Of a DNA stretch of 64,000 nt, positions 1-64,000 are shown in pieces. Position 1 is the stretch's first letter. Every line of letters starts with the position of its first letter. The notes under the pieces were generated by a model. That model worked only from the letters and a program-made list of their open reading frames with translations, did no database searches and was not told the DNA's origin. The stretch comes from Paenibacillus mucilaginosus 3016 (GTDB lineage: Bacteria; Bacillota; Bacilli; Paenibacillales; NBRC-103111). The stretch lies in assembly GCF_000250655.1 (NCBI RefSeq), contig NC_016935.1:3428001-3492000 (forward strand), in the 5' to 3' direction. A program made the position numbers and the translations under genes.

Positions 1-2
1 CA

Positions 3-779
3 CTGTATGCCCACGATGTCGTCCGCGGAGTCGTGGCCGTGATGCGGGATGTCACAGAGGAATACCGCCTCGACAAGGTGCGCAAGGACTTCGTGGCCAA
101 TGTCTCGCATGAGCTGCGGACGCCGCTGTCGATGCTGCAGGGCTACAGTGAGGCGCTGATCGATGACATTGCGGCGACGCCGGAGGAGCGCAAGGAGCTC
201 GCGCAGGTCATCTACGACGAATCGCTGCGCATGGGCCGGCTGGTCGCAGATCTGCTGGACCTTGCGAAGCTCGAGACCGGCAACATGGAGATGGCGTTCC
301 GGGAGCTCGACGTGCGCGTCTTCCTGAGACGCATCCAGCGCAAGTTCATGGCGCTCTCGAAGGAACGAGACATTACATTGAACTGCATCGTGCCGGAGAC
401 GGAGCTGATCCTGCGCCAGGCCGACGAGGACCGCCTCGAACAGGTGCTGACCAACCTGCTCGATAATGCGATCCGGCATACGCCGGCCGGCGCGGAGATC
501 AGGCTCAGTGCCTCCGGTACGAGGCATAAGGGCGACCCGGCCGTTCTGATCGAAGTGGCGGACCAGGGCTACGGGATACCGGCGGCCGACCTGCCTTTCA
601 TCTTCGAACGCTTCTACAAAGCGGACAAGGCGAGAACGCGCGGGGTCTCCGGCGGTACGGGACTCGGGCTCTCCATCGTCAAGAATATCGTGGAAGCCCA
701 CCGGGGTGTCGTGTCGGCCAAGAGCCAGCCGGGCCAAGGGACGACATTTTCCATCACGCTTCCGGTCCAAACTCCATAA
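3..779 (+). CDS. resE: Sensor histidine kinase ResE, C-terminal part (5' end outside window)
   Basis: This is the C-terminal 258 codons of a membrane histidine kinase; the frame is open to the window edge, so the sensor and HAMP parts lie upstream. The dimerisation/phosphoacceptor domain has the H-box SHELRTP (His codon near 108). The ATPase domain follows with N-box LDNAIRHT, G1 box DQGYGIP and G2 box GTGLGLSIV. The stretch just before the H-box ([14 protein letters not shown]) is very like ResE of Bacillales. ResE phosphorylates ResD to control aerobic and anaerobic respiration genes, and in the family it is the last gene of the res operon. A terminator follows at once, consistent with that. 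ResE rather than another PAS-HAMP kinase is inferred from similarity and from the adjacent serA. Confidence 0.85.
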
Positions 780-788
780 AAACCACAA

Positions 789-827
789 GAAAGCCTCCGA
801 TTCGTCATCGGAAGCTTTCTTTTTTTG
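789..827. terminator. Bidirectional intrinsic terminator between resE and serA
   Basis: A hairpin with arms GAAAGCCTCCGAT and ATCGGAAGCTTTC is followed on the plus strand by a run of seven T. On the minus strand it is followed by a weaker T-rich stretch. It sits between the convergent resE and serA genes and can serve both. Confidence 0.85.
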
Positions 828-874
828 TTGAATGTCTTGTTTTTTTCTTGTTGTTCGTGAAACAAAAGGATGGA

Positions 875-2458
875 TTAGAGCGTCAGTTCGCGGACCTTCG
901 TCAGTTCAGGCAGCTGCTCAAGCTGGGCGATCACGTCGGTTGGCGTCTGCTTGTCGGTGGTGAGAATCATGATCGCCTGGCCGCCGATGACCTTCCGGCC
1001 TACCTGCATGGTGGCAATGTTGACGTCGTTCGTGCCGAGCAGGGTGCCGACCTTGCCGATGATCCCCGGTTTGTCCGTGTGGGAGATCAGGAGCAGGTTG
1101 CCTGCCGGTGCGATATCGACCGGATACTGGTCGATCTGGACGATCCGCTCGCCGTAGCCCGAGAGCAGGGTGCCGGCCATCAGGCGCTCTTCGTTCTTGG
1201 TCTTCAGGGTGACGGAGACCAGGTTCGTGAACGTCTTGGCAGCAGTGGACTGCTGAACGACGATGTTGATCTCGCGGGATTTGGCCAGATGCATCGCATT
1301 GACGATGTTGACTCCTTCAAGCTGCTTCTCCAGCACACCCTTGACGATGTGGCGCGTCAGCGGGGCTGTATCCACACCTGTCAGTTCGCCGGAGTAGGAG
1401 ACGACGATCTCGCTTACCGCTCCGTCGATCGTCTGGCCGAGCAGGGCGCCGAGTTTGAGGCCGAGGCCGAAGTAAGGCTGCAGGGTGTTCAGCACATTCG
1501 CAGGCACCTGCGGCATGTTGACGGCGTTCTTGAACGGCTCATCGCGGAGGATGTGAAGCACTTCTTCCGATACGTCGATCGCTACGTTCTCCTGTGCTTC
1601 TACGGTCGAGGCGCCGAGATGCGGAGTCACGATGATCTTCGGGTTGTTCAGGAACGGGTGGTCGGCACGAGGCGGCTCCTGCTCGAATACGTCGAATGCG
1701 GCGCCGGCAACGATGCCCTGGTCGATCGCTTCCACAAGCGCCATCTCGTCGATGATGCCGCCGCGGGCACAGTTGATGATCCGTGCGCCTTTCTTCATGA
1801 TCTCGAACTGAGGGCCCGAGATCATGTGGCGGGTTTCGCTCGTGAGCGGCGTGTGCACGGTAATGAAGTCGGCCACACGGCAGATCTCATCCACGGTGCC
1901 GAGCTTGACGCCAAGCTTCTCGGCACGATCTTCGGTCAGAAACGGGTCGTAGCCGCGGACTTCCATGCCGAAGGCTTTCGCACGGCGGGCAACTTCGGAA
2001 CCGATCCGGCCCATGCCGAGGACGCCGAGCACTTTGTTGCGCAGTTCCACGCCGACGAACGTCTTGCGGTCCCACTCGCCGCCGATCGTCTTCTTATAGG
2101 CTTGAGGGATGGTGCGCGCAAGCGACATCATCATGGCGAAGGTGAGCTCGCAAGTGGCGATCGTGTTGCCGTCCGGCGCGTTGATGACGACGATGCCGCG
2201 GTTGGTTGCCGCTGCGAGGTCAATGTTGTCGACGCCGACACCGGCACGGCCTACGACCTTGAGCCTGCTGCCGGCGGCCATCACACGGTCGGTAACCTTC
2301 GTAGCGCTGCGGACAAGCAGAGCGTCGTAGTCTGCGATGATGGCAACGAGCTCGTCCTCGGACAGGCCGTTCTTTTTCTCTACTTCCACATCCGGCGCGT
2401 CGTAGAGCAGTTGAATCCCCATGTCGCTGATTCCATCCATGACTAACACTTTGAACAT
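875..2458 (-). CDS. serA: D-3-phosphoglycerate dehydrogenase
   Basis: SerA oxidises 3-phosphoglycerate to 3-phosphohydroxypyruvate, the first step of serine synthesis, in the cytoplasm. The protein is 527 aa, the long form. It has an N-terminal catalytic/NAD domain with Rossmann motif GMGRIG near residue 148, the signature INCARGGIIDE with the catalytic Arg, FEQEPP with the catalytic Glu, and TPHLGAS with the catalytic His. An intervening ASB domain and a C-terminal ACT domain (about the last 75 residues) follow, the usual site of serine feedback. GGAGG precedes both a GTG at 2464 (gap 4) and this ATG (gap 10); homologues begin MFKVLV, so the ATG is preferred. The gene lies alone behind a T-box leader on the same strand. 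Confidence 0.95.
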   Translation of the reverse strand: MFKVLVMDGISDMGIQLLYDAPDVEVEKKNGLSEDELVAIIADYDALLVRSATKVTDRVMAAGSRLKVVGRAGVGVDNIDLAAATNRGIVVINAPDGNTIATCELTFAMMMSLARTIPQAYKKTIGGEWDRKTFVGVELRNKVLGVLGMGRIGSEVARRAKAFGMEVRGYDPFLTEDRAEKLGVKLGTVDEICRVADFITVHTPLTSETRHMISGPQFEIMKKGARIINCARGGIIDEMALVEAIDQGIVAGAAFDVFEQEPPRADHPFLNNPKIIVTPHLGASTVEAQENVAIDVSEEVLHILRDEPFKNAVNMPQVPANVLNTLQPYFGLGLKLGALLGQTIDGAVSEIVVSYSGELTGVDTAPLTRHIVKGVLEKQLEGVNIVNAMHLAKSREINIVVQQSTAAKTFTNLVSVTLKTKNEERLMAGTLLSGYGERIVQIDQYPVDIAPAGNLLLISHTDKPGIIGKVGTLLGTNDVNIATMQVGRKVIGGQAIMILTTDKQTPTDVIAQLEQLPELTKVRELTL

Positions 2459-2528
2459 TTTCACGATACCTCCATTTTTTTCTTCCTTGGTCTGATGTCC
2501 TTGCTGACTTCCCTTTTTAACCTACAAC

Positions 2529-2618
2529 TTTTGCGTTGTAAAAACCGCGGTGGAGCCTCAGGCCAAACTTCCTGCGGCCGTGAAGGAGGGGATCCACTCC
2601 GCTTTTTGCAACGCAAAA
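2529..2618. repeat. Long inverted repeat between the serA T-box terminator and serA
   Basis: The left arm TTTTGCGTTGTAAAAA (2529-2544) is complementary to TTTTTGCAACGCAAAA (2603-2618) at 15 of 16 positions, the odd one being a possible wobble. A 58-base interior itself contains short complementary pieces (TGGAG/CTCCA). In the serA transcript its first arm starts inside the T-run of the T-box terminator. Confidence 0.7.
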
Positions 2619-2905
2619 AACTCCCCGATCCCGACACGACTAGCGTATACAAGGGACGAGGAGTTACTGATCTCGTGGTACCACCCTAATTCGCTGCACG
2701 CTCGCGCGGACAGCCTCAAGGGTCTGCCTGATGGACAGACCTGGAAGGGTAACGGCTTCCGGCCGGCTGGGACTACTGTAAAGTTCGCCTCAGCAACTCA
2801 GGAGTGCTCCGCATATCGAGAACGACCCGGTTCGCACCGACCACCGGCTCTCTGAACGTTTCGGACTATGCTTGGCTCCGTCATAGCATGTTAGATCTAA
2901 AATTT
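2615..2905 (-). promoter_or_regulatory. T-box riboswitch, probably serine-specific, upstream of serA
   Basis: On the minus strand the conserved T-box sequence AGGGTGGTACCACG lies at 2687-2674. It is followed by a terminator stem, CTCCTCGTCCC pairing with GGGATCGGGGAG, then TTTTTT (2663 down to 2615). Upstream is a Stem I with the typical GAGAGCCGGTGGTCGGTGCGAACCGG-type apical region (about 2850-2825). In the specifier region the codon in the expected place before ACTCCTGAG is AGC (2808-2806), a serine codon. This fits control of serA by uncharged tRNA-Ser: readthrough when serine is short. The T-box identity is clear; the exact specifier is inferred by pattern. Confidence 0.9.
2621..2663 (-). 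terminator. T-box terminator hairpin before serA
   Basis: Arms CTCCTCGTCCC and GGGATCGGGGAG enclose a 20-base loop and are followed by six T on the minus strand. It is mutually exclusive with the antiterminator formed by the T-box sequence just upstream. Confidence 0.85.
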
Positions 2906-2912
2906 TCATTAG

Positions 2913-2940
2913 CTTATCATGCGGATGCGGACCTAGTCAA
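2913..2940 (-). promoter_or_regulatory. Putative sigma-A promoter of the serA T-box transcript
   Basis: On the minus strand TTGACT (2940-2935) is separated by 16 bases from GATAAG (2918-2913), directly upstream of the T-box Stem I. The -35 is good and the -10 is only partial. The stretch from here to the rhodanese gene at 3229 shows nothing else I can support. Confidence 0.45.
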
Positions 2941-3228
2941 TAGGTTTCGCACCGCTCAGCCGAATCATCCGAAAGCAGGCAGTTGAAAGGAATGTCCGAA
3001 CATTCGGGCGGATGTATACTGTTATTGTAAGTCTATTGGCCGAAAAACGCAATAAAAAATCGGATATTTACATAAAATTCACGAGTTTGATGAAATGTGA
3101 CGGCGAGAAGGCTCCCCAAAGCCGGCGCGGTCCCGTCGATCGGCTCCCCGCCCGAGTTTTCGGGCGTCGCTGCGCATGGTATGATAGGAAAAGCAGCGCA
3201 AAGTCTGCCCGGACAGGAGGGAAAAAAG

Positions 3229-3555
3229 ATGACGGATATTCAGCGGATCGATCCCGCCGCCTTTCAGGAAATGCTGGAGGGAGGAGAGCTCGAGGGCCAG
3301 ATGATCCTGGATGTACGGGAGCCTTACGAATGGGAATACTATCACGATGACCGCGCGGTGCTTATGCCGATGAACACGATTCCGGCACGGATGGAGGAGC
3401 TCCCCAGGGACCGGAGCATCTACGTGGTATGCGCCCATGGGGTGCGCAGCGTCAACGTCTGCTTGTATCTGCGCCAGCAGGGCTTCGATAATCTGGTGAA
3501 CGTCGACGGGGGAATGGCGGCCATCGCCTCGCTCCGCGGCTTCCAGTACGACTGA
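3229..3555 (+). CDS. Rhodanese-like domain protein
   Basis: A 108-aa single-domain rhodanese of the type that carries sulfur as a persulfide on one cysteine. Visible are LDVREPYEWE (the CH2A-like motif) near residue 27 and the active-site loop CAHGVR (Cys-x4-Arg) near residue 69. The length equals one rhodanese domain, with no signal peptide or membrane segment, so it is probably cytoplasmic. AGGAGGG about 7 bases upstream decides the ATG at 3229 over longer in-frame starts. It is monocistronic. The sulfur donor and acceptor cannot be told from sequence. Confidence 0.88.
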   Translation: MTDIQRIDPAAFQEMLEGGELEGQMILDVREPYEWEYYHDDRAVLMPMNTIPARMEELPRDRSIYVVCAHGVRSVNVCLYLRQQGFDNLVNVDGGMAAIASLRGFQYD

Positions 3556-3586
3556 ATCAGCTGCGTACCGGCTGAAGAATACAAAA

Positions 3587-3611
3587 ACCGCGGTCCATTT
3601 GGGGACCGCGG
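3587..3611 (-). terminator. Intrinsic terminator of the 3632-4540 gene
   Basis: A perfect hairpin CCGCGGTCC/GGACCGCGG is followed on the minus strand by TTTTTGTA. On the plus strand there is no T-run, so it mainly serves the minus-strand gene. Confidence 0.75.
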
Positions 3612-3631
3612 CTTGCGGCTTGCATAGCCTC

Positions 3632-4540
3632 TCAGTTGGTGAAGAAGGGCAGCTGCGGCAGGGTTTCGCTGCCGTAGCGCTTGTCCTTTCCGCGCAGGAA
3701 GTCACCCGGACGTACCGCTTCCGTGGCTACGAGCATGTCCATGACCTGCTTGACCTGCCCGATGCCCATGTTCTTCGCCTGGCCGCTTGAGGCCATCTCG
3801 TCGATGCGGATCGTCAGATCCTGGGGCGTGAATGCCTGGAACACTTTGCTGGACAGCATGAGCTGGGCGGCATAATCGTTTTTCGTGTTGAGAGGCAGGG
3901 CATTCCAGTCCGACAGACTCAGATTCTGGCTCACATCGATCGCCGCGAACTGCGGGTTCACGGACTGGTTCCATAAGATAATGGAGCCGTAATACTCCTT
4001 CTCGGCCTTGAGCGCGTAATTCTTCGCTTCATTCAGATAAGCATCGCCTGCGATGCTCTTCAGGAACTCACCGTGCGATTGGCTGCCCGCTTTGGAGGAG
4101 AGGCCTCCCAGTCCCTCGCTGAACAGCTTGAGGCTTCTCATATAGTCCGTATGCGCATCCTTGAGCATAGGGGAGGAGTCGGGCATGGTTTTGCTCCCGA
4201 GCACGGCATAGGTTTCATCTGCAAGCTTCTTCAGCTCCTTGACCATGCCGGCCGGATCGATGGAACCGCTCTGGAGATCGTCGGTCTTCTCGAACCAGCT
4301 CTTGTGAAATTCCCTGTAGGGCTGGTAGATGGTATGATAGAACGAGACCAGATACTGCTGGTGGTACGCGGTGAACCCGTGTTCCTCTTCATTCTTTTTG
4401 ACGATCAGCGCCTCGTATTTCGCGTCCGACTTTTGCTGTCCTAGCTTCAGCCCGAGAAAGAAGGCGCCGAGAGCCACGACCAGCATGAAGATAAACGTTA
4501 CGACATACAGGTAGTCCGAACCACTGAGACGTTTTTGCAT
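3632..4540 (-). CDS. Membrane-anchored hypothetical protein
   Basis: A 302-aa protein I do not recognise. It starts MQKRLSGSD followed by one hydrophobic segment (about residues 11-33, YVVTFIFMLVVALGAFFLGL), then a long, soluble, mostly helical region with many Lys/Glu and Tyr residues, as in an anchored extracellular domain. GGAGGTG nine bases upstream decides the ATG at 4540. The gene is divergent from the CPBP-family gene at 4623, with only about 80 bases between them for both promoters. A hairpin terminator follows. A role in the cell envelope or sporulation is possible but is only a guess from topology. Confidence 0.7.
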   Translation of the reverse strand: MQKRLSGSDYLYVVTFIFMLVVALGAFFLGLKLGQQKSDAKYEALIVKKNEEEHGFTAYHQQYLVSFYHTIYQPYREFHKSWFEKTDDLQSGSIDPAGMVKELKKLADETYAVLGSKTMPDSSPMLKDAHTDYMRSLKLFSEGLGGLSSKAGSQSHGEFLKSIAGDAYLNEAKNYALKAEKEYYGSIILWNQSVNPQFAAIDVSQNLSLSDWNALPLNTKNDYAAQLMLSSKVFQAFTPQDLTIRIDEMASSGQAKNMGIGQVKQVMDMLVATEAVRPGDFLRGKDKRYGSETLPQLPFFTN

Positions 4541-4622
4541 AGGAAGCACCTCCTGCTGACAATCTGTTTCATTTTGGGTTGTTTGCAAAGTATAGGGAAT
4601 TTTGTCGAAAAAGGGAAACCAA

Positions 4623-5222
4623 ATGAAAAAATTCAATTTCAAGCTCAAAGATCTGAAATTCCGCAGGGTGGACGTCCACGAACTTGATGACCGGATGCTG
4701 CTGGTCAACCTGTATATGACGCAGGGGCTTGTGCTCCTGATCGCGGCCGTCATCATGCTGTTCCAGAAACCCTCGCTCGGCAGTCTCTTCTCTATCGACA
4801 ACCCTGGTACCATCCTGATCTGGGGGGGCTCCTTCGCCCTCATCGTGCTGGCGGCGGATCTGCTAATCTCCCGCTGGGTGCCGCCGGAGGTGACCGACGA
4901 CGGGGGGGTCAACAAGATGATCTTCGGGAACCGGGCGCTGTGGCATATCGCGCTCCTGTCCCTCATCGTCTCGATCTGCGAAGAAGTGCTGTTCCGCGGC
5001 GCCATCCAGGCGGCCTGGGGGCCTTATTGGACGAGCATCCTGTTCGCCGCCATTCATATCCGGTATCTTCAGCACTGGCTGATGACCGGTCTGGTATTCA
5101 GCATCTCCTACGGGCTCGGCTGGATCTATATCCAGACCGGCTCGCTGTGGACGCCGATTTTCGCCCATTTTCTGATCGACTTCTTGATGGGCTGTATTCT
5201 TCGCTATAGGAGAGAAGAATAG
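4623..5222 (+). CDS. CPBP-family intramembrane metalloprotease (CAAX protease-like)
   Basis: A 199-aa polytopic membrane protein with all the motifs of the CPBP/Abi family: EEVLFR (EExxxR) near residue 124, FAAIH (FxxxH) near residue 142 and HFLID (HxxxD) near residue 182, which form the metal site inside the membrane. Family members include prenyl-protein proteases and bacteriocin self-immunity proteins; the substrate here is unknown. AAGGGA eight bases before ATG 4623 favours it over an in-frame TTG at 4602. Directly followed, with no gap, by a small membrane protein, so the two are probably co-translated. Confidence 0.85.
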   Translation: MKKFNFKLKDLKFRRVDVHELDDRMLLVNLYMTQGLVLLIAAVIMLFQKPSLGSLFSIDNPGTILIWGGSFALIVLAADLLISRWVPPEVTDDGGVNKMIFGNRALWHIALLSLIVSICEEVLFRGAIQAAWGPYWTSILFAAIHIRYLQHWLMTGLVFSISYGLGWIYIQTGSLWTPIFAHFLIDFLMGCILRYRREE

Positions 5223-5444
5223 ATGAACCGCAAACCATACCTGCCCGCGGAAGGGCAGAGGGGGCAGGCGGAGAGACCGGGAACCGGCCCCGCCGTACCT
5301 GACGACCACTACCTTCCCCCGCGTAAAACCGTGCATCCGACCGAAAAAGAAAAATGGCTTCCTCTCTTTTATCGGTCGCTGCTTTGGATTTTTGTACTCT
5401 TAGTTATCGGACTTTTATTTTGGGGTTATCAGAGGCTTTATTGA
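5223..5444 (+). CDS. Small single-pass membrane protein
   Basis: A 73-aa protein beginning at the base after the stop of the CPBP protease gene. The N-terminal half is hydrophilic and rich in Pro and Arg. One transmembrane segment (about residues 51-69, SLLWIFVLLVIGLLFWGY) lies at the C-terminus. No family is recognised. The tight coupling suggests a partner or co-regulated product of the protease, which is inference only. Confidence 0.65.
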   Translation: MNRKPYLPAEGQRGQAERPGTGPAVPDDHYLPPRKTVHPTEKEKWLPLFYRSLLWIFVLLVIGLLFWGYQRLY

Positions 5445-5481
5445 GGAGATCCGGGGCCATGACCGGCCCCAAGGATCAGGG

Positions 5482-6372
5482 TTATTCGGAGAGGAGTTCG
5501 GCAGGGTCGGCGAAATGATAGCCCTGCCCGGCCAGCCGGGTCAGCAGCGTGTCCAGGGCCTCGGCCGTCCAGGGAAGCTCATGCATCAGGATATTGCTGC
5601 CGGGACGAAGCTGCTCCAGCACATTCGTAACGACCTTTTGCGGGTCGTTTTTTTGCGTGGTCATCTCCCAGTCCTTCGATCCATTGGACCAGGTCATGTA
5701 GAGCAGCTTCTGCGTCTTGGCTTCCGCACGGACCGCTTCCCCGCCGGAGCCGAACGGAGGACGGAAGAAGCGCGGCGCTTTTCCGGTCAGCGCTTCCACT
5801 TCCTTCTGCACATCCCCGATCTGGCGCTTCACGCTGTCCGCGCTTTCTTTCGCCAGGTCGATGTGGTCCCAGGAGTGATTGCCGACCGTATGGCCCTGCT
5901 CGTGGATCAGCTTCAGCAGTTCGGGCTTCTGCCGGACACGGTAGCCGTTGACGAAGAAGATCGCCTTGGCCTTGTGCCGCTCGAGCGTGCCGAGGAGCGA
6001 CTCCAGCACGTCCCGGTCCTTCGGTCCGTCGTCGAACGTAAGCAGCACGGCTTTCGCGGGTGCGCCCGAGCCCTCGACCGGCTGAATATCATAGGTTCGC
6101 GGATTCATCTTGTACCGCTTCACGGCGGCCTCAGGCCGGGCTTCCGGCGCCGCGGCCGGCGGGGGCGGGGCTGCAGAGGTGCTGCCCGGAGCCGGTTGTG
6201 GAGAGGCGGGTACGGCGTCTTGGACCGGCTGGCTGCCGGCATCGGCTGGCTGCCCGGCGGACGGTTTCACGGGAGAGCCGGGGACACCGGAAGCAGAGGG
6301 GGCCGCCCCCTGGCAGGAGGCCAGCAGGATCGCCGCCCCCATCGGGAGGATCAGGCTCATTCGTGACGGCAT
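5482..6372 (-). CDS. Polysaccharide deacetylase family lipoprotein
   Basis: A 296-aa secreted protein with an N-terminal signal and lipobox LASC (Cys near residue 20), then a Pro/Ala-rich linker to about residue 85. A NodB-homology domain follows with motif 1 TFDDGPKD, motif 2 HSWDH (metal-binding His) and motif 3 RPPFG. These are the metal and catalytic residues of CE4 enzymes that remove acetyl groups from peptidoglycan or other N-acetylated glycans at the cell surface. GAGGAG upstream supports ATG 6372. It is convergent with the small membrane protein gene. The exact glycan cannot be told; a PdaA/PgdA-like or spore-cortex role is possible. Confidence 0.88.
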   Translation of the reverse strand: MPSRMSLILPMGAAILLASCQGAAPSASGVPGSPVKPSAGQPADAGSQPVQDAVPASPQPAPGSTSAAPPPPAAAPEARPEAAVKRYKMNPRTYDIQPVEGSGAPAKAVLLTFDDGPKDRDVLESLLGTLERHKAKAIFFVNGYRVRQKPELLKLIHEQGHTVGNHSWDHIDLAKESADSVKRQIGDVQKEVEALTGKAPRFFRPPFGSGGEAVRAEAKTQKLLYMTWSNGSKDWEMTTQKNDPQKVVTNVLEQLRPGSNILMHELPWTAEALDTLLTRLAGQGYHFADPAELLSE

Positions 6373-6559
6373 GTGAGTTCGCTCCTCTCTGACAGATATT
6401 GTAACGGTAGATGCGGCGGATTTTGGGGTAATCTTCGTTCCAAAGGCGGTGTACGCGCCTTAAGGCTTCCTTATTTTATCATGCATGCCAGCGGCCCTCC
6501 TAACGGAAAATAAGTTTCGAATACGAAATTAACGCATACGAAATTACGGAGGGATCCCA

Positions 6560-6901
6560 ATGAAGCTGAGTTCGTTTCTGCTGGGCGGGCTGGTTGGAGC
6601 CGCCGCAGCCGTCTACTTGTCCAACCGCAGAGGACCGATGCTCTTATCCGCTTTGAGCAGCAGCGACGCGATGAACAACCTGCTGTCCGGCGGGCAGGAG
6701 AAGAAAGAGAAGCCGAAGCGTTCGGAGAGCAAAGCCGCTTCTTCGCGCTCGAAGAAGGAGAGCGGGATCGAGGATGCGCTTTCCGCATCGGATGGCCTGA
6801 GCAAGGTGGAAGACATAGTGAAGAAAGACCCCGCTCTGTCCGCTACGGTGGCTGAGATCCTGGCAAGCAATCAGGCGAAGGAAGAGCACCGCGCCCACTG
6901 A
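6560..6901 (+). CDS. Small YtxH-like membrane-anchored protein
   Basis: A 113-aa protein with one short N-terminal hydrophobic segment containing GGLVGAAAAVYLS (about residues 5-21), then a highly charged Lys/Ser/Glu-rich region. This organisation resembles YtxH-type stress proteins, but I see no firm signature. GGAGGGATCCCA before the ATG gives a good ribosome binding site. A strong terminator follows at 6924, so it is probably monocistronic. Confidence 0.7.
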   Translation: MKLSSFLLGGLVGAAAAVYLSNRRGPMLLSALSSSDAMNNLLSGGQEKKEKPKRSESKAASSRSKKESGIEDALSASDGLSKVEDIVKKDPALSATVAEILASNQAKEEHRAH

Positions 6902-6923
6902 TTCCGCGCCGGTTTGCGCTTCA

Positions 6924-6966
6924 AGACAGGGCCGTCGCTCTTACCGGGGCGGCGGTCCTGTCTTTT
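6924..6966 (+). terminator. Intrinsic terminator after the 6560 gene
   Basis: Arms AAGACAGG-CCG-CGC and GCGGCGGTCCTGTCTT are followed by five T. Confidence 0.85.
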
Positions 6967-7131
6967 TCCGCAAATGAAGCTTAAATTTAGGGGGATAACC
7001 GTTCTTTTCTTTGACGTTTGTGATATAATAGTCGTATCATGGAATACAAGCTGTTAACTCACGTTCATATCTCACCTTTGAGAACCTATTTTCATAAGCT
7101 GTTAATACAGTCGGCAAGGGAGGAATCCAGT

Positions 7132-7734
7132 ATGAAAATGGAGCGTTTAAGTCAGGACAAGATACGGATATTCCTCACATTCGATGACTTAACGGAGCGG
7201 GGCATTCATAAGGATGACATGTGGAGAGAGATCCCCAAGGTTCATGAGCTGTTTAGTGAAATGATGGACCAAGCCTATATGGAGCTTGGCTTTGACGCTA
7301 CAGGACCGCTTGCCGTTGAAGTTCTTGCCATGCCGGCTCAAGGGATGATGGTGATTGTAACCAGAGGGAAGATGAATCTCACTCACGGAGATGACACGCT
7401 TGAGGATGAAATGGAGGAAGTGTACGAGCTGGAAGTGACGATGGACGAAACCGACCAGATCACGTACGCCTTCCATGATTTTGAAGACCTGCTCCGTATG
7501 GCGAAAGTAATTAACCCGCTTCTGATTGATGGGGGAACGTTATATTCGTTTAAGAACAAGTGGATCCTGCTGCTCGATGCAGTGGATATGGAAGAGAAGC
7601 GCCTGCAGTCAATCGTTGCAGTGCTGTCCGAATTCGGCGAATCGACTTCCGTGACTCAAGCCATGCTTGAGGAATACGGGAAGACGGTGATCGAGTCCGA
7701 TGCGGTCAAGGTGCTCTGCGCCAAATTCCAATAG
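7132..7734 (+). CDS. mecA: Adaptor protein MecA
   Basis: A 200-aa adaptor that in Bacilli delivers ComK and other substrates to the ClpC-ClpP protease and stimulates ClpC. The N-terminal domain begins MKMERLSQDKIRIFLTFDDL, characteristic of MecA substrate-binding domains. A middle acidic stretch (DDTLEDEMEEVYELE) links to the C-terminal ClpC-binding domain. Length is close to the usual 200-218 aa. AGGGAGG upstream selects ATG 7132. In the 5' region the sequence AAGCTGTTAA occurs twice about 50 bases apart (near 7047 and 7097), outside the coding part. Cytoplasmic. Confidence 0.9.
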   Translation: MKMERLSQDKIRIFLTFDDLTERGIHKDDMWREIPKVHELFSEMMDQAYMELGFDATGPLAVEVLAMPAQGMMVIVTRGKMNLTHGDDTLEDEMEEVYELEVTMDETDQITYAFHDFEDLLRMAKVINPLLIDGGTLYSFKNKWILLLDAVDMEEKRLQSIVAVLSEFGESTSVTQAMLEEYGKTVIESDAVKVLCAKFQ

Positions 7735-7802
7735 AACAACCAGCCCGGCGGGCGTCGGCGCTCCAAGAGATTTGCGCATGAAGAAACAAGCTGTAGACAT
7801 GG

Positions 7803-7849
7803 TAAAGCATTCAACAAAAACGTCCGTTTTTGGGGAATGCTTTTTTTGC
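7803..7849 (+). terminator. Intrinsic terminator after mecA
   Basis: AAAGCATTC and GAATGCTTTTTTT pair around an interior that can also pair (AAAAACG/CGTTTTT). Confidence 0.8.
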
Positions 7850-7882
7850 GGAATTCGGTTATTGACAGGAGGAAGAGAGAAC

Positions 7883-9406
7883 ATGTCCATGAGCTTAAAC
7901 AAACCGACGGCGGCTAAATCGTCGTATGACCTGGAACAACTGGCGAACCATTATCATAAACAGCTTAGGGAGGAAGCGCTTTTTTATCTGCAGCGGCGGG
8001 GCATTGAGCCCGAAACGGTGGAAAAGTACCGCATCGGCTTCGAGCCGGGTCGGATCGGCTTCTATGTGGCTTCCGACAAACTCGGGGATTTCTTCGAGAA
8101 CCGCATCATTCTGCCCATCGAGAATGCCGAAGGGACGGTGGTGGATCTCATCGGCCGGTCCATCGACAACCGGGAGCCCAAGTACAAGAGCCTGCTCGGC
8201 GTAGAAGATTATATGTTTAACGAAGAGGTGCTGGAGGACGCGGATGACGTCGTGCTCGTCAGCGGCGTGTTTGACGTGCTCAGCCTGTCGCAGGCGCGCC
8301 TGCCGGCGGTCTGCGTGCCGGTCTGGATGATGTTCAAGGAAAGCCATGCGGAGAAGCTGAAGGACAAGCGCGTGTTCATTTGTTTGGGCAACGATGAATT
8401 GGGGCGGCGCGAAAGTGTAAGAATACAGACCATGCTGCAATCTACGGCAAAGCAGTCCTTTATTGTCAATCTGCCGGAATCCATCCGCGATGCGAACGAC
8501 TTCTTCAGCCGGGTCAAGAATCCGGTGGAAACGTTCACGCAGATGCTGGGCGACACGATGGAGGAATCGCTTCTGCTGCCGATCGCACCGGATGTCAAGA
8601 ATATCACGGTATATACGGAGGAATACATGAAGCGGCACCGGGGACAGGTCTCCGGCGTGGCGACGGGCTTCCAGCGGCTTGACGACGTGCTTTTCGGCGG
8701 CCTGCACAGCGGCCTCTATCTTTTGGCAGGGTGCGCCTCCTCCGGCAAGACGATGCTCATGAAGCAGATGGCCGACCATATCGCACTAGGCGGGACGCCT
8801 GTCGTGTACGTTTCGTGGGACATGACCGCTTTCGAGCTGTGGGCCCGGAGCATTGCCCGCCTGATCGGCACGGAGCCCCAGAAGGTGCTCGGCGGTACGG
8901 TATCCCCGGATGAGGTCAATGAAGCCAACAAGCAGTATATTCCCATCAGCAAAATGCAGTGGACACTGGAATGCTCTCCGGATACGACGATGGAGCGGGT
9001 GCTGAATTCTATCGAGCGGATCGCGGGGATTGCAGGAAAGACGCCGGTCGTGTTCATCGACCACCTCAACCGGATTCCGCTCGCGCTCGGAGGGCCCGTG
9101 CCCCGGGTTACGCCGGCGGAGTACCAGACCTCGCTGGCCTATGCTCTGAAGCAGTGGTCAAGAGAGTGGGGAGGCCCCGTGGTGGCGGCGATTCCGAGCG
9201 ATATCGGCGAAGAGCGTCTGCCCGAAGGGGTGGAGGCATCGGCCGATGTCATGCTGCTGCTGAAGTCGCAGTGCGCGTCGGAACCGCCGGCCAAGGTGGA
9301 GGGGCACCCGGCCGCCCTGCATCTGATGAAGCACCGCAACGGGCCGCTGGCGACCGTTCCCCTGCGGTTTCTGGACGGGAAAGCCCGCTTTGACGAGCTG
9401 CACTGA
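7883..9406 (+). CDS. TWINKLE/T7 gp4-like primase-helicase protein with degenerate Toprim site
   Basis: A 507-aa protein joining a DnaG-type primase core to a DnaB-type RecA motor. The N-terminal 110 residues match the DnaG catalytic-core entry region (RIILPIENAEG, PKYKSLLG). The Toprim region follows, but its catalytic motifs are altered: VSGVFD (126-131) where active enzymes have VEGxxD, and LGNDELG (168-174) where they have DGDxAG. DANDFF (203-208) matches the usual end of that domain. The motor has Walker A GCASSGKT (283-290) and Walker B VVFIDH (389-394). No zinc finger is present. GACAGGAGG supports ATG 7883. So helicase/ATPase function is likely and priming is probably lost. It lies between mecA and glutamate dehydrogenase with no phage genes, so it is not obviously mobile. 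Confidence 0.8.
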   Translation: MSMSLNKPTAAKSSYDLEQLANHYHKQLREEALFYLQRRGIEPETVEKYRIGFEPGRIGFYVASDKLGDFFENRIILPIENAEGTVVDLIGRSIDNREPKYKSLLGVEDYMFNEEVLEDADDVVLVSGVFDVLSLSQARLPAVCVPVWMMFKESHAEKLKDKRVFICLGNDELGRRESVRIQTMLQSTAKQSFIVNLPESIRDANDFFSRVKNPVETFTQMLGDTMEESLLLPIAPDVKNITVYTEEYMKRHRGQVSGVATGFQRLDDVLFGGLHSGLYLLAGCASSGKTMLMKQMADHIALGGTPVVYVSWDMTAFELWARSIARLIGTEPQKVLGGTVSPDEVNEANKQYIPISKMQWTLECSPDTTMERVLNSIERIAGIAGKTPVVFIDHLNRIPLALGGPVPRVTPAEYQTSLAYALKQWSREWGGPVVAAIPSDIGEERLPEGVEASADVMLLLKSQCASEPPAKVEGHPAALHLMKHRNGPLATVPLRFLDGKARFDELH

Positions 9407-9498
9407 GAATTGAATGGGCCTGAACCCGGAACAGGGCGCGGTCTCCTCCTGCTGAAGCATCCAGTGATTCATACTCTCATGAGATAAGGGTGGTCCGT

Positions 9499-10746
9499 AT
9501 GTCCGAAAATTTGAATGTGCTGCATTCGACTCAAGTCATCATCGAGCAGGCGCTTACCCGTCTCGGCTACTCCGAAGCGATGGTGGAACTGTTGAAGGAG
9601 CCGATTCGTGTGCTCACGGTGCGGATTCCCGTGCGGATGGACGACAATAGCGTGAAGGTGTTTACCGGCTACCGCGCGCAGCACAACGATGCGGTAGGGC
9701 CGACGAAGGGCGGGGTACGGTTTCATCCCGATGTGAATGAAGATGAGGTGAAGGCCCTCTCCATCTGGATGAGTCTGAAGTGCGGGATCGTGGACCTGCC
9801 CTACGGCGGCGGCAAAGGCGGAGTGATCTGCGACCCGAGGCAGATGTCCTTCGGGGAGCTGGAGCGGCTGAGCCGCGGGTATGTGCGCGCGGTCTCCCAG
9901 ATCGTGGGGCCGACCAAGGACATTCCGGCACCGGACGTCATGACGAACTCGCAGATCATGGCATGGATGATGGACGAATACAGCCGGATCCGCGAATTCG
10001 ACGCCCCGGGCTTCATCACCGGCAAGCCGATCGTGCTCGGCGGATCGCACGGCAGGGAGACGGCCACGGCCAAGGGCGTGACCATCATGATCGACCAGGC
10101 GCTCAAGAAGAAGGGCATCCCGCTGAAGAACGCCAGGGTTGTCATTCAGGGCTTCGGCAATGCCGGCAGCTACCTGGCGAAATTCATGCACGATATGGGA
10201 GCCTGCGTAGTCGGCATCTCCGACGTGTACGGGGGGCTGTACAATCCGGACGGTCTCGATATCGAATACCTGCTGGACCGGCGGGATTCCTTCGGCACCG
10301 TAACGAAGCTCTTCAAGGACACGCTGACCAACCAGGAGCTGCTGGAGCTCGACTGCGACATCCTCGTGCCGGCGGCCATCGAGAACCAGATTACGGCCGA
10401 GAACGCCGGCCGCATCAAGGCACCGATCATCGTGGAAGCGGCCAACGGCCCGACCACGATCGAGGCGACGAAGATCCTTACGGACCGCGGCGTGCTGCTC
10501 GTGCCGGACGTGCTGGCCAGCGCCGGAGGCGTAGTTGTGTCGTACTTTGAGTGGGTGCAGAACAATCAAGGATACTACTGGACGGAAGCGGAAGTGCATG
10601 CCAGACTCCAAGAAATGATGGAAAAAGGCTTCGAGAATGTCTATAATGTTCATATGACACGAAAAGTCGACATGCGTCTGGCCGCTTATATGGTGGGTGT
10701 CCGCAAAATGGCCGAAGCCGCCCGGTTCCGGGGCTGGGTCAATTAA
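9499..10746 (+). CDS. gudB: Glutamate dehydrogenase (Glu/Leu/Phe/Val dehydrogenase family)
   Basis: A 415-aa NAD-dependent dehydrogenase catalysing oxidative deamination of glutamate to 2-oxoglutarate and ammonia, in the cytoplasm. Visible are the substrate-site block GPTKGGVRFHP, the catalytic LPYGGGKGG with its lysine, PAPDVMTN, and the Rossmann motif GFGNAGSYLA. Length and context (followed by prsW and ypeB) match GudB/RocG of Bacillus. GGGTGG precedes ATG 9499 by a proper gap; a GTG at 9490 overlaps that site and is less likely. A paralogue (rocG) elsewhere cannot be excluded, so the symbol rests on synteny. Confidence 0.92.
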   Translation: MSENLNVLHSTQVIIEQALTRLGYSEAMVELLKEPIRVLTVRIPVRMDDNSVKVFTGYRAQHNDAVGPTKGGVRFHPDVNEDEVKALSIWMSLKCGIVDLPYGGGKGGVICDPRQMSFGELERLSRGYVRAVSQIVGPTKDIPAPDVMTNSQIMAWMMDEYSRIREFDAPGFITGKPIVLGGSHGRETATAKGVTIMIDQALKKKGIPLKNARVVIQGFGNAGSYLAKFMHDMGACVVGISDVYGGLYNPDGLDIEYLLDRRDSFGTVTKLFKDTLTNQELLELDCDILVPAAIENQITAENAGRIKAPIIVEAANGPTTIEATKILTDRGVLLVPDVLASAGGVVVSYFEWVQNNQGYYWTEAEVHARLQEMMEKGFENVYNVHMTRKVDMRLAAYMVGVRKMAEAARFRGWVN

Positions 10747-10854
10747 TATAGAATGGGTGTAAGTAACCAAACGGTTTTAATCTTTTCTTTTTTTATTATT
10801 TAAGGCGGTTTTGGTTTTTCGTTTTGAGTGTTCTGGGCGAGACGGAGTGTAATT

Positions 10855-10967
10855 GATTTGTATAAAAGCCGTAGAGTTTACGTGCCGCCTTTGAATCCGG
10901 ATTCCTTCCTTTAATCGATTGATTGGGAATCCGGATTCAACAGCGGCCGCAGGCATTTATACAAATC
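10855..10967. repeat. Nested-palindrome element, copy 1 (same family as 34392-34504)
   Basis: Outer arms GATTTGTATAAA (10855-10866) and TTTATACAAATC (10956-10967) are perfect. Inner arms TTGAATCCGGATTCC (10891-10905) and GGAATCCGGATTCAA (10926-10940) are perfect over 15 bases with a 20-base loop. Read on the minus strand, the inner stem is flanked by CCGCTG before TTGAA and AGGCGG after TTCAA, exactly as in the copy at 34.4 kb, while the stem sequences differ. No coding potential. The rest of 10747-11035 holds only T-rich sequence after gudB. Confidence 0.8.
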
Positions 10968-11035
10968 GGCCCGGCAGACAGTTCCTAAGAACGCTCATAT
11001 AACCAAAAACCAAAAACTGGATCGGAGGGGTCACC

Positions 11036-11734
11036 ATGAGCGTCTTACCCATCTTAACCGCGGCTATAGCGCCTGGTGCCGCTCTGCTGTGCTATTTTTA
11101 TCTCAAGGACCGTTATCAGCCGGAGCCGGTGTCTCTCGTGCTCCGGATGTTTTTCTTCGGCGTCCTGCTCGTCTTTCCCATCATGGTCCTGCAGCGGGCC
11201 CTGGTGCTCGGGCTGGGGCTAGGAGAAGGCTCCTTTCTGTTCTCCTTCCTGGCGTCCTCCCTGCCGGAGGAGTTCTTCAAGTGGTTCCTGGTCTACTTTA
11301 TCATCTACAAGCACACCTCGTTCGACGAACCGTATGACGGGATTGTGTATTCGGTGGCGGTGTCCCTTGGCTTCGCCACACTCGAGAACGTATTTTACGC
11401 CTTCCTGCACGGGTCCGACTTTTCCTTCCTGATGTGGAGGGCGTTCCTCCCGGTGTCGGGGCATGCGATGTTCGGCGTGATCATGGGCTATCACTTCGGC
11501 AAGGCGAAGTTCACCGCCGGGGGAGAGCGCAAGCACCTCCTTTACGCTCTGCTGCTGCCGTTCTTCTGGCACGGGACGTTCGATTACATTCTGGCCGTCA
11601 CGAAGACCTACTGGATCTGGTTCATGGTGCCGCTGATGGTGTTCCTGTGGGTGCGCAGCCTGCTTAAGGTGAACCGCGCCAACGCCAAGTCTCCGCTTCG
11701 GATGGTGACCCGGGAAGAACAGGTTAAAATCTGA
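11036..11734 (+). CDS. prsW: Intramembrane protease PrsW
   Basis: A 232-aa polytopic membrane protein of the PrsW family. In B. subtilis PrsW makes the first cut in the anti-sigma factor RsiW to release SigW. The family motifs are present: EEFFK (EExxK) near residue 78, GFATLENVFY with the conserved Glu-Asn near residue 115, and the His-containing SGHAMFG near residue 142. GGAGGGG at a good distance supports ATG 11036. Synteny (gudB-prsW-sleB/ypeB) matches Bacillus. An ECF sigma/anti-sigma pair lies at 48 kb and could be a substrate, which is only inference. Confidence 0.92.
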   Translation: MSVLPILTAAIAPGAALLCYFYLKDRYQPEPVSLVLRMFFFGVLLVFPIMVLQRALVLGLGLGEGSFLFSFLASSLPEEFFKWFLVYFIIYKHTSFDEPYDGIVYSVAVSLGFATLENVFYAFLHGSDFSFLMWRAFLPVSGHAMFGVIMGYHFGKAKFTAGGERKHLLYALLLPFFWHGTFDYILAVTKTYWIWFMVPLMVFLWVRSLLKVNRANAKSPLRMVTREEQVKI

Positions 11735-11785
11735 CGGAACCGTCTATACTGGGTAGCATAACCAGTAGAGAACCGGAGGATGGGC

Positions 11786-11950
11786 ATGACGGCAGTAACC
11801 ATGAGAGTGAAAGTCACGATCCGCTGCAAGCACTGCGGCGAGAAATTCGTCCTGAAAGGACGAAGGGAGAAGGGCCGCGTAGATACCGGCTTCAAAATGT
11901 GCATCTGCAACAACAATTCGGATTTTCATATCGAAACACATGATTTTTAA
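11786..11950 (+). CDS. Small zinc-ribbon-like protein (54 aa)
   Basis: A short gene encoding a 54-aa basic protein with two cysteine pairs, CKHC (residues 14-17) and CIC (39-41), spaced as in a zinc ribbon. The rest is rich in Lys and Arg (LKGRREKGR). GGAGG six bases before ATG 11786 decides the start over the ATG at 11780, which lies directly against GGAGG. A clean terminator follows at 11966. No family is recognised; a nucleic-acid or protein-binding role is plausible. Confidence 0.65.
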   Translation: MTAVTMRVKVTIRCKHCGEKFVLKGRREKGRVDTGFKMCICNNNSDFHIETHDF

Positions 11951-11967
11951 TAGGGGATGAAGAAGAA

Positions 11968-11995
11968 GCCGGCGAGATGCCGGTTTTTTTTGTTT
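11968..11995 (+). terminator. Intrinsic terminator after the 54-aa gene
   Basis: GCCGGC and GCCGGT can form a short stem around GAGAT, followed by eight T. Confidence 0.75.
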
Positions 11996-12119
11996 ACGGA
12001 CAGCCCTGCCGCTCCGTGTTCCCGCATCAGCCGCCAGAGGCTTTCTTTCCGTGCATAAACGCGCTCCCTTCCGGCGAACACTAAGCCCAACTTTTGCTGA
12101 TGAAGGGAGATCTTAAGTC

Positions 12120-13475
12120 ATGTACAAACGGCTCAGCATGGTCATGTTCCCGATTCTCCTCGTGGCGCTGGTGGGTACCGGGATCTGGGGATATATGGAG
12201 CACCAGGAGAAGAACTCCGTGCTCATCAAGGCGGAGAACCAGTACCAGCGGGCGTTCCACGACCTGAGCTTCCATGTGGACAAGCTTCATACGGAGCTCG
12301 GCAATACCCTGGCGGTGAATTCCACGTCGCAGGACGCTTACAAGAAGGGCCTCATCAATGTATGGCGGATCACCAGCCAGGCGCAGAACGAGATCTCGCA
12401 GCTGCCCTTGACGCTGCTTCCCTTCAACAAGACGGAAGAGTTCCTGGCGAATATCTCGAATTTCTCCTACCGGGCGGCCGTCCGTGACCTGAGCAAGCAG
12501 CCGCTCGACGAGAACGAGCTGAAGACGCTCTCGGCGCTGTACAAGCATGCGGGCGAGATTGCCGCCGACCTGCGGGGCGTTCAGTCGAAGGTGCTTGCGA
12601 GCAACCTGCGCTGGATGGATGTGGAGCTTGCGCTCGTCACCGAGAAGGAGCCGCAGGACAATGCGATTATCGACGGATTCTCGGCCATGGACCTGAAGGT
12701 CGGCGAGTATTCGGAGATCGACTGGAGTCCCGTGGTTATGAGCATGTACCAGAAGCGGGACATGACGATGCTGGCAGGCATGGAAGAGTCCCCCGAGGAC
12801 ATCAAGCAGAAGGCCGCGAGGTTCCTCAGACTCGCCGATACGTCCGGCGTGAAGGTCACCGAGAATGGAGCCGGCACGGACTACCAGTCCTACAGCGTCA
12901 GCGTGCCGAAGCCCGGTACGACGGACGGCGTGCTGATGGACTTCTCCAAAAAAGGCGGGCAGCTGCTATGGTTCTCGGCGGCGCGGGAGATTCCGGCGAA
13001 GCAGCTCGAGCTGCGGCAGGCCAGGGATATGGCGGCCCAGTTCCTCGATGATCACGGCTACAAGGACATGACGGCCGTTTCCTATGACGAGTACGGCAAT
13101 GAAGCGAATATTACGTTCGCCACCCGCAAGAACGACGTGATCAACTACCTCGAGAAGGTGGCGGTCAAGGTGGCGCTGGACAACGGGGAAGTGACGGGGC
13201 TCGAGGCCTCCGATTATGTGTTCGACAAGAAGGACCGGCAGCTCAGGCAGCCGAAGCTGTCGGAAGAGGAAGCGCGCAAGACGCTCAATCCGAGCTTTGA
13301 AGTGGAGAGCACATCGCAGGCCCTGATCCGCAGCGATATCCAGGAGGAGGTGCTGTGCTACCAGTTCATCGGACGGGTGAACGGCGGCATGTACCGCGTC
13401 TACATCAATGCGGAGAGCGGAGCTGAGGAGAAGATCGACGAGCTCGGCGCACAGGAGGCGGAGGTTCAGGCGTAA
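12120..13475 (+). CDS. ypeB: Germination protein YpeB
   Basis: A 451-aa sporulation protein (B. subtilis YpeB is 450 aa). It has one N-terminal membrane anchor (about residues 7-25), a helical domain, and C-terminal PepSY-like repeats. In Bacillus YpeB is needed for the cortex-lytic enzyme SleB to be stable in the spore inner membrane. Here no sleB lies directly upstream; the preceding genes are prsW and a 54-aa protein. AGGGAG is about 10 bases before ATG 12120. A terminator follows. Confidence 0.92.
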   Translation: MYKRLSMVMFPILLVALVGTGIWGYMEHQEKNSVLIKAENQYQRAFHDLSFHVDKLHTELGNTLAVNSTSQDAYKKGLINVWRITSQAQNEISQLPLTLLPFNKTEEFLANISNFSYRAAVRDLSKQPLDENELKTLSALYKHAGEIAADLRGVQSKVLASNLRWMDVELALVTEKEPQDNAIIDGFSAMDLKVGEYSEIDWSPVVMSMYQKRDMTMLAGMEESPEDIKQKAARFLRLADTSGVKVTENGAGTDYQSYSVSVPKPGTTDGVLMDFSKKGGQLLWFSAAREIPAKQLELRQARDMAAQFLDDHGYKDMTAVSYDEYGNEANITFATRKNDVINYLEKVAVKVALDNGEVTGLEASDYVFDKKDRQLRQPKLSEEEARKTLNPSFEVESTSQALIRSDIQEEVLCYQFIGRVNGGMYRVYINAESGAEEKIDELGAQEAEVQA

Positions 13476-13488
13476 GAAGCAGCAGACG

Positions 13489-13518
13489 GAGCCCGGCTTA
13501 GGTACGGGCTCTTTCATT
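13489..13518 (+). terminator. Intrinsic terminator after ypeB
   Basis: GAGCCCG and CGGGCTC pair around nine bases, followed by a T-rich tail (TTTCATTT). Confidence 0.65.
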
Positions 13519-13652
13519 TGAGGGGAGAGCCGCCGGTCTTTCCCTTCGGGATGAGCCTCTTCCCATATTTGGTCAGCATGCTATAATAGGGAATGGCGTG
13601 CGACAAGAAAGAGCTTGGGCCAGGGCTGCAGCCTAGAGAAAATCCCGGGGGG

Positions 13653-14312
13653 ATGACGTTGCTTCCGAAAGTGAATCAAATCCTGCATATCCAGATCGAA
13701 TCCATAGATGAAGAGGAAGCCAGGCAGGAATACAAGTCCCGCATAGCTGACGTGACCGATACGGAGATCATTATGGAAGTGCCGATCAACGAGAGTACGG
13801 GCCGCCTGAAGAAATTGTTCAAGGGCGACGGGCTGTCCGTGTATTTCATCGCGGAGGGCGGCGTCAAGAATTACTTCCATACCGAAGTGAGCGGCTTCCG
13901 CGACGATGTCATCCGGCTGGTCGCTATCCGCAAGCCCGAGCCGGAAGCCGTAACCCAGATCCAGCGGAGAAGCTATCTGCGGGTGCCTGCGGAGCTGGAG
14001 ATCGCCCTCCGGCTGCCGGACGGGGAGCGCCATGTCGCCTTGACCGACGATGTGAGCGGAGGAGGCTTGTCCCTGCTCTGCCCGCCGACGGTCCGGGCCG
14101 GCGAAGGGCAGTCGCTCGATTGCTGGCTCCTTCTTCACATGAAGAGCGGCACGCCGGAGCACATTCCGTTCAGCGCCGAGGTCGTACGGGTGAAGATGCA
14201 CGAGTCGGGCAAGCACCAGCTCATGCTGCGCTTCACTGAGATCTCGGACAAGGACCGCCAGAAGATCATCCGCTATTGTTTCGAGCGGCAGCTCGATATC
14301 CGCAAGAGATAG
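13653..14312 (+). CDS. PilZ-domain flagellar brake protein (YpfA/YcgR-like)
   Basis: A 219-aa cytoplasmic protein with an N-terminal YcgR-like barrel and a C-terminal PilZ domain. The cyclic-di-GMP binding residues are there: QRRSYLR (RxxxR) near residue 107 and DVSGGGLS (D/NxSxxG) near residue 134. B. subtilis YpfA (MotI), at the same genomic place, binds c-di-GMP and stops the flagellar motor via MotA. ATG 13653 directly follows a GGGGGG stretch with no gap, so the TTG at 13659 (gap 6) may be the true start. Cmk and YpfD follow, as in Bacillus. Confidence 0.87.
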   Translation: MTLLPKVNQILHIQIESIDEEEARQEYKSRIADVTDTEIIMEVPINESTGRLKKLFKGDGLSVYFIAEGGVKNYFHTEVSGFRDDVIRLVAIRKPEPEAVTQIQRRSYLRVPAELEIALRLPDGERHVALTDDVSGGGLSLLCPPTVRAGEGQSLDCWLLLHMKSGTPEHIPFSAEVVRVKMHESGKHQLMLRFTEISDKDRQKIIRYCFERQLDIRKR

Positions 14313-14373
14313 CGGATAGAACCGCAGCCTGCAGGGCACACTACCTTCCAAATTCAGGCTTGGGGTGAAGGTC

Positions 14374-14619
14374 ATGCAGGGAAAGGCTTGCGGCAGGCAG
14401 GAAAGAGAAGAGGCGGACGAATACGAAGAGCTGTTTTTGGGCGTTGCCGGACGGGTGGAGAAAATGGCGGTGGCCGTGCTGGTCGTGCTGCTGTCCCTGC
14501 TGCTTGCCTCCCAGCTGCTTTTGCAGAACCCAAGGATCCGCTACCTGCTGGTCCGCGTGGAGCAGCTGGAAGGAACGCCTTACGGCGAGCATGGGGCTTT
14601 AGTACGCAGCGGACCCTGA
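14374..14619 (+). CDS. Small membrane protein, YpfB-like (DUF5359-type)
   Basis: An 81-aa protein with a charged N-terminus (EREEADEYEE), one transmembrane segment (about residues 32-51, AVAVLVVLLSLLLASQLLL) and a C-terminal RVEQLEGTPYGE. Position between ypfA and cmk and the single-pass layout match YpfB of Bacillus. GGGGTG six bases upstream supports ATG 14374; a GTG at 14365 is in frame but lacks its own site. Function unknown. Confidence 0.65.
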   Translation: MQGKACGRQEREEADEYEELFLGVAGRVEKMAVAVLVVLLSLLLASQLLLQNPRIRYLLVRVEQLEGTPYGEHGALVRSGP

Positions 14620-14631
14620 CCCTTCGTCGTT

Positions 14632-14661
14632 TTGCATTCGGGTGGACAGCTATGGTATAAT
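14632..14661 (+). promoter_or_regulatory. Putative sigma-A promoter upstream of cmk
   Basis: TTGCAT (14632-14637), an 18-base spacer, then TATAAT (14656-14661), which lies in TATGGTATAAT with an extended -10 TGG. Transcription would start about 14668, only a few bases before a terminator-like hairpin. Confidence 0.6.
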
Positions 14662-14672
14662 TTTCTACGTTC

Positions 14673-14693
14673 AAGGCTTCGGCCTGTTTTTTT
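14673..14693 (+). terminator. Short terminator-like hairpin before cmk
   Basis: AAGGC, a TTCG loop and GCCTG, then seven T. It is either the end of the ypfB transcript or an attenuator just after the cmk promoter. Confidence 0.65.
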
Positions 14694-14835
14694 GTGATTC
14701 GGCAGGATTCGCACCCGCGGTCTTGGCTTCACCGGATCATTCCGGGCCGCCCTATGCCGCTGCCGCGATGGATGGGAGCGGAGCAATGCAGCTTCGGAAG
14801 TTTCGTCCGCTTTCAGGCAAGAAGGAGGCCGCATC

Positions 14836-15516
14836 TTGGAAAAGTTTAACATCGCTATCGACGGTCCGGCCGGAGCGGGCAAGAGCACCATCGCCCGTTT
14901 GGTGGCAGGGGCTCTCGGATTCGTGTATGTCGATACGGGGGCCATGTACCGTGCCGTCACCTGGAAGATTCTGCAGGAGAACCTTCCGGCGGAGGCCACG
15001 GCGGACATGATAGCACTGACAAGCCGGACGGAGATTCGTCTGGTGCCCGGCGAGAACGGGCAAACGGTTTATGTGGACGGGCTTGACGTCACCGGCATGA
15101 TTCGATCGGCCGAAGTGACGGGGAACGTCTCACGAATCGCATCCGTCGCGGAGATCCGTTCCATTCTGACCGCGAAGCAGAAGGAGATGGCCGCCGGCAA
15201 GGGTGTGGTCATGGACGGCCGGGATATCGGCAGCCATGTGCTCCCGGACGCGGAGGTCAAGATCTTCCTGACCGCCTCGGTTAGAATCCGCGCAGAGCGG
15301 AGGTTCAAGGAGATCTGCGATACCCAGACGGAGATGACGCTCGAACAGCTCGAGCTGGACATCGCCCGCCGGGACCGGATGGACGAACAGCGGGAAGCCT
15401 CGCCACTCGTCAAAGCGGCGGACGCCGTTTTGATGGACACAACCGATATGACGATCCCCGAAGTGGTGGAGCGGATATTGGAGCTTTGCCAGTCCAGAGT
15501 CGGTGGAGGGAAATAA
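14836..15516 (+). CDS. cmk: Cytidylate kinase
   Basis: A 226-aa (d)CMP kinase that makes (d)CDP from (d)CMP and ATP in the cytoplasm. The P-loop is GPAGAGKST (residues 9-17). The CMP-binding region DTGAMYRAVTWK and the DGRDIGSHVLP block with catalytic residues follow. The length is typical of the long bacterial form. The start is TTG: AAGGAGG lies seven bases before it and no ATG fits. plsC begins 3 bases after the stop, and rpsA follows, the same order as in Bacillus. Confidence 0.95.
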   Translation: MEKFNIAIDGPAGAGKSTIARLVAGALGFVYVDTGAMYRAVTWKILQENLPAEATADMIALTSRTEIRLVPGENGQTVYVDGLDVTGMIRSAEVTGNVSRIASVAEIRSILTAKQKEMAAGKGVVMDGRDIGSHVLPDAEVKIFLTASVRIRAERRFKEICDTQTEMTLEQLELDIARRDRMDEQREASPLVKAADAVLMDTTDMTIPEVVERILELCQSRVGGGK

Positions 15517-15519
15517 ATC

Positions 15520-16104
15520 ATGCTGTATCGGTTTTTTCGGAGTCTCTTTCGGGTAATATTCCGTATCCTCTTCCGGCTTCGCGCCGAAGGGATGGAGAAC
15601 ATTCCCCGTACGGGACCGGTCATCTTGTGCGCGAACCATACGAGCAACGGGGATCCTCCGCTGCTTGGATGTCTGATGGAGCGCAAGGTGCACTATATGG
15701 CGAAGGCAGAGCTTTTTGAAATGCCTGTACTCAGCTACATTCTTCCCCGAATCGCGGCTTTTCCCGTCAAGCGCGGCGGTGTAAGCAAAGAATCGATCCG
15801 GTTGTCCCTGGATCTGCTCAAGGAAGGCAGCGTGCTCGGGATCTTTCCTGAAGGAACCCGCAGCAATGCTGGCGGCATGGGCAAGAAAGGGGCGGCAAGC
15901 CTCGCCATAAAGTCGGGAGCTACGGTGATCCCTGCGGCGATCGTCGGCGGCTACAAGCTGTTCCGGCCGATGAAAGTGGTCTACGGGCCGCCGGTGGATC
16001 TCAGCGAATTCGCGGGTAGCGGCTCCGAAGGCTTGGAGCAAGCGACGGAGAAGATCATGAATACCATCCGCGCGATGGTGAAACAGCACGAATCGAAAAG
16101 ATAA
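15520..16104 (+). CDS. plsC: 1-acyl-sn-glycerol-3-phosphate acyltransferase
   Basis: A 194-aa acyltransferase that adds the second acyl chain to lysophosphatidic acid to make phosphatidic acid at the membrane. Motif I NHTSNGDPPLL (the HX4D motif with one extra Gly context) lies near residue 38, motif III FPEGTRS near residue 109, and the N-terminus is basic/hydrophobic for membrane association. It starts 3 bases after cmk and is likely in one operon with it. plsY and gpsA, also for phospholipid synthesis, lie 6 kb downstream. Confidence 0.92.
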   Translation: MLYRFFRSLFRVIFRILFRLRAEGMENIPRTGPVILCANHTSNGDPPLLGCLMERKVHYMAKAELFEMPVLSYILPRIAAFPVKRGGVSKESIRLSLDLLKEGSVLGIFPEGTRSNAGGMGKKGAASLAIKSGATVIPAAIVGGYKLFRPMKVVYGPPVDLSEFAGSGSEGLEQATEKIMNTIRAMVKQHESKR

Positions 16105-16186
16105 ACCGTGGAATACTTAGGAAAAAGATGAAAGCTAGCTTTTATCCAAATACATTGTCGTCAGGTTGCTAAGGAGGGTATTGAAC

Positions 16187-17431
16187 ATGTCAGAAGAAAT
16201 TAAAGACCAGGAAGTTCAAGAAGTGCAGGGTGCCGAGGTATCCCAGGAAGAGTCCATGGCGGACGTAACCTTCATCAAGAAGGGCGACATCGTCAAAGGG
16301 AAAGTCATCAAGGTGGATGCGGACCAGGCGTTTGTTGACGTAGGTTACAAATATGACGGCGTTGTTCCTGTGAAGGAGCTTTCCTCCGTGCAAGTGGACG
16401 ATGCTTCCCAGAACGTGGAGATCGGCCAAGAAATCGAGCTCAAGGTCCTCACGATCGACGATCACAGAGAGAAGCTCGTTCTCTCCAAGCGTGCCGTTGA
16501 CGGCGAGAAGTCTTGGGACAAGCTCGCTGCCGACATGGAGAACAAAACGATCCTCGAAGCGAAGGTTGCCGAAGTGGTTAAGGGCGGTCTCGTTGTTGAC
16601 GTAGGCCTGCGCGGTTTCGTTCCGGCTTCGATGGTTGAGCGTACATTCGTTGAAGATTTCAGCGATTACAAAGGCCGCACACTTCGTCTTCGCGTGAAAG
16701 AAATGGACCGCGAAAAGAACAAGGTCATCCTTTCCCAGAAGGATGTTCTCGACGAGGAGTTCGAAGGCAAGAAGAAGGAAGTACTCGCGAAGCTGTCCGT
16801 CGGCCAGGTGCTCGATGGTACGGTTCAGCGTCTGACCCAGTTCGGCGCATTCGTGGATATCGGCGGCGTGGACGGCCTCGTGCACATCTCCGAGATGGCA
16901 TGGCACCATGTTGAGAAGCCGTCCGAAGTCGTGAAAGAAGGCGACAAGGTACAGGTGCAGGTGCTGAAGGTAGATCCGGAGAACGAGCGCATCTCCCTGT
17001 CCATCAAGGCTACCCAGCCGGGTCCTTGGCAGCAGGTGGCGGGCCGCATCAACACCGGTGACATCGTAACCGGTACAGTGAAGCGTCTTGTGCAGTTCGG
17101 TGCCTTCATCGAAGTGGCTCCTGGCGTAGAAGGTCTGGTACATATCTCCCAGATCGCTCACCGTCACGTAGCAACTCCGCAGGAAGTGCTCAAAGAAGGG
17201 GAAGAAGTCAAGGTGAAAGTGCTTGACATGAACCCGGACGAGAAGCGTATCTCCCTCTCCATTAAGGAAACGGAAGAAGCTCCAGCCCGCGAACCAAGAC
17301 AAGAGCGCGAGCGCGGTGACCGTGAGAGAGCTCCAAGAAGAGAGAGAGAATCCGTCTCCCACGAAGAGCTGTCTTCCCTGAACCTGACCCTCGGCGAGCG
17401 CTTCGGCGACAAGCTGAGCAAGTTCAAGTAA
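16187..17431 (+). CDS. rpsA: S1-domain RNA-binding protein (30S ribosomal protein S1 homologue, YpfD)
   Basis: A 414-aa protein with four S1 repeats: starting near residues 23 (GDIVKGKVIKVD), 110, 193 (GQVLDGTVQRL) and 278 (GDIVTGTVKRL), each with the GxFV and GLVHxS pattern in the last two. A charged tail of alternating Arg and Glu (about residues 370-392) follows. Firmicute S1 homologues have four rather than the six repeats of proteobacterial S1, so this length is normal. AAGGAGG before ATG 16187 decides the start. Follows plsC as in B. subtilis. A role in translation is presumed, but in Bacillus it is not essential. Confidence 0.92.
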   Translation: MSEEIKDQEVQEVQGAEVSQEESMADVTFIKKGDIVKGKVIKVDADQAFVDVGYKYDGVVPVKELSSVQVDDASQNVEIGQEIELKVLTIDDHREKLVLSKRAVDGEKSWDKLAADMENKTILEAKVAEVVKGGLVVDVGLRGFVPASMVERTFVEDFSDYKGRTLRLRVKEMDREKNKVILSQKDVLDEEFEGKKKEVLAKLSVGQVLDGTVQRLTQFGAFVDIGGVDGLVHISEMAWHHVEKPSEVVKEGDKVQVQVLKVDPENERISLSIKATQPGPWQQVAGRINTGDIVTGTVKRLVQFGAFIEVAPGVEGLVHISQIAHRHVATPQEVLKEGEEVKVKVLDMNPDEKRISLSIKETEEAPAREPRQERERGDRERAPRRERESVSHEELSSLNLTLGERFGDKLSKFK

Positions 17432-17486
17432 GATGGCCGCCCGGCTTAGGCCGGCTGTCCAAGTATAACGAAAAGAGGAACCCAGG

Positions 17487-18563
17487 GTGCGCATACCAAG
17501 GAAAATGGAGCATGTCCATCATGCTCTGCAGCAGGGCATCAGCGGAGCGCAGGGCTTCCGCGATATCCGGCTGCTCCCCAATTGTCTTCCCGGGATCTCC
17601 TCCGATCGCATATCGTTAGTTACCGGAATCGGCGAACTCACTTTGAGCTCGCCGATTCTTATTAATGCGATGACCGGAGGAGCCCGCGAGACGGAGGAAA
17701 TTAACCGGGAGCTGGCGGCAGCGGCCCGTGAGACGGGGCTGGCCATGGCGGTCGGTTCACAGATGTCCGCCTTGAAGAATCCCGAAGTGGCTTCATCTTA
17801 CCGCATTGTGCGGCAGGTGAATCCAGAAGGGATCATCTTCGGCAACCTGGGCAGCGAAGCGACACTGGACCAGGCGAAGCGTGCTGTGGAGATGCTGCGG
17901 GCAGATGCGCTGCAGATTCACCTGAATGTCATGCAGGAGCTCATCATGCCGGAGGGGGACCGTGATTTTACCGGCATGCTCGAGCGGATACATACGATTG
18001 TGGAAGGCGTCGGCGTCCCCGTCATCGTCAAGGAAGTAGGCTTCGGCATGGTGCGGGAGAGTGCGGAGCGGCTTCTGCAGACCGGTGCTGCGGCAATCGA
18101 TGTCGGCGGAGCAGGCGGCACGAACTTCGCAGCGATCGAGAACGCCAGGAGAGCGAGGCCGATGGAGTGGCTGAACGACTGGGGCTGTCCTACCGCCATC
18201 GCCCTGCTTGAGGTGTTGGAAGCGCGGCCAGGTACGGAGGGACGGAGTACGCCGGTTATCGCGACAGGCGGCATCACCGGTGCGCTCGATGCGGCCAAAG
18301 CGCTGGTCCTTGGCGCGTCGGCTGTCGGTATGGCCGGGGCGATGCTGCGGGTACAGCGCGAAGAAGGAACGGAGGCGCTGATCGGCTTCATCGAATCGCT
18401 CCATGCGGAACTGCGGCTGGTGATGACGGCCTTGGGCGCATCCACCGTCGAAGAGCTTCACCTCATGCCGGCCGTTATTACCGGCGATACGGCGCAGTGG
18501 TGCAGCGCAAGAAGCATCGATATCCGCAAATTTGCGGGGCGCAGCGGCTTTGCCGCACGGTGA
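17487..18563 (+). CDS. fni: Type 2 isopentenyl-diphosphate delta-isomerase
   Basis: A 358-aa FMN enzyme that interconverts IPP and DMAPP. It starts RIPRKMEHVHHAL, the conserved substrate-binding beginning of Fni. Further on are NAMTGGA, AVGSQMSAL, IHLNVMQE, VIVKEVGFGM and DVGGAGGTNF, which form the FMN and metal sites of the TIM barrel. The start is GTG, with AGAGGAA upstream. Its products feed the heptaprenyl diphosphate synthase encoded at 30-34 kb. Confidence 0.95.
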   Translation: MRIPRKMEHVHHALQQGISGAQGFRDIRLLPNCLPGISSDRISLVTGIGELTLSSPILINAMTGGARETEEINRELAAAARETGLAMAVGSQMSALKNPEVASSYRIVRQVNPEGIIFGNLGSEATLDQAKRAVEMLRADALQIHLNVMQELIMPEGDRDFTGMLERIHTIVEGVGVPVIVKEVGFGMVRESAERLLQTGAAAIDVGGAGGTNFAAIENARRARPMEWLNDWGCPTAIALLEVLEARPGTEGRSTPVIATGGITGALDAAKALVLGASAVGMAGAMLRVQREEGTEALIGFIESLHAELRLVMTALGASTVEELHLMPAVITGDTAQWCSARSIDIRKFAGRSGFAAR

Positions 18564-18664
18564 CTAAAACTAAATATGGAAAGCCATACTACGGAAGTGA
18601 GATCACGGCTGCCTATCCTGAATACGGATAGGGAGTCGAAGCTTGTTTCTGCGGGTGAGAGCGA

Positions 18665-19290
18665 ATGAATCCAGGGTATTTGTCCTTATTGCTGATCGTC
18701 GTATCGCTGATTCTGATCGCCAGCGGCTGGAAGGATGTTCTAATAAGAGGTATTACTCGTATGAGTCTACTCTTTTTTTTATGGGCTGGCTGATCGGTAC
18801 GGCCTGGTCCTTCCCGGCCGGAGAACAGGCGGTGAACGGCGTAATGCTGGTGCTGACCGCCCTGGCTGCTGCTGTGCTTGTACGTTCCCCCGGCGTTCTG
18901 CTGCGGCTGCATCTGCTGTCTGTGGGGATGCTGCTGGCGTCCGTGCATTTTTTTCTCCGGGAAACGCTGCCCCTGGCTCCGATGCTGGTGGTGGTGACCC
19001 CCGAGTGCACGTCGGCGCTCCTGGTCGGGCTGATCGGCGCCGTGCTGCTCCGCTCGCCCGCCGCACAGATCGGCTCGGTGACTCTCGGTCTGCTGATGGG
19101 GGAGGCGATGAGCTTCTACGCCCACAAGGAAGCATGGGCGGGAGTGATCGGCGGGCCCGCCTTTCAGGACGGGTGGTGGCTGACGGTGTATGCGGTGAGG
19201 GGATGCTCCATGGTGGTGGTCACCCTCCACCGCTCGGTGCGTTCGGCCCTCCGGTTCCTCTGGAGCAGTCTCCGGGGGGACAAGGAGTAA
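18665..19290 (+). pseudogene. YphA-like membrane protein gene with apparent frameshift in a T8 tract
   Basis: Two overlapping reading frames make one protein of about 209 aa. The first frame (ATG 18665) reads MNPGYLSLLLIVV and is open to a TGA at 18791. The second continues from MGWLIGTAW at 18781 through several hydrophobic segments to 19290. They meet at eight T (18773-18780); nine T would restore one frame. The product is an integral membrane protein at the place of yphA, upstream of the YIEGIA gene. The break is either a sequencing error, a real mutation, or a slippery tract that makes a full-length product by slippage. Family assignment rests mainly on position and N-terminal resemblance. 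Confidence 0.7.
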
Positions 19291-19315
19291 GGCCCAAGAA
19301 CAGAGGAGGTTCGTC

Positions 19316-20230
19316 ATGTGGCTGTGGATCGTAGAGCAGAAGTATAATGTTGGCATCATCCTCGGGATCCTGTTCGGCGTTGCGTCCCGCATTGCGATGC
19401 TTCGCACCGATTACCGGCAGTATCCGACCTACCCCCACGGCAAGATTATACACCTGTCGCTCGGTGTGATCGCGGCCGGTCTCGGCTCTGTGGCGGTACC
19501 CGCGCTGCTCGACAAGAATTACACGGCGATGACCTTCCTCGCCATGGCGGCCCAGCAGTTCCGCGACGTACGCAACATGGAGCGCCAGACGCTGAGCAAG
19601 ATCGACTCTCTGGAGCTGGTTCCGCGGGGGGCCACTTATATCGAAGGCATCGCCATGGTGTTCGAAGGGCGCAACTACCTGGTGATCTTCACTTCCTTCG
19701 TCACCGCCTTCTTCGCGATTCTGTTCGCCTGGTACTGGGGGATTGCGGCGGGACTGATCGCCATGCTGATCACCTTCTATTTCAAGTCGGGCAAAAGCAT
19801 TTCCCACATTGCCGACATTCGGGTGGCGCAGGTGAGGCTGGACGGACCGAATCTCTTCGTGGATGATATCTATATCATGAATGTGGGCCTGAGCGATACG
19901 CAGCGGGTGATCCGGGAACAGGCGATCGGGCTGATCCTGACCCCTAAGAATCCGAACGGACGAATCACGCTGGCGAACCTCGGTCAGCGGCAGGCTCTGC
20001 TTCATGATGTGTCGACGATCATGGGGGTGTTCCGGGACGACGGCGAGCCTTCGCTTGTTCCGCAGGCCAAGCTGGATATGAAGGACGGCCGGCTGGCGGT
20101 GCTGCTGCTCCCGCAGGAGAAGGACGCCGAGAAGGCCCGCGCGGTAGCTCTGCGATCCCCGATTCTCGAGAGCGCGGTGCGCATGCCGACGGAAGCGGAA
20201 GTGCCGGCCGGCGGAAAGGCGGGTGCATAG
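19316..20230 (+). CDS. YIEGIA-family membrane protein
   Basis: A 304-aa protein named for its signature, here at residues 108-113 (TYIEGIAMVF). It has several hydrophobic segments in the first half (about 12-28, 46-64, 120-152) and a soluble C-terminal half. It is found in spore formers; its biochemical role is not established. GAGGAGG precedes ATG 19316. The next gene starts one base after the stop and encodes a small protein typical of this pair. Confidence 0.85.
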   Translation: MWLWIVEQKYNVGIILGILFGVASRIAMLRTDYRQYPTYPHGKIIHLSLGVIAAGLGSVAVPALLDKNYTAMTFLAMAAQQFRDVRNMERQTLSKIDSLELVPRGATYIEGIAMVFEGRNYLVIFTSFVTAFFAILFAWYWGIAAGLIAMLITFYFKSGKSISHIADIRVAQVRLDGPNLFVDDIYIMNVGLSDTQRVIREQAIGLILTPKNPNGRITLANLGQRQALLHDVSTIMGVFRDDGEPSLVPQAKLDMKDGRLAVLLLPQEKDAEKARAVALRSPILESAVRMPTEAEVPAGGKAGA

Positions 20231-20231
20231 C

Positions 20232-20411
20232 ATGGGCAAGATTCTTGCGGTGATTACGATGGATAAGAGCAAGGTGGCCGGCGGGGCGCCGATCTTCGTG
20301 ACGGCCAGTCCGGAAGAGCAGCAGCAGGTCGCCTTCAAGCTGGAGAAGATCATGGATGCCTCCGCCCATGACCTGCAGAACGGGACGCTGATTATCGTGA
20401 AGCACGGGTAA
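20232..20411 (+). CDS. Small partner protein of the YIEGIA-family protein
   Basis: A 59-aa soluble protein (MGKILAVITMDKSK...) starting one base after the YIEGIA gene. No membrane segment or cysteine. Such a short protein regularly follows YIEGIA genes and is thought to cap or complete that complex; this is from general knowledge of the pair, not from a motif I can point to. Translational coupling is likely. Confidence 0.75.
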   Translation: MGKILAVITMDKSKVAGGAPIFVTASPEEQQQVAFKLEKIMDASAHDLQNGTLIIVKHG

Positions 20412-20481
20412 GTGCCTTCCGTCGCAGGGCGGCTCCCGCGCTTCACGGCGCTGCGGATGGGGGAGAAGAAGCGCCTTCTCG

Positions 20482-20510
20482 TTTACTTGCTCCATAAATT
20501 TTGGTATAAT
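20482..20510 (+). promoter_or_regulatory. Putative sigma-A promoter upstream of der
   Basis: TTTACT (20482-20487), a 17-base spacer and TATAAT (20505-20510) with an extended -10 (TGGTATAAT). Transcription would start near 20517, about 227 bases before the der start. Confidence 0.65.
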
Positions 20511-20516
20511 GGCGTA

Positions 20517-20680
20517 GCCTGAGCGGGCCTGGCGAATTGTGGAACCGCCAAAGACCGCCGGAACAGCAGTGCAGAACGTTACCCCTGTGAAGCGGTGACG
20601 CAGATCACCCGAGTACCTGGTTCCGTCCGTTTTGCTCCTCATGAGCTCGTCCGCGGATGCGGCAGGTACTTTATTTTTTG
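20517..20680 (+). ncRNA. Candidate structured leader or small RNA upstream of der
   Basis: Between the promoter and der lies a structured stretch without coding potential that ends in an intrinsic terminator. The terminator is GTACCTG (20613-20619) with CCG..CCG pairing CGG..CGG and CAGGTAC (20663-20669), then TTTATTTTTT. An upstream GGAACC (about 20540) can pair with GGTTCC (20619-20624), which overlaps the terminator 5' arm, so two exclusive folds are possible. GCGGTGA and TCACC make a further small hairpin. I do not recognise a known riboswitch class. Confidence 0.5.
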
Positions 20681-20743
20681 CAGGGAAGACTTGTCTCCCG
20701 TCTTGGGGGTCGTAAGCAGCAGAGAGAGAAAGGAATGAAGCGC

Positions 20744-22066
20744 ATGGCAAGGCCTGTTATTGCGATTGTCGGCCGCCCGAATGTGGGCAAATCCACGATA
20801 TTCAACCGGATTATCGGAGATAAGCTGGCGATTGTAGAAGATAAACCCGGAGTGACCCGGGACCGGTTGTACGGACGGGGCGAATGGCTCGACCAGGAGT
20901 TCAGCATCATTGATACGGGCGGGATCGAGATCGAAGGGGAGGACCATATTCTCCGCTCGGTGCGCGTGCAGGCGGAGCTGGCCATTGAAGAAGCGGACGT
21001 CATCATCTTCATGGTGGATGCCAAAGCCGGCGTAACCCCGGCCGACAGCGAAGTCGCCCAGATTCTGTTCCGTTCGCAGAAGCCCGTCGTCGTGGCCGTC
21101 AACAAAGTGGATAACCTGCAGCGGGCGGACGACATCTATGAGTTCTACTCCATGGGCTTCGGCGAGATCGTCGGCATCTCGGGAGCGCACGGCACGGGCA
21201 TCGGCGACCTGCTGGAAGAAGTCGTGAAGCACTTCCCGGATACAGTCGACGAGGAGTACGGCGAGGATGTCATCCGCGTGGCGCTGATCGGGCGGCCGAA
21301 CGTAGGCAAATCGTCGCTTGTGAACGCCATTCTCGGCGAAGAGCGCGTCATTGTCAGCGACATGGCCGGAACGACGCGCGACGCCATCGATACGCCGTTC
21401 GAGAAGGACGGGCAAAAGTACGTCATCATCGACACCGCGGGGATGCGCAAGCGCGGCAAGGTGTACGAGAACACGGAGAAGTACAGCGTGATGCGCGCCA
21501 TGAAGGCGATCGAACGCGCGGACGTCGTTCTTGTGGTCATCGACGGGGAAGTCGGCATCATCGAACAGGATAAGCACGTGGCGGGCTATGCCCACGAAGC
21601 GGGCAAGGCGGCGGTCTTCGTCGTGAACAAATGGGATGTCGTCGAGAAAGACGAGAAGACGATGCACCAGTTCGAACAAAAGATCCGCGACCACTTCCTC
21701 TTCATGACGTACGCGCCGGTCGTGTTCCTCTCGGCGAAGACGAAGCAGCGCCTGCACAAGCTGCTGCCGGTCGTCAACACGGTGTCGGAGGCTCACGCGA
21801 TGCGGATCCCGACCCACGTGCTCAACGATGTCGTGTCGGATGCGGTAGCGATCAACCCGCCGCCGACGGACAAGGGCCGCCGGATGCGGATCAACTACGC
21901 CACACAGGTCGCGGTGAAGCCTCCTACGATCATTTTCTTCGTCAACGATCCGGAGCTCATGCACTTCTCCTACCAGCGCTATCTGGACAACAAGATCCGG
22001 GCAGCCTTCGGGTTCGAGGGGACGCCGCTCCGTTTGTTCACGCGGCGCAAATCGGAAGAGGAATAG
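20744..22066 (+). CDS. der: GTPase Der (EngA)
   Basis: A 440-aa ribosome-assembly GTPase with two tandem G domains and a C-terminal KH-like domain. First domain: GRPNVGKST (G1) near residue 9, DTGG (G3) and NKVD (G4). Second domain: GRPNVGKSS near residue 182, DTAGM, and NKWD. It acts in 50S subunit maturation. AAAGGA nine bases upstream selects ATG 20744; the in-frame ATG at 20735 abuts that site. Preceded by a long structured leader and followed 12 bases later by plsY. Confidence 0.95.
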
Positions 22067-22078
22067 GGGCGAAGGAAC

Positions 22079-22678
22079 GTGACAAGCTGGTTGTCGCTGC
22101 TGATCGGGTACTTGCTCGGCTCGATCAGCTTCAGCTTCTTGGCGGGCAAGCTGCTCAAAGGAATCGATATCCGCCAGCATGGAAGCGGGAATGCGGGGGC
22201 GACGAATACACTGCGTGTGCTCGGCAAGGGGCCGGGCATCGCCGTACTCCTGCTCGACGTGCTGAAGGGGATTGCCGCCGTCTGGATCGGAAATGCGCTC
22301 AGCGGCGGTGACACCCTCATCATGGTGCTCTCCGGCGTGTCCGTCATCATCGGGCACAATTGGCCGGTATTTTTCGGATTCAAGGGAGGCAAAGGGATCG
22401 CCACGACGATCGGTGTCATGGCCACGCTGGCTTTTCTTCCGTCCCTGTTCGCCGGGCTTATCGCCATTGCGGCCATCGTCTTCACACGGTACGTGTCCCT
22501 CGGTTCCCTGCTGTTTACCGCACTGCTTCCGCTCTTTATCTGGGGAATGGACCGTTCCGTTGAAGTACTTGTGCTCAGCCTGCTGCTGTTCGTCTTCGCG
22601 TGGGTGAAGCACCGGACCAATATCGTGAAGCTCCTGCAGGGCAAGGAGAACAAGCTTGGATCCAAGAAACCTTCCTAA
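22079..22678 (+). CDS. plsY: Acyl-phosphate:glycerol-3-phosphate acyltransferase PlsY
   Basis: A 199-aa polytopic membrane enzyme that transfers the acyl group of acyl-phosphate to glycerol-3-phosphate, the first step of phosphatidic acid synthesis. Conserved motifs: GSISF near residue 14, HGSGNAGATN near residue 37, and FKGGKGIAT near residue 100. The start is GTG, with GAAGGAA upstream. It is followed by gpsA, which makes its substrate glycerol-3-phosphate. Confidence 0.94.
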   Translation: MTSWLSLLIGYLLGSISFSFLAGKLLKGIDIRQHGSGNAGATNTLRVLGKGPGIAVLLLDVLKGIAAVWIGNALSGGDTLIMVLSGVSVIIGHNWPVFFGFKGGKGIATTIGVMATLAFLPSLFAGLIAIAAIVFTRYVSLGSLLFTALLPLFIWGMDRSVEVLVLSLLLFVFAWVKHRTNIVKLLQGKENKLGSKKPS

Positions 22679-22702
22679 CTTACTTACATAGGGGGCCCGA
22701 AC

Positions 22703-23749
22703 ATGTCCAATTCCACGAAAGTCGCCGTGCTCGTGGCCGGCAGCTGGGGGACGGCAATTGCCTCCGTTCTCGCGGCCAACGGTCATGAGGTGCTGCTCTG
22801 GTCCCGCAGCGAAGATCAAGTCAGAGAGATCAACACGGAGCGGCGCAACCGCCGCTTCCTCGGGGAGGCGGTGCTCTCCGAGCAGATCCGTGCCACCACT
22901 TCGATGCAGGAAGCGGCGGAGGGGGCCAAGGCCGTATTCATCGTTGCGCCTTCCTCGGCGATGCGTGAGATCGCTTCCCAGCTTCGGCCCCATCTCGGTC
23001 CGGAGGCCATCCTGGTGCATGCGACCAAAGGCTTCGAGACCGGCACCCTGAAGCGGATGAGCGAGGTGCTGGCCGACGAGATGCAGGGGATGGACCCCGC
23101 ACGCATCGTCGTCCTCTCGGGGCCGAGCCATGCCGAAGAGGTTATCCAGCAGTGTCCGACGACCGTCGTAGTCGCTTCGCAGGACAAGGAAGCGGCCGAG
23201 GCGGCCCAGGCGCTGCTCATCAACCCGTACTTCCGCGTGTACACCACGCCGGATGTGGTGGGTATCGAAGTCGGCGGCGCCCTCAAGAATATCATCGCCC
23301 TCGGCGCCGGGCTGTCCGACGGGCTTGGCTTCGGCGATAATGCCAAGGCGGCGCTGATGACCCGCGGGCTCGCGGAGATCGCAAGACTTGGCGTGGCGAT
23401 GGGCGCCAATCCGCTGAGCTTCGCCGGTCTGGCCGGGGTGGGCGACCTTATCGTCACCTGCACAAGTAAGCACAGCCGCAACTGGCGGGCCGGTTCGATG
23501 CTGGCCCAGGGGCTGTCGCTCAGCGAGGTGCTCAGCCGGATGGGGATGGTCGTCGAAGGCGTCAAGACGACCCAGGCGGCGCACAAGCTCTCCCGCCAGT
23601 ACGGCATCGAGATGCCGATCACCGATGAGCTGTACCTGCTCCTCTTCGAGGGGAAAGAACCGCGCTCCGCGGTCGAGGACCTGATGGGCCGCGATCCGAC
23701 GCACGAGTCGGTCCAGGTGGCCGAATCCACCCGCACCGGTTGGAACTAA
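22703..23749 (+). CDS. gpsA: NAD(P)H-dependent glycerol-3-phosphate dehydrogenase
   Basis: A 348-aa enzyme reducing dihydroxyacetone phosphate to glycerol-3-phosphate for phospholipid synthesis. Features: Rossmann segment VAGSWGTA (residues 11-18), LSGPSHAEEV, the catalytic lysine in GGALKNIIAL, and the substrate-site TRGLAEI and GVGDLIVTCTS. The Rossmann fingerprint normally reads GAGSWG; here the first Gly is Val (codon GTG at 22733), which is unusual. A good site (GGGGGCCC region) lies before ATG 22703. In line with plsY. Confidence 0.94.
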   Translation: MSNSTKVAVLVAGSWGTAIASVLAANGHEVLLWSRSEDQVREINTERRNRRFLGEAVLSEQIRATTSMQEAAEGAKAVFIVAPSSAMREIASQLRPHLGPEAILVHATKGFETGTLKRMSEVLADEMQGMDPARIVVLSGPSHAEEVIQQCPTTVVVASQDKEAAEAAQALLINPYFRVYTTPDVVGIEVGGALKNIIALGAGLSDGLGFGDNAKAALMTRGLAEIARLGVAMGANPLSFAGLAGVGDLIVTCTSKHSRNWRAGSMLAQGLSLSEVLSRMGMVVEGVKTTQAAHKLSRQYGIEMPITDELYLLLFEGKEPRSAVEDLMGRDPTHESVQVAESTRTGWN

Positions 23750-23861
23750 GCGGGCTCGCGCCTACACGCCGCGGCATCTTCCCACATATACTGCTCTAGA
23801 CTTACCGCAGCGGCCGCCATCCGGCGATCCAGCATGAAGGTCCGGGGAGGAATGAGGGAAG

Positions 23862-24146
23862 ATGTCAGGCAATAACAAGAACATGCCCAAGGACGTCCTG
23901 AACGTCGTGAAGAAGAAGACCGGCAAGAACGTTTCCGAGAAGGATATCTATAAACTGGCCAGCGGCGTGAAGCCGACGACGGTGCAGAGCGATGCCCAGC
24001 TCAAGCAGCTGATCAAGCAGGTGGCCGGTCTGGTGAACGTTCCAGTATCGGAGCAGACGATGAACGAGCTGATTCAGGCGATCAAGACGAGCAAGATGAA
24101 TACGAACAACATGGAACAGCTCATGAAGATGATCATGAAGAAGTAA
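23862..24146 (+). CDS. Stage VI sporulation protein F-like
   Basis: A 94-aa basic protein, MSGNNKNMPKDVLNVVKKKTGKNVSEKDIYKLASG in several pieces, matching the SpoVIF family of small sporulation proteins needed in B. subtilis for coat assembly and spore resistance late in the mother cell. No signal or membrane segment; the C-terminus is rich in Met and Lys (MEQLMKMIMKK). GGGGAGG is present upstream. It lies between gpsA and spoIVA, a sporulation-rich neighbourhood. Confidence 0.82.
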   Translation: MSGNNKNMPKDVLNVVKKKTGKNVSEKDIYKLASGVKPTTVQSDAQLKQLIKQVAGLVNVPVSEQTMNELIQAIKTSKMNTNNMEQLMKMIMKK

Positions 24147-24256
24147 CGGCTTGACAATTCCGTGGCATAAGCGGCCGGAAGGCGCGCTTGTGCTTTTTTT
24201 GTGTATATGATGGAATAAGGTTGTTTCGAATCAGAAAAACAGGGGTTGGTTTTCTC

Positions 24257-24436
24257 ATGTCACCGCTTGACAAAATGTGGGCATCGTTCATCGCGATCGG
24301 CCTGATGGTGGCCGCGTCGCTGCTGATTTCCTTTGCGAGAACCCGGACGAAGGGAGCGGTCCGTTTCCTTCTCTCGCTGGTCGCCTTCCTGATGTTCATT
24401 CCGATTCTGCTCTATATGTTCGCATCACTGCTGTAA
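24257..24436 (+). CDS. Small membrane protein of the DUF2768/YphE type
   Basis: A 59-aa protein beginning MSPLDKMWASFIAIGLM with two transmembrane segments (about residues 8-26 and 36-57). Sequence style and position downstream of gpsA match B. subtilis YphE (DUF2768), found in spore formers. A GGGGTTGG stretch before ATG 24257 may be the ribosome site. Followed 17 bases later by a ferredoxin gene, so the two are likely co-transcribed. Function unknown. Confidence 0.75.
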   Translation: MSPLDKMWASFIAIGLMVAASLLISFARTRTKGAVRFLLSLVAFLMFIPILLYMFASLL

Positions 24437-24453
24437 GGAGAGAGCCAAGGGAT

Positions 24454-24747
24454 ATGATCACGCTAAAAGGAAGACAAGGATCGAAAACCGTGGAGCCCGA
24501 AACCGGGTTCACGATTGTGGATATGGCGCTGAAGCACGGGGTCGAATGGGGCTTCTCGTGCCTGCGGGGGACATGCTCCCGCTGCCGGTGCCAGGTGGTC
24601 GAAGGCGCGGAGCATCTCAGCGCACCGACGGACGAAGAGCTCGACAATCTGGGGGACGAAGAGATTGAAGAGGGCTTCCGCCTTGGCTGTCAGGCGACTG
24701 TCCGGAGTGCGGGAGCGGTAACCATCGTCCACAAACCGTATTTCTAG
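24454..24747 (+). CDS. [2Fe-2S] ferredoxin, first of two
   Basis: A 97-aa plant-type ferredoxin-fold protein. Cluster ligands: CLRGTCSRC (C-x4-C-x2-C, residues about 34-42) and a fourth Cys in RLGCQATV near residue 75. It carries single electrons in the cytoplasm; partner unknown. AGGAGAG before ATG 24454. The gene lies in a short cluster with a nucleotidyltransferase-like protein and a second, diverged ferredoxin. Confidence 0.85.
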   Translation: MITLKGRQGSKTVEPETGFTIVDMALKHGVEWGFSCLRGTCSRCRCQVVEGAEHLSAPTDEELDNLGDEEIEEGFRLGCQATVRSAGAVTIVHKPYF

Positions 24748-24813
24748 AGAACGCAACGAAGAAGTGCCGCAGCGGTACTTCGAGGAACTTCAAGAGTAAG
24801 GATGTAGAGCTGC

Positions 24814-25449
24814 ATGAACCCTAACGACGACAACCTCTCCGCCGCCGGAGAGCCGCTGAGACAAGCGCTGGAGGAGATCGGGCGAAGCGGCAGGAACCTG
24901 CCGGGAAGCTGGCTCGTCGGCGGAAGTACGGGACTGCTCCTGCAGGGCGTGCCGCTGGCCGCTCCGCCCCGCGATCTGGATCTCTATACCGATAGGGAGA
25001 CGGCAGCGGAGCTGCACGGGGCGCTGCTGCCCTGGTCGGTGGACAAGCAGGAAGAGAGCGCAACGGAGATCTACCGTTCGATTCTCAGCCATTACGTGAT
25101 AGCCGGGGTGAACGTGGAGCTGGTGGGGGCGTTCGAGGTCCGTACCCCTGAGAGCGCCTACCGGGTGGAGGCGGAATATCTGCGGAGAGAGCATGCCCTG
25201 ACCCTGCGTGTGGGGGAGGGGACGGAGGCCGGACTCATGCCGCTTGCGCATGAGCTGCTCTTCAACCTGCTCCGCCGCCGCCCCGACCGGTATGAAGCCA
25301 TCGCCGCCGTCATGGTCCGCCGGCGGGACGGGCGTGAGCTTGCTGCGCTGAGGGAGCTGCTGTCCCGCAACCGCTTCGGCGGAGAAGCGCTGAAGTACGC
25401 CCGTTCCGTGCTGGCATCCATGTCTTCGGATGGAGGGAAGGAGCCATGA
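24814..25449 (+). CDS. Nucleotidyltransferase-fold protein
   Basis: A 211-aa soluble protein. Near residue 33 it has WLVGGSTGLLLQG, and about 17 residues later RDLDLYT, the hG[GS]...[D]h[D] signature of the polymerase-beta-like nucleotidyltransferase fold (MNT/AbiEii-like). The C-terminal half is helical and Arg-rich. The target is not known; AbiEii-like toxins and aminoglycoside-type enzymes share the fold, but no antitoxin gene is visible next to it. Its stop overlaps the start of the second ferredoxin by 4 bases, showing tight coupling. Confidence 0.6.
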   Translation: MNPNDDNLSAAGEPLRQALEEIGRSGRNLPGSWLVGGSTGLLLQGVPLAAPPRDLDLYTDRETAAELHGALLPWSVDKQEESATEIYRSILSHYVIAGVNVELVGAFEVRTPESAYRVEAEYLRREHALTLRVGEGTEAGLMPLAHELLFNLLRRRPDRYEAIAAVMVRRRDGRELAALRELLSRNRFGGEALKYARSVLASMSSDGGKEP

Positions 25450-25796
25450 GCATGAACGCGGAAGTGACGTTTTTGCCGGACGGACGCAAGGTCACGGTCA
25501 GGCCGGGTACCACGCTGCTGGAGGCTTCGCGCAGAGCCCGGGTGACGATCCGCACCCGCTGTGCCGGCAAGGCCGCCTGCCTGATGTGCAAGGTCAGGGT
25601 GACGGAAGGGATGGAGTCCGGCCTGGCCGAACCCGGCAAGAACGAGCGTCTGAAGCTGGGCGGCCAGGAGCAGGATGGCTACCGGCTGGCCTGCCAGGCC
25701 AAAGTGACCGGCCCCGTGCAGGTTGAGGTGCCGGAGGATCCGCTGAAGGCGGCAATCCGCAAACAGCTCGAGAAGCAGCAGGAGGAGGACTGGTGA
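25446..25796 (+). CDS. [2Fe-2S] ferredoxin, second of two (adrenodoxin-type spacing)
   Basis: A 116-aa ferredoxin whose ligands are CAGKAACLMC (C-x5-C-x2-C, residues about 39-48) and LACQA near residue 80. The x5 spacing is that of adrenodoxin/vertebrate-type proteins, unlike the x4 of the ferredoxin 1 kb upstream. A charged C-terminal tail (KQLEKQQEEDW) is added. ATG 25446 overlaps the nucleotidyltransferase stop (ATGA), and the yphF-like start overlaps its own stop (TGATG). Confidence 0.83.
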   Translation: MSMNAEVTFLPDGRKVTVRPGTTLLEASRRARVTIRTRCAGKAACLMCKVRVTEGMESGLAEPGKNERLKLGGQEQDGYRLACQAKVTGPVQVEVPEDPLKAAIRKQLEKQQEEDW

Positions 25797-26524
25797 TGAA
25801 GCATATGCTGAGGCTCGTGCCGCTGCTTCTGCTGTGCGGCCTGCTCGCCGGATGCCTGTATCCGAAGGAACTGCGCAAGCAGAGCCAGGCCGCAAGCGGC
25901 GAGTATATCCTCATCGTGCAGAACGCGATCGACGCCTACAAGGCGAAGACCGGGGTGCTGCCGATCAAGAACAGCAGCGAGACCACGCCGCACTATGAGA
26001 AGTACCCGATCGACTTCAAGAAGCTCGAAGGCCGGTACCTGAGCGAGGTGCCGTCCAACGCCTTCGAGAAGGGCGGGACGGCTACCTATGTACTCGTGGA
26101 CGTGGAGACGAAGCCGACCGTCAAGATGATGGACATTCCCTCGTTCCAGCAGGTTCTGGAGCTCCAGAGGGAAGTCGATTCATACAAGATCAAGAACGGC
26201 AGCCTGCCTCTCGGGGGAGAAGCCGCACCGGGCTTCCACCAGATTGATTACGGTAAGCTCGGGAGAGCCAAGCTGGAAGTGCCGAGCGTATATACCCGCT
26301 CCATGATGCTGCCGCTGCTCCTGACCGGTGAGGGCGAGGTCGTGATCGACTATGCGCCGGAGATTATGCGTCTCATCGACAAGGAGGGGCTCGCCGGCGG
26401 GCTGAACGCCCAGCAGGATCTGCGCGAGCTGCTCGTGCAGAAATCGTTCTTCGTACCGGCCCGCTCCGTCGCCTACCGCTGGCAGGGGGGCAGTCCGGTA
26501 CCCGCCGGGACGCTTCACGAATAA
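25796..26524 (+). CDS. YphF-like lipoprotein
   Basis: A 242-aa secreted lipoprotein: a short signal peptide, then lipobox LAGC (Cys near residue 20). The mature part has no recognised domain, but length, lipobox and position before spoIVA match YphF of Bacillus. Start ATG 25796 overlaps the ferredoxin stop; GGAGGAGG is seven bases upstream. A strong terminator follows, ending the plus-strand operon that may begin at 24257. Function unknown. Confidence 0.75.
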   Translation: MKHMLRLVPLLLLCGLLAGCLYPKELRKQSQAASGEYILIVQNAIDAYKAKTGVLPIKNSSETTPHYEKYPIDFKKLEGRYLSEVPSNAFEKGGTATYVLVDVETKPTVKMMDIPSFQQVLELQREVDSYKIKNGSLPLGGEAAPGFHQIDYGKLGRAKLEVPSVYTRSMMLPLLLTGEGEVVIDYAPEIMRLIDKEGLAGGLNAQQDLRELLVQKSFFVPARSVAYRWQGGSPVPAGTLHE

Positions 26525-26548
26525 CATATTGATGCCATGCCCAAGAGC

Positions 26549-26579
26549 TCTATCATCCCTGTGGATGATAGAGTTTTTT
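26549..26579 (+). terminator. Intrinsic terminator after the yphF-like gene
   Basis: A perfect stem CTCTATCATCC/GGATGATAGAG with loop CTGT is followed by seven T. Confidence 0.9.
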
Positions 26580-26726
26580 TCTTATTTAGGGGATGAGTCC
26601 GAATAACCGGGGATTCCCGCTCATATATTTGTTTGGGATGAGTCAAGGGTGTCTTGGACGAAGTAGCGCAGCAGCCTTGGGCGGAGAGAAGATATTTGTG
26701 CCCGCCGGCATCATAAAACGCGGTGT

Positions 26727-26734
26727 CATACATA
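26727..26734 (+). promoter_or_regulatory. Possible sigma-E -10 element of spoIVA
   Basis: CATACATA matches the sigma-E -10 consensus well, as expected for a mother-cell gene. I could not find a convincing -35 at the right distance (best ATCATAAA just upstream), so this is weak. Confidence 0.35.
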
Positions 26735-26797
26735 TATTTGTACTAGTCCAAAGCATGTACGAGTTTCGTCTTAAACAACCTGTAGGAGGGATTCTCA

Positions 26798-28276
26798 TTG
26801 GAGAAAGTAGATATCTTTAAGGACATTGCAGAGCGTACTGGCGGGGATATTTACCTGGGGGTCGTTGGAGCGGTCCGTACGGGAAAATCAACATTCATCA
26901 AGCGCTTCATGGAATCGGTGGTGCTGCCGAACATTCAGAACGAATCCGACCGTGTCCGGGCCACCGACGAGCTTCCGCAGAGCGCGGCCGGACGGACGAT
27001 CATGACGACGGAGCCGAAATTCGTACCGAACACGGCAGTGCAGCTGCACGTGGCTGAAGGACTGAACGTCAATGTCAGACTGGTGGACTGCGTAGGCTAT
27101 GTGGTGGAGGGGGCCAAAGGCTACGAAGACGAAAGCGGTCCGAGAATGATCAACACGCCCTGGTTCGACGAGGCGATCCCGTTCCAGGAAGCGGCGGAGA
27201 TCGGCACGCGCAAGGTGATCCAGGAGCATGCCACGCTTGGGGTGGTCATCACCACGGACGGCTCGATCGCCGAGATTCCGCGCTCATCCTATGTGGAAGC
27301 CGAGGACCGCATCATCGGCGAACTCAAGGAGGTCGGCAAGCCGTTCATCGTCATCGTCAACTCGACGAAGCCGCAGAGCGATGCCGTTCAGGAGCTTCGC
27401 AGCGAGCTGCAGGAGAAGCACGACGTGCCCGTGGTGGCGATGAGCGTGGCGAGCATGAACGAGGACGATATGACCTCCGTGCTGCGCGAAGTGCTCTACG
27501 AGTTCCCTGTCCACGAAGTCAATGTGAACCTGCCGAGCTGGGTTATGGTGCTCGAAGAGAACCACTGGCTGCGCTCGTCGTTCGAGAACTCCGTGCGCGA
27601 GACCGTGCAGGACATCCGCAGGCTGCGCGATGTGGACCGGGTAGTCGGCTCGTTCGAGCAGTATGAATTCATCGACAAAGCCGCTCTGGCCGGCATGAAC
27701 ATGGGGCAGGGCGTAGCGGAGATCGATCTGTATGCCCCCGACGAGCTGTATGACCGCATCCTGATGGAGGTCGTCGGCGTTGAGATTCGCGGCAAAGATC
27801 ACCTGCTTCAGCTTATGCAGGAGTTCACGCATGCGAAGAGGGAGTACGACCACTTTGCCGAGGCGCTCGAGATGGTGAAGACGACCGGCTACGGCATCGC
27901 GCCGCCTACGCTGGCGGAGATGGCGCTGGATGAGCCGGAGCTGATCCGCCAGGGCTCGCGCTTCGGTGTCCGGCTGAAGGCTACCGCACCGTCGATCCAC
28001 ATGATCCGGGTCGATGTCGAGTCCGAGTTCTCCCCGATCATCGGCACGGAGAAGCAGAGCGAAGAGCTGGTCCGCTACCTCATGCAGGATTTCGAGGACA
28101 ACCCGCTGAAGATCTGGGAGTCCGATATTTTCGGCCGTTCCCTGCACTCCATCGTGCGCGAAGGGATCCAGGGCAAGCTGGCCATGATGCCCGACAACGC
28201 CCGCTACAAGCTTCAGGAGACGCTTGGACGGATCATCAACGAGGGCTCCGGCGGCCTGATCGCCATCATTCTATAA
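26798..28276 (+). CDS. spoIVA: Stage IV sporulation protein A (spore coat basement ATPase)
   Basis: A 492-aa protein, the same length as in B. subtilis. SpoIVA polymerises on the forespore surface using ATP to form the base of the spore coat. Near residue 21 is GAVRTGKST (Walker A), then the Walker B-like block LVDCVGY near residue 92. The C-terminus INEGSGGLIAIIL is the conserved polymerisation/SpoVM-contact region. The start is TTG, with GTAGGAGG upstream. It is made in the mother cell. Followed by hup, the usual Bacillales order. Confidence 0.97.
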   Translation: MEKVDIFKDIAERTGGDIYLGVVGAVRTGKSTFIKRFMESVVLPNIQNESDRVRATDELPQSAAGRTIMTTEPKFVPNTAVQLHVAEGLNVNVRLVDCVGYVVEGAKGYEDESGPRMINTPWFDEAIPFQEAAEIGTRKVIQEHATLGVVITTDGSIAEIPRSSYVEAEDRIIGELKEVGKPFIVIVNSTKPQSDAVQELRSELQEKHDVPVVAMSVASMNEDDMTSVLREVLYEFPVHEVNVNLPSWVMVLEENHWLRSSFENSVRETVQDIRRLRDVDRVVGSFEQYEFIDKAALAGMNMGQGVAEIDLYAPDELYDRILMEVVGVEIRGKDHLLQLMQEFTHAKREYDHFAEALEMVKTTGYGIAPPTLAEMALDEPELIRQGSRFGVRLKATAPSIHMIRVDVESEFSPIIGTEKQSEELVRYLMQDFEDNPLKIWESDIFGRSLHSIVREGIQGKLAMMPDNARYKLQETLGRIINEGSGGLIAIIL

Positions 28277-28341
28277 GTTCCGGGCTTCGACAAAGAGAGA
28301 TAGATTCGAACAATTTCTGTCACAAAAAGAGACTTTCCTGC

Positions 28342-28371
28342 AAAAATGCACTCCACCGGGTGCATTTTTTT
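28342..28371 (+). terminator. Intrinsic terminator after spoIVA
   Basis: AAAAATGCAC and GTGCATTTTTTT form an A/T-flanked stem with loop TCCACCGG. Confidence 0.9.
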
Positions 28372-28513
28372 GCGTTCTTACTTGAAAAAGCGTTAGTCCT
28401 GTATTACTATAATCTTGATTTGACTGGCGAAAACCCTGATTCCATGTATATTTTTCGGTGAAACAGCCAACAAAGGAAATAACAGGATATTTCTAGCAGG
28501 GGAGGTGAATTCC

Positions 28514-28786
28514 ATGAATAAATCCGATTTGATCAACAAGGTGTCCGAATCCACCGAACTGTCCAAGAAAGACGCTACCAAAGCGGTAGAGGCGGTATTC
28601 GAAGCCATCTCCGAAGCGCTGCAGAGCGGGGACAAGGTTCAGCTGGTCGGCTTCGGCAACTTCGAAGTTCGTGAGCGTTCCGCCCGCAAAGGCCGCAACC
28701 CGCAAACCGGCGAAGAGATCGAGATCCCTTCGAGCAAGATTCCTGCTTTCAAGCCTGGCAAGGCGCTGAAGGACGGCATCCAGTAA
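28514..28786 (+). CDS. hup: DNA-binding protein HU
   Basis: A 90-aa nucleoid protein, the standard HU length. [12 protein letters not shown] start, [21 protein letters not shown] with the DNA-bending beta-arm (residues about 46-75) and [11 protein letters not shown] end are canonical. GGGGAGGTG seven bases before ATG 28514 decides the start. Single gene between two terminators. Confidence 0.97.
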
Positions 28787-28840
28787 GAGAAGCACTTCAT
28801 CTACATAAGAGCTTCGGCTCCCAATAGATCGTAAGCACAG

Positions 28841-28875
28841 AAACACCCGGACCCTGCAGGGACCGGGTGTTTTTA
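28841..28875 (+). terminator. Intrinsic terminator after hup
   Basis: AAACACCCGG(T/A)CCCTGCAGGGACCGGGTGT-type stem: ACACCCGG pairs CCGGGTGT with an inner CCCTGCAGGG palindrome, followed by five T. Confidence 0.88.
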
Positions 28876-28934
28876 TCATTCCGTATGACGAAGGGCAGGG
28901 TGGAAAACATTAGGCGAAAAATATGCCGAATCTA

Positions 28935-28963
28935 TTGCAGGTGAGATAGGCGCGTGCTATAAT
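28935..28963 (+). promoter_or_regulatory. Sigma-A promoter of tRNA-Pro
   Basis: TTGCAG (28935-28940), spacer 17, TATAAT (28958-28963) with extended -10 (TGCTATAAT). Starts near 28970, about 70 bases before the tRNA. Confidence 0.75.
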
Positions 28964-29042
28964 GAATTTCGCCGAGTGAAAGCGTACCATATACATAATC
29001 TTTACATGAATCGCCTTCTTGGTATGCAGGCGAGGCACGATT

Positions 29043-29119
29043 CGGGGTATGGCGCAGTCTGGTAGCGCGCACCCTTGGGGTGGGTGAGGCCGTGGGTTCG
29101 AATCCCGCTACTCCGACCA
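29043..29119 (+). tRNA. tRNA-Pro (anticodon GGG), CCA encoded
   Basis: A full cloverleaf can be drawn. Acceptor CGGGGTA/TACTCCG; D stem GCGC/GCGC; anticodon stem CACCC/GGGTG with loop TTGGGGT, giving anticodon GGG at 29077-29079; T stem GTGGG/CCCGC with loop TTCGAAT; discriminator A and encoded CCA. It reads CCC and CCU. It has its own promoter and terminator, alone between hup and mtrB. Confidence 0.95.
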
Positions 29120-29123
29120 TGAA

Positions 29124-29157
29124 AGAGACACCGTCAATGCCGGTGTCTCTTTTCTTT
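29124..29157 (+). terminator. Intrinsic terminator after tRNA-Pro
   Basis: A perfect 10-bp stem AGAGACACCG/CGGTGTCTCT with a 7-base loop, then TTTCTTT. Confidence 0.85.
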
Positions 29158-29194
29158 ATCCGCCGCGTACAGCCCCAGAGTCCAGCGGGTCCGG

Positions 29195-29223
29195 TTGACA
29201 CGGCTTGGTTTTTTTTGCATGAT
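29195..29223 (+). promoter_or_regulatory. Putative promoter of mtrB
   Basis: TTGACA (29195-29200), spacer 17, CATGAT (29218-29223); perfect -35, moderate -10. Confidence 0.5.
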
Positions 29224-29261
29224 GAAGAGGAATTGGATATGAGAACGGAGGAGCTTAAGCG

Positions 29262-29483
29262 ATGGAAGGGAACCAGAACGATTATATTGTCATCAAGGCG
29301 AAGGAGAACGGGGTCCAGGTCATCGGACTGACCCGGGGGCAGGATACCCGCTTCCATCACACGGAGAAGCTGGACAAGGGCGAAGTGATGATCTGCCAGT
29401 TCACCGAGCATACCTCGGCCATCAAGATCCGCGGCAAAGCTTCGGTGATGACGAAGGTCGGCACGGTGGATACGCAGGAATAA
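29262..29483 (+). CDS. mtrB: trp RNA-binding attenuation protein (TRAP)
   Basis: A 73-aa subunit of the 11-mer ring TRAP, which binds tryptophan and then wraps NAG-repeat RNA to cause termination or block translation of trp genes. The sequence [20 protein letters not shown] start and the RNA-contact stretch KLDKGEV...[14 protein letters not shown], with the conserved Lys and the KIRG Lys-Arg pair, are clear. GGAGGAG supports ATG 29262. Unlike B. subtilis, no folE (mtrA) precedes it; it seems monocistronic. Its expected target, an 11-triplet leader, is at 39.07 kb of this window. Confidence 0.95.
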
Positions 29484-29497
29484 TTTTTCGGAAGAGT

Positions 29498-29519
29498 GCA
29501 GGCATAGCCTGCTTTTTTT
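29498..29519 (+). terminator. Intrinsic terminator after mtrB
   Basis: GCAGGC/GCCTGC with a 3-base loop, then seven T. Confidence 0.88.
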
Positions 29520-29603
29520 CGTTGTACAATGATAAGGACAGGGTCATCTCGAGAGCGCAGCCGCAGATTGCCCAAACCGGTCAAGGAAGGAAGCGTGCCA
29601 GGA

Positions 29604-30119
29604 ATGAAATGGGCTCCCCGTGTCTTTATCATGACGGCCGTCTCGGTGGCCGTAGCCATTCTGCTGTCCTATGTATCCAAGCTGGACGATTCGGCCCTGG
29701 TGTTCCGCCAGGCGAGGCCGGTGACGGAAGCGACCATCGTCGATGTCGTCTCGGGCATGAAGCTGCACCTGCGCATCCGCCGCGTGGAAGTCAGCCATGC
29801 AATCGTATCCATTGATCTGCTTGCCTCCAAATCCACAGCCAAGGCGGACATGCTCCAAGATTTGTACGAAATTCCGAGCGTCCTGTTCGGGGCGTCGACC
29901 AATATCAATCAAGTGCTCGTCCGCGTACTGGACGGATCGCAGGATAAGGAAGGAACGCCGGGACCCCTCATCGCCACCGACGCGAGAAGGGAGAAGTGGC
30001 TGCCGAACGAACCGAAGCTGCATCCGATGAGCGCGGAAGAGATTCAAACGTATCTCGAAACGCATTACCGGACCACGTATACCCCCAAGTGGCAGCAGCG
30101 CGACAAGCAGAAAAGCTGA
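29604..30119 (+). CDS. Membrane-anchored hypothetical protein
   Basis: A 171-aa protein I do not recognise. One N-terminal membrane segment (about residues 7-23, IMTAVSVAVAILLSYVS) anchors a soluble domain with predicted beta-rich start (VVSGMKLHLRIRRVEV) and a basic tail. ATG 29604 is chosen; a GTG at 29595 closer to AAGGAAGG is an alternative. Its position just before the hep operon could suggest a link to envelope or quinone metabolism, but there is no motif to support that. Confidence 0.6.
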   Translation: MKWAPRVFIMTAVSVAVAILLSYVSKLDDSALVFRQARPVTEATIVDVVSGMKLHLRIRRVEVSHAIVSIDLLASKSTAKADMLQDLYEIPSVLFGASTNINQVLVRVLDGSQDKEGTPGPLIATDARREKWLPNEPKLHPMSAEEIQTYLETHYRTTYTPKWQQRDKQKS

Positions 30120-30149
30120 GGGTAAAACAATGCGAAACGAATCCTGTTG

Positions 30150-30158
30150 TGCTATAAT
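30150..30158 (+). promoter_or_regulatory. Extended -10 promoter element upstream of hepS
   Basis: TGCTATAAT is a perfect extended -10; the -35 region is not recognisable. It lies 50 bases before hepS. Confidence 0.45.
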
Positions 30159-30207
30159 AGTTTGGATTGGAGAACAGAGATTTGTGTAACGGTTCGGAGG
30201 CTTACAT

Positions 30208-31071
30208 ATGACCACTTATCGGATTCCGGAGATCGCCCAAAGATACTTGGCTTACGACATGATCCAGAAGCATACGGACCTGCCGCTGTTCCCTGACTAC
30301 CGAACCCGGCTGCTGTATGCTTTTCTCAATAATCACAGTGTTCTGGCCGGGTACAGCGAGCTGTATTCCCTGGTCACGTCGCTCGTGCAGGTCGGGCTCG
30401 ATACGCATGACGGGGTCAGCGTAAACAGCGATATCAAGGAGCAGAAAGCGGCAAGGTCCCGGCAGCTGAAAGTGCTGGCGGGAGATTATTTCTCTTCTCG
30501 CTTCTACCACCTGCTGGCCCAGGCGGGCCGCATCGACCTGGTCGGGGTGCTGTCGGAGGCGATCTGTGAAGCGAACCGGCTCAAAATGAACTTGTATCTT
30601 GCGATGAAGGGGGCCGGGCTGACCGCGGAAGAGTACCTCCGGCAGACCGTCAATGTGAAGGCGGAGCTGTACCTTTCGTTCGGCAGGCTCCTCGAGGAGA
30701 AGGCCGGTACCGTATGGAGCCTGCTCCTGAGGCTGATCACCCGCTGTGAGGTGCTCCTTCAAGAGATTCAGCGCTCCGAATCGTCCCAGCACTACCGGGA
30801 TAGCTGGGGCTTTTGGCATGTGCGGCAGTTCGGCTCGAAGGAAGAGCAGACGCTGCTCCGCCAGGAGGAACCGGATGGATCCAAGCTGCGGGCCGTCTGG
30901 CTGAAGCACAAGGTGACTTCCCAGCTCTACGGGCAGCTCGAAGCTTGCATGAAGGATGTGCATGCGGCGGTTCAGGGACTGGAGTCCGAAGCATTGAGGC
31001 AGGAATTGCTGTCGATCGGCGAGCCGATCCGGCGGTATTTGTCCGCTCCGCGGGCCACGCAGGAAGTGTAG
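30208..31071 (+). CDS. hepS: Heptaprenyl diphosphate synthase component 1
   Basis: A 287-aa HepS-like regulatory subunit. With HepT it makes heptaprenyl (C35) diphosphate, the side chain of menaquinone-7. The family block RQLKVLAGDYFSSRFYHLLA (residues about 90-109) is present in full, and no DDxxD catalytic motif is found, as expected for component 1. GGAGG before ATG 30208. Followed by menG, then ubiA/ubiX genes and hepT. Confidence 0.9.
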   Translation: MTTYRIPEIAQRYLAYDMIQKHTDLPLFPDYRTRLLYAFLNNHSVLAGYSELYSLVTSLVQVGLDTHDGVSVNSDIKEQKAARSRQLKVLAGDYFSSRFYHLLAQAGRIDLVGVLSEAICEANRLKMNLYLAMKGAGLTAEEYLRQTVNVKAELYLSFGRLLEEKAGTVWSLLLRLITRCEVLLQEIQRSESSQHYRDSWGFWHVRQFGSKEEQTLLRQEEPDGSKLRAVWLKHKVTSQLYGQLEACMKDVHAAVQGLESEALRQELLSIGEPIRRYLSAPRATQEV

Positions 31072-31085
31072 GGGGACAAGAGAGC

Positions 31086-31844
31086 ATGCAGAGCACATCA
31101 GGGAACCAACCCAAAGGAAAATCCAAAGAGCAGTTCGTTCATTCCGTATTCGAGAGCATCGCACCGAAGTACGATCTGATGAACGACATTCTGAGCTTCC
31201 GCAGGCACAAGGCCTGGAGGAACTTCACGATGAAGAAAATGAACGTCCGGCCCGGCAGTACCGCGATCGACATCTGCTGCGGGACATGCGACTGGACGAT
31301 CTCCCTTGCGGAAGCTTCCGGCACCGGAGCGATGATCGGGCTGGACTTCTCGCAGAACATGCTGGATGTGGGAGCGGATAAGATCGAACGGCTGGGCCGG
31401 GACAAGCAGATTCGTCTGGTCCGCGGCAACGCGATGGAGCTGCCCTTCGAGGACAATACCTTCGATTATGCGACGATCGGCTTCGCCCTGCGGAATGTGC
31501 CCGATCTCGTGAAAGTGATCGAAGAGATGCAGCGCGTCGTGAAGCCCGGCGGCCTGGTGGTTTCTCTGGAGCTCTCCAAGCCGACCTGGCAGCCGTTCAA
31601 AGGCATTTATTATTTCTATTTTCAGCGGGTGCTGCCGATGATCGGCAAGCTGGTGGCGAAGAGCTACGAGCAGTACAAGTGGCTGCCGGAGTCGCTGGTT
31701 CATTTTCCGGACCACAAGCAGCTGGCGGAGATCTTCCGTAACACGGGGCTGAGCGGGGTAGAAGCTTATCCGCTCACCGGCGGAATTGCAGCCCTGCATA
31801 TCGGCCGCAAGCCGGCATCGACCACAGCAGCCAAGGGAGACTGA
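31086..31844 (+). CDS. menG: Demethylmenaquinone methyltransferase
   Basis: A 252-aa SAM-dependent methyltransferase (UbiE/MenG family) that methylates demethylmenaquinone in the last step of menaquinone synthesis. Motifs: VFESIAPKYDLMNDILSF near residue 21, the SAM motif DICCGTCDWT (usually DxCCGTGD) near residue 59, NAMELPFEDNTFD, and FALRNV. GGGGACAAG upstream gives a fair ribosome site for ATG 31086. Between hepS and ubiA in a run of quinone genes. Confidence 0.93.
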   Translation: MQSTSGNQPKGKSKEQFVHSVFESIAPKYDLMNDILSFRRHKAWRNFTMKKMNVRPGSTAIDICCGTCDWTISLAEASGTGAMIGLDFSQNMLDVGADKIERLGRDKQIRLVRGNAMELPFEDNTFDYATIGFALRNVPDLVKVIEEMQRVVKPGGLVVSLELSKPTWQPFKGIYYFYFQRVLPMIGKLVAKSYEQYKWLPESLVHFPDHKQLAEIFRNTGLSGVEAYPLTGGIAALHIGRKPASTTAAKGD

Positions 31845-31848
31845 CGTT

Positions 31849-32721
31849 ATGTGGAGAAAGACCAAGATTTTCATGGAAATGATCAAGATCGAACACACCT
31901 TGTTCGCTCTGCCGTTCGCCTTCATGGGCGCGCTGCTCGGGTCGGTGGTGGTGTACGGTCACCTGCCCTCCTGGGCCACGATCGGATGGATTCTGCTCGC
32001 CATGGTGGGAGCGCGCAGCGCGGCCATGGGGCTGAACCGGGTGATTGACAAGGTGTTCGATGCCAAGAACCCCCGTACGGCCATGCGTGCGATCCCGGCC
32101 GGACTGATTTCTTCCAAAGAAGCCATCCTCTTTATTTTGATCTCGTTTTTGCTCTTATTTTATGCGGCGTTTCATTTAAGTCCGCTGGCCGTGAAACTTC
32201 TTCCGGTGGCCGTGTTTTTTCTGGTATTCTATTCCTATACCAAACGCTTCACCTGGGCCTGCCATCTGGTGCTGGGCATGACGGTGGCGCTGGCGCCGCT
32301 GGGAGGCTGGGTGGCCGTTACGGGCGAGTTTTCTCTTCCGGCCCTGGTGTTTTATGTGGCGATCGTCTTCTGGCTGGCCGGCTTTGATATCATCTACGCC
32401 TGCCAGGATGCGGAATTCGACCGCGAGGAAGGACTGCATTCGATTCCGAGCCGCTTCGGGATTCCGAAGGCGCTGAAGATGGCACGCTGGTTTCATATCA
32501 TTACGGCAATCGGCCTTATCTCTCTTTATTTCCTTACGGAGCTGACTTGGGTATATCTTCTTGGTATCATCGTATCTTATGCGCTGCTGATGTATGAGCA
32601 TTTTATCGTCAAACCGGACGATCTCAGCCGGGTCAATACCGCCTTCTTCACCATGAACAGCACCCTGAGCATCGCGGTCTTCGCTTTTACCTTGATCGAT
32701 CTGGTGGTGCACACGGGATGA
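31849..32721 (+). CDS. UbiA-family polyprenyltransferase (MqnP-like)
   Basis: A 290-aa integral membrane prenyltransferase with about eight hydrophobic helices. The two Asp-rich motifs are NRVIDKVFDAKNPRT (NxxxDxxxD, residues about 63-77) and DAEFDREEG (DxxxD, residues about 187-195). It would attach the heptaprenyl chain to an aromatic ring. UbiA/UbiX pairs in Firmicutes fit the futalosine menaquinone pathway (MqnP); classical MenA is possible but less likely given ubiX. Its stop overlaps the ubiX start. Substrate choice is inference. Confidence 0.85.
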   Translation: MWRKTKIFMEMIKIEHTLFALPFAFMGALLGSVVVYGHLPSWATIGWILLAMVGARSAAMGLNRVIDKVFDAKNPRTAMRAIPAGLISSKEAILFILISFLLLFYAAFHLSPLAVKLLPVAVFFLVFYSYTKRFTWACHLVLGMTVALAPLGGWVAVTGEFSLPALVFYVAIVFWLAGFDIIYACQDAEFDREEGLHSIPSRFGIPKALKMARWFHIITAIGLISLYFLTELTWVYLLGIIVSYALLMYEHFIVKPDDLSRVNTAFFTMNSTLSIAVFAFTLIDLVVHTG

Positions 32722-33320
32722 GCAGGCCTTGGGTCGTCGGCATTACGGGAGCCAGCGGAGCGGCCTACGGAGTCAGACTGTGCCGCTTCCTGCTGGAAGC
32801 CGGAGAGGATATTCATCTGGTGGTCACCGATGCGGGCTGGCGCGTCCTGAAGGAAGAGCTCGGCTGGGATGTCAGCCGCCGGAAGGAGACCCTGGAAGAG
32901 CAGTTTGCTCCGGGTCAGACAACGGGGCGCCTGGAGTATGTGCCCAACCAGGATATCGGCGCCAAGACAGCCAGCGGCTCGTTTCGAACCCAGGGCATGG
33001 TCGTCGTTCCCTGCTCGATGGGCACCCTCTCCGGTATTGCCCACGGCGCGTCGGACAATCTCCTGGAGCGGACGGCGGACGTCATGCTCAAGGAGGGGCG
33101 GAAGCTGATTCTGGTACCCCGCGAAACGCCGCTTCATGCGATCCATCTCGAGAATATGCTCAAGCTGGCAAGGCTGGGCGTGCGCATCATTCCGGCTATG
33201 CCCGCATTCTATCAAGGACCCCAGACGGTCGATGATTTGATCGATTTTATGGTGGGTAAAATTTTGGATTGCATGGAAATCGATCATGAGCTCTACCGGA
33301 GATGGGGGTCGCCTCAATAG
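32718..33320 (+). CDS. ubiX: Flavin prenyltransferase UbiX
   Basis: A 200-aa enzyme that makes prenyl-FMN from FMN and dimethylallyl phosphate, the cofactor of UbiD-type decarboxylases. N-terminal GITGASGAAYG (FMN/phosphate binding), VVPCSMGTLSGIAHGASDNLLERTADV and ETPLHAIHLENML are diagnostic. Its ATG overlaps the ubiA-like stop (ATGA). No ubiD lies next to it in this window, so the partner decarboxylase must be elsewhere. Confidence 0.93.
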   Translation: MSRPWVVGITGASGAAYGVRLCRFLLEAGEDIHLVVTDAGWRVLKEELGWDVSRRKETLEEQFAPGQTTGRLEYVPNQDIGAKTASGSFRTQGMVVVPCSMGTLSGIAHGASDNLLERTADVMLKEGRKLILVPRETPLHAIHLENMLKLARLGVRIIPAMPAFYQGPQTVDDLIDFMVGKILDCMEIDHELYRRWGSPQ

Positions 33321-33378
33321 GGGAACGGCCGGCGTGACGGCTTCGGATCGAACGATAAAACACAGTACGGGTGACGGA

Positions 33379-34353
33379 ATGAAACTGCTCGAATTATATG
33401 CAAAAATGAAAAAGGATATCAGCTACATTGAGAAGGAGCTGGAGCGCAGTATCGATGTCGACCATCCGATGCTGCGGGAAGCCTCCCTGCATCTTCTCAA
33501 GGCGGGCGGTAAGCGGATACGTCCTGTCTTCGTCCTGCTGGGGGCGAAGTTCGGCACGTATGATCTGGCGAAGATCAAGCACGTCGCCGTTCCGCTGGAG
33601 CTGATCCATATGGCGTCGCTCGTGCACGACGATGTGATCGACGATGCCAATACCCGGCGCGGGCAGCTTACCGTCCGCTCCAAGTGGGACAACCGGATCG
33701 CGATGTATACCGGCGACTACATCTTTGCGAAGGCGCTGAGCATCGTGACCAAGCTCCCCGACCCGGCCATTCACCAGGTGATGTCCAAGGCGCTGGTGGA
33801 GATGAGCATCGGGGAGATGGAGCAGATCCGGTTCTTCTTCCACGCCGAGCAGAGCGTTAGAGACTATCTTCTGCGGATCAAGCGGAAGACGGCCCTGCTG
33901 CTCGCCGTCTCCTGTCAGCTGGGCGCGATGGCGGCGGGGGCCGCCGAGCGTGATGCCCGGAGGCTGTACAACTTCGGCTACTATGCCGGCATGGCGTTCC
34001 AGATCCGGGACGATCTCCTGGATATCTGCGGTACCGAGAAGGAGATCGGCAAGCCGCCCGGCAGCGACATCAAGCAGGGGAACATTACGATCCCCGTGAT
34101 CTTTGCCCTGCGGAATCCGGCGCTCCGGCCGTACCTGCTGGATGAGCTGGCCCGCATCGAGGCTTGTGACGGACAAACCGATGTCCGTGGTTTTCTGGAT
34201 ATCATCCGCGGCAGCACCGGCATCGCCGAGGCCGAGCGGATGGCTTCGACCTACATAGACAAGGCAATCCGAGTTCTGGAAGGACTGCCCGACATCCAAG
34301 CGAAGAAGGATTTGGTGAGCTTTGCTCATTTCGTGGGGAATCGCTCTTATTGA
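33379..34353 (+). CDS. hepT: Heptaprenyl diphosphate synthase component 2
   Basis: A 324-aa trans-prenyltransferase, the catalytic subunit that with HepS makes C35 diphosphate. First Asp-rich motif HDDVIDDANTRRG near residue 83, second motif QIRDDLLD near residue 211, and GGKRIRP near residue 43. ATG 33379 starts the conserved MKLLELYAKMKKDI; the ribosome site (GGGTGACGG) is modest. End of the quinone gene run; a nested-palindrome element follows before ndk. Confidence 0.94.
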   Translation: MKLLELYAKMKKDISYIEKELERSIDVDHPMLREASLHLLKAGGKRIRPVFVLLGAKFGTYDLAKIKHVAVPLELIHMASLVHDDVIDDANTRRGQLTVRSKWDNRIAMYTGDYIFAKALSIVTKLPDPAIHQVMSKALVEMSIGEMEQIRFFFHAEQSVRDYLLRIKRKTALLLAVSCQLGAMAAGAAERDARRLYNFGYYAGMAFQIRDDLLDICGTEKEIGKPPGSDIKQGNITIPVIFALRNPALRPYLLDELARIEACDGQTDVRGFLDIIRGSTGIAEAERMASTYIDKAIRVLEGLPDIQAKKDLVSFAHFVGNRSY

Positions 34354-34391
34354 GGAGAGATGTGGTATGTTCCTCGTACGAGACCGCTTCC

Positions 34392-34504
34392 GGGACAAAT
34401 GGCTGTTCCACCGCTGTTGAACTCCCGTTTCTTCATTAGAATTTGGGGAAGGGGAAACGGGAGTTCAAAGGCGGCCGCTAACGCTTTCCACATCCATTTG
34501 TCCC
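34392..34504. repeat. Nested-palindrome element, copy 2 (same family as 10855-10967)
   Basis: Outer arms GGGACAAATGG (34392-34402) and CCATTTGTCCC (34494-34504) are perfect. Inner arms TTGAACTCCCGTTTC (34417-34431) and GAAACGGGAGTTCAA (34454-34468) are perfect over 15 bases around a 22-base loop. The junctions CCGCTG|TTGAA and TTCAA|AGGCGG are identical to those of copy 1 (read on its minus strand), and CCGC/GCGG can extend the inner stem. Total length is 113 bases, as in copy 1. No coding potential. Confidence 0.8.
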
Positions 34505-34585
34505 TAACGCTGCATCGTGCTAAGGAATAGACCAAACCTCTCCCAATAAGTGGATTATATAGTAGTGTTGAGAGGAGATCATAAT

Positions 34586-35038
34586 ATGGAAAAGACATTT
34601 TTGATGGTGAAGCCGGATGGCGTACAGCGGGGGCTTGTGGCGGAAATTATGGGCCGGTTCGAGCGGAGGGGATTCCAGCTCGTGGCGGCGAAGCTGCTTC
34701 AGGTCAGTCAGGAACAGGCGGAGCGCCACTACGAAGAGCACCATGGGAAGCCTTTTTATGATAACCTCATCAAGTTCATCACGTCGGGACCTGTCTTCGC
34801 CATGGTATGGGAAGGGGACGACATCATTACGCTGTCCCGCACCATGATCGGCAAGACCAATGCGGCGGAAGCGCAGCCGGGCACGATCCGGGGGGACTTC
34901 GCCGCGTCGACGAGACTGAACCTGATTCACGGGTCGGATTCGCCTGAAAGCGCCGAACGGGAAATCGCCAATTACTTTTCGCCGGATGAACTGGTCGTTT
35001 ATACCAAAACCATACAAAACTGGATTTACACGGGGTGA
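34586..35038 (+). CDS. ndk: Nucleoside diphosphate kinase
   Basis: A 150-aa enzyme balancing nucleoside triphosphates. The catalytic His is in NLIHGSDS near residue 116; KPDGVQRGL at the start and the end [12 protein letters not shown] fit the family (about 148-150 aa). AGAGGAG before ATG 34586. Next gene cheR, as in B. subtilis. Confidence 0.96.
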
Positions 35039-35047
35039 CGTGACGGG

Positions 35048-35833
35048 ATGGATGACGACAAGGATTTCCTAGCCTTTGTCAAGAAAGTAAAGGATTACAC
35101 GAGCATCGATCTTGCACAGTACAAGGAAGCCCAGATGCGCCGGCGCCTGGCCACGCTTCGGATGAAAAAGGGATATCCCACCTTCGTCGCTTTCTTCGAT
35201 GCGATGACGAAGGACAAGGAGCTCTTCTATGAATTCCTTGACCGCATGACGATCAACGTCTCCGAATTCTGGCGCAACCCGAACCGCTGGGAGGTGCTCG
35301 AGCAGAAGTTCCTTCCCGAGATGATTCACAAATCCCGGAAGCTCAAGTGCTGGAGCGCTGCCTGCTCGACGGGGGAGGAGCCTTACACGCTGGCTATGAT
35401 TCTGGCCGAGCTTGGGGTGCTCACGGATTCCTCGGTCACGGCGACCGATATCGATGATGGGGCGCTGGAGAAAGCGAAGAAGGCGATCTACTCGGACCGC
35501 TCGGTCCGCGATGTGCCCGCCAAATACCTTCAGAAGTATTACCGCCAGGAGAATCTGACCTACCATATCGTGGACCAGCTCAAGCGGGCGATCAAGTTCC
35601 AGAAGGGCAATCTGCTGACGGATACGTTCGATACGAACTATGATCTCATCATATGCCGCAACGTCATGATTTATTTTACCGAAGAGGCCAAGCATGTGCT
35701 CTACCAGAAGTTTGCGAATGCCCTCAAGCCGGGCGGCATTCTCTTCGTGGGCAGCACGGAGCAGATCTTCAGTCCAGGGCAGTACGGGCTGGAATCGGCC
35801 GAAACGTTCTTTTACCGTAAAACGGGCAAATAG
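35048..35833 (+). CDS. cheR: Chemotaxis protein methyltransferase CheR
   Basis: A 261-aa SAM-dependent methyltransferase that methylates glutamates of chemoreceptors. N-terminal helical domain with the receptor-binding QMRRRLATLRMKKG, then CSTGEEPYTLAM (SAM motif) near residue 105 and CRNVMIYFTEEA near residue 207. Located apart from other chemotaxis genes, as in B. subtilis where cheR sits between ndk and aroF. Confidence 0.95.
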   Translation: MDDDKDFLAFVKKVKDYTSIDLAQYKEAQMRRRLATLRMKKGYPTFVAFFDAMTKDKELFYEFLDRMTINVSEFWRNPNRWEVLEQKFLPEMIHKSRKLKCWSAACSTGEEPYTLAMILAELGVLTDSSVTATDIDDGALEKAKKAIYSDRSVRDVPAKYLQKYYRQENLTYHIVDQLKRAIKFQKGNLLTDTFDTNYDLIICRNVMIYFTEEAKHVLYQKFANALKPGGILFVGSTEQIFSPGQYGLESAETFFYRKTGK

Positions 35834-35928
35834 TGTGAATAATCCTTGCCATGGAATCCCATACTAGGAGCAGAGCCAGAGATTTGCCGGAGATGGCATT
35901 ACCAAGCCGGCGACCCAGGAGGATTCCC

Positions 35929-36090
35929 ATGGACAAACGCAAGGTCATCACCGCATACCGCAGAGGGTTTATCACCATGCAGGAATGCGCCCAAATACTC
36001 GGCATCGATTCGCCGAAGATTCTGGGCATGATGAACGAGACCGATGCCAAGGACAAACGCGCGCTCAAACAACAACCGGTCAGCGGCTGA
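35929..36090 (+). CDS. Small hypothetical protein (53 aa)
   Basis: A 53-aa protein, MDKRKVITAYRRGFITM..., containing a possible helix-turn-helix-like stretch (ITMQECAQILGIDSPKILGMM). GGAGG seven bases before ATG 35929 is a very good ribosome site. A terminator follows. It is not in B. subtilis at this place; function unknown. Confidence 0.65.
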   Translation: MDKRKVITAYRRGFITMQECAQILGIDSPKILGMMNETDAKDKRALKQQPVSG

Positions 36091-36109
36091 TCCGCTGCCG
36101 GGCTGTCCC

Positions 36110-36150
36110 ATACGCTGTCAGGGCCAACAGGCCTTGGCAGCGTATTTTTA
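36110..36150 (+). terminator. Intrinsic terminator before aroC
   Basis: ATACGCTG..GG.CC pairs with GGCC..GCAGCGTAT and is followed by five T. Confidence 0.82.
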
Positions 36151-36215
36151 TGCGAAGGAAAAGCGGAGTATACCCCGCTTTCACGCTTTTTAAACAAGGC
36201 GAACCCTGCATTTTC

Positions 36216-36244
36216 TTGTCAAAGCGTGGACCGTATACTATAAT
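36216..36244 (+). promoter_or_regulatory. Sigma-A promoter of the aro genes
   Basis: TTGTCA (36216-36221), spacer 17, TATAAT (36239-36244). About 90 bases before aroC; likely start of aroC-aroB-aroH. Confidence 0.75.
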
Positions 36245-36335
36245 GGAGCACATGAGTACATAAAAGCGCTAAAGCGTTTCGGGCAGTCGGAGATGCTTCC
36301 GCTTCCGGGTAGGACGAAAGGGGAAAACACCACGC

Positions 36336-37499
36336 ATGAGATACTTAACAGCAGGTGAAACGCACGGCCCGCAGTTGACGGCCATAATCGAAGGATTTCC
36401 GAGCAATCTCAATATTGATTTCGAAGCGGTCAACTTTCAGCTGGCCCGCCGCCAGAAAGGCTATGGCCGCGGCCGCAGAATGCAGATCGAGAAGGATACG
36501 GCGAACATCGTAGGGGGCGTACGCCACGGCAAGACCACCGGTGCTCCGATCGCACTGGTCGTGGAGAACAACGACTGGAAGCACTGGACCTCGGTCATGA
36601 ACATCGAGCCGATCGAAGGCAGCGATGAGAGCAAGCGCCGCGTGAACCGGCCGCGTCCGGGGCATGCCGATCTCAACGGCGGCCTGAAGTACAACCAGCG
36701 GGATCTGCGCAACATCCTCGAGCGCTCGAGCGCACGGGAGACGACGATGCGCGTTGCGATCGGCGGCATGGCCCGCGAGCTGCTGAAGGAGTTCGGCATC
36801 AAGGTGGCCGGGCAGGTCATCCGGATCGGCGAGGTGGAAGTGCAGCGGCAGGAGCTGCCGATCGACGAGCTCATCGCGATTACGGAAGAGTCGCCGCTCC
36901 GTGTAACGGACAAGGAGGCGGAGGCCCGCATGATCGCGGCGATCGACGCGGCCAAGGATGACGGTGACACGCTCGGCGGCATCGTGGAGTGCATCATCGA
37001 AGGCGTGCCTACCGGCCTCGGCTCCCACGTGCAGTGGGACCGCAAGCTGGACGGGCGTATTGCGCAGGCGGTGCTGTCCATCCAGGCGTTCAAGGGCGTG
37101 GAGTTCGGCATCGGCTTTGAAGCGGCGGAGCGCCGCGGCTCCACCGTACACGATGAGATCATGCACGACGAGGAGCGCGGGTTCTACCGTGCGACGAACC
37201 GTGCAGGCGGCTTCGAGGGCGGCATGACGACCGGCGAGGCGATCGTGGTACGCGGCGTCATGAAGCCAATCTCGACGCTGTACAAGGCGCTGCAGAGCGT
37301 GGATATCGACACGAAGGAAGCCTTCACCGCGCAGGTGGAGCGCTCCGATACGTGTGCGGTGCCTGCCGCAGGCGTCATTATGGAGAACGTGATCGCCTGG
37401 GAAGTGGCACGTGCGTTCATGGAGAAGTTCGGCGGGGATTCCATCGAAGAAATCCGCCGCAACTACGAGAGCTACCTGGAGCAGGTCAAAGCGTACTAG
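36336..37499 (+). CDS. aroC: Chorismate synthase
   Basis: A 387-aa FMN-dependent lyase turning 5-enolpyruvylshikimate-3-phosphate into chorismate. Motifs GETHGPQLT (first signature), [15 protein letters not shown], and the [12 protein letters not shown] block are visible. Named aroF in B. subtilis. First gene of the aromatic run, with a promoter about 95 bases upstream; aroB follows after 54 bases. Confidence 0.96.
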
Positions 37500-37553
37500 C
37501 ACCAGTCAGCGTGCTGCATACAACCTAACTTCGGGAAGCGGGGAGAGCAGGCT

Positions 37554-38651
37554 ATGATCAAGGAACTTACAGTTGATCTTGGGGAACGTTCCTACCCGAT
37601 CTATATCGGGGAAGGACTCCTGGAGAATATCGCTTCATACTTCGAGAAGCACGGGATCAGCAAGGGATCTCCGCTGCTCATCGTAACGGACGGGCAGGTC
37701 GGGCCTCATTATCTGGAGGGCGTGCTGGAGCGTCTTGGGACAGCCGGTTATCAAGCGGCCTCTTATACGGTAACCGCAGGGGAGAAATCCAAATCGCTTG
37801 CGGTGCTGGAGGACGTGATCGGTGCGGCGCTGGAAGCCGGACTGGACCGCAAATCGGCGGTTGTCGCCCTTGGAGGCGGCGTGGTCGGCGACCTCGCCGG
37901 CTTCGTGGCCGCCTCCTATATGCGGGGCGTGCGCTTCATTCAGATTCCGACGACGATTCTCGCCCACGACAGCTCCGTCGGGGGCAAGGTGGCGGTGAAT
38001 CATCCGCTGGCGAAGAACATCATCGGTGCGTTCCACCAGCCGGAGATGGTGCTCTATGATACTTCGACGCTGCAGTCGCTGCCGGACCGGGAAGTGCGCG
38101 GCGGCCTGTCGGAGATGATCAAGCACGGGCTCATCTGGGATGCGGACTTCGCATACTGGTGTGAAGATAACGCCGAGCGACTGGTGGGACTCGACCCGGA
38201 GGCGCTGCAGTATGGGCTGTATAAAGGCTGCAGCGTCAAAGCGGCGGTCGTCTCCCAGGATGAGCGCGAGAACGATCTGCGCGCGATCCTGAACCTTGGC
38301 CACACGATCGGGCATGCGCTCGAAGCGGTGGCCGGCTACGGCGAGCTGACCCACGGGGAGGCGATCGCGATTGGAATGGTCGGTGCGGCCCGTTTGTCCG
38401 TCAAGCTCGGACATCCCGAGGAGATCCATACGATAACGAAACGGATCTTCGAGAAATTCGGGCTCCCGGTCCGCATCCCCGCCCATTTGGATACGGACGC
38501 CATCATGCGCGCCATGATGCATGACAAGAAATTCGGCGAAGGCCGGATGGTGTATATCGTACCGGTCGCCATCGGCAAAGTGGAGATCAACAAGCAGATG
38601 GATCCGAAGCTGGTAAGAGAGATTGTGGATGAGCTCAAACAGGAGGACTGA
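37554..38651 (+). CDS. aroB: 3-dehydroquinate synthase
   Basis: A 365-aa NAD- and metal-dependent enzyme for the second shikimate-pathway step (DAHP to 3-dehydroquinate). GGGVVGDLAGFVAASYMRG (NAD site) near residue 106, KIAVNHP-like GGKVAVNHPLAKN, and the metal ligands in EMIKHGLIWD and LGHTIGHALE. Good AGCGGGGAG site. aroH begins two bases after its stop. Confidence 0.96.
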   Translation: MIKELTVDLGERSYPIYIGEGLLENIASYFEKHGISKGSPLLIVTDGQVGPHYLEGVLERLGTAGYQAASYTVTAGEKSKSLAVLEDVIGAALEAGLDRKSAVVALGGGVVGDLAGFVAASYMRGVRFIQIPTTILAHDSSVGGKVAVNHPLAKNIIGAFHQPEMVLYDTSTLQSLPDREVRGGLSEMIKHGLIWDADFAYWCEDNAERLVGLDPEALQYGLYKGCSVKAAVVSQDERENDLRAILNLGHTIGHALEAVAGYGELTHGEAIAIGMVGAARLSVKLGHPEEIHTITKRIFEKFGLPVRIPAHLDTDAIMRAMMHDKKFGEGRMVYIVPVAIGKVEINKQMDPKLVREIVDELKQED

Positions 38652-38653
38652 AC

Positions 38654-39022
38654 ATGGGTGTACGGGGGATTCGCGGTGCCATCACCGTAGAACACAATGA
38701 AGAGAATGAAATACTGAGCGCCACGACGGAACTGCTCCATCGGATTGTCCTTGAGAACGGAATCGTTCCGGAAGAAATCGCAAGCGTCTTTATTACGGTA
38801 ACGCCCGATCTGACGGCGACCTTCCCGGCGAAAACCATCCGCCAGATGAAGGACTGGGAGCTGGTCCCGCTGATGTGCTCGCTGGAGATCCCGGTGGAGG
38901 GCGCTCTGCCGAAGTGCATCCGTTTCATGGTTATGGTGAACACCGAGAAGAAACAGGATGAGATTGTTCACGTGTATCTTCGGGAAGCGATGAGACTGCG
39001 TCCCGATTTGACAAAATCATAA
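38654..39022 (+). CDS. aroH: Chorismate mutase (AroH type)
   Basis: A 122-aa monofunctional mutase making prephenate from chorismate; AroH trimeric fold. RGIRGAITVE start, TPDLTATFPAKTIRQM and VHVYLREAM with the catalytic Arg are typical. The trpE promoter overlaps the end of this gene. Confidence 0.95.
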   Translation: MGVRGIRGAITVEHNEENEILSATTELLHRIVLENGIVPEEIASVFITVTPDLTATFPAKTIRQMKDWELVPLMCSLEIPVEGALPKCIRFMVMVNTEKKQDEIVHVYLREAMRLRPDLTKS

Positions 39023-39037
39023 TAGAGGTAGTATAGT
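39008..39037 (+). promoter_or_regulatory. trp operon promoter inside the end of aroH
   Basis: TTGACA (39008-39013), spacer 18, TATAGT (39032-39037). Start would be near 39044, some 30 bases before the TRAP site. Confidence 0.7.
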
Positions 39038-39073
39038 TGAAGCAGCTGTAATTCGATCGAGTGAATTACGGAA

Positions 39074-39129
39074 GAGCAGAGTAGAGCCGAGTTTGAGACC
39101 AGTTGAGATGAGATGAGTGGAGTTTCTAG
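39074..39129 (+). promoter_or_regulatory. TRAP-binding site: 11 NAG triplets in the trp leader
   Basis: Triplets start at 39074, 39079, 39084, 39089, 39095, 39100, 39105, 39110, 39115, 39120 and 39127: nine GAG, one CAG and one TAG, mostly with 2-base spacers. Eleven equals the number of TRAP subunits. GTAGAG inside it (39081-39086) can pair with CTCTAC of the terminator 5' arm, forming the antiterminator that TRAP binding would prevent. Confidence 0.93.
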
Positions 39130-39256
39130 AGCAGGCACGGAAGCAGTACGGGACAGGTGAGCCGGAAGAGCACTTTATTTCTTATGCTTATTTCTTCCTG
39201 TCCGGATGCAGGCCGAACTGCGCCATTCAAAGATGTTCATCCATTCGACTGTCAGC

Positions 39257-39286
39257 CGCCTCTACGTATGCGTAGAGGCGTTTTTT
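39257..39286 (+). terminator. trp leader attenuator (intrinsic terminator)
   Basis: Perfect 10-bp stem CGCCTCTACG/CGTAGAGGCG with loop TATG, then six T, 61 bases before trpE. With tryptophan-bound TRAP on the upstream triplets the terminator forms and trp transcription stops. Confidence 0.92.
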
Positions 39287-39297
39287 ATTTGTTACAT

Positions 39298-39345
39298 GAG
39301 CCCAGAAGAGCAGTATAGAAGAGCCCGAGAAGAGGAGAGATGCAG
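39298..39345 (+). promoter_or_regulatory. Second NAG-rich cluster over the trpE ribosome binding site
   Basis: NAG triplets start at 39298, 39303, 39308, 39311, 39316, 39321, 39327, 39332, 39337 and 39343 (six GAG, one TAG, three CAG), mostly with 2-3 base spacers. They cover the Shine-Dalgarno AGAGGAG of trpE. TRAP sites of this kind over ribosome sites are known for trpG and trpP in B. subtilis; here it would be a second, translational control of trpE. Confidence 0.6.
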
Positions 39346-39346
39346 C

Positions 39347-40888
39347 ATGTATTCACCGGAACTGCAGGAAGTCATCCGCCTGTCCAAAGAGTATAATCTG
39401 ATTCCCGTCGTGCGCAACCTGATGGCCGATACGGAAACCCCGATCCGCGTGTTCCAGCACTTTTATGAGGAGAACATGGCGTTCCTGCTGGAAAGTGTGG
39501 AGGGCGGAGTGAAATGGGCCCGCTACTCCTTCATCGGCACGGATCCGTTCATGATGATCCGTTCAAAGAACGGCGTGACAACCGTTGACGGGCCGCAGGG
39601 GAAAAGGACTTCGGAAGAGAAGCCGGTGGATGTGCTGAAAGCTTACCTGCGCGGATACCGCAGCCCTTCCCTCCCCGGGCTGCCGAGGTTCACGGGCGGA
39701 GCGGTCGGCTTCTTCGGATACGACCTGCTGCAGTATTACGAGAAGCTTCCCGCGCACAGGCACGATGATCTGAAGATGAACGACGTTCAATTCATGTTCT
39801 GCGATCAGGTTATCGTCTTCGATCACTTCAAGCAGCAGCTGAAGATGATCGGGAACGTCCATATTCCCCCACATGCGACCGACGCGGAGATCGTCCGCGC
39901 CTACGACGAGACTTGCGCCAAGATCGATGCCACTGCAGAACGCCTGAAGCGTCCGCTTCCGGCGCTGACCATGTCCCATCAGGCGATCCCGGACGATGTG
40001 GAGCTCGGCGAAGTACGCTCCAACCTGACGAAGGAGCAGTTTATCTCGAATGTGGAGAAAGCTAAGGAATACATCCGGGCCGGCGACATCTTCCAGGTGG
40101 TGCTCTCGCAGCGCTTCGAGATCGAAACGGACGTATCTCCCCTACAGGTTTACCGGATACTGCGCACGATGAATCCATCCCCGTACATGTACTGCCTCAA
40201 GATGGGGGATGAGGTGATTGTGGGTACGTCGCCCGAAGCGCTGGTGCGGGTGGAGGACGAGAAGGTGCAGACCCGTCCGATCGCTGGAACCCGTCCGCGC
40301 GGCCGTACGCCGGAAGAGGATCTGCGGCTGGAGCAGGAGCTGCTGGCCGACGAGAAGGAGCGGGCCGAGCACCTCATGCTCGTGGACCTCGGCCGCAACG
40401 ACATTGGACGCGTGTCGGAGTTCGGCACGGTGAAGTGCGATACCTTCATGCAGATCGAACGCTACTCCCACGTTATGCATATCGTCTCCAACGTCTCCGG
40501 CACGCTGGCCAAAGACAAGGATTTTTACGATGCCTTCATCTCCTGCCTTCCGGCGGGAACGGTCTCCGGGGCGCCGAAGCTGCGGGCGATGGAGATTATC
40601 GCCGAACTCGAGCACGAAGCTCGCGGCGCCTATGCCGGCGCCATCGGCTACCTCGGGTTCTCGGGCAACCTCGATACCTGCATTACGATCCGCACCATTA
40701 TCTTCAAGAACGGCAAAGCCTATGTGCAGGCCGGGGCGGGGATCGTATGGGATTCGGTGCCGGAGAGCGAGTACGAGGAGACGGTGAACAAGGCAAAAGG
40801 GATGCTGAAATCGATCCGGATGGCCGAGCAGGTCTTCGCCTCAAGGCCAACTGAGTTTGCCATGATCAACCAGGATTATTACCAGTAA
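39347..40888 (+). CDS. trpE: Anthranilate synthase component I
   Basis: A 513-aa chorismate-using enzyme making anthranilate. N-terminal region with the tryptophan-feedback block LLESVEGG, C-terminal chorismate-binding domain with PSPYMYCLKMG, VGTSPE, TRPIAGTRPRG and LVDLGRNDIGRV. AGAGGAG before ATG 39347 decides the start over an in-frame ATG at 39296. trpG is absent, as in Bacillus, where the glutaminase subunit is shared with folate synthesis (pabA). Confidence 0.96.
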   Translation: MYSPELQEVIRLSKEYNLIPVVRNLMADTETPIRVFQHFYEENMAFLLESVEGGVKWARYSFIGTDPFMMIRSKNGVTTVDGPQGKRTSEEKPVDVLKAYLRGYRSPSLPGLPRFTGGAVGFFGYDLLQYYEKLPAHRHDDLKMNDVQFMFCDQVIVFDHFKQQLKMIGNVHIPPHATDAEIVRAYDETCAKIDATAERLKRPLPALTMSHQAIPDDVELGEVRSNLTKEQFISNVEKAKEYIRAGDIFQVVLSQRFEIETDVSPLQVYRILRTMNPSPYMYCLKMGDEVIVGTSPEALVRVEDEKVQTRPIAGTRPRGRTPEEDLRLEQELLADEKERAEHLMLVDLGRNDIGRVSEFGTVKCDTFMQIERYSHVMHIVSNVSGTLAKDKDFYDAFISCLPAGTVSGAPKLRAMEIIAELEHEARGAYAGAIGYLGFSGNLDTCITIRTIIFKNGKAYVQAGAGIVWDSVPESEYEETVNKAKGMLKSIRMAEQVFASRPTEFAMINQDYYQ

Positions 40889-40943
40889 TTCCGGAGATGT
40901 GCAGACAGGCTGAAGAGAAGAAGACCGGGGAGGCAGAAAAACA

Positions 40944-41987
40944 ATGGAACATGTGAAGCTGAGTGTACAGGGGGCCCTGCAGCAGTTGATCGCAGGCCAG
41001 CATTTGTCCCGGGCGGAAGCGCGGGATGTCATGTCCGTCATCATGGAAGGCGGGGCGACGCCGACGCAGATCGGATCGCTGCTGACCGGGCTGCGGATGA
41101 AAGGCGAGACCATTGAAGAGATCACCGGCTTCGCCGAAGTCATGCGTCTGAAGTCGGGCCGGGTGCGGACGTCCCAGGAGAACCTGCTCGATACGTGCGG
41201 TACGGGCGGCGACGGGGCGGATACGTTCAATATCTCGACGGCGGCGGCGATCGTGGCGGCGGCCGGCGGTATCCGTGTCGCCAAGCACGGCAACCGGGCC
41301 ATGTCGAGCAAGAGCGGGAGCGCGGATGTGCTCGAAGCGCTGGGCGTCAACATCCAGCTCGGTGAAGAGCAGGCGGCCAGATGCCTCGAAGAGGTGGGGA
41401 TCTGCTTCATGTTCGCCCAGAACTACCACCAGTCGATGAAGCATGTGGCCCCTTCGCGCAGGGAGCTCGGCTTCCGGACGGTATTCAACCTGCTTGGCCC
41501 GCTGACCAATCCGGCAGGAGCGGACCGTCAGGTGCTCGGGGTGTTCGACCGCGGCAAGACCGAGACGATCGCACACGTCATGCAGGCGCTGGGCGTGAAG
41601 CGTTCGCTCGTAGTGGCGAGCTTCGACGGGCTCGATGAGATCTCGATCTCGGACGCGACCCAGGTGACCGAGCTGCGGGACGGATCGATCCGCACCTTCG
41701 AGATCTCGCCCGACGATCTGGGCCTGCGCACTTATCCGCAGGCGGCGGTGGTCGGCGGGGACGCCGCGGAGAATGCCCACATTCTCCGCGCGATCTTCGC
41801 AGGCGAGCAGGGCGCACCGCGGGATATCGTGCTGGCAAATGCCGGGGCCTGCTTCTATGTGACGGGGCTGTCCGGCACGCTCCAGGAAGGCGTGAAGATG
41901 GCGGCGGCCGTGATTGACTCCGGCCGGGCGCAGCTGAAGCTTCAGCAACTAATCCAGTGTACGGGAGAAGTGAGCCATGTTTCTTGA
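40944..41987 (+). CDS. trpD: Anthranilate phosphoribosyltransferase
   Basis: A 347-aa enzyme joining anthranilate and PRPP. Motifs DTCGTGGDGADTFNIST near residue 88, KHGNRAMSSKSGSADVLEALG and the RRELGFRTVFNLLGPLTNPA block (broken here). GGGGAGG upstream. Its stop overlaps the trpC start by 11 bases. Confidence 0.95.
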   Translation: MEHVKLSVQGALQQLIAGQHLSRAEARDVMSVIMEGGATPTQIGSLLTGLRMKGETIEEITGFAEVMRLKSGRVRTSQENLLDTCGTGGDGADTFNISTAAAIVAAAGGIRVAKHGNRAMSSKSGSADVLEALGVNIQLGEEQAARCLEEVGICFMFAQNYHQSMKHVAPSRRELGFRTVFNLLGPLTNPAGADRQVLGVFDRGKTETIAHVMQALGVKRSLVVASFDGLDEISISDATQVTELRDGSIRTFEISPDDLGLRTYPQAAVVGGDAAENAHILRAIFAGEQGAPRDIVLANAGACFYVTGLSGTLQEGVKMAAAVIDSGRAQLKLQQLIQCTGEVSHVS

Positions 41988-42789
41988 TCGAATCGTAACG
42001 ACGAAACACGAGGAAGTCGCCCAGCTCCAAGCGCGGACGACGATCGCCGAGATGGAGAAGATCATTGCGGCGCTGCCGCCGACGCTTGGCTTTGAGCGGG
42101 CCCTCGGGGCAGGCCGCCAGCGCAGCATGGGGCTCATCGCCGAGGTGAAGAAGGCCTCGCCTTCCAAAGGCCTCATCCGGGAAGACTTCGAGCCCGTGTC
42201 ACTGGCCCGAGCTTATGAACAGGCCGGAGCCGACTGCATCTCGGTGCTGACCGACGTGCAGTATTTTCAGGGGGCGAACGAGTACCTCACGCGTGTAAGG
42301 GAGGCGGTGAACGTTCCGCTGCTGCGCAAGGATTTCACCATCGACCCGTACCAGATCTATGAAGCCCGCTGTATCGGTGCGGATGCGATCCTGCTGATTG
42401 CGGCGATCCTGACGACGGAGCAGATGCGCGAATATCAGCAGACGGCGCGCAGCATCGGACTTGACGTGCTGATCGAAGTGCATGACAAGGAAGAGCTGGA
42501 CCGCGTGCTGGAGCTGTCCCCGACGATGGTGGGCATCAACAACCGGAACCTGCGCACTTTCGTGACAGATCTTCATACGACCGAAGAACTCATTCAATAT
42601 ATACCTAAAGACGTAACGGTAGTCAGCGAGAGCGGCATCTCCCGCAGCGAAGAGATTACATACCTGGAGTCGATCGGCGCCAGGGCCGTGCTTGTCGGCG
42701 AGCACTTCATGAGGCAGGAGAGCGTAGGCCGGGCGGTCGACGACCTGCTGGGAGTCCGGCCGGAAGCTTCGGCTTCCAGGGAGCTGTAA
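41977..42789 (+). CDS. trpC: Indole-3-glycerol phosphate synthase
   Basis: A 270-aa TIM-barrel enzyme closing the indole ring. EVKKASPSKGLI, SVLTDVQYFQG, LRKDFTIDPYQI, EVHDKEEL and VGINNRNLRTF are in order. Starts inside the end of trpD (translational coupling). Confidence 0.96.
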   Translation: MFLDRIVTTKHEEVAQLQARTTIAEMEKIIAALPPTLGFERALGAGRQRSMGLIAEVKKASPSKGLIREDFEPVSLARAYEQAGADCISVLTDVQYFQGANEYLTRVREAVNVPLLRKDFTIDPYQIYEARCIGADAILLIAAILTTEQMREYQQTARSIGLDVLIEVHDKEELDRVLELSPTMVGINNRNLRTFVTDLHTTEELIQYIPKDVTVVSESGISRSEEITYLESIGARAVLVGEHFMRQESVGRAVDDLLGVRPEASASREL

Positions 42790-42791
42790 TC

Positions 42792-43478
42792 ATGGCCTTA
42801 GTCAAAATCTGCGGCCTTCAAACGCTCTCCCATGTGGAAGCGGTGGCCAAGCTGCCGGTGGATTACATTGGATTTGTCTTCGCACGCAGCAAGAGACAAG
42901 TAGCTCCCCGGACGGCCGGGGAGCTCATCCGCGCTATGCGGGATGCTTCTGCCGGCACGGCCAGCCGGCCGAAGGCTGCCGGCGTGTTCGTGAACCCGTC
43001 CATGGATGAGCTGGAAGCTGTCCTTGGCGAAGCTCCGCTGGATGTGGTGCAGCTGCATGGCCAGGAATCCCCTGCATTCTGCAGTGAGGTGAAAGAGCGG
43101 TGGCCGGCGGTTCAGGTGTTCAAGGTGTTCTCTCTGAGCGGTGGGGCTTCCGGGGAAGCCGGTGACGGCGGTGCCTTCCGGCTGGAGCCTTACCGCGGCG
43201 TTGTGGACGGGATGCTGATCGATACGTTCGACCCCGTATATGGGGGCGGCTCCGGTAAGACGTTTGCCTGGGATGCGATTCCACCCTATCTGGAGTGGTG
43301 CCGCGGGGCGGGCATTCCGCTGCTTGTAGCAGGCGGGCTGCAGCCGGGTAACGTAGGGGAGCTGCTTCGCACTTACGCACCGGACGGGGTGGATGTGTCG
43401 AGCGGCGTGGAGACCGAAGGGGTCAAGGATCTGGATAAAATCACAAGCTTTGTCGAAAGGGTGAGAAACGATGTTTAA
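42792..43478 (+). CDS. trpF: Phosphoribosylanthranilate isomerase
   Basis: A 228-aa TIM-barrel isomerase. KICGLQ (catalytic Cys), [22 protein letters not shown] and the C-terminal [14 protein letters not shown] are typical. Slightly longer than average (about 200-210) owing to a Gly/Ala-rich loop near residue 120 ([12 protein letters not shown]). Its end overlaps trpB by 8 bases. Confidence 0.94.
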
Positions 43479-44671
43479 CGGACCGGATGAGTTCGGGCGC
43501 TTCGGCAAGTTCGGCGGGCGCTATGTTCCCGAAACGCTGATGAACGCACTGATCGAGCTGGAGGATGCGTTCAAAACGATCTCCAAAACTGACAAGTTTC
43601 AGGAGGAGCTGACCTATTGGCTTCACCGCTATTCCGGTCGTCCGACCTCCCTGTATTATGCAGGGCGTCTCACCGAGCACCTGGGCGGCGCCAAGGTGTA
43701 TTTGAAGCGCGAGGATTTGAATCATACGGGTGCGCACAAAATCAACAACGCGCTCGGACAGGGCCTTCTGGCCAAATATATGGGCAAGACGAAGATCATC
43801 GCCGAGACGGGAGCCGGCCAGCACGGTGTGGCGACCGCAACGGTGGCGGCGCTGCTCGGCTTCGAGTGCAAGGTGTTCATGGGCGAGGAAGACATGAAGC
43901 GCCAGCAGCTGAACGTCTTCCGCATGAACCTGCTCGGCACCGAGGTGGTGCCGGTGACCTCCGGTACCCGGACGCTGAAGGATGCCTGCAACGAGACGCT
44001 CCGCTACTGGGTATCCCACGTAGAGGATACGTTCTATATTCTCGGTTCGGCGACGGGACCGCACCCTTATCCGCTGATGGTCCGTGACTTCCAGCGCATT
44101 ATCGGCGATGAGGCGCGCCGTCAGATTCTCGAGCAGGAAGGCCGTCTGCCGGATACGGTGATTGCCGCAGTAGGCGGCGGCAGCAATGCGATAGGGATGT
44201 TCTATCCGTTCATCGGCGATGAGGCCGTGAAGCTGGTCGGGGTGGAAGCAGCAGGACACGGAATTAACACCGAGAAGCATGCGGCCACAATGACGATGGG
44301 CAGCAAGGGCGTGTTCCAGGGCTCCTACAGCTACCTGCTGCAGGATGAGCACGGACAGGTGCAGGAGGCCCACTCGATCTCTGCAGGACTGGATTATCCG
44401 GGCATCGGTCCGGAGCACTCCCATTTGATGGATACCGGCCGTGCCCAGTATGGTGCCGATTACGGATCATGAAGCGATGGAAGCGCTGAAGCTGCTGTGC
44501 CGGACGGAAGGCATCATCCCGGCTCTCGAAAGCGCTCATGCGATCGCCAAAACGATCAAACGCGCGCCGCAGATGGGCAAGGACCAGATCATCGTCGTCA
44601 GCCCGTCGGGCCGCGGGGACAAAGACGTGCATACGATCATGAGCCATATGGAAGGAGCTGTAGCGAAATGA
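43471..44671 (+). pseudogene. trpB: Tryptophan synthase beta chain with apparent one-base frameshift
   Basis: TrpB makes tryptophan from indole and serine with PLP. Residues 1-327 read normally, with the PLP lysine in [10 protein letters not shown] (Lys 90) and [10 protein letters not shown]. After AQY (codon at 44449) an extra G (44452) shifts the frame to an early stop at 44472. The other frame continues [16 protein letters not shown] to SPSGRGDKD (PLP-phosphate/ring contact) and stops at 44671, overlapping trpA. Joined, the protein would be 399 aa, the normal size. As written, the C-terminal fifth is lost. The rest of the operon is intact, so a base error is quite possible. Confidence 0.85.
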
Positions 44672-45501
44672 ACCGGATCGACGCCAAATTCGCTGCTCTG
44701 AAGGAGCAGGAGCTTACCGCATTCATTCCGTTCCTCACCATTGGTGACCCGGATGTCCGCACCTCGATCGACATCATTCACGAGCTGGAGAAGGCCGGCG
44801 CTTCCATGGTGGAGCTCGGCGTGCCTTATTCCGATCCGCTGGCCGACGGGCCGGTCATCCAGCGTTCCTCCATGCGGGCGCTCAAGGCGAACCGGATCAC
44901 GATTCTCGATGTGATCGGGGCCGCCAAGACGGCGAGGGAGGAAGGCAGCGAGCTGCCGTTCATTTTGTTTACCTATTATAATCCGGTGCTGCAAACCGGC
45001 CTTGACCGGATCTTCCCGCTTCTGGTGGAGAGCAGCATCAGCGGCCTCATTATCCCTGATCTGCCGATGGAAGAGGATGAGGAAGTGCGCCGGCTGGCGG
45101 AGCAGCACGGCATCCACCTGATTCCGCTGGTGGCGCCGACCTCCCGGGAGCGCGTGGAACGGATCGCTTCCAGAGCGAGCGGGTTCGTTTACTGCGTGTC
45201 CTCGCTTGGCGTGACCGGCACCCGGACCGAGTTCCATACGGGCATCGACGAGTTCCTGAGCACCGTCAAGGGAGCGACTTCGCTGCCGATCGCCATCGGC
45301 TTCGGCATCTCGACGCCGGAGCAGGTGGCCCGCTTCTCGGGGGTCTGCGACGGCATTGTCGTCGGCAGCGCCCTTGTGCGGACGGTCGAAGAGGCGCTGC
45401 CTCTGCTGTCCGAGCCGGCCTCCCGCAGAGAAGGACTCTTGCAAATTCATGATTTTGTGCGTACATTAGTGGGAAACGGTTCCGGCATCGTGCGGACCTG
45501 A
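44668..45501 (+). CDS. trpA: Tryptophan synthase alpha chain
   Basis: A 277-aa TIM barrel that cleaves indole-3-glycerol phosphate to indole. [18 protein letters not shown] with catalytic Glu and Asp, and [10 protein letters not shown] and SSLGVTGTR are present. ATG overlaps the stop of the trpB C-terminal frame (ATGA), supporting that trpB was read through to that point in the ancestor. Confidence 0.95.
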
Positions 45502-45524
45502 ATATGTAGGACGAGGTGACAGTA

Positions 45525-46625
45525 GTGCAGCCTAAGAAGAATATCGTGCATCTGCCGGTATACCAGCCCGGCAAACCTATGGAGGAAGTCAAACGGGAGC
45601 TTGGTCTGACGGAAGTCATCAAGCTTGCCTCCAACGAGAACCCGTTCGGGTGCTCGCCGAAGGCGAAAGAAGCGATCATCTCGGCAGTCGATAACGCCAG
45701 CATCTATCCGGACGGCGGAGCGGTCGACCTGACGGCGGCCGTGTCCGCCCATCTGGGCGTACAGCCGAACCAGGTGATCTTCGGAGCGGGCTCCGATGAA
45801 GTCATCCTGATGATTGCGCGCGCGTTCCTGACGCCGGAAGACGAAACGATCACGGCTTTCCCGACATTCCCGCAGTACAAGCATAATGCGGAAGTCGAGG
45901 GAGCGGCGGTCATCGAAGTGCCGGTGGACGAGGAAGGCAGGCATGATTTGAAGGCGATGCTCGCGAAGGTGAACGAGAAGACGAAGATCGTCTGGATCTG
46001 CAACCCGAACAACCCGACAGGGACCATGCTCAGCGAAGCCGAAATTACGGCGTTCCTCGACGCGGTTCCTTCGCGTGTCATGGTCATTCTCGACGAGGCT
46101 TATGCCGAGTACAACGTCACAGGCGAATACCCGGACAGCATCTCGCTGCTTCAGAAGTACAACAATATCGTTGTGCTCCGCACGTTCTCCAAGATCTACG
46201 GTCTGGCTTCCCTGCGCATCGGCTTCGGTGTGGGTCATCCGGATGTGATCCGTTCGGTGAACCAGGTGCGCGAGCCGTTCAACACGACCGGCTTCGCCCA
46301 GAAGGCAGCCTTGGCCGCCGTTAACGATCAATCGTTCATCGAGAGCTGCCGTGAGGCGAATGCGGCGGGCATTCAGCAGCTGAATGCGGCTTTTGACAAG
46401 CTCGGACTCCGCTATTTTGATGCGCACGGCAACTTTGTCATGGTAGATGTGGAGCGCCCGGGCGGAGAAGTGTTCCAGGGGCTGCTGCGCAAAGGCATTA
46501 TTGTCCGCCACGACCCGAGCTGGGGATATCCGACGAGAATCCGTGTGACGGTGGGCAGCACGGAGCAGAACGAGAAGTTCCTGAAGGCGCTGGAAGAGGT
46601 TCTGAGCGAAGTGGCGGTTTCATGA
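45525..46625 (+). CDS. hisC: Histidinol-phosphate / aromatic aminotransferase
   Basis: A 366-aa PLP aminotransferase of the HisC family, which in Bacillus also acts in tyrosine and phenylalanine synthesis. ASNENPFGCSP, NPNNPTGT, DEAYAEY, and the PLP lysine in TFSKIYGLASLRIG. GAGGTG six bases before GTG 45525 decides this start over GTG 45516. Placement in the trp operon matches B. subtilis. Confidence 0.93.
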   Translation: MQPKKNIVHLPVYQPGKPMEEVKRELGLTEVIKLASNENPFGCSPKAKEAIISAVDNASIYPDGGAVDLTAAVSAHLGVQPNQVIFGAGSDEVILMIARAFLTPEDETITAFPTFPQYKHNAEVEGAAVIEVPVDEEGRHDLKAMLAKVNEKTKIVWICNPNNPTGTMLSEAEITAFLDAVPSRVMVILDEAYAEYNVTGEYPDSISLLQKYNNIVVLRTFSKIYGLASLRIGFGVGHPDVIRSVNQVREPFNTTGFAQKAALAAVNDQSFIESCREANAAGIQQLNAAFDKLGLRYFDAHGNFVMVDVERPGGEVFQGLLRKGIIVRHDPSWGYPTRIRVTVGSTEQNEKFLKALEEVLSEVAVS

Positions 46626-47710
46626 CGAAAATCGCAATCTACGGAGTCGGTCTCATCGGCGGGTCCCTGGCCCTGTGCTTCAAGGGCAAGCCGGGGCTCA
46701 CGGTTGTAGGCCACTCCGGCAATCCCGCCTCAGTGGCCAAATACCTCAAACGCGGCGTGGTCGACCATGCGACCACCTCGTTTGAAGAAGCGGCCGCCGA
46801 TGCGGATTTTATTTTCCTGTGCGTCCCGGTGGGCAACCTGAACGAGTATCTGGAGAAGCTCGCTTCCCTGCCGCTCAAGCCGGGCTGCATCATCACCGAC
46901 GTCGGCAGCACCAAGGCGTCGGTATCCGCCTTCGCCGCACAGCTGCGTCTGTCCGGCGCCTGCTTCATTGGCGGCCATCCGATGGCCGGCAAGGAAAAGT
47001 CGGGCGTGGAGGCGGCTTCGTCGCTGCTCTTCGAGAACGCGTTCTACGTGCTGACGCCGGACCACGACACCCCGGCGGAGGCCTATGAGCGTCTCGCCGT
47101 GCTGCTGCAGCATACGAAGGCCCAGCTCGTGAAGGTGGAGGCAGGTCTGCATGACGAGATTGTCGGCGCCATCTCGCACCTGCCGCATATCATTGCCGTT
47201 GCTCTGGTGAACCAAATAGCAAAGTACAATGAGGCGAACCCTCTCTACCGCGATCTGGCGGCTGGAGGCTTCCGCGACATCACACGGATCGCCTCAAGCG
47301 ATCCGATCATCTGGCGCGATATTCTCATCAATAACAAGAAGGTAGTCCTTCAACTGCTTCAGGACTGGAACGAGGAAATCCTCTCGTTCATCCGTCTGCT
47401 GGAGGCGGAGGACGGGGAAGGGATTGAGCGGGAATTCCAGCTCGCCAATACGTTCCGCAGCGAGCTGCCGGAGCGCCGCAAAGGCGTCATTCATTCCTTC
47501 TATGACATTTATATCGAAGTTCCCGACCATCCGGGGATTATCGGGCAGATCACTACTTTGCTCGGAAGCCACCGGGTGAATCTCAGCAATATCCAAATCA
47601 TCGAAAGCAGGGAAGACGTCCCGGGCGTGCTCCGGCTCTCCTTCAGGGAAGAAGAGCAGATGGACAAAGCCCTGGAGCTCCTCAAAGAAGACTACGCGGT
47701 TCACGTGTAG
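46622..47710 (+). CDS. tyrA: Prephenate dehydrogenase with ACT domain
   Basis: A 362-aa NAD enzyme making 4-hydroxyphenylpyruvate for tyrosine. Rossmann GVGLIGGS near residue 8, TDVGSTKASV and the substrate block GGHPMAGKEKSGVEAA. C-terminal ACT domain from about residue 295 (YIEVPDHPGIIGQITTLLG), probably for feedback. Starts 4 bases inside hisC. In B. subtilis aroA (aroE) would follow; it is not here. Confidence 0.94.
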   Translation: MTKIAIYGVGLIGGSLALCFKGKPGLTVVGHSGNPASVAKYLKRGVVDHATTSFEEAAADADFIFLCVPVGNLNEYLEKLASLPLKPGCIITDVGSTKASVSAFAAQLRLSGACFIGGHPMAGKEKSGVEAASSLLFENAFYVLTPDHDTPAEAYERLAVLLQHTKAQLVKVEAGLHDEIVGAISHLPHIIAVALVNQIAKYNEANPLYRDLAAGGFRDITRIASSDPIIWRDILINNKKVVLQLLQDWNEEILSFIRLLEAEDGEGIEREFQLANTFRSELPERRKGVIHSFYDIYIEVPDHPGIIGQITTLLGSHRVNLSNIQIIESREDVPGVLRLSFREEEQMDKALELLKEDYAVHV

Positions 47711-47719
47711 TCTTTTTTT
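47690..47719 (+). terminator. Intrinsic terminator of the trp operon, overlapping the tyrA stop
   Basis: AGACTAC and GTAGTCT pair around CGCGGTTCAC, then seven T; the stop codon of tyrA is in the second arm. Confidence 0.82.
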
Positions 47720-47795
47720 CTTGAGTATCGTTAAGGAGCGGCTGTAGGAAGAATAAACAGGGGAGGGGAGCCCCGATAAAAAAACTTCAAAAAGG

Positions 47796-47810
47796 GGGAA
47801 ACGTTTTCAA
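47796..47810 (+). promoter_or_regulatory. Possible cre-like palindrome
   Basis: GGGAAACGTTTTCAA resembles the CcpA site core (AAACGTTT) but lacks the conserved TG at the left. It lies 9 bases before the -35 below. Weak. Confidence 0.3.
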
Positions 47811-47818
47811 AAAAAGTA

Positions 47819-47847
47819 TTGACTTATTGTAACCGTATACATATAAT
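47819..47847 (+). promoter_or_regulatory. Strong sigma-A promoter
   Basis: TTGACT (47819-47824), spacer 17, TATAAT (47842-47847). Start near 47854. Only a short non-coding stretch lies between it and a terminator. Confidence 0.85.
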
Positions 47848-47853
47848 AAAAGT

Positions 47854-47932
47854 ACAGTATGGTTTCTCTCCACTCCTATCCGAATAATGGCACTATGTGC
47901 AACCGCCTGAATCATTCAGGCGGTCTTTTTTT
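47854..47932 (+). ncRNA. Candidate small RNA of about 80 bases (promoter-to-terminator unit)
   Basis: From the promoter start to the end of a terminator (stem CCGCCTGA/TCAGGCGG, loop ATCAT, then TCTTTTTTT) there are about 80 bases. No ribosome site or convincing peptide is inside. It could be an independent small RNA or the attenuated leader of the sigma-factor gene 270 bases on. The rest of 47933-48201 shows no gene. Confidence 0.5.
47901..47932 (+). terminator. Intrinsic terminator of the 47854 RNA
   Basis: Perfect 8-bp stem CCGCCTGA/TCAGGCGG with a 5-base loop, then TCTTTTTTT. Confidence 0.88.
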
Positions 47933-48201
47933 GTTCCCGGGGCATAGCTTGAAAGCGGTGATTGGCCGAGTGAACATCACATCCTGCTGGGAATTCCAAG
48001 AAACTTGTCGAGAAAGCAGGATTTTTCGTTCTTTGCATCGAATCAATACAAGCGGAACTCCGGCCAGAATTTGCTGTGCCGCCGCGGTACCGTTTTCTTC
48101 ATTTTATTTTAAGAATACGCGCAACTTTTCTGCTCCCAGGGCAGTACAATGAGGTAGCATCGCTGGGAGTGTGCAGGATTGTCAAGGAGGGTCGCTTCAG
48201 G

Positions 48202-48795
48202 ATGACCGATTCCCAGTTGATTCGTGAGATCAAAGACGGCAACGTCCAACTATATGATGAACTCATGCGCCGTTACGAGCGCAAGATTCTCGCTTTTATT
48301 TTTCATATGCTCAAGAGCTCCCAGATGGAGTCGCTTGCGGAGGACCTGTGCAACGAGACGTTCTACAAGGCCTACCGCAGTCTGCACTCGTTCCGGGAAG
48401 TGGAGGCCACCTTCTCCACCTGGCTCTACACCATTGCTCGCAATACGGTGCTCAGTGAGCTGCGCAAGCATAAGAATACGAAGGTTTCTTTGGAGCAAAG
48501 CGGCTATACGCCTACCACGTCGATTGAAACGCTGCCGGAGCAGACGGTCCTTCGCAACGAGAAGGTATCTCTGGTCCGGGATGCGATCAACAACCTGCCG
48601 GAGAAGCAGCGTTCCGCGCTGATTCTGCGGGAATACGACCAGCTCGACTACCAGGAGATTGCGAACATACTCGGCCAGACGGTCAGTTCCGTGAAATCTT
48701 TGTTATTCCGGGCCCGGGCCAGCGTGAAGCTTCAGTTGGAACCATACTTTCTTGAACCTATCTTTGAGGAGTATGAGGGGATGAATGGCAGATGA
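48202..48795 (+). CDS. ECF-family RNA polymerase sigma factor
   Basis: A 197-aa sigma-70 of the ECF (group 4) type. Region 2 near residues 20-85 (LYDELMRRYERKILAFIFHML, AEDLCNETFYKAYRSL, FSTWLYTIARN) and region 4 near residues 130-180 (LPEKQRSALILREYDQLDYQEIANILGQTVSSVKSLLFRAR, in parts). A sequence like an ECF -35 (CAACTTTT, about 48121) lies upstream and might indicate self-control, which is weak. GGAGGG about 10 bases before ATG 48202. Overlaps the anti-sigma gene by 4 bases. Confidence 0.92.
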   Translation: MTDSQLIREIKDGNVQLYDELMRRYERKILAFIFHMLKSSQMESLAEDLCNETFYKAYRSLHSFREVEATFSTWLYTIARNTVLSELRKHKNTKVSLEQSGYTPTTSIETLPEQTVLRNEKVSLVRDAINNLPEKQRSALILREYDQLDYQEIANILGQTVSSVKSLLFRARASVKLQLEPYFLEPIFEEYEGMNGR

Positions 48796-49415
48796 AGTGT
48801 GAAGACATCCATGAATGGCTCGGCGTATACTGGGACCTGCCCGAGAACGATCCGAACCGCGAGAGCGTAGACCGGCATATTCACAGCTGTCCGGATTGCG
48901 CGGAGGAATTTGAGATTTGGCAGGAGAGCACGGAGCTGATCCGTTCGGCTGCAGGGCAGGAGGAGCTTCCGGGGCCTGCGGTATCCGTATCTTCGAATGT
49001 CATGAGCCGCATTTATGCGGACGAGTCCTGGCGGGTGCCGGTAGGGGAGAAGCTGTATGACTTCTCGGGAAAGCTGCGCCGCAACCTGACCGCTCTGGTC
49101 GGCCTCAGTATCGCCGCCTTCCTGTTCACCTTCTTCCTCTCGCTGAACGGGGACCCGGCACCGCAGACGGGGCTGGTGAAGGAAGCATCGATTTTCGGCC
49201 GGATCGGGGATCCGATCGCAGCCTCCTCCGGACAGGAGTCGATGAATGTGCGCTCCATGCCGACGGCGGTAGCCTCGCTGAAGGGGTTCAACGAACCGTT
49301 CATGTACTCGGTCGGACCGATTCATACCGTACGGGATTATCTGCTGTTCATATCCCTGCTGGGATTAACAGCCACGCTGCTGACCATGAACTGGCTGTTC
49401 CGTACGCGCAAGTAA
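48792..49415 (+). CDS. Anti-sigma factor with zinc-finger (ZAS-type) domain
   Basis: A 207-aa membrane protein co-encoded with the ECF sigma factor (ATGA overlap). The N-terminal cytosolic domain has HIHSCPDC (HxxxCxxC, residues about 30-37), the ZAS zinc motif that holds the sigma factor. Two hydrophobic segments follow (about residues 100-118 and 178-200). Release probably needs proteolysis; PrsW at 11.0 kb is a candidate first protease, by analogy to RsiW. Confidence 0.85.
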   Translation: MKCEDIHEWLGVYWDLPENDPNRESVDRHIHSCPDCAEEFEIWQESTELIRSAAGQEELPGPAVSVSSNVMSRIYADESWRVPVGEKLYDFSGKLRRNLTALVGLSIAAFLFTFFLSLNGDPAPQTGLVKEASIFGRIGDPIAASSGQESMNVRSMPTAVASLKGFNEPFMYSVGPIHTVRDYLLFISLLGLTATLLTMNWLFRTRK

Positions 49416-49446
49416 CAGAATTGAACGAAGCACGGGAGTGACTGCA

Positions 49447-50043
49447 ATGACGATTCTTGGATTGATCCGGCACGGCACGACGGAATGGAATCTCGAAGGC
49501 CGGATGCAGGGGCAGATGGACACGCCGCTCGCCGAAGTGGGCCGGATGCAGGCCCGTCTGCTGGCCAAGCGGCTGCAGGGGGAGGCATGGGACGGCATCC
49601 TCTGCAGCGATCTGATCCGTGCGCGGGAGACCGCCGAGACGATCTCGCAGGTGACCGGCATCCCGCTGCTCGGCACCGATCAGCGATTGAGGGAACGGGC
49701 GTTCGGAGAGCTGGAGGGGACGACGGTCGCGGACCGGGTGGCCCGCTGGGGGGAGAACTGGCGGGAGCAGGATCTTGGCATGGAGAAGGATGAAGACCTG
49801 CTTGCCCGGTGGAACGCCTTCCTGCTGGATACCGAACGTGAGCATGCCGGGAAGCGGCTTCTCATCGTGAGCCACGGAGGCTATATTGCTCCGGTGCTCG
49901 CCCGGTTCCTCGGGCGGACGATCGACGAGCACTTGAAGAATACGTCGCTGACGGTCGTGGAACGGCTGGAGGCACAGTGGAGCTGCAGTCTTCTGAACTG
50001 CACGCTGCATCTGAAGGAACTGGAAGAAGGGGCGGTGGGCTGA
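49447..50043 (+). CDS. Histidine phosphatase family protein
   Basis: A 198-aa phosphatase of the phosphoglycerate mutase-like fold. The phosphohistidine motif LIRHGTTEWN is near residue 7, the second catalytic His in VSHGGYI near residue 140, and Glu in RERAFGELEG near residue 82. PhoE-type broad phosphatases and CobC are possible; substrate unknown. GGAGTG before ATG 49447. Terminator follows. Confidence 0.88.
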   Translation: MTILGLIRHGTTEWNLEGRMQGQMDTPLAEVGRMQARLLAKRLQGEAWDGILCSDLIRARETAETISQVTGIPLLGTDQRLRERAFGELEGTTVADRVARWGENWREQDLGMEKDEDLLARWNAFLLDTEREHAGKRLLIVSHGGYIAPVLARFLGRTIDEHLKNTSLTVVERLEAQWSCSLLNCTLHLKELEEGAVG

Positions 50044-50068
50044 GCCTGCCGATTCCTGTATTAGAGAG

Positions 50069-50102
50069 AAGGAGAGCACTTTGGTGCTCTTCCTTTTTTT
50101 TG
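50069..50102 (+). terminator. Intrinsic terminator after the histidine phosphatase gene
   Basis: AAGGAGAGCAC and GTGCTCTTCCTT pair with loop TTTG, then T-run. Confidence 0.9.
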
Positions 50103-50182
50103 TCCCTACGTTTAAATCCGGCATAAATTCCCATAATGGGTACTAAGAAAGTGTGGCACCCGAAGTGCTGGAGGGACAAAGC

Positions 50183-51310
50183 ATGAATCTTGCCGACATG
50201 TTGTGTTACGCGGATATTCATGAGCTGAGCCGCATTGCCGGCACATACAAGTGCGAGTGCAACGGGCATTCCAAGAACGAGCTGATCCAGTCGATCCTGT
50301 CCACGGTAGGCCGCAGGGATGTCTTCGAGCATCAGGTGGGCAGTTTGTCCATAGAAGATATCCGCTTCTTGAACTCGCTGCTCTTCGATACGCGGGATAC
50401 CTTCTCCCTGGAAGAGCTGACGGCGAGGGTTCAGCAAAGCCGATTCACAAAGGAGGGGGATGAGGACCCGGGCAGCCCCCGCGAAGCCATTGTCCGCTTC
50501 AAGCAGCGGGGCTGGCTGTTCAGCGGGTATTCGCAGCAGACGCGGTATCTTTTCCAGGTGCCGGCCGATCTGAAGCGCCGCTTTATCGGCGTGCTGGCCA
50601 AGCAGTTCGGCGAGCGGCTGGTCCGGACGGAGGAACCGCCGGTGTACCGCGACGAACAGAAGCTGCTGCTGGACGACATCCTGGCGTTTCTGCAGGTGCT
50701 GCGGGATCAGGATGTGACGCTTACGGCCGAAGGCGCCATGTATAAGAGAAACCTGACGGGCATCCTCGACCGGTTCGCCGTAAGGGAGGAACCGCTCGGG
50801 AGGACGGCGTGGAGGTTCGGCTACGGCCGGATGTTCCGCGATTATCCGAACCGTTTCTCTTTCATTTATGACTACTGCTACTACAGCGATCTGATTTCGG
50901 AGCACGGCGGGCGTCTGACGCTGACCGAACACGGGCGTATGCGGCTGCAGGAAACGCGGCGCGAAGATCCGGTTCAAGTGTACCGATTCTGGTTAAGGCT
51001 CTATAAAGGTCCGATTCCCCCGCTGCAATCGCTGGTCCAGTGGCTCGGCCGGCTCTGTCCCGAGTGGGTGACCTACACCTCGCTGCAGGAGGTGCTCGGC
51101 CCCCTGATTCGTCCGTTCTATTACGATTCGGCGGAGTCGATCCTGGAGCAACGGGTGCTGCAGATGATGATGCACCTCGGGCTGCTGCGGATCGGTGAAG
51201 ATCCGCAGCACGGCACGGTCATCAAGATGACGAAGCTCGGCACAAGCATTGTGGAAGGCACCTATGTTGCGGAAGAGGACAAGATCGAGATCCCGTTTGA
51301 CAAAGCTTAA
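50183..51310 (+). CDS. Hypothetical protein with SAP/Rho-N-like start
   Basis: A 375-aa soluble protein I do not recognise in full. The N-terminal 35 residues (MLCYADIHELSRIAGTYKCECNGHSKNELIQSIL, in parts) look like a SAP/Rho-N helix-extension-helix, often nucleic-acid binding. The rest has winged-helix-like pieces (LTLTEHGRMRLQ, ILEQRVLQMMMHLGLLRIGE) and resembles the N-terminal part of XPB-like helicases without a motor. No Walker motifs. ATG 50183 has a fair AGGGAC site. Stands alone. Confidence 0.6.
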   Translation: MNLADMLCYADIHELSRIAGTYKCECNGHSKNELIQSILSTVGRRDVFEHQVGSLSIEDIRFLNSLLFDTRDTFSLEELTARVQQSRFTKEGDEDPGSPREAIVRFKQRGWLFSGYSQQTRYLFQVPADLKRRFIGVLAKQFGERLVRTEEPPVYRDEQKLLLDDILAFLQVLRDQDVTLTAEGAMYKRNLTGILDRFAVREEPLGRTAWRFGYGRMFRDYPNRFSFIYDYCYYSDLISEHGGRLTLTEHGRMRLQETRREDPVQVYRFWLRLYKGPIPPLQSLVQWLGRLCPEWVTYTSLQEVLGPLIRPFYYDSAESILEQRVLQMMMHLGLLRIGEDPQHGTVIKMTKLGTSIVEGTYVAEEDKIEIPFDKA

Positions 51311-51362
51311 AGGCGCCTGCTACAATCACTCCATTTCAATCATGAACAGGGAGTGAATGCTC

Positions 51363-51869
51363 ATGCTGCACAGCTACAACGGAATCCATCCGAAGGTTCA
51401 CCCTACGGTGTTCCTGGCACCAGGGGTACAGATTATCGGGGACGTCGAGATCGGAGAAGGAGCCAGCATCTGGTACAATACGGTGCTGCGCGGAGATCTG
51501 GCTCCGATCCGCATCGGAAGGCGGACGAACATCCAGGACGGCTGCATCGGTCATGTCAACACGGATCAGCCGCTGATGATTGAAGATGAGGTATCGGTAG
51601 GGCATGGAGCGATCATCCACGGGTGCCGAGTAGGTAAAGGCACATTAATCGGGATGGGGGCGATTGTCCTTAACGGTGCCAATATCGGTGAATATGCTTT
51701 AATAGGAGCGGGTTCGCTCATCACCGAGAACAAGACGGTCCCGCCGTTTACGCTCTCCCTGGGCTCTCCGGCCCGGACTGTCCGTGAGCTGACGGAGGCA
51801 GATCTTGCACGGATGAAGCGGACGATGGAAAGTTATTGTGTCAAGGGCGAGGAGTACCGTAGAGGTTAG
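51363..51869 (+). CDS. Gamma carbonic anhydrase-like hexapeptide-repeat protein
   Basis: A 168-aa left-handed beta-helix protein. It has repeated hexapeptides (GDVEIGEGASIWYNTVLRGD..., in parts) and the zinc-ligand histidines in CIGHVN, VGHGAIIHGC. The family (gamma-CA/PaaY) includes carbonic anhydrases and acyltransferase-like proteins, so activity is not sure. GGGAGTG lies at a good distance from ATG 51363; ATG 51357 is also possible. IDEAL protein gene follows. Confidence 0.87.
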   Translation: MLHSYNGIHPKVHPTVFLAPGVQIIGDVEIGEGASIWYNTVLRGDLAPIRIGRRTNIQDGCIGHVNTDQPLMIEDEVSVGHGAIIHGCRVGKGTLIGMGAIVLNGANIGEYALIGAGSLITENKTVPPFTLSLGSPARTVRELTEADLARMKRTMESYCVKGEEYRRG

Positions 51870-51926
51870 ACATAAACCGCTCCTTGATCGTTCACAAACT
51901 ATGAACGGGGTTTGGAGGTAGGTTCT

Positions 51927-52118
51927 ATGGGCAAAATGAATGTGACTGGGGATATGATGCTTAGCTTGTTCGCCGAGATGGTACTGGATGAAGCGGTTCG
52001 CAGCTACAAGGAAAAGACGCTGACGCAGGAGATCGATCAAGCATTGGCGATGGGAGACGAAGCCTCCTTCATTGCCCTGACGACCGAACTGAATTCACTG
52101 CGCGCTTTGGGGCAATAG
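51927..52118 (+). CDS. IDEAL-domain protein
   Basis: A 63-aa protein, mostly one IDEAL domain (LDEAVRSYKEKTLTQEIDQALAMGDEASF region, in parts). Such small proteins are found in Bacilli; function not known, though IDEAL domains are often at the C-terminus of ComK-like or peptidase proteins. GGAGG eight bases before ATG 51927. Terminator at 52164. Confidence 0.75.
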   Translation: MGKMNVTGDMMLSLFAEMVLDEAVRSYKEKTLTQEIDQALAMGDEASFIALTTELNSLRALGQ

Positions 52119-52163
52119 CCGCCGTACCGGTGCCGTTGGCGAGACAAAGGTGACATTTTCATG

Positions 52164-52198
52164 AAAGGCATGTGAACGCTGTTCATATGCCTTTTTTT
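52164..52198 (+). terminator. Intrinsic terminator after the IDEAL protein gene
   Basis: AAGGCATGTGAAC and GTTCATATGCCTT pair with loop GCT, then seven T. Confidence 0.9.
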
Positions 52199-52246
52199 CT
52201 GTGTTACATTAGGTAGCGGCATGAATAACACACGGAGGCGAAAGCA

Positions 52247-52717
52247 ATGAAATTCAGTGAGATCAATGAAGGGCAGTGGGAGGAGCTGCGCCCTTACCTG
52301 GATACCTGCCTCCTGCCGGTGACCGGTCTGTCGGGGGCCGAGTCCCCTTGGAAGGCCGCGAGGGAGCTGGAGCATCTCCGCGATGCGCTGGACCTGCTCG
52401 AGATTCCGTTCAAGGGACGGACCGTTACATACCCGGCGCTGCACTTCACCCCGGCCGGAGATACGGAGAACATCCGCAGCCTGCTGCTGCAGGTATGCTC
52501 GGGGCTGCGAAGCGAGGGCTTCCGGTATGTGGTCCTGGTCACCGCCCAGCCGGAGGAGGCGATCTCCACCGAGGTGCTGGAGGCGGGAGGAGCGGACCGG
52601 ATTCTCCGCGTCACGCCGCAGCAGCTGCAGCAGGCGGGGGCGGAAGCGAAGCGGGAGGCCGCCGGACTGATGACGGGTCTCTGGAATCCGGCCCAGGTCC
52701 TTGTGAAGCATGTATGA
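52247..52717 (+). CDS. DUF2487 family protein (YpiF-like)
   Basis: A 156-aa soluble protein, MKFSEINEGQWEELRPYLDTCLLPVTG in parts, matching YpiF (DUF2487), which sits before qcrA in B. subtilis too. No catalytic motif is visible. Function unknown. The promoter for qcrA lies downstream of it, so it need not be in the qcr operon. Confidence 0.78.
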   Translation: MKFSEINEGQWEELRPYLDTCLLPVTGLSGAESPWKAARELEHLRDALDLLEIPFKGRTVTYPALHFTPAGDTENIRSLLLQVCSGLRSEGFRYVVLVTAQPEEAISTEVLEAGGADRILRVTPQQLQQAGAEAKREAAGLMTGLWNPAQVLVKHV

Positions 52718-52761
52718 TCTGTGGGAAAAATGCAAATTCTATGGAAGAACCTGTTTATCGG

Positions 52762-52786
52762 ATTGTCAAATTTCAGTTGTGACAAT
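52762..52786. promoter_or_regulatory. Inverted repeat upstream of the qcr promoter
   Basis: ATTGTCA (52762-52768) and TGACAAT (52780-52786) form a perfect inverted repeat with an 11-base centre, about 60 bases before the qcrA -35. Operator-like; a redox regulator (Rex- or ResD-like) is possible but unproven. Confidence 0.4.
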
Positions 52787-52844
52787 TTCGTTAAATGTCG
52801 CGTAGCGCTTCCATGTTCCATGCCTCAATGGCTCCTCTCCATTC

Positions 52845-52873
52845 TTGACGCACCCTATGACGTAAGCTATTAT
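52845..52873 (+). promoter_or_regulatory. Sigma-A promoter of qcrABC
   Basis: TTGACG (52845-52850), spacer 17, TATTAT (52868-52873), 74 bases before qcrA. Confidence 0.75.
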
Positions 52874-52946
52874 AGTTATGTCCTAGTAAATGGTGTAAAG
52901 TTATGTCGAACGACTGATATATGTGGCAAAAGGGGGTAGAACGAGA

Positions 52947-53492
52947 ATGAACGATCGCACGAATCAAGAATCGCAGCGTCATGGCGAGAAACCGGTTAAG
53001 CGTCGCGAAATGTCCAGACGCCAGTTTCTTTCCTACACCCTCGGTGGAGCGGGAGCTTTCATGGGTGCAGGCATGATTGTTCCGATGGTTCGGTTCGCAG
53101 TGGATCCGGTCCTTCAGCCTAAATCCCAAGCGGATTGGGTGAAGGTTGTGGAAGAAGCCCAAGTAACCGAAGTACCAAAATCCTTCAAATTCAAAGTGCA
53201 TCAGGTCGACGGCTGGTACGAGAGCGACCCTGAGCTTGAAGCTTGGATTGCAAAAGGCAAGGACGGCAAGGTTTTCGCGCTCAATCCGACCTGTAAACAT
53301 CTTGGCTGCACAGTGAACTGGAACGGTAGCCCGGAGCACAAGGATGAGTATTATTGCCCTTGTCACGGCGCACATTATACGGCCGACGGGAAGAACCTGG
53401 CTGTCGCACCGCTGCCGCTCGATGAGTATGAAGTAAAAATCGAACAGGGCTTTGTATACCTCGGTCAGCTCGGTCCGAACAAACGGGTGTAA
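52947..53492 (+). CDS. qcrA: Menaquinol:cytochrome c reductase, Rieske iron-sulfur subunit
   Basis: A 181-aa Rieske protein of the bc-type complex. N-terminal SRRQFLSYTLGG is a twin-arginine type signal anchor, with a hydrophobic segment after it. Cluster ligands: CKHLGC (Cys, His) and CPCHG (Cys, His). It takes electrons from menaquinol in the complex with QcrB and QcrC. The gene opens the operon, 74 bases after the promoter. Confidence 0.94.
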   Translation: MNDRTNQESQRHGEKPVKRREMSRRQFLSYTLGGAGAFMGAGMIVPMVRFAVDPVLQPKSQADWVKVVEEAQVTEVPKSFKFKVHQVDGWYESDPELEAWIAKGKDGKVFALNPTCKHLGCTVNWNGSPEHKDEYYCPCHGAHYTADGKNLAVAPLPLDEYEVKIEQGFVYLGQLGPNKRV

Positions 53493-53511
53493 TAAGGAGG
53501 CGTAGCATCAG

Positions 53512-54183
53512 ATGTTTAAAAACGTCTATAACTGGATCGACGAACGTCTGGATATCACGCCGATATGGAGAGACGTTGCGGACCACGAAGTGCCCGAGCA
53601 CGTTAACCCGGCTCATCACTTCTCCGCATTCGTTTATTGTTTCGGTGGATTGACGTTCTTTATCACGGTTATCCAAATCTTGTCCGGTATGTTCCTTACC
53701 ATGTACTACGTTCCGGACATTATCAACGCTTATGCAAGCGTAGACTACCTGCAGCATAAGGTAGCCTTCGGCGTAATCGTGCGCGGCATGCACCACTGGG
53801 GTGCCAGCTTGGTTATCGTCATGATGTTCTTACATACCCTCCGCGTATTCTTCACGGGTTCTTACAAGGCGCCCCGCGAGATGAACTGGGTCGTAGGTAT
53901 GCTTATTTTCTTTGTCATGCTGGGTCTGGGTCTCACCGGCTACCTGCTTCCTTGGGACAACAAGGCTTACTTCGCTACGAGCGTTACGCTGAAGATCGTA
54001 GAGTCCGCACCTTATATCGGTCCTTACGCGAAGACGTTCCTGCAGGGCGGCGAGATCGTCGGCGCACAGACACTGACGAGATTCTTCGCACTGCACGTGT
54101 TCTTCCTGCCGGGAGCGCTGCTTGCCCTGCTCGCCGGACACTTCTTCATGATCCGCAAGCAAGGGATCTCCGGCCCGCTCTAA
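53512..54183 (+). CDS. qcrB: Menaquinol:cytochrome c reductase, cytochrome b subunit
   Basis: A 223-aa b6-type cytochrome with four helices and the heme-ligand His in RGMHHWGAS and LHVFFLPGA. Cys 43 (FVYCFGG) matches the residue that binds an extra heme covalently in this enzyme type. GGAGG before ATG 53512. Middle of the qcr operon. Confidence 0.95.
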   Translation: MFKNVYNWIDERLDITPIWRDVADHEVPEHVNPAHHFSAFVYCFGGLTFFITVIQILSGMFLTMYYVPDIINAYASVDYLQHKVAFGVIVRGMHHWGASLVIVMMFLHTLRVFFTGSYKAPREMNWVVGMLIFFVMLGLGLTGYLLPWDNKAYFATSVTLKIVESAPYIGPYAKTFLQGGEIVGAQTLTRFFALHVFFLPGALLALLAGHFFMIRKQGISGPL

Positions 54184-54244
54184 GAGCGGCGAAGCCTGCT
54201 TGACGTAAACGGTTCTCATGAATAACGAGAAGGAGGGGCGATTC

Positions 54245-55138
54245 GTGGCTCACGGTCCTAATAAAGATGAAAAAATCGTGTTTGTCGGGGATTCGCGTGT
54301 TCGTGCCAAAGCGTCCACGCTGATTCCTCAAGACTTTTCGGCATACCCCGGAAAATCGGAAGTCTTCATTCCGAACTTCCTGCTGAAAGAGTGGATGGTT
54401 GGTGTTGTGGTGCTCTGCGGCATCCTGGCACTGGTCATGTCCGAAGCGGCTCCGCTCGGCTACCCGGCGGATCCGACCAACACCCAGTTCATTCCGATGC
54501 CGGACTGGTACTTCCTGTTCATGTACCAGCTCCTGAAGTATCCGTATACATCGGATCAATTTATCGTACTGGGTACGCTGGGTGTTCCAGGGATTCTGTT
54601 CGGCGGTCTCATGCTGGCGCCATTCCTGGATACCGGTCCGGAAAGACGCTTCTACAAGCGTCCGATTGCTTCGACCCTGATGTTCCTCGGCCTGATTGCA
54701 GTTACGTATCTGACCGTCGTTTCATGGTCCCACTACCAGCATGAGCTCAAGGAGAAGAACATTATTCCTGAGCACATCAAGCGGGAAGAGGAAATGCATG
54801 CAAGCAAAGGGACTGCCGGCGGTGAAGGCGGCGGTGCCAAGAAGCCGGCTGCCTCGGCGGCGGCGATCGTGGCTCCGGATGATCCGGCTGCGGCGATCTA
54901 CCAGAAGTCGACTTGCATCGCCTGCCACGGCGGCGACCTTAAGGGTATGCCATCGGCGAAGATCCCTGCGCTTCGCGGCGTAGGCGACGCCCATGATAAG
55001 GCGGCGATCCTTGGCATCATGAAGAATGGCGTAGGCAACATGCCTGCCCAGTATGATGCAAACATCAGCAAAGGTCTGACCGAAGCGGATCTCGACAAGC
55101 TGGCGGATTGGCTCGCGAAGCAAAAAGCAGCACAATAA
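54245..55138 (+). CDS. qcrC: Menaquinol:cytochrome c reductase, cytochrome b/c fusion subunit
   Basis: A 297-aa fusion of the subunit IV-like domain (three helices, with the quinone-site PDWYF) and a C-terminal cytochrome c domain with heme motif CIACH near residue 225 and distal Met in GNMPAQYD. A linker rich in Gly, Ala and Lys (about residues 190-210) joins them. The fusion is typical of Bacillales. AAGGAGGGG six bases before GTG 54245 decides the start over ATG 54218. Confidence 0.94.
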   Translation: MAHGPNKDEKIVFVGDSRVRAKASTLIPQDFSAYPGKSEVFIPNFLLKEWMVGVVVLCGILALVMSEAAPLGYPADPTNTQFIPMPDWYFLFMYQLLKYPYTSDQFIVLGTLGVPGILFGGLMLAPFLDTGPERRFYKRPIASTLMFLGLIAVTYLTVVSWSHYQHELKEKNIIPEHIKREEEMHASKGTAGGEGGGAKKPAASAAAIVAPDDPAAAIYQKSTCIACHGGDLKGMPSAKIPALRGVGDAHDKAAILGIMKNGVGNMPAQYDANISKGLTEADLDKLADWLAKQKAAQ

Positions 55139-55148
55139 GTTTCGAACA

Positions 55149-55181
55149 CAAACCTGGCCGTGTCCTACGGCCAGGTTTTTT
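55149..55181 (+). terminator. Intrinsic terminator of the qcr operon
   Basis: AACCTGGCCGT and ACGGCCAGGTT with loop GTCCT, then T-run. Confidence 0.92.
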
Positions 55182-55331
55182 TAAAAGGCAGGGACAGCTG
55201 CGGGGAAGGCGGAAAGATCTCGGGAAGCGAGAGGGAAGCAGCCCTGCCTCTGGCGGGTCCAGCCTCATCTTTAGAATAGGGGCAGCCCATGTACAAGCGA
55301 TGACTGCAGCTGCCTATGGGAGGAAGCACAT

Positions 55332-56021
55332 TTGTCCTGGTTTCGGTGGTCCTATTGGTTTTCAAGAGAGTTTTTAACGAGCGGTCTGATGCTCTGGGGG
55401 TTGTTCTGGACCAACCTGCTCGGAACGATATACGGGTACCAGTGGTATGCCAAGCAGCTTGTATATACCGCAGGGGAGATGAATTTGGGCTTCCTCCTGC
55501 CCTTTGTACCGGACAGTCCGACGGCGAGCCTCTTCTTCACGCTGTTCCTCTGGTTCCTGATCCGTGACAAGCGGAGGGGAGCGGAAGGGGCCGGGCAGAG
55601 CCGGGTAAGTCCTTGGAGAGGCTTCGTCGAGGTGTTTGCCCTGGTGACTTCCTTCAAATACGGGATCTGGGCTGTGGCGATGATCTGGGCGGCCGCCTAC
55701 CAGGGGGAAGCTCCGGTATGGCAGGATTGGATGCTGACCTTCTCGCATCTGGGGATGGCGGCCGAAGCGCTGCTGTACGCGGGTCTTTACCGCTACCGCT
55801 GGCTGTCTATTCTCCCGGTCGCCTGCTGGGTGGTGCTGAACGAAGCCGTCGATTACGGGTTCGGCGTGTATCCGTGGCTGCCCGGTGTGCTGGAAGATGA
55901 CCTGGCGGAGATCGCTTCGTTCACCCTGGGACTCAGTCTGGCGGGGATTGCCCTCGCCGTTCTCCTGTGGTGGTTCAGAGCGAGGAGAGTGCCTCTGCAG
56001 GGGGGAAGAAAAGCGGTCTAA
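55332..56021 (+). CDS. DUF1405 membrane protein (YpjA-like)
   Basis: A 229-aa membrane protein with about six hydrophobic segments. N-terminal GLFWTNLLGTIYGYQWYAKQ and place after qcrC match YpjA (DUF1405) of Bacillus. The start is TTG, with GGGAGGAAG upstream and no suitable ATG. Function unknown. Confidence 0.82.
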   Translation: MSWFRWSYWFSREFLTSGLMLWGLFWTNLLGTIYGYQWYAKQLVYTAGEMNLGFLLPFVPDSPTASLFFTLFLWFLIRDKRRGAEGAGQSRVSPWRGFVEVFALVTSFKYGIWAVAMIWAAAYQGEAPVWQDWMLTFSHLGMAAEALLYAGLYRYRWLSILPVACWVVLNEAVDYGFGVYPWLPGVLEDDLAEIASFTLGLSLAGIALAVLLWWFRARRVPLQGGRKAV

Positions 56022-56063
56022 TCCCGGACAAACCTCCATAAGATGTGCTAGGAGGGGATGACG

Positions 56064-56936
56064 GTGTTCGGTGACCGGAGAGGAAGAAGAGTCGGTTTCT
56101 TGCTCCTGCTGGCGGCGGTCTGCCTGCTTGGGACAAGCTGTGCGTCCGGCAGAGGGAAGGAGACCCCCCCGCAGCCGCAGCTGTCGGAGGCACAGAGGCA
56201 GCAGGCCGAGCTGCTGAATCAATCGGCGGAAGAATTGTACCAGAAGGCACTGCAGGGGGATGTGAGCGGCAGTCGTACCTCGCTGATCCAGATCAGCGAT
56301 CTGACGACCGGTCTGACGTTCGAGGGGCTGACCACGGTCGAAGGCATGAATGCGCTGACGCAGACGATTACCGAAGCGAAGAAGGTGTTTCAGGCGGTCC
56401 GCTATCAACCGGCCGAAGGGCAGGTGTCGGCGGCGAAGCTGAGGCTGGCTGCGGATGCGCTGATCCATAAGAACCAGCCGCTCTGGCTGCAGCATTACAA
56501 GACGCTTCAGGAAGATGTGAATGCCCTGGAGAAGTCGGCGGCCGAAGGCAGCCGGGAGGCTCTGCGGCAGAGTGCTGCAGACCTGAGGGAGCACATCGGA
56601 CTGCTTCATCCATCCCTGCTCATCTCAAGAGACGGGGCGGATGTGGCCAAACTGGACTCGCTGGTTTCGTTTGTCGGCACGCAAACGGACGGCAGCGCCG
56701 AGCACTTCCGGAATGTACAGAATGCCGCCGCTCCGCTGAGACAGACGATCGACAAGCTGTTTATGAAGAAGGAGGCCACGGCCTATCTTCCTTACCCGGA
56801 GCCGCCCCACCCGATCCTTTGGACAACGGCGTTCGGTTCGGTGATCCTCGCGGCGCTGGCCTTTGCCGGATGGAGGCTCTCGAAGAAGGACGGAGGTCTG
56901 ACCACCGTCCGCCGGGGGGGAGAGGAGACCTTCTAG
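56064..56936 (+). CDS. Sporulation protein YpjB-like
   Basis: A 290-aa envelope protein: N-terminal signal (VGFLLLLAAVCLLGTSC), a long Gln/Ala/Glu-rich helical middle, and a C-terminal membrane helix (about residues 254-272). It matches YpjB, a sporulation-associated protein after ypjA. Start GTG 56064 has GGAGGGG at the right distance; ATG 56058 directly abuts it. The lipobox is imperfect. Confidence 0.8.
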   Translation: MFGDRRGRRVGFLLLLAAVCLLGTSCASGRGKETPPQPQLSEAQRQQAELLNQSAEELYQKALQGDVSGSRTSLIQISDLTTGLTFEGLTTVEGMNALTQTITEAKKVFQAVRYQPAEGQVSAAKLRLAADALIHKNQPLWLQHYKTLQEDVNALEKSAAEGSREALRQSAADLREHIGLLHPSLLISRDGADVAKLDSLVSFVGTQTDGSAEHFRNVQNAAAPLRQTIDKLFMKKEATAYLPYPEPPHPILWTTAFGSVILAALAFAGWRLSKKDGGLTTVRRGGEETF

Positions 56937-56962
56937 TCTCCTCGTTCCATAGAACCTAAAGC

Positions 56963-57829
56963 TTACCCGTTAGGCTTGAAGCCTTCGCCTACGACGTCGT
57001 GCACCTTCGTGATAATGAGAAACGCGAGGGGATCGATCGAGTGGACGAGGTCTTTAAGCCTTTTCATTTCGGTCCGGGATACGACGCAGTAGATGACGTT
57101 CTTCGGCTGATTCGAATAGGCTCCGAATGCAGGAAAGATGGTGGCCCCCCGGTCCAGCTCTTTGGTAATGACGGCGGCCACTTCTTCGGACCGGTTGGAG
57201 ATAATGGTGAATGCCTGGGTCGCATACGAACCCTCGATGAGCACATCGATCAGCTTGGAAGCGATGAAGACGGCGACGAAGGTGTACAGGATTTTCTCGA
57301 TAGGCAAAAAGAAGACGGAGAGGCCGATGACGACCACATCGATCATGAGAATGGTACGGCCGATGCTCACGCCCTTCCACTTGTTGGCGATCCGCGCCAC
57401 GATATCGGCTCCGCCGGTCGTTCCACCGTACCGGAACACAATGCCGAGGCCGGTGCCCAGGGTGACGCCAGCATATGCGGACACAAGGAAGAGATCATGC
57501 TCCGTCCTGAACGGAACGAGCCAGCCGGCCGAGATCAGGAGCTCCATGATCCACAGGAAGAACGACACCGACATCGTGCCGATGATCGTATAGAGCATCG
57601 GAGCCCGGCCCAGCAGCCGCCAGCCGACGAAGAAGAGCGGAATGTTAAGCAAGAGCGTCGACACGGAGGGCTGCAGGCCGAAGATGTAGTTAAGCAGCAG
57701 CGCGACACCGGTGACGCCGCCCTCCATCAGCTCGTTGGAGATAACGAAATAATGAAGACCGAACGCGTAGATGGCCGTTCCGAACAGAATGGGAACGATG
57801 GTTTTGAGCAGATGTTGGACTTGTGGCAT
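56963..57829 (-). CDS. YitT family membrane protein (YpjC-like)
   Basis: A 288-aa protein on the minus strand. Five hydrophobic segments in the first 190 residues, including the family motif YGGTTGGADIVARI, then a C-terminal DUF2179 domain (about 200-280) with GAYSNQPKNVIYCVV. Function not established. GGAGG before ATG 57829. Same place as ypjC in B. subtilis. Confidence 0.87.
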   Translation of the reverse strand: MPQVQHLLKTIVPILFGTAIYAFGLHYFVISNELMEGGVTGVALLLNYIFGLQPSVSTLLLNIPLFFVGWRLLGRAPMLYTIIGTMSVSFFLWIMELLISAGWLVPFRTEHDLFLVSAYAGVTLGTGLGIVFRYGGTTGGADIVARIANKWKGVSIGRTILMIDVVVIGLSVFFLPIEKILYTFVAVFIASKLIDVLIEGSYATQAFTIISNRSEEVAAVITKELDRGATIFPAFGAYSNQPKNVIYCVVSRTEMKRLKDLVHSIDPLAFLIITKVHDVVGEGFKPNG

Positions 57830-57998
57830 GACGAACCTCCCGGAGAATGGCCGGCGGCGGGCGCCGGGCCTACAATAGAGATTACCCTATTATAGCAAAA
57901 ATCATTTGTCATTCGCCCTTCTTTTGCGTTAACATGGTACTGATGTCCGCGGTTTCGCAGACAGCTATCACGGAATAAGGCTGGTGAGCGTTCTCCAC

Positions 57999-58340
57999 AT
58001 GTCCGAGAAGACACTGAAAGACCTCCAGGGCGAGGTCCACGAATACATATCGCAGTTCAAAGAAGGGTACTTCCAGCCGCTTACCATGCTGGCCCGGATG
58101 TCCGAGGAAGTCGGGGAGCTGGCCCGCGAGGTCAACCACCGGTTCGGGGAGAAGCCGAAGAAGCCGGACGAAGAGGATAACTCCATCGAGCTTGAGCTCG
58201 GCGACATTCTCTTCATTACGATCTGCTTTGCCAATTCCCTGGGGATCGACCTGGCCGAAGCGCATGACAAGGTGATGCATAAATTCCGCACCCGGGATGC
58301 CAATCGCTGGACGAAAATCAACACCGAACCCGAAGCCTGA
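57999..58340 (+). CDS. MazG-like nucleotide pyrophosphohydrolase (YpjD-like)
   Basis: A 113-aa all-alpha NTP pyrophosphohydrolase. RMSEEVGELAREVNHR (EExxE) and ELGDILF (ExxD) bind the metal. It may clear non-canonical nucleotides. Very similar to YpjD of B. subtilis (111 aa). Start ATG 57999 or the upstream GTG 57984; ATG fits homologues. Confidence 0.9.
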   Translation: MSEKTLKDLQGEVHEYISQFKEGYFQPLTMLARMSEEVGELAREVNHRFGEKPKKPDEEDNSIELELGDILFITICFANSLGIDLAEAHDKVMHKFRTRDANRWTKINTEPEA

Positions 58341-58423
58341 ACATATGCTGTACCATCCCCCTTGCCCCGAAGCTCCGGGCAGATTCGGACGAGGCGGGTA
58401 CCCCTTGAGAGAGGAGAGGGCGG

Positions 58424-58987
58424 ATGGACGGCGAAACGGCGATTCGTAAAGCGTACGAATCGATACTGAAGCATGATTTCGAGCAGGCGGTCGCATGGTT
58501 CGAACAGGCCATCACGCTGGATCCGGGCAAAGCCGCTTATCATTATAAGCTGTCGATTACGTATGCCAGAAGCAACAAGCTGGAGAAAGCAATCGAGCAC
58601 GCGCAGCAGGCGGTGGACCTGGACGGCCGCGACGAGCATTATGCATTCCACCTGCAGCATCTTCAGGCCAAACGGCTGCTCTTCACTGCCGAGAAGCTGT
58701 TCGATGAGCCGGAGGAGCGCCTCTGGCTGGCTGTGGAGCTGCTGAAGGAAGCGGTGGAGCTCGACCCGCTGTCGGTGGAGGGCTTTCTGCTGCTGGGTAT
58801 GGCGTATCACCGGCTGGGCGAGTACGCACAGGCGCTCCGCAGCATCAAGGAGCTGCTGAAGCTGGACCCCCAGCACACGATCGGCCGCAGACTTTCTGCA
58901 GACTATGAGCAAAAATGGAAACAATACATGAAGAACGCAACCCTTCGGGGGATGCTGGCCGAAAGGAACGAGAACTCTCATGAATGA
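58424..58987 (+). CDS. Tetratricopeptide-repeat protein
   Basis: A 187-aa soluble protein with about three TPR units (residues about 5-37, 39-71 and 108-145), each with the A-x-x-x-Y/H and A-x-x-x-A-I/L pattern. Likely a scaffold; no enzyme domain. GAGAGGAG upstream. Its stop overlaps the dapB start by 8 bases. Confidence 0.83.
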   Translation: MDGETAIRKAYESILKHDFEQAVAWFEQAITLDPGKAAYHYKLSITYARSNKLEKAIEHAQQAVDLDGRDEHYAFHLQHLQAKRLLFTAEKLFDEPEERLWLAVELLKEAVELDPLSVEGFLLLGMAYHRLGEYAQALRSIKELLKLDPQHTIGRRLSADYEQKWKQYMKNATLRGMLAERNENSHE

Positions 58988-59783
58988 AATCATAACGGTA
59001 GCGGTGGCCGGCGCCAGCGGACGCATGGGTCGCGAAGTAGTTAAGATGGTGCTGGGCGACCCGGCGCTGAAGCTGGCGGCGGCGGTTTCCCGCTCTGCAG
59101 CGGGACAGGATGCCGGCCGCATGGCAGGGCTTGACTCCTGCGGCGTCGAAGTGAAGAGCGATCTGGAGTCGGCACTGGCCGAGACCCGGCCCGACGTGCT
59201 GGTCGACTTTACGACACCGCATTCGGCTGTGGCCCACACCCGTCTGGCCATTGAGTATGGCGTACGTCCCGTTATGGGAACGACAGGATACACTCCGGAG
59301 GATATCGAAGAGCTGGACAAGCTGTGCCGGGACAAGGGAATCGGCGGGCTCATCGCTCCGAACTTCTCTATCGGCGCCATCCTGATGATGAAATTCGCCG
59401 CTGAGGCGGCCAAATATATGCCGCATCTTGAAATTATCGAGTACCACGGCGACCAGAAGCTTGATGCTCCATCGGGAACGGCCGTGAAGACGGCGGAGCT
59501 GATCTCCGAGGCGAGACAGGAACTCCGGCAGGGTAATCCGGATGAGAAGGAAACGATCGAAGGCTCGCGGGGCGGGTACTACAACGGATTCCGTATACAT
59601 AGCGTAAGGCTTCCGGGCGTATTCGCCCAGCAGGAAGTGGTGTTCGGGGCCTTTGGGCAGACCCTGAAGATCCGTCACGACTCCTACGACCGTGCCGGCT
59701 ATATGCCCGGTGTGAACACGGCCGTCAAGAAAGTCATGACCCATACCGGGCTGGTATATGGATTCGAGCATTACATGGACTAG
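58980..59783 (+). CDS. dapB: 4-hydroxy-tetrahydrodipicolinate reductase
   Basis: A 267-aa NAD(P)H enzyme for lysine, diaminopimelate and, in spore formers, dipicolinate. GASGRMG near residue 11, FTTPHS, GTTGYT, and the catalytic block EYHGDQKLDAPSGTA near residue 155. Starts inside the TPR gene end. Confidence 0.96.
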   Translation: MNEIITVAVAGASGRMGREVVKMVLGDPALKLAAAVSRSAAGQDAGRMAGLDSCGVEVKSDLESALAETRPDVLVDFTTPHSAVAHTRLAIEYGVRPVMGTTGYTPEDIEELDKLCRDKGIGGLIAPNFSIGAILMMKFAAEAAKYMPHLEIIEYHGDQKLDAPSGTAVKTAELISEARQELRQGNPDEKETIEGSRGGYYNGFRIHSVRLPGVFAQQEVVFGAFGQTLKIRHDSYDRAGYMPGVNTAVKKVMTHTGLVYGFEHYMD

Positions 59784-59789
59784 CCCTCA

Positions 59790-59838
59790 GGAGGACAAGG
59801 GGAGTAAGCCGGACCGGTTTCCTCCCGGTGTCCTCGTT
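59790..59838 (+). terminator. Possible intrinsic terminator after dapB
   Basis: GAGGACA and TGTCCTC pair around a region that also holds CCGG pieces, followed by GTTTTG. The T-run is short, so this is weak. Confidence 0.5.
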
Positions 59839-59907
59839 TTGTAGGGCTCGAATAGTTCCGCACGATAGGCAGAGGGCTGTGAAACCGGAGAGGAGCAGGA
59901 AGAGAAT

Positions 59908-60333
59908 ATGAGCATGAAAATCGCACTGATCGCGCATGACCGCAAGAAAGACGAGATGGTGAATTTCGTCACCGCGTATGAGACGGTGTTCGAGCATCAC
60001 GAGCTGTATGCTACGGGGACGACGGGCACCCGGATTATGGAGAACACGAAGCTGAACGTTCACCGGTTCATGTCGGGGCCGCTCGGCGGCGACCAGCAGA
60101 TCGGGGCGCTTGTCGCCACCAATGAAATGGATCTGATCATCTTCCTTCGGGATCCGCTGATGGCACAGCCCCACGAGCCGGATATCATCGCGCTGCTTCG
60201 CCTGTGCGACGTGCAGGGCATTCCGTGCGCGACGAATATCGCAACGGCCGAAATTCTGGTGAAGGCGCTGGACCGGGGAGATTTCGCCTGGAGGGAGCTT
60301 GTACATAAATATAAGCCGGGGATCGACCAATGA
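59908..60333 (+). CDS. mgsA: Methylglyoxal synthase
   Basis: A 141-aa enzyme making methylglyoxal from dihydroxyacetone phosphate when phosphate is short. [13 protein letters not shown] start, [20 protein letters not shown] with the catalytic Asp, and [15 protein letters not shown] with His. GGAGAGGAG upstream. Overlaps bshB1 by 4 bases. Confidence 0.95.
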
Positions 60334-61037
60334 ACGGATTCCATGAGACCCTGGACCTGCTGATCTTCGGTGCCCATCCGGATGATGCGGAGATCGGGAT
60401 GGGGGGCACGATCGCCAAGCACACGCGTAAGGGCCTGCGGGTCGGGATCTGCGATCTGACCCGGGCCGAGATGTCCTCTAACGGGACCGTTGAAATCCGG
60501 CAGGCGGAGGCGGAAGCGGCCTCGAGAAGCCTCGGCATCACCGTGCGGAGCAATCTGGGCCTTCCGGACCGCGGACTGGAGCTGAGAGCCGAGCTGGTGA
60601 ACCCGATCGTGCAGGAGATCCGCCGCTGGAAGCCCCGCGTTGTGTTCGCTCCTTATTGGGAGGACCGGCACCCGGATCATATCGCCTGCTCCCGGCTGGT
60701 GCAGGAGGCGGTATTCAATGCCAAGCTGCGCCGGTATATGCCCGAGAGCGAGGCGCATGCCGTACAGGACTTCTATTTCTATTTTATCAATGATGTGAAA
60801 GACCCGGACGTGATGGTGGATATCAGCAGCGTCTACGAAACCAAACGCGAATCCCTGCTTGCCTACCGCTCCCAGTTCGAAGCGGCGGGGGCCGGCAATG
60901 ATTATGTGGCCACCCCGCTCAACCAGAATTACCTGGAGCGGGTGGAGGCAAGAGACGCCCTTCTCGGGCAGAAGCGATCGGTCGCTTATGCCGAAGGGTT
61001 CATGAGCAGGCTGCCATATCTGGCAGAGCTGCTGTAA
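60330..61037 (+). CDS. bshB1: Bacillithiol biosynthesis deacetylase BshB1
   Basis: A 235-aa zinc enzyme removing acetyl from GlcNAc-malate in bacillithiol synthesis. Zinc motif AHPDDAE near residue 15 and HPDHIACS near residue 112. Its neighbours mgsA and bshA are as in Bacillus; methylglyoxal detoxification uses bacillithiol, which gives the cluster sense. Confidence 0.94.
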
Positions 61038-61074
61038 ATTACGCACTCAGCGATCACAGAGGGAGGCGCGAAAC

Positions 61075-62244
61075 GTGAAGGACCGGCTGAAAATCGGAAT
61101 CACCTGTTATCCTACCCTGGGCGGCTCGGGCGTCGTTGCGACGGAACTTGGCAAGCTGCTGGCGGAAAAAGGGCATGAAGTTCATTTTATTACGCACAGC
61201 ATGCCATTCCGCCTGGGGAAATTCGACCGCAACATCTTCTATCACGAAGTCGAAGTCAACGACTACTACGTGTTCAAATATCCGCCTTACGATCTGTCCC
61301 TGGCCAGCAAGCTGGCCCAGGTGGTCAAGCTGCAGGAACTGGATCTGCTCCATGTACATTATGCGATTCCGCATGCGGTCTGCGCTCTGCTCGCCAAGCA
61401 GATGGTCGGCGACCAGCTCAAGGTCGTGACTACCCTGCACGGTACGGACATCACCGTCCTGGCGCAGGACGAATCGCTGAGCGACCTCATCGGCTATGCC
61501 ATTAACGGCAGCGACGCGGTTACGGCGGTATCCCAGGATCTCATCCGCGAGACGCGTCATCTCCTCGGCATTACGAAGGAGATCGATCTCGCTTATAACT
61601 TCGTCGACAAGCGCGTCTACTACCCGCGGGAGGTAACCTCCCTGCGCAAGGAGTTCGCCCATCCGGACGAGAAGATCCTGATTCACATCTCCAACTTCCG
61701 CCCGGTGAAGCGGGTGACGGACGTGGTCGAGATCTTCGACCGCCTGAGGCAGGACGTGCCGGCCCGGCTGCTGTTCGTCGGCGAAGGACCGGAGCTCTCC
61801 AAGGTGCTCTGCAAGGTGAAGGAAAAAGGCCTGCTCGACCGCGTTACCTTCTGCGGCAAGCAGGATGACGTGGCCCAGCTGCTGTCGCTGGCCGATCTCA
61901 TGCTCCTGCCTTCCGAGAAGGAGAGCTTCGGGCTTGTGGCCCTGGAAGCGATGGCCTGCGGCGTGCCGACCGTGGCATCCAATGCGGGCGGGATTCCCGA
62001 GCTCATCACACACGGGGAGACGGGCTACCTCGCCGAGATCGGCGACGTGGAGGCGATGGCCGGCTACGCCCGGAAGATCCTGACGGATGAAGCACATGCC
62101 GCGCAGCTTAGAGAAGCGTGTCTTCACCGGGCCCGCTATACATTCTGTAATGATGTCATTACACGCCAGTATGAAGAAATCTACTACCGGGTGCTCGGAC
62201 GGCCGCTGCCGGAGGATCTCCGGAGGAAGCCGCTCGAATGCTGA
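61075..62244 (+). CDS. bshA: N-acetyl-alpha-D-glucosaminyl L-malate synthase BshA
   Basis: A 389-aa GT4 glycosyltransferase joining GlcNAc (from UDP-GlcNAc) to L-malate, the first bacillithiol step. GGSGVVATELGKLL near residue 14, TLHGTDIT, and the sugar-nucleotide site LPSEKESFGLVALEAMACGVP with two Glu. Start GTG with GGGAGG upstream. GTG 61075 agrees with homologues. Confidence 0.95.
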   Translation: MKDRLKIGITCYPTLGGSGVVATELGKLLAEKGHEVHFITHSMPFRLGKFDRNIFYHEVEVNDYYVFKYPPYDLSLASKLAQVVKLQELDLLHVHYAIPHAVCALLAKQMVGDQLKVVTTLHGTDITVLAQDESLSDLIGYAINGSDAVTAVSQDLIRETRHLLGITKEIDLAYNFVDKRVYYPREVTSLRKEFAHPDEKILIHISNFRPVKRVTDVVEIFDRLRQDVPARLLFVGEGPELSKVLCKVKEKGLLDRVTFCGKQDDVAQLLSLADLMLLPSEKESFGLVALEAMACGVPTVASNAGGIPELITHGETGYLAEIGDVEAMAGYARKILTDEAHAAQLREACLHRARYTFCNDVITRQYEEIYYRVLGRPLPEDLRRKPLEC

Positions 62245-62260
62245 GAGAGCGTGATCCCCG

Positions 62261-63583
62261 ATGAGCGGACAGATGAGATCGGCCGCGCTGGCGATCGTCC
62301 GGCGTCTGAATGACAACGGCCACCAGGCTTACCTGGTCGGCGGCTGTGTCCGGGACGAGATGCTGGGGCGGCCCGTCAAGGATTATGATATCGCCACCTC
62401 CGCGCTGCCGGAGCAGGTCCAGGCCTTGTTCAAGCGGACGGTGCCGACCGGGCTTCAGCACGGTACGGTGACCGTCGTGTCGGACCGGGTGCCCTACGAG
62501 GTAACCACCTTCCGCAGGGAAGGGGGCTACGAGGCGTTCCGGCGGCCGACGGAGGTGGAATACATCGATTCGCTGCAGGAAGATCTGCAGCGGCGAGACT
62601 TTACGATGAACGCCATGGCGCTGGATGCCGAGGGCGGTCTGGTCGACCCCTTCGGCGGCATGGCGGATCTGCGGCAGGGGGTGCTCCGCTGTGTGGGCAC
62701 GGCGGAGGAACGGTTCCGCGAGGATGCGCTGCGGATGCTGCGCTGCCTGCGGTTCGCTTCCGAGTACACCCTGCGTATCGAGGAGCGCACTTGGGAAGCC
62801 CTCCGGGAATGCATCGGACTCCTGCAGCATATCGCGATGGAGCGCTGCCGTGCGGAGCTTGAGCGGATGCTCGGCGGGGCCGACCCGAACCGGGCTCTTG
62901 CGCTTCTGGCCGATAGCGGTGCGCTCCGGCATACGAAAGCTGAGGTCGAACTGGCGGAGCTGGACGGGATTCCGGCCGAATCGTGGCCGGGGCTCCTTGG
63001 CATTCCCTCATCGGACGAACGGCTCGCGTACCTGTATCTCCGTCTGGGAGTGGATGCCTCCGGGATCTCGGAGGATATGAAACGGCTGACGTATTCCAAT
63101 GCCCAGCGGGATGCCGCATCAAGAACAGGGGCAGCGCATGAATACTTGTCCGGCATCGCCGCAGGGGGTCCCTCGGAAGGGGAGGCCAAGGATGCCTGGA
63201 TCCGTGCTTCGCTTCGTCATGGAGCCGATGCCCTGCTCCGCTTGAGGCAGCTGTATGCTCTGGACGGGCCGCGGCTTCTGGGGCGGAGGGACGGCGAGGC
63301 GGCCGGGGACGCGCCAGCAGAAGGCCCGGCGTTCCTGGAGGCGTGGATCTCGCAAGGCGAAGCCTGGCTGGAGGCAAGGCCGGCGGGAAGCCTGAAGGAG
63401 CTTCGCCTCAGCGGCCAGGAGCTCGTCGGGCATCTCGGCGAGAAACCCGGTCCCTGGACCGGTCAGGTGCTGGGCCGCCTCCTGGAGGAGACGGCTCTGG
63501 GGCATCTGCCCAATGACAGAGAACGCCTGCTGGAAGCGGCAGAGCAGATATATGAATCTTTACAGAAGAAGGGACCCGCATGA
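62261..63583 (+). CDS. cca: CCA tRNA nucleotidyltransferase
   Basis: A 440-aa class II CCA-adding enzyme. LVGGCVRDEMLGRPVKDYDIAT holds the G-G and D-x-D catalytic site near residues 27-48, then RRDFTMNAMA, and EDALRMLRCLRFASEY. A longer tail than in Bacillus (about 397 aa) with an Ala/Gly-rich part near residue 345. The ribosome site is weak. birA overlaps its stop by 4 bases. Confidence 0.94.
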   Translation: MSGQMRSAALAIVRRLNDNGHQAYLVGGCVRDEMLGRPVKDYDIATSALPEQVQALFKRTVPTGLQHGTVTVVSDRVPYEVTTFRREGGYEAFRRPTEVEYIDSLQEDLQRRDFTMNAMALDAEGGLVDPFGGMADLRQGVLRCVGTAEERFREDALRMLRCLRFASEYTLRIEERTWEALRECIGLLQHIAMERCRAELERMLGGADPNRALALLADSGALRHTKAEVELAELDGIPAESWPGLLGIPSSDERLAYLYLRLGVDASGISEDMKRLTYSNAQRDAASRTGAAHEYLSGIAAGGPSEGEAKDAWIRASLRHGADALLRLRQLYALDGPRLLGRRDGEAAGDAPAEGPAFLEAWISQGEAWLEARPAGSLKELRLSGQELVGHLGEKPGPWTGQVLGRLLEETALGHLPNDRERLLEAAEQIYESLQKKGPA

Positions 63584-64000
63584 CAGAGCGATTAGTGGAG
63601 CTGTTTGAAGCATCCCAGGGAGCTTTTTTATCCGGGGAGGAGCTCAGCGACAAGCTGGCGATCTCCCGCACCGCCGTATGGAAGCGGATTGAGAAGCTGC
63701 GCGAGGAGGGCTACACGTTCGAAGCGGTCCCGCGCAAAGGGTACCGTCTCATCGGCAAGCCGGACAAGCTGGATCCGGCCGCCCTGGTGACCCGCCTGCA
63801 GACGGAATTGTTCGGCAGGCGCATACACTATCACCAGGAGGTCGAATCTACGCAGACGACGGCTCTGGCCCTCCTCGCCGAAGGAGCCCCCGAAGGTACG
63901 CTGATTCTCGCCGAACAGCAGACGGCCGGCCGAGGGCGGCAGGGAAGGCCCTGGATCTCGCCCAAGGGCAAGGGCCTGTGGATGAGCCTGGTGCTCAAGC
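63580..64000 (+). CDS. birA: Biotin operon repressor / biotin-protein ligase, 5' part (runs off window)
   Basis: First 140 codons of BirA. N-terminal winged helix (FLSGEELSDKLAISRTAVWKRIEKL, in parts; residues 14-40) binds DNA; the ligase domain starts near residue 80 with ESTQTT and GRGRQGRPW, the biotinyl-AMP loop. It both biotinylates carboxylase and represses biotin genes. Cut by the window end. Confidence 0.95.
   Translation, partial: MTERLVELFEASQGAFLSGEELSDKLAISRTAVWKRIEKLREEGYTFEAVPRKGYRLIGKPDKLDPAALVTRLQTELFGRRIHYHQEVESTQTTALALLAEGAPEGTLILAEQQTAGRGRQGRPWISPKGKGLWMSLVLK

What the first reader, a model, noticed from the sequence alone, without database searches (positions are those of the whole stretch)
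10855..34504. Two nested-palindrome elements with covarying stems and conserved junctions
Copies at 10855-10967 (minus-oriented) and 34392-34504 are both 113 bases long. Both have a perfect outer inverted repeat, a perfect 15-bp inner stem and a 20-22 base loop. The first five inner bases (TTGAA/TTCAA) and the flanks (CCGCTG before, AGGCGG after) are the same in both. The other ten inner stem pairs and the whole outer stem differ, but pairing is kept in each. That is the pattern of selection on structure, not on sequence. I do not recognise it. It may be a structured RNA, a REP/MITE-like mobile unit, or a nucleoid or replication-related DNA site. Both copies are intergenic, one after gudB and one after hepT.
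Basis: partly seen in the sequence, partly recalled or inferred. Interest (0 to 1): 0.72.

Follow-up and report, generated by a model that had tools for sequence, protein, structure and literature searches.

The report
Mobile nested DNA hairpins in Paenibacillus
The two odd palindromes belong to a large family of small mobile DNA hairpins spread through Paenibacillus and its relatives; they keep their folded shape while the letters of their stems change almost freely, and the evidence suggests that the shape is kept in DNA rather than in RNA.

Summary
Observation confirmed: the two copies are the window's only perfect inverted repeats with arms of 14 or more. A covariance model finds 18 strong full-length copies in the host genome and matches in 45 of 60 genomes, host included. 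Stems differ while pairing and unpaired junctions are kept. A structured RNA is unlikely: non-Watson-Crick stem cells split 68 G-T to 90 A-C, against 146 to 3 in 6S RNA of the same genomes. Young subfamilies are MITE-like: about 200 bp, end motif shared with an IS1182-type relic, beside terminator-like hairpins that are duplicated whole (24 of 33 places above the 99% control), as pathway b of a published IS1272 model predicts. One genome has the same core inside at least four end types, and IS1182 presence does not follow the elements. Window copies are old residents: the same sites in relatives hold copies with other paired stems, a broken copy, or nothing. Stem arms mostly change on both sides together (205 two-sided, 32 one-sided changes at 92% or more flank identity). 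Best reading: non-autonomous mobile DNA hairpins. The core's function is unknown.

The parts
10855..10967 (-). copy 1, core of the nested hairpin (middle stem, junctions, inner stem, loop)
   Evidence: R1 match 91.1 bits in the own genome; sequence
10855..10870 (.). copy 1, middle stem, one arm (GATTTGTATAAA-A-GCC)
   Evidence: read directly; pairs counted
10952..10967 (.). copy 1, middle stem, other arm (GGC-A-TTTATACAAATC)
   Evidence: read directly
10871..10884 (-). copy 1, conserved 3' internal loop (CACGTAAACTCTAC on the minus strand)
   Evidence: shared with other copies
10891..10940 (-). copy 1, inner 15-bp perfect stem and 20-base loop
10813..10834 (.). copy 1, outermost stem, left arm (imperfect)
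   Evidence: RNAfold with flanks; relative G016 has nearly the same middle stem without this long outer stem
10988..11011 (.). copy 1, outermost stem, right arm (imperfect)
34392..34504 (+). copy 2, core of the nested hairpin
   Evidence: R1 match 86.8 bits; sequence
34392..34402 (.). copy 2, middle stem, left arm (GGGACAAATGG, continued by TGT at 34404-34406)
34490..34504 (.). copy 2, middle stem, right arm (ACA-T-CCATTTGTCCC)
34417..34468 (+). copy 2, inner 15-bp perfect stem and 22-base loop
34475..34489 (+). copy 2, 3' internal loop (CCGCTAACGCTTTCC)
34346..34359 (.). copy 2, outermost stem, left arm (CTTATTGAGGAGAG); includes the hepT stop codon
34538..34550 (.). copy 2, outermost stem, right arm (CTCTCCCAATAAG), an imperfect inverted copy of the hepT 3' end

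Best explanation
The two palindromes are old resident copies of a large family of non-autonomous, MITE-like mobile DNA elements of Paenibacillus and relatives. Each unit is a nested hairpin: a core (middle and inner stems with conserved, unpaired, asymmetric junctions) inside an outer stem formed by terminal inverted repeats. Shown: dispersal, shared core, terminal repeats and duplicated target hairpins in young subfamilies, and pairing that follows DNA rules (Watson-Crick, no strand bias). Inferred: young copies of subfamilies A and D are moved in trans by a stem-loop-targeting transposase of the IS1182 kind, whose ends join at the 5' feet of a terminator-like hairpin so that repair duplicates the whole hairpin. 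Inferred more weakly: stems stay complementary because one arm can template the other during replication or repair (template switching), so arms mostly change together, while the unpaired junctions are held by selection on some recognition of the folded core.
For: 18 strong full-length copies in the own genome; matches in 45 of 60 genomes, own included. 16 of 20 G003 copies fetched from the best-scoring matches are near-identical and bounded by GTTGAGAAACC / GGTTTCTCAAC. Pattern GNNTGTTGAGAAA: 132 places in G003 against 1 for the reversed control. An IS1182-type relic in G003 (two pieces of 253 and 188 bits, below the curated cut-off of 270) and fragments in G003, G004, G005 and G024 carry this end motif, several next to hairpins. 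Flank repeats above the 99% control at 24 of 33 places, 20 above all 1056 control pairs; 21 of the 24 repeats hold a stem of 5 or more (stricter first version 11 of 18). Whole stem-loop duplication is pathway b of the IS1272 model (PMC5678879; abstract, passages, Discussion part 1). G-T 68 / A-C 90 in 129 distinct copies against 146 / 3 in 30 6S RNAs. Orientation to the co-directional neighbours differs: copy 1 antisense, copy 2 sense. Mostly two-sided arm changes at one locus. Both window sites empty in other relatives.
Against: IS1182 matches (E at most 1e-10) do not follow the elements: none in element-rich G051, G058, G045, G015 and G026, and 9 of the 15 genomes without elements do have IS1182 matches; 36 of 45 element-bearing genomes have them. 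G051 nevertheless has a subfamily with similar ends and duplicated hairpins. 23 of 30 fetched IS1182 loci were searched and hold no core. The end motif gives 4 hits in the own genome against 1 for the control, and by eye the own copies do not carry the ends of the own IS1182 group read; the ends of a second own group were not read. 9 of 33 places show no flank repeat above the 99% control, four of which (L143 three times, L190) are probably false pairings of ends. Old copies keep junctions across deep divergence, which parasitism alone does not explain. Concerted change is not general: L145/L184 have 6 one-sided and 1 two-sided change. Template switching alone does not give arms unrelated to the old ones.
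Confidence: 0.62

Rival explanations
1. A structured regulatory or processing RNA: the hairpin is transcribed between genes and its fold is selected in RNA.
For: Covariation is very strong. Many copies of the GGCACGTAAACTCT type lie close upstream of a start codon, antisense to the gene: so in the 20 loci picked, among them prsW and, named by family search, spoIIGA, hrcA, the yabQ locus, phoH, tpiA, purM, disA and polC.
Against: No G-U excess on either strand (68 G-T, 90 A-C; 6S control 146 to 3; the control's fold came from RNAalifold, which itself favours G-U, so the contrast is somewhat inflated). Other copies with CGTAAAC lie the other way, downstream of a gene in the same sense (L018, L025, L050, L055, L060). 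At spoIIGA the element lies upstream of what look like the 0A boxes and promoter (box names recalled). No Rfam match at gathering score.
Confidence: 0.07
2. A folded single-stranded DNA recombination or transposition site of the attC or REP/HUH kind: an enzyme reads unpaired bases and the shape, so stem letters are free.
For: Stems free and nearly strictly Watson-Crick, unpaired junctions conserved in sequence and side; one core inside different terminal repeats; 13 of 18 copies run against the replication fork, not significant.
Against: Young units have terminal repeats and duplicated target hairpins, features of DDE transposition. No tyrosine or HUH transposase was searched for.
Confidence: 0.17
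3. A host-useful DNA hairpin (insulator, nucleoid or supercoil site) at gene borders, kept for the host and spread by chance.
For: Persistence at hepT-ndk in the own genome and 10 relatives with quite different stems; elements before polC in the own genome, G004, G009 and L147, with the junction subtype shared by the first three but not by L147; mostly intergenic positions.
Against: The same sites are empty or decayed in many relatives; copy number runs from 0 to 62 or more among related genomes; young copies look like transposition products.
Confidence: 0.14

Closest known systems
[quoted passage not shown]
   Same: Short (about 200 bp in young subfamilies), no gene, terminal inverted repeats, target duplication, end motif shared with an IS relic in the same genome.
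   Different: The core was not found in the IS1182 loci searched; the same core sits inside several different terminal repeats; stems are nearly free in sequence but stay paired; the duplication is a whole hairpin of 16-33 bp.
IS1182 family / IS1272 stem-loop-targeting transposition
   Same: Targets are hairpins of differing sequence; a duplicated whole stem-loop is pathway b, and own-genome IS1182 copies with a repeated loop look like pathway c, of the model in PMC5678879.
   Different: That paper reports replacement without duplication for its new IS1272 copies; the elements here code for nothing, and some element-rich genomes have no IS1182 match.
REP / BIME / REPIN elements with RAYT transposases
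   Same: Many dispersed extragenic palindromes, sometimes in convergent pairs.
   Different: Longer, nested, with terminal repeats and target duplication; stems not conserved in sequence. REP features are recalled or from abstracts in search listings (PMC3733652, PMC2817692).
Integron attC sites
   Same: Free stem sequence with conserved unpaired positions (recalled comparison).
   Different: Scattered single copies, other motif; integrase and cassettes not searched.

Membership tests
MITE | short, non-coding, repeated, dispersed | tested here: met
MITE | terminal inverted repeats | tested here: met
   young subfamilies A and D and those of G051; not demonstrated for the window copies
MITE | target duplication | tested here: met
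   24 of 33 places above the 99% control
MITE | ends of a partner IS | tested here: inconclusive
   end motif shared with an IS1182-type relic below the curated cut-off in G003; no partner found for other end types
IS1182-family derivative | interior derived from the IS | tested here: not met
   R1 finds no core in 23 of 30 fetched IS1182 loci searched
IS1182-family derivative | hairpin as target | tested here: met
   21 of 24 duplicated repeats hold a stem of 5 or more
Structured RNA | G-U tolerated on the transcribed strand | tested here: not met
   68 G-T to 90 A-C; 6S control 146 to 3
Structured RNA | match to a known family | tested here: not met
   none at gathering score at either copy; only chance-level matches at copy 1
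REP/RAYT | tag such as GTAG or CGTC at a 20-40 bp palindrome with a RAYT gene | not tested
   RAYT genes not searched; the size already differs
attC | IntI-type integrase and cassette array | not tested
   copies are scattered; integrase not searched

The most novel reading that the evidence does not exclude
The core is an independent, structure-read DNA module: a hairpin with conserved unpaired junctions that different transposon end types have repeatedly acquired, and whose arms are renewed in concert, so that stems diversify faster than flanking genes with little loss of complementarity.
Probability: 0.33. Interest if true: 0.82.

Novelty: new variant of a known kind. Interest (0 to 1): 0.62.

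Why it matters
It bears on two open matters. First, strong covariation is usually read as a sign of a functional RNA; here it seems to arise at DNA level, and counting G-T against A-C on a fixed strand tells the cases apart. Second, it gives many natural insertions in which a whole target hairpin is duplicated, a pathway that the one paper read here drew as a possibility for IS1182-type transposition. It also offers a large set of orthologous palindromes in which concerted arm change can be measured.

Tried and rejected
RNA reading: disfavoured by the strand test. Riboswitch-like leader for the GGCACGTAAACTCT type: rejected because the downstream genes are unrelated in function and the element lies upstream of the apparent promoter at spoIIGA. 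Pseudoknot between loop and 3' internal loop: looked at by eye, inconsistent, dropped. IS1182 as general mobiliser: not supported by genome counts. Phage or plasmid carriage: no match of one subfamily A element in 50,697 phage and 72,556 plasmid records and no exact match of one core pattern in viral contigs. Replication orientation: 5 of 18 co-directional, p = 0.10, not used. Arm replacement by ordinary recombination between lineages is not excluded; at yabP, loop sequence and arm type do not go together, which speaks against one simple import. An earlier count said that yabP stems are either identical or differ at 7 pairs; the table is less clean (see the Full report section), and the report follows the table. 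Papers: listings; none describes this family in what I saw there. Seen beyond listings: PMC5678879 (abstract, passages, Discussion part 1 of 2) and PMC8794818 (abstract and the start of the introduction).
Full report
OBSERVATION. Both copies are as described. In the 64 kb window they are the only perfect inverted repeats with arms of at least 14 and a loop of 3-40; 8 Markov controls had none. Flanking genes by Pfam: glutamate dehydrogenase and PrsW around copy 1, polyprenyl synthetase and nucleoside diphosphate kinase around copy 2. The exact frame CCGCTGTTGAA-N-TTCAAAGGCGG occurs 6 times in the genome, the reversed control 0 times. RNAfold with 95 bases of flank shows further outer pairing in each of the six copies.

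FAMILY. A padded alignment of the six exact-frame copies gives 96.6% of 208 cells paired, 63 two-sided changes and 1 one-sided standard change; slid controls give 33-50% paired. Model R1 (119 positions) finds 27 matches in the own genome at E up to 10; 18 are full-length, of distinct places and below 1e-7, two are weaker full-length ones, and seven are reverse-strand echoes of the palindromes. In 60 genomes (own included) 45 have a match at E up to 0.01, with 1 to 62 matches each, echoes included; only 62 candidates per genome were scored, so high counts are lower bounds. An exact search for one core stretch in a named collection returned 62 loci, all labelled Paenibacillus.

ANATOMY. Three nested stems. 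Nearly constant: the pairs next to the inner stem (CT-G/C-TT opposite AAAGG), a short 5' internal loop (TCCA, TCCGG, TGCGG or TTCGG) and a longer 3' internal loop (CGTAAACTCTCC or CGCTA-CGCTCC type). Most else in the stems varies, even the CCGCT/GGCGG neck in some copies.

DNA RATHER THAN RNA. If the fold were selected in RNA, mismatches should be G-U on the transcribed strand. From 203 alignment rows I dropped those under 100 nt, overlapping reverse-strand hits and identical sequences; the 129 distinct copies left have, in the stem pairs outside the neck, 3310 Watson-Crick, 68 G-T, 90 A-C and 205 other cells. Positive control: 6S RNA, a long hairpin RNA, from 30 of the 40 genomes searched (all 40 matched; 30 loci were returned): over 33 variable pairs of 56, 706 Watson-Crick, 146 G-T, 3 A-C and 36 other cells. 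The 6S fold came from RNAalifold, which favours G-U, and cells are not independent, but the contrast is large. Against their co-directional neighbours copy 1 is antisense and copy 2 sense.

YOUNG SUBFAMILIES MOVE. A systematic test took every held locus with both end motifs and a core: 33 non-redundant places, of which 24 exceed the 99th percentile of mismatched-flank controls and 20 exceed the maximum of 1056; the 24 repeats are 16-33 bp, 21 contain a stem of 5 or more, and they mostly start 4-6 bases outside the end motif (a stricter first version gave 11 of 18). Nine places do not pass, including three rows of L143 and one of L190 that are probably false pairings of ends. An IS1182-type relic (G003:C13, two pieces, below the curated cut-off) and fragments elsewhere carry the same end motif, several next to hairpins. 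Wan et al. 2017 (PMC5678879) propose that IS1272, an IS1182-family member, reads targets by structure, that attack at the 5' feet of a stem-loop would duplicate it (pathway b) and attack at the loop would duplicate the loop (pathway c). The young elements fit pathway b; the seven own-genome IS1182 copies of one group that I read split hairpins, with short repeats of the loop.

LIMITS OF THE IS1182 LINK. IS1182 matches at 1e-10 occur in 36 of 45 genomes with elements and in 9 of 15 without; element-rich G051, G058, G045, G015 and G026 have none. In G051 the core sits, by eye, inside at least four end types: (1) GACGAGAAACCC with duplicated hairpins, (2) GAGCGTGTTCAAAAA, (3) GTCTGTCCGACGA, (4) GGCTGTCCCAAAAGTC. 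So the core is not tied to one transposon. R1 found no core in the 23 of 30 IS1182 loci searched.

WINDOW COPIES ARE OLD RESIDENTS. At hepT-ndk ten relatives (G001, G003, G004, G005, G007, G009, G013, G015, G019, G024) hold a full-length element (61-68 bits); G016, the closest by flanks, has only a broken copy; nine others read (G008, G010, G011, G012, G014, G017, G018, G021, G022) have none. In the eight sequences read the outer, middle and inner stems differ from those of the window, pair by eye, and share its TCCA junction. The outer right arm is an inverted copy of the hepT end and follows its stop codon: TTATTGAGGAGAG with CTCTCCCAATAAG here, TTATTAGGAG with CTCCTAATAA there. At gudB-prsW G016 and G014 are occupied (65 and 64 bits; G014 with other stems); eight others read have no match, seven of them with only 7-86 bases between the flanks and G022 with an unrelated 427-base stretch. 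At ftsZ-spoIIGA 9 of 30 loci match R1; read by eye, full, interrupted, relic and empty states occur.

ARMS MOSTLY CHANGE TOGETHER. At yabP, L174 and L169 share 96.7% of their flanks, yet 7 of 16 middle-stem pairs differ on both sides and none on one side; within an arm type stems differ by 0-2 changes, between two types by 7 two-sided and 0-1 one-sided, and a third type (L185) by 3-5 two-sided and 0-1 one-sided. Over the 76 same-locus pairs with at least 92% flank identity there are 205 two-sided, 32 one-sided and 26 other changes; between 80 and 92% 71, 25 and 10 (17 pairs); below 80% 161, 45 and 10 (24 pairs); pairs are not independent. Some loci go against the rule: L145/L184 have 1 two-sided and 6 one-sided, L179/L196 3 and 4, L159/L172 5 and 4. 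Template switching at hairpins can give multi-base compensatory changes (PMC8794818, abstract), which would also keep pairing Watson-Crick without strand bias; it does not by itself explain wholly new arms, nor why the unpaired junctions persist.

VERDICT. A family of MITE-like nested DNA hairpins, not found in the searches listed; known in kind, unusual in three respects: covariation that looks DNA-level, one core in several end types, and whole-hairpin target duplication. The function of the core is open.

Noticed in passing
window 2649-2893 (-): T-box leader, 96.9 bits, just above its gathering score of 93.
   Followed up: no
L109, L116, L123, L128, L132, L135, L137 (own genome): IS1182 copies with ends GAGGCCACTGAAAAAGTCC lying inside hairpins, with short repeats of the loop.
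   Followed up: partly
L369, L371-L374 (G051) and L209, L227: A second small hairpin repeat (AGTTTTC..GAAAACTGC..TCGG..AGC..AAGCT) sits inside the 3' internal loop of the element in distant genomes (by eye).
   Followed up: no
L385, L386 (G003): Another hairpin (CCCCGCAAAGT..ACTTTGCGGGG) inserted at the base of the inner stem of a subfamily D element; two such composites in one genome.
   Followed up: no
L375 (G058:C1:1620900-1622300): Three copies in tandem, same orientation, 263 bp apart, with flanks included in the repeat.
   Followed up: no
L079, L089, L101, L102, L048: Convergent pairs of elements of different subfamilies about 100-180 bp apart.
   Followed up: no
L232 (G016, hepT-ndk): Broken copy in which the 5' side seems to run into the reverse complement of the 3' side, as a template switch within the hairpin would leave it (by eye).
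   Followed up: partly
L387 (G003:C11:36400-37300): Two elements of different subfamilies side by side, with copies of the same hairpin on the outside and between them (by eye).
   Followed up: no
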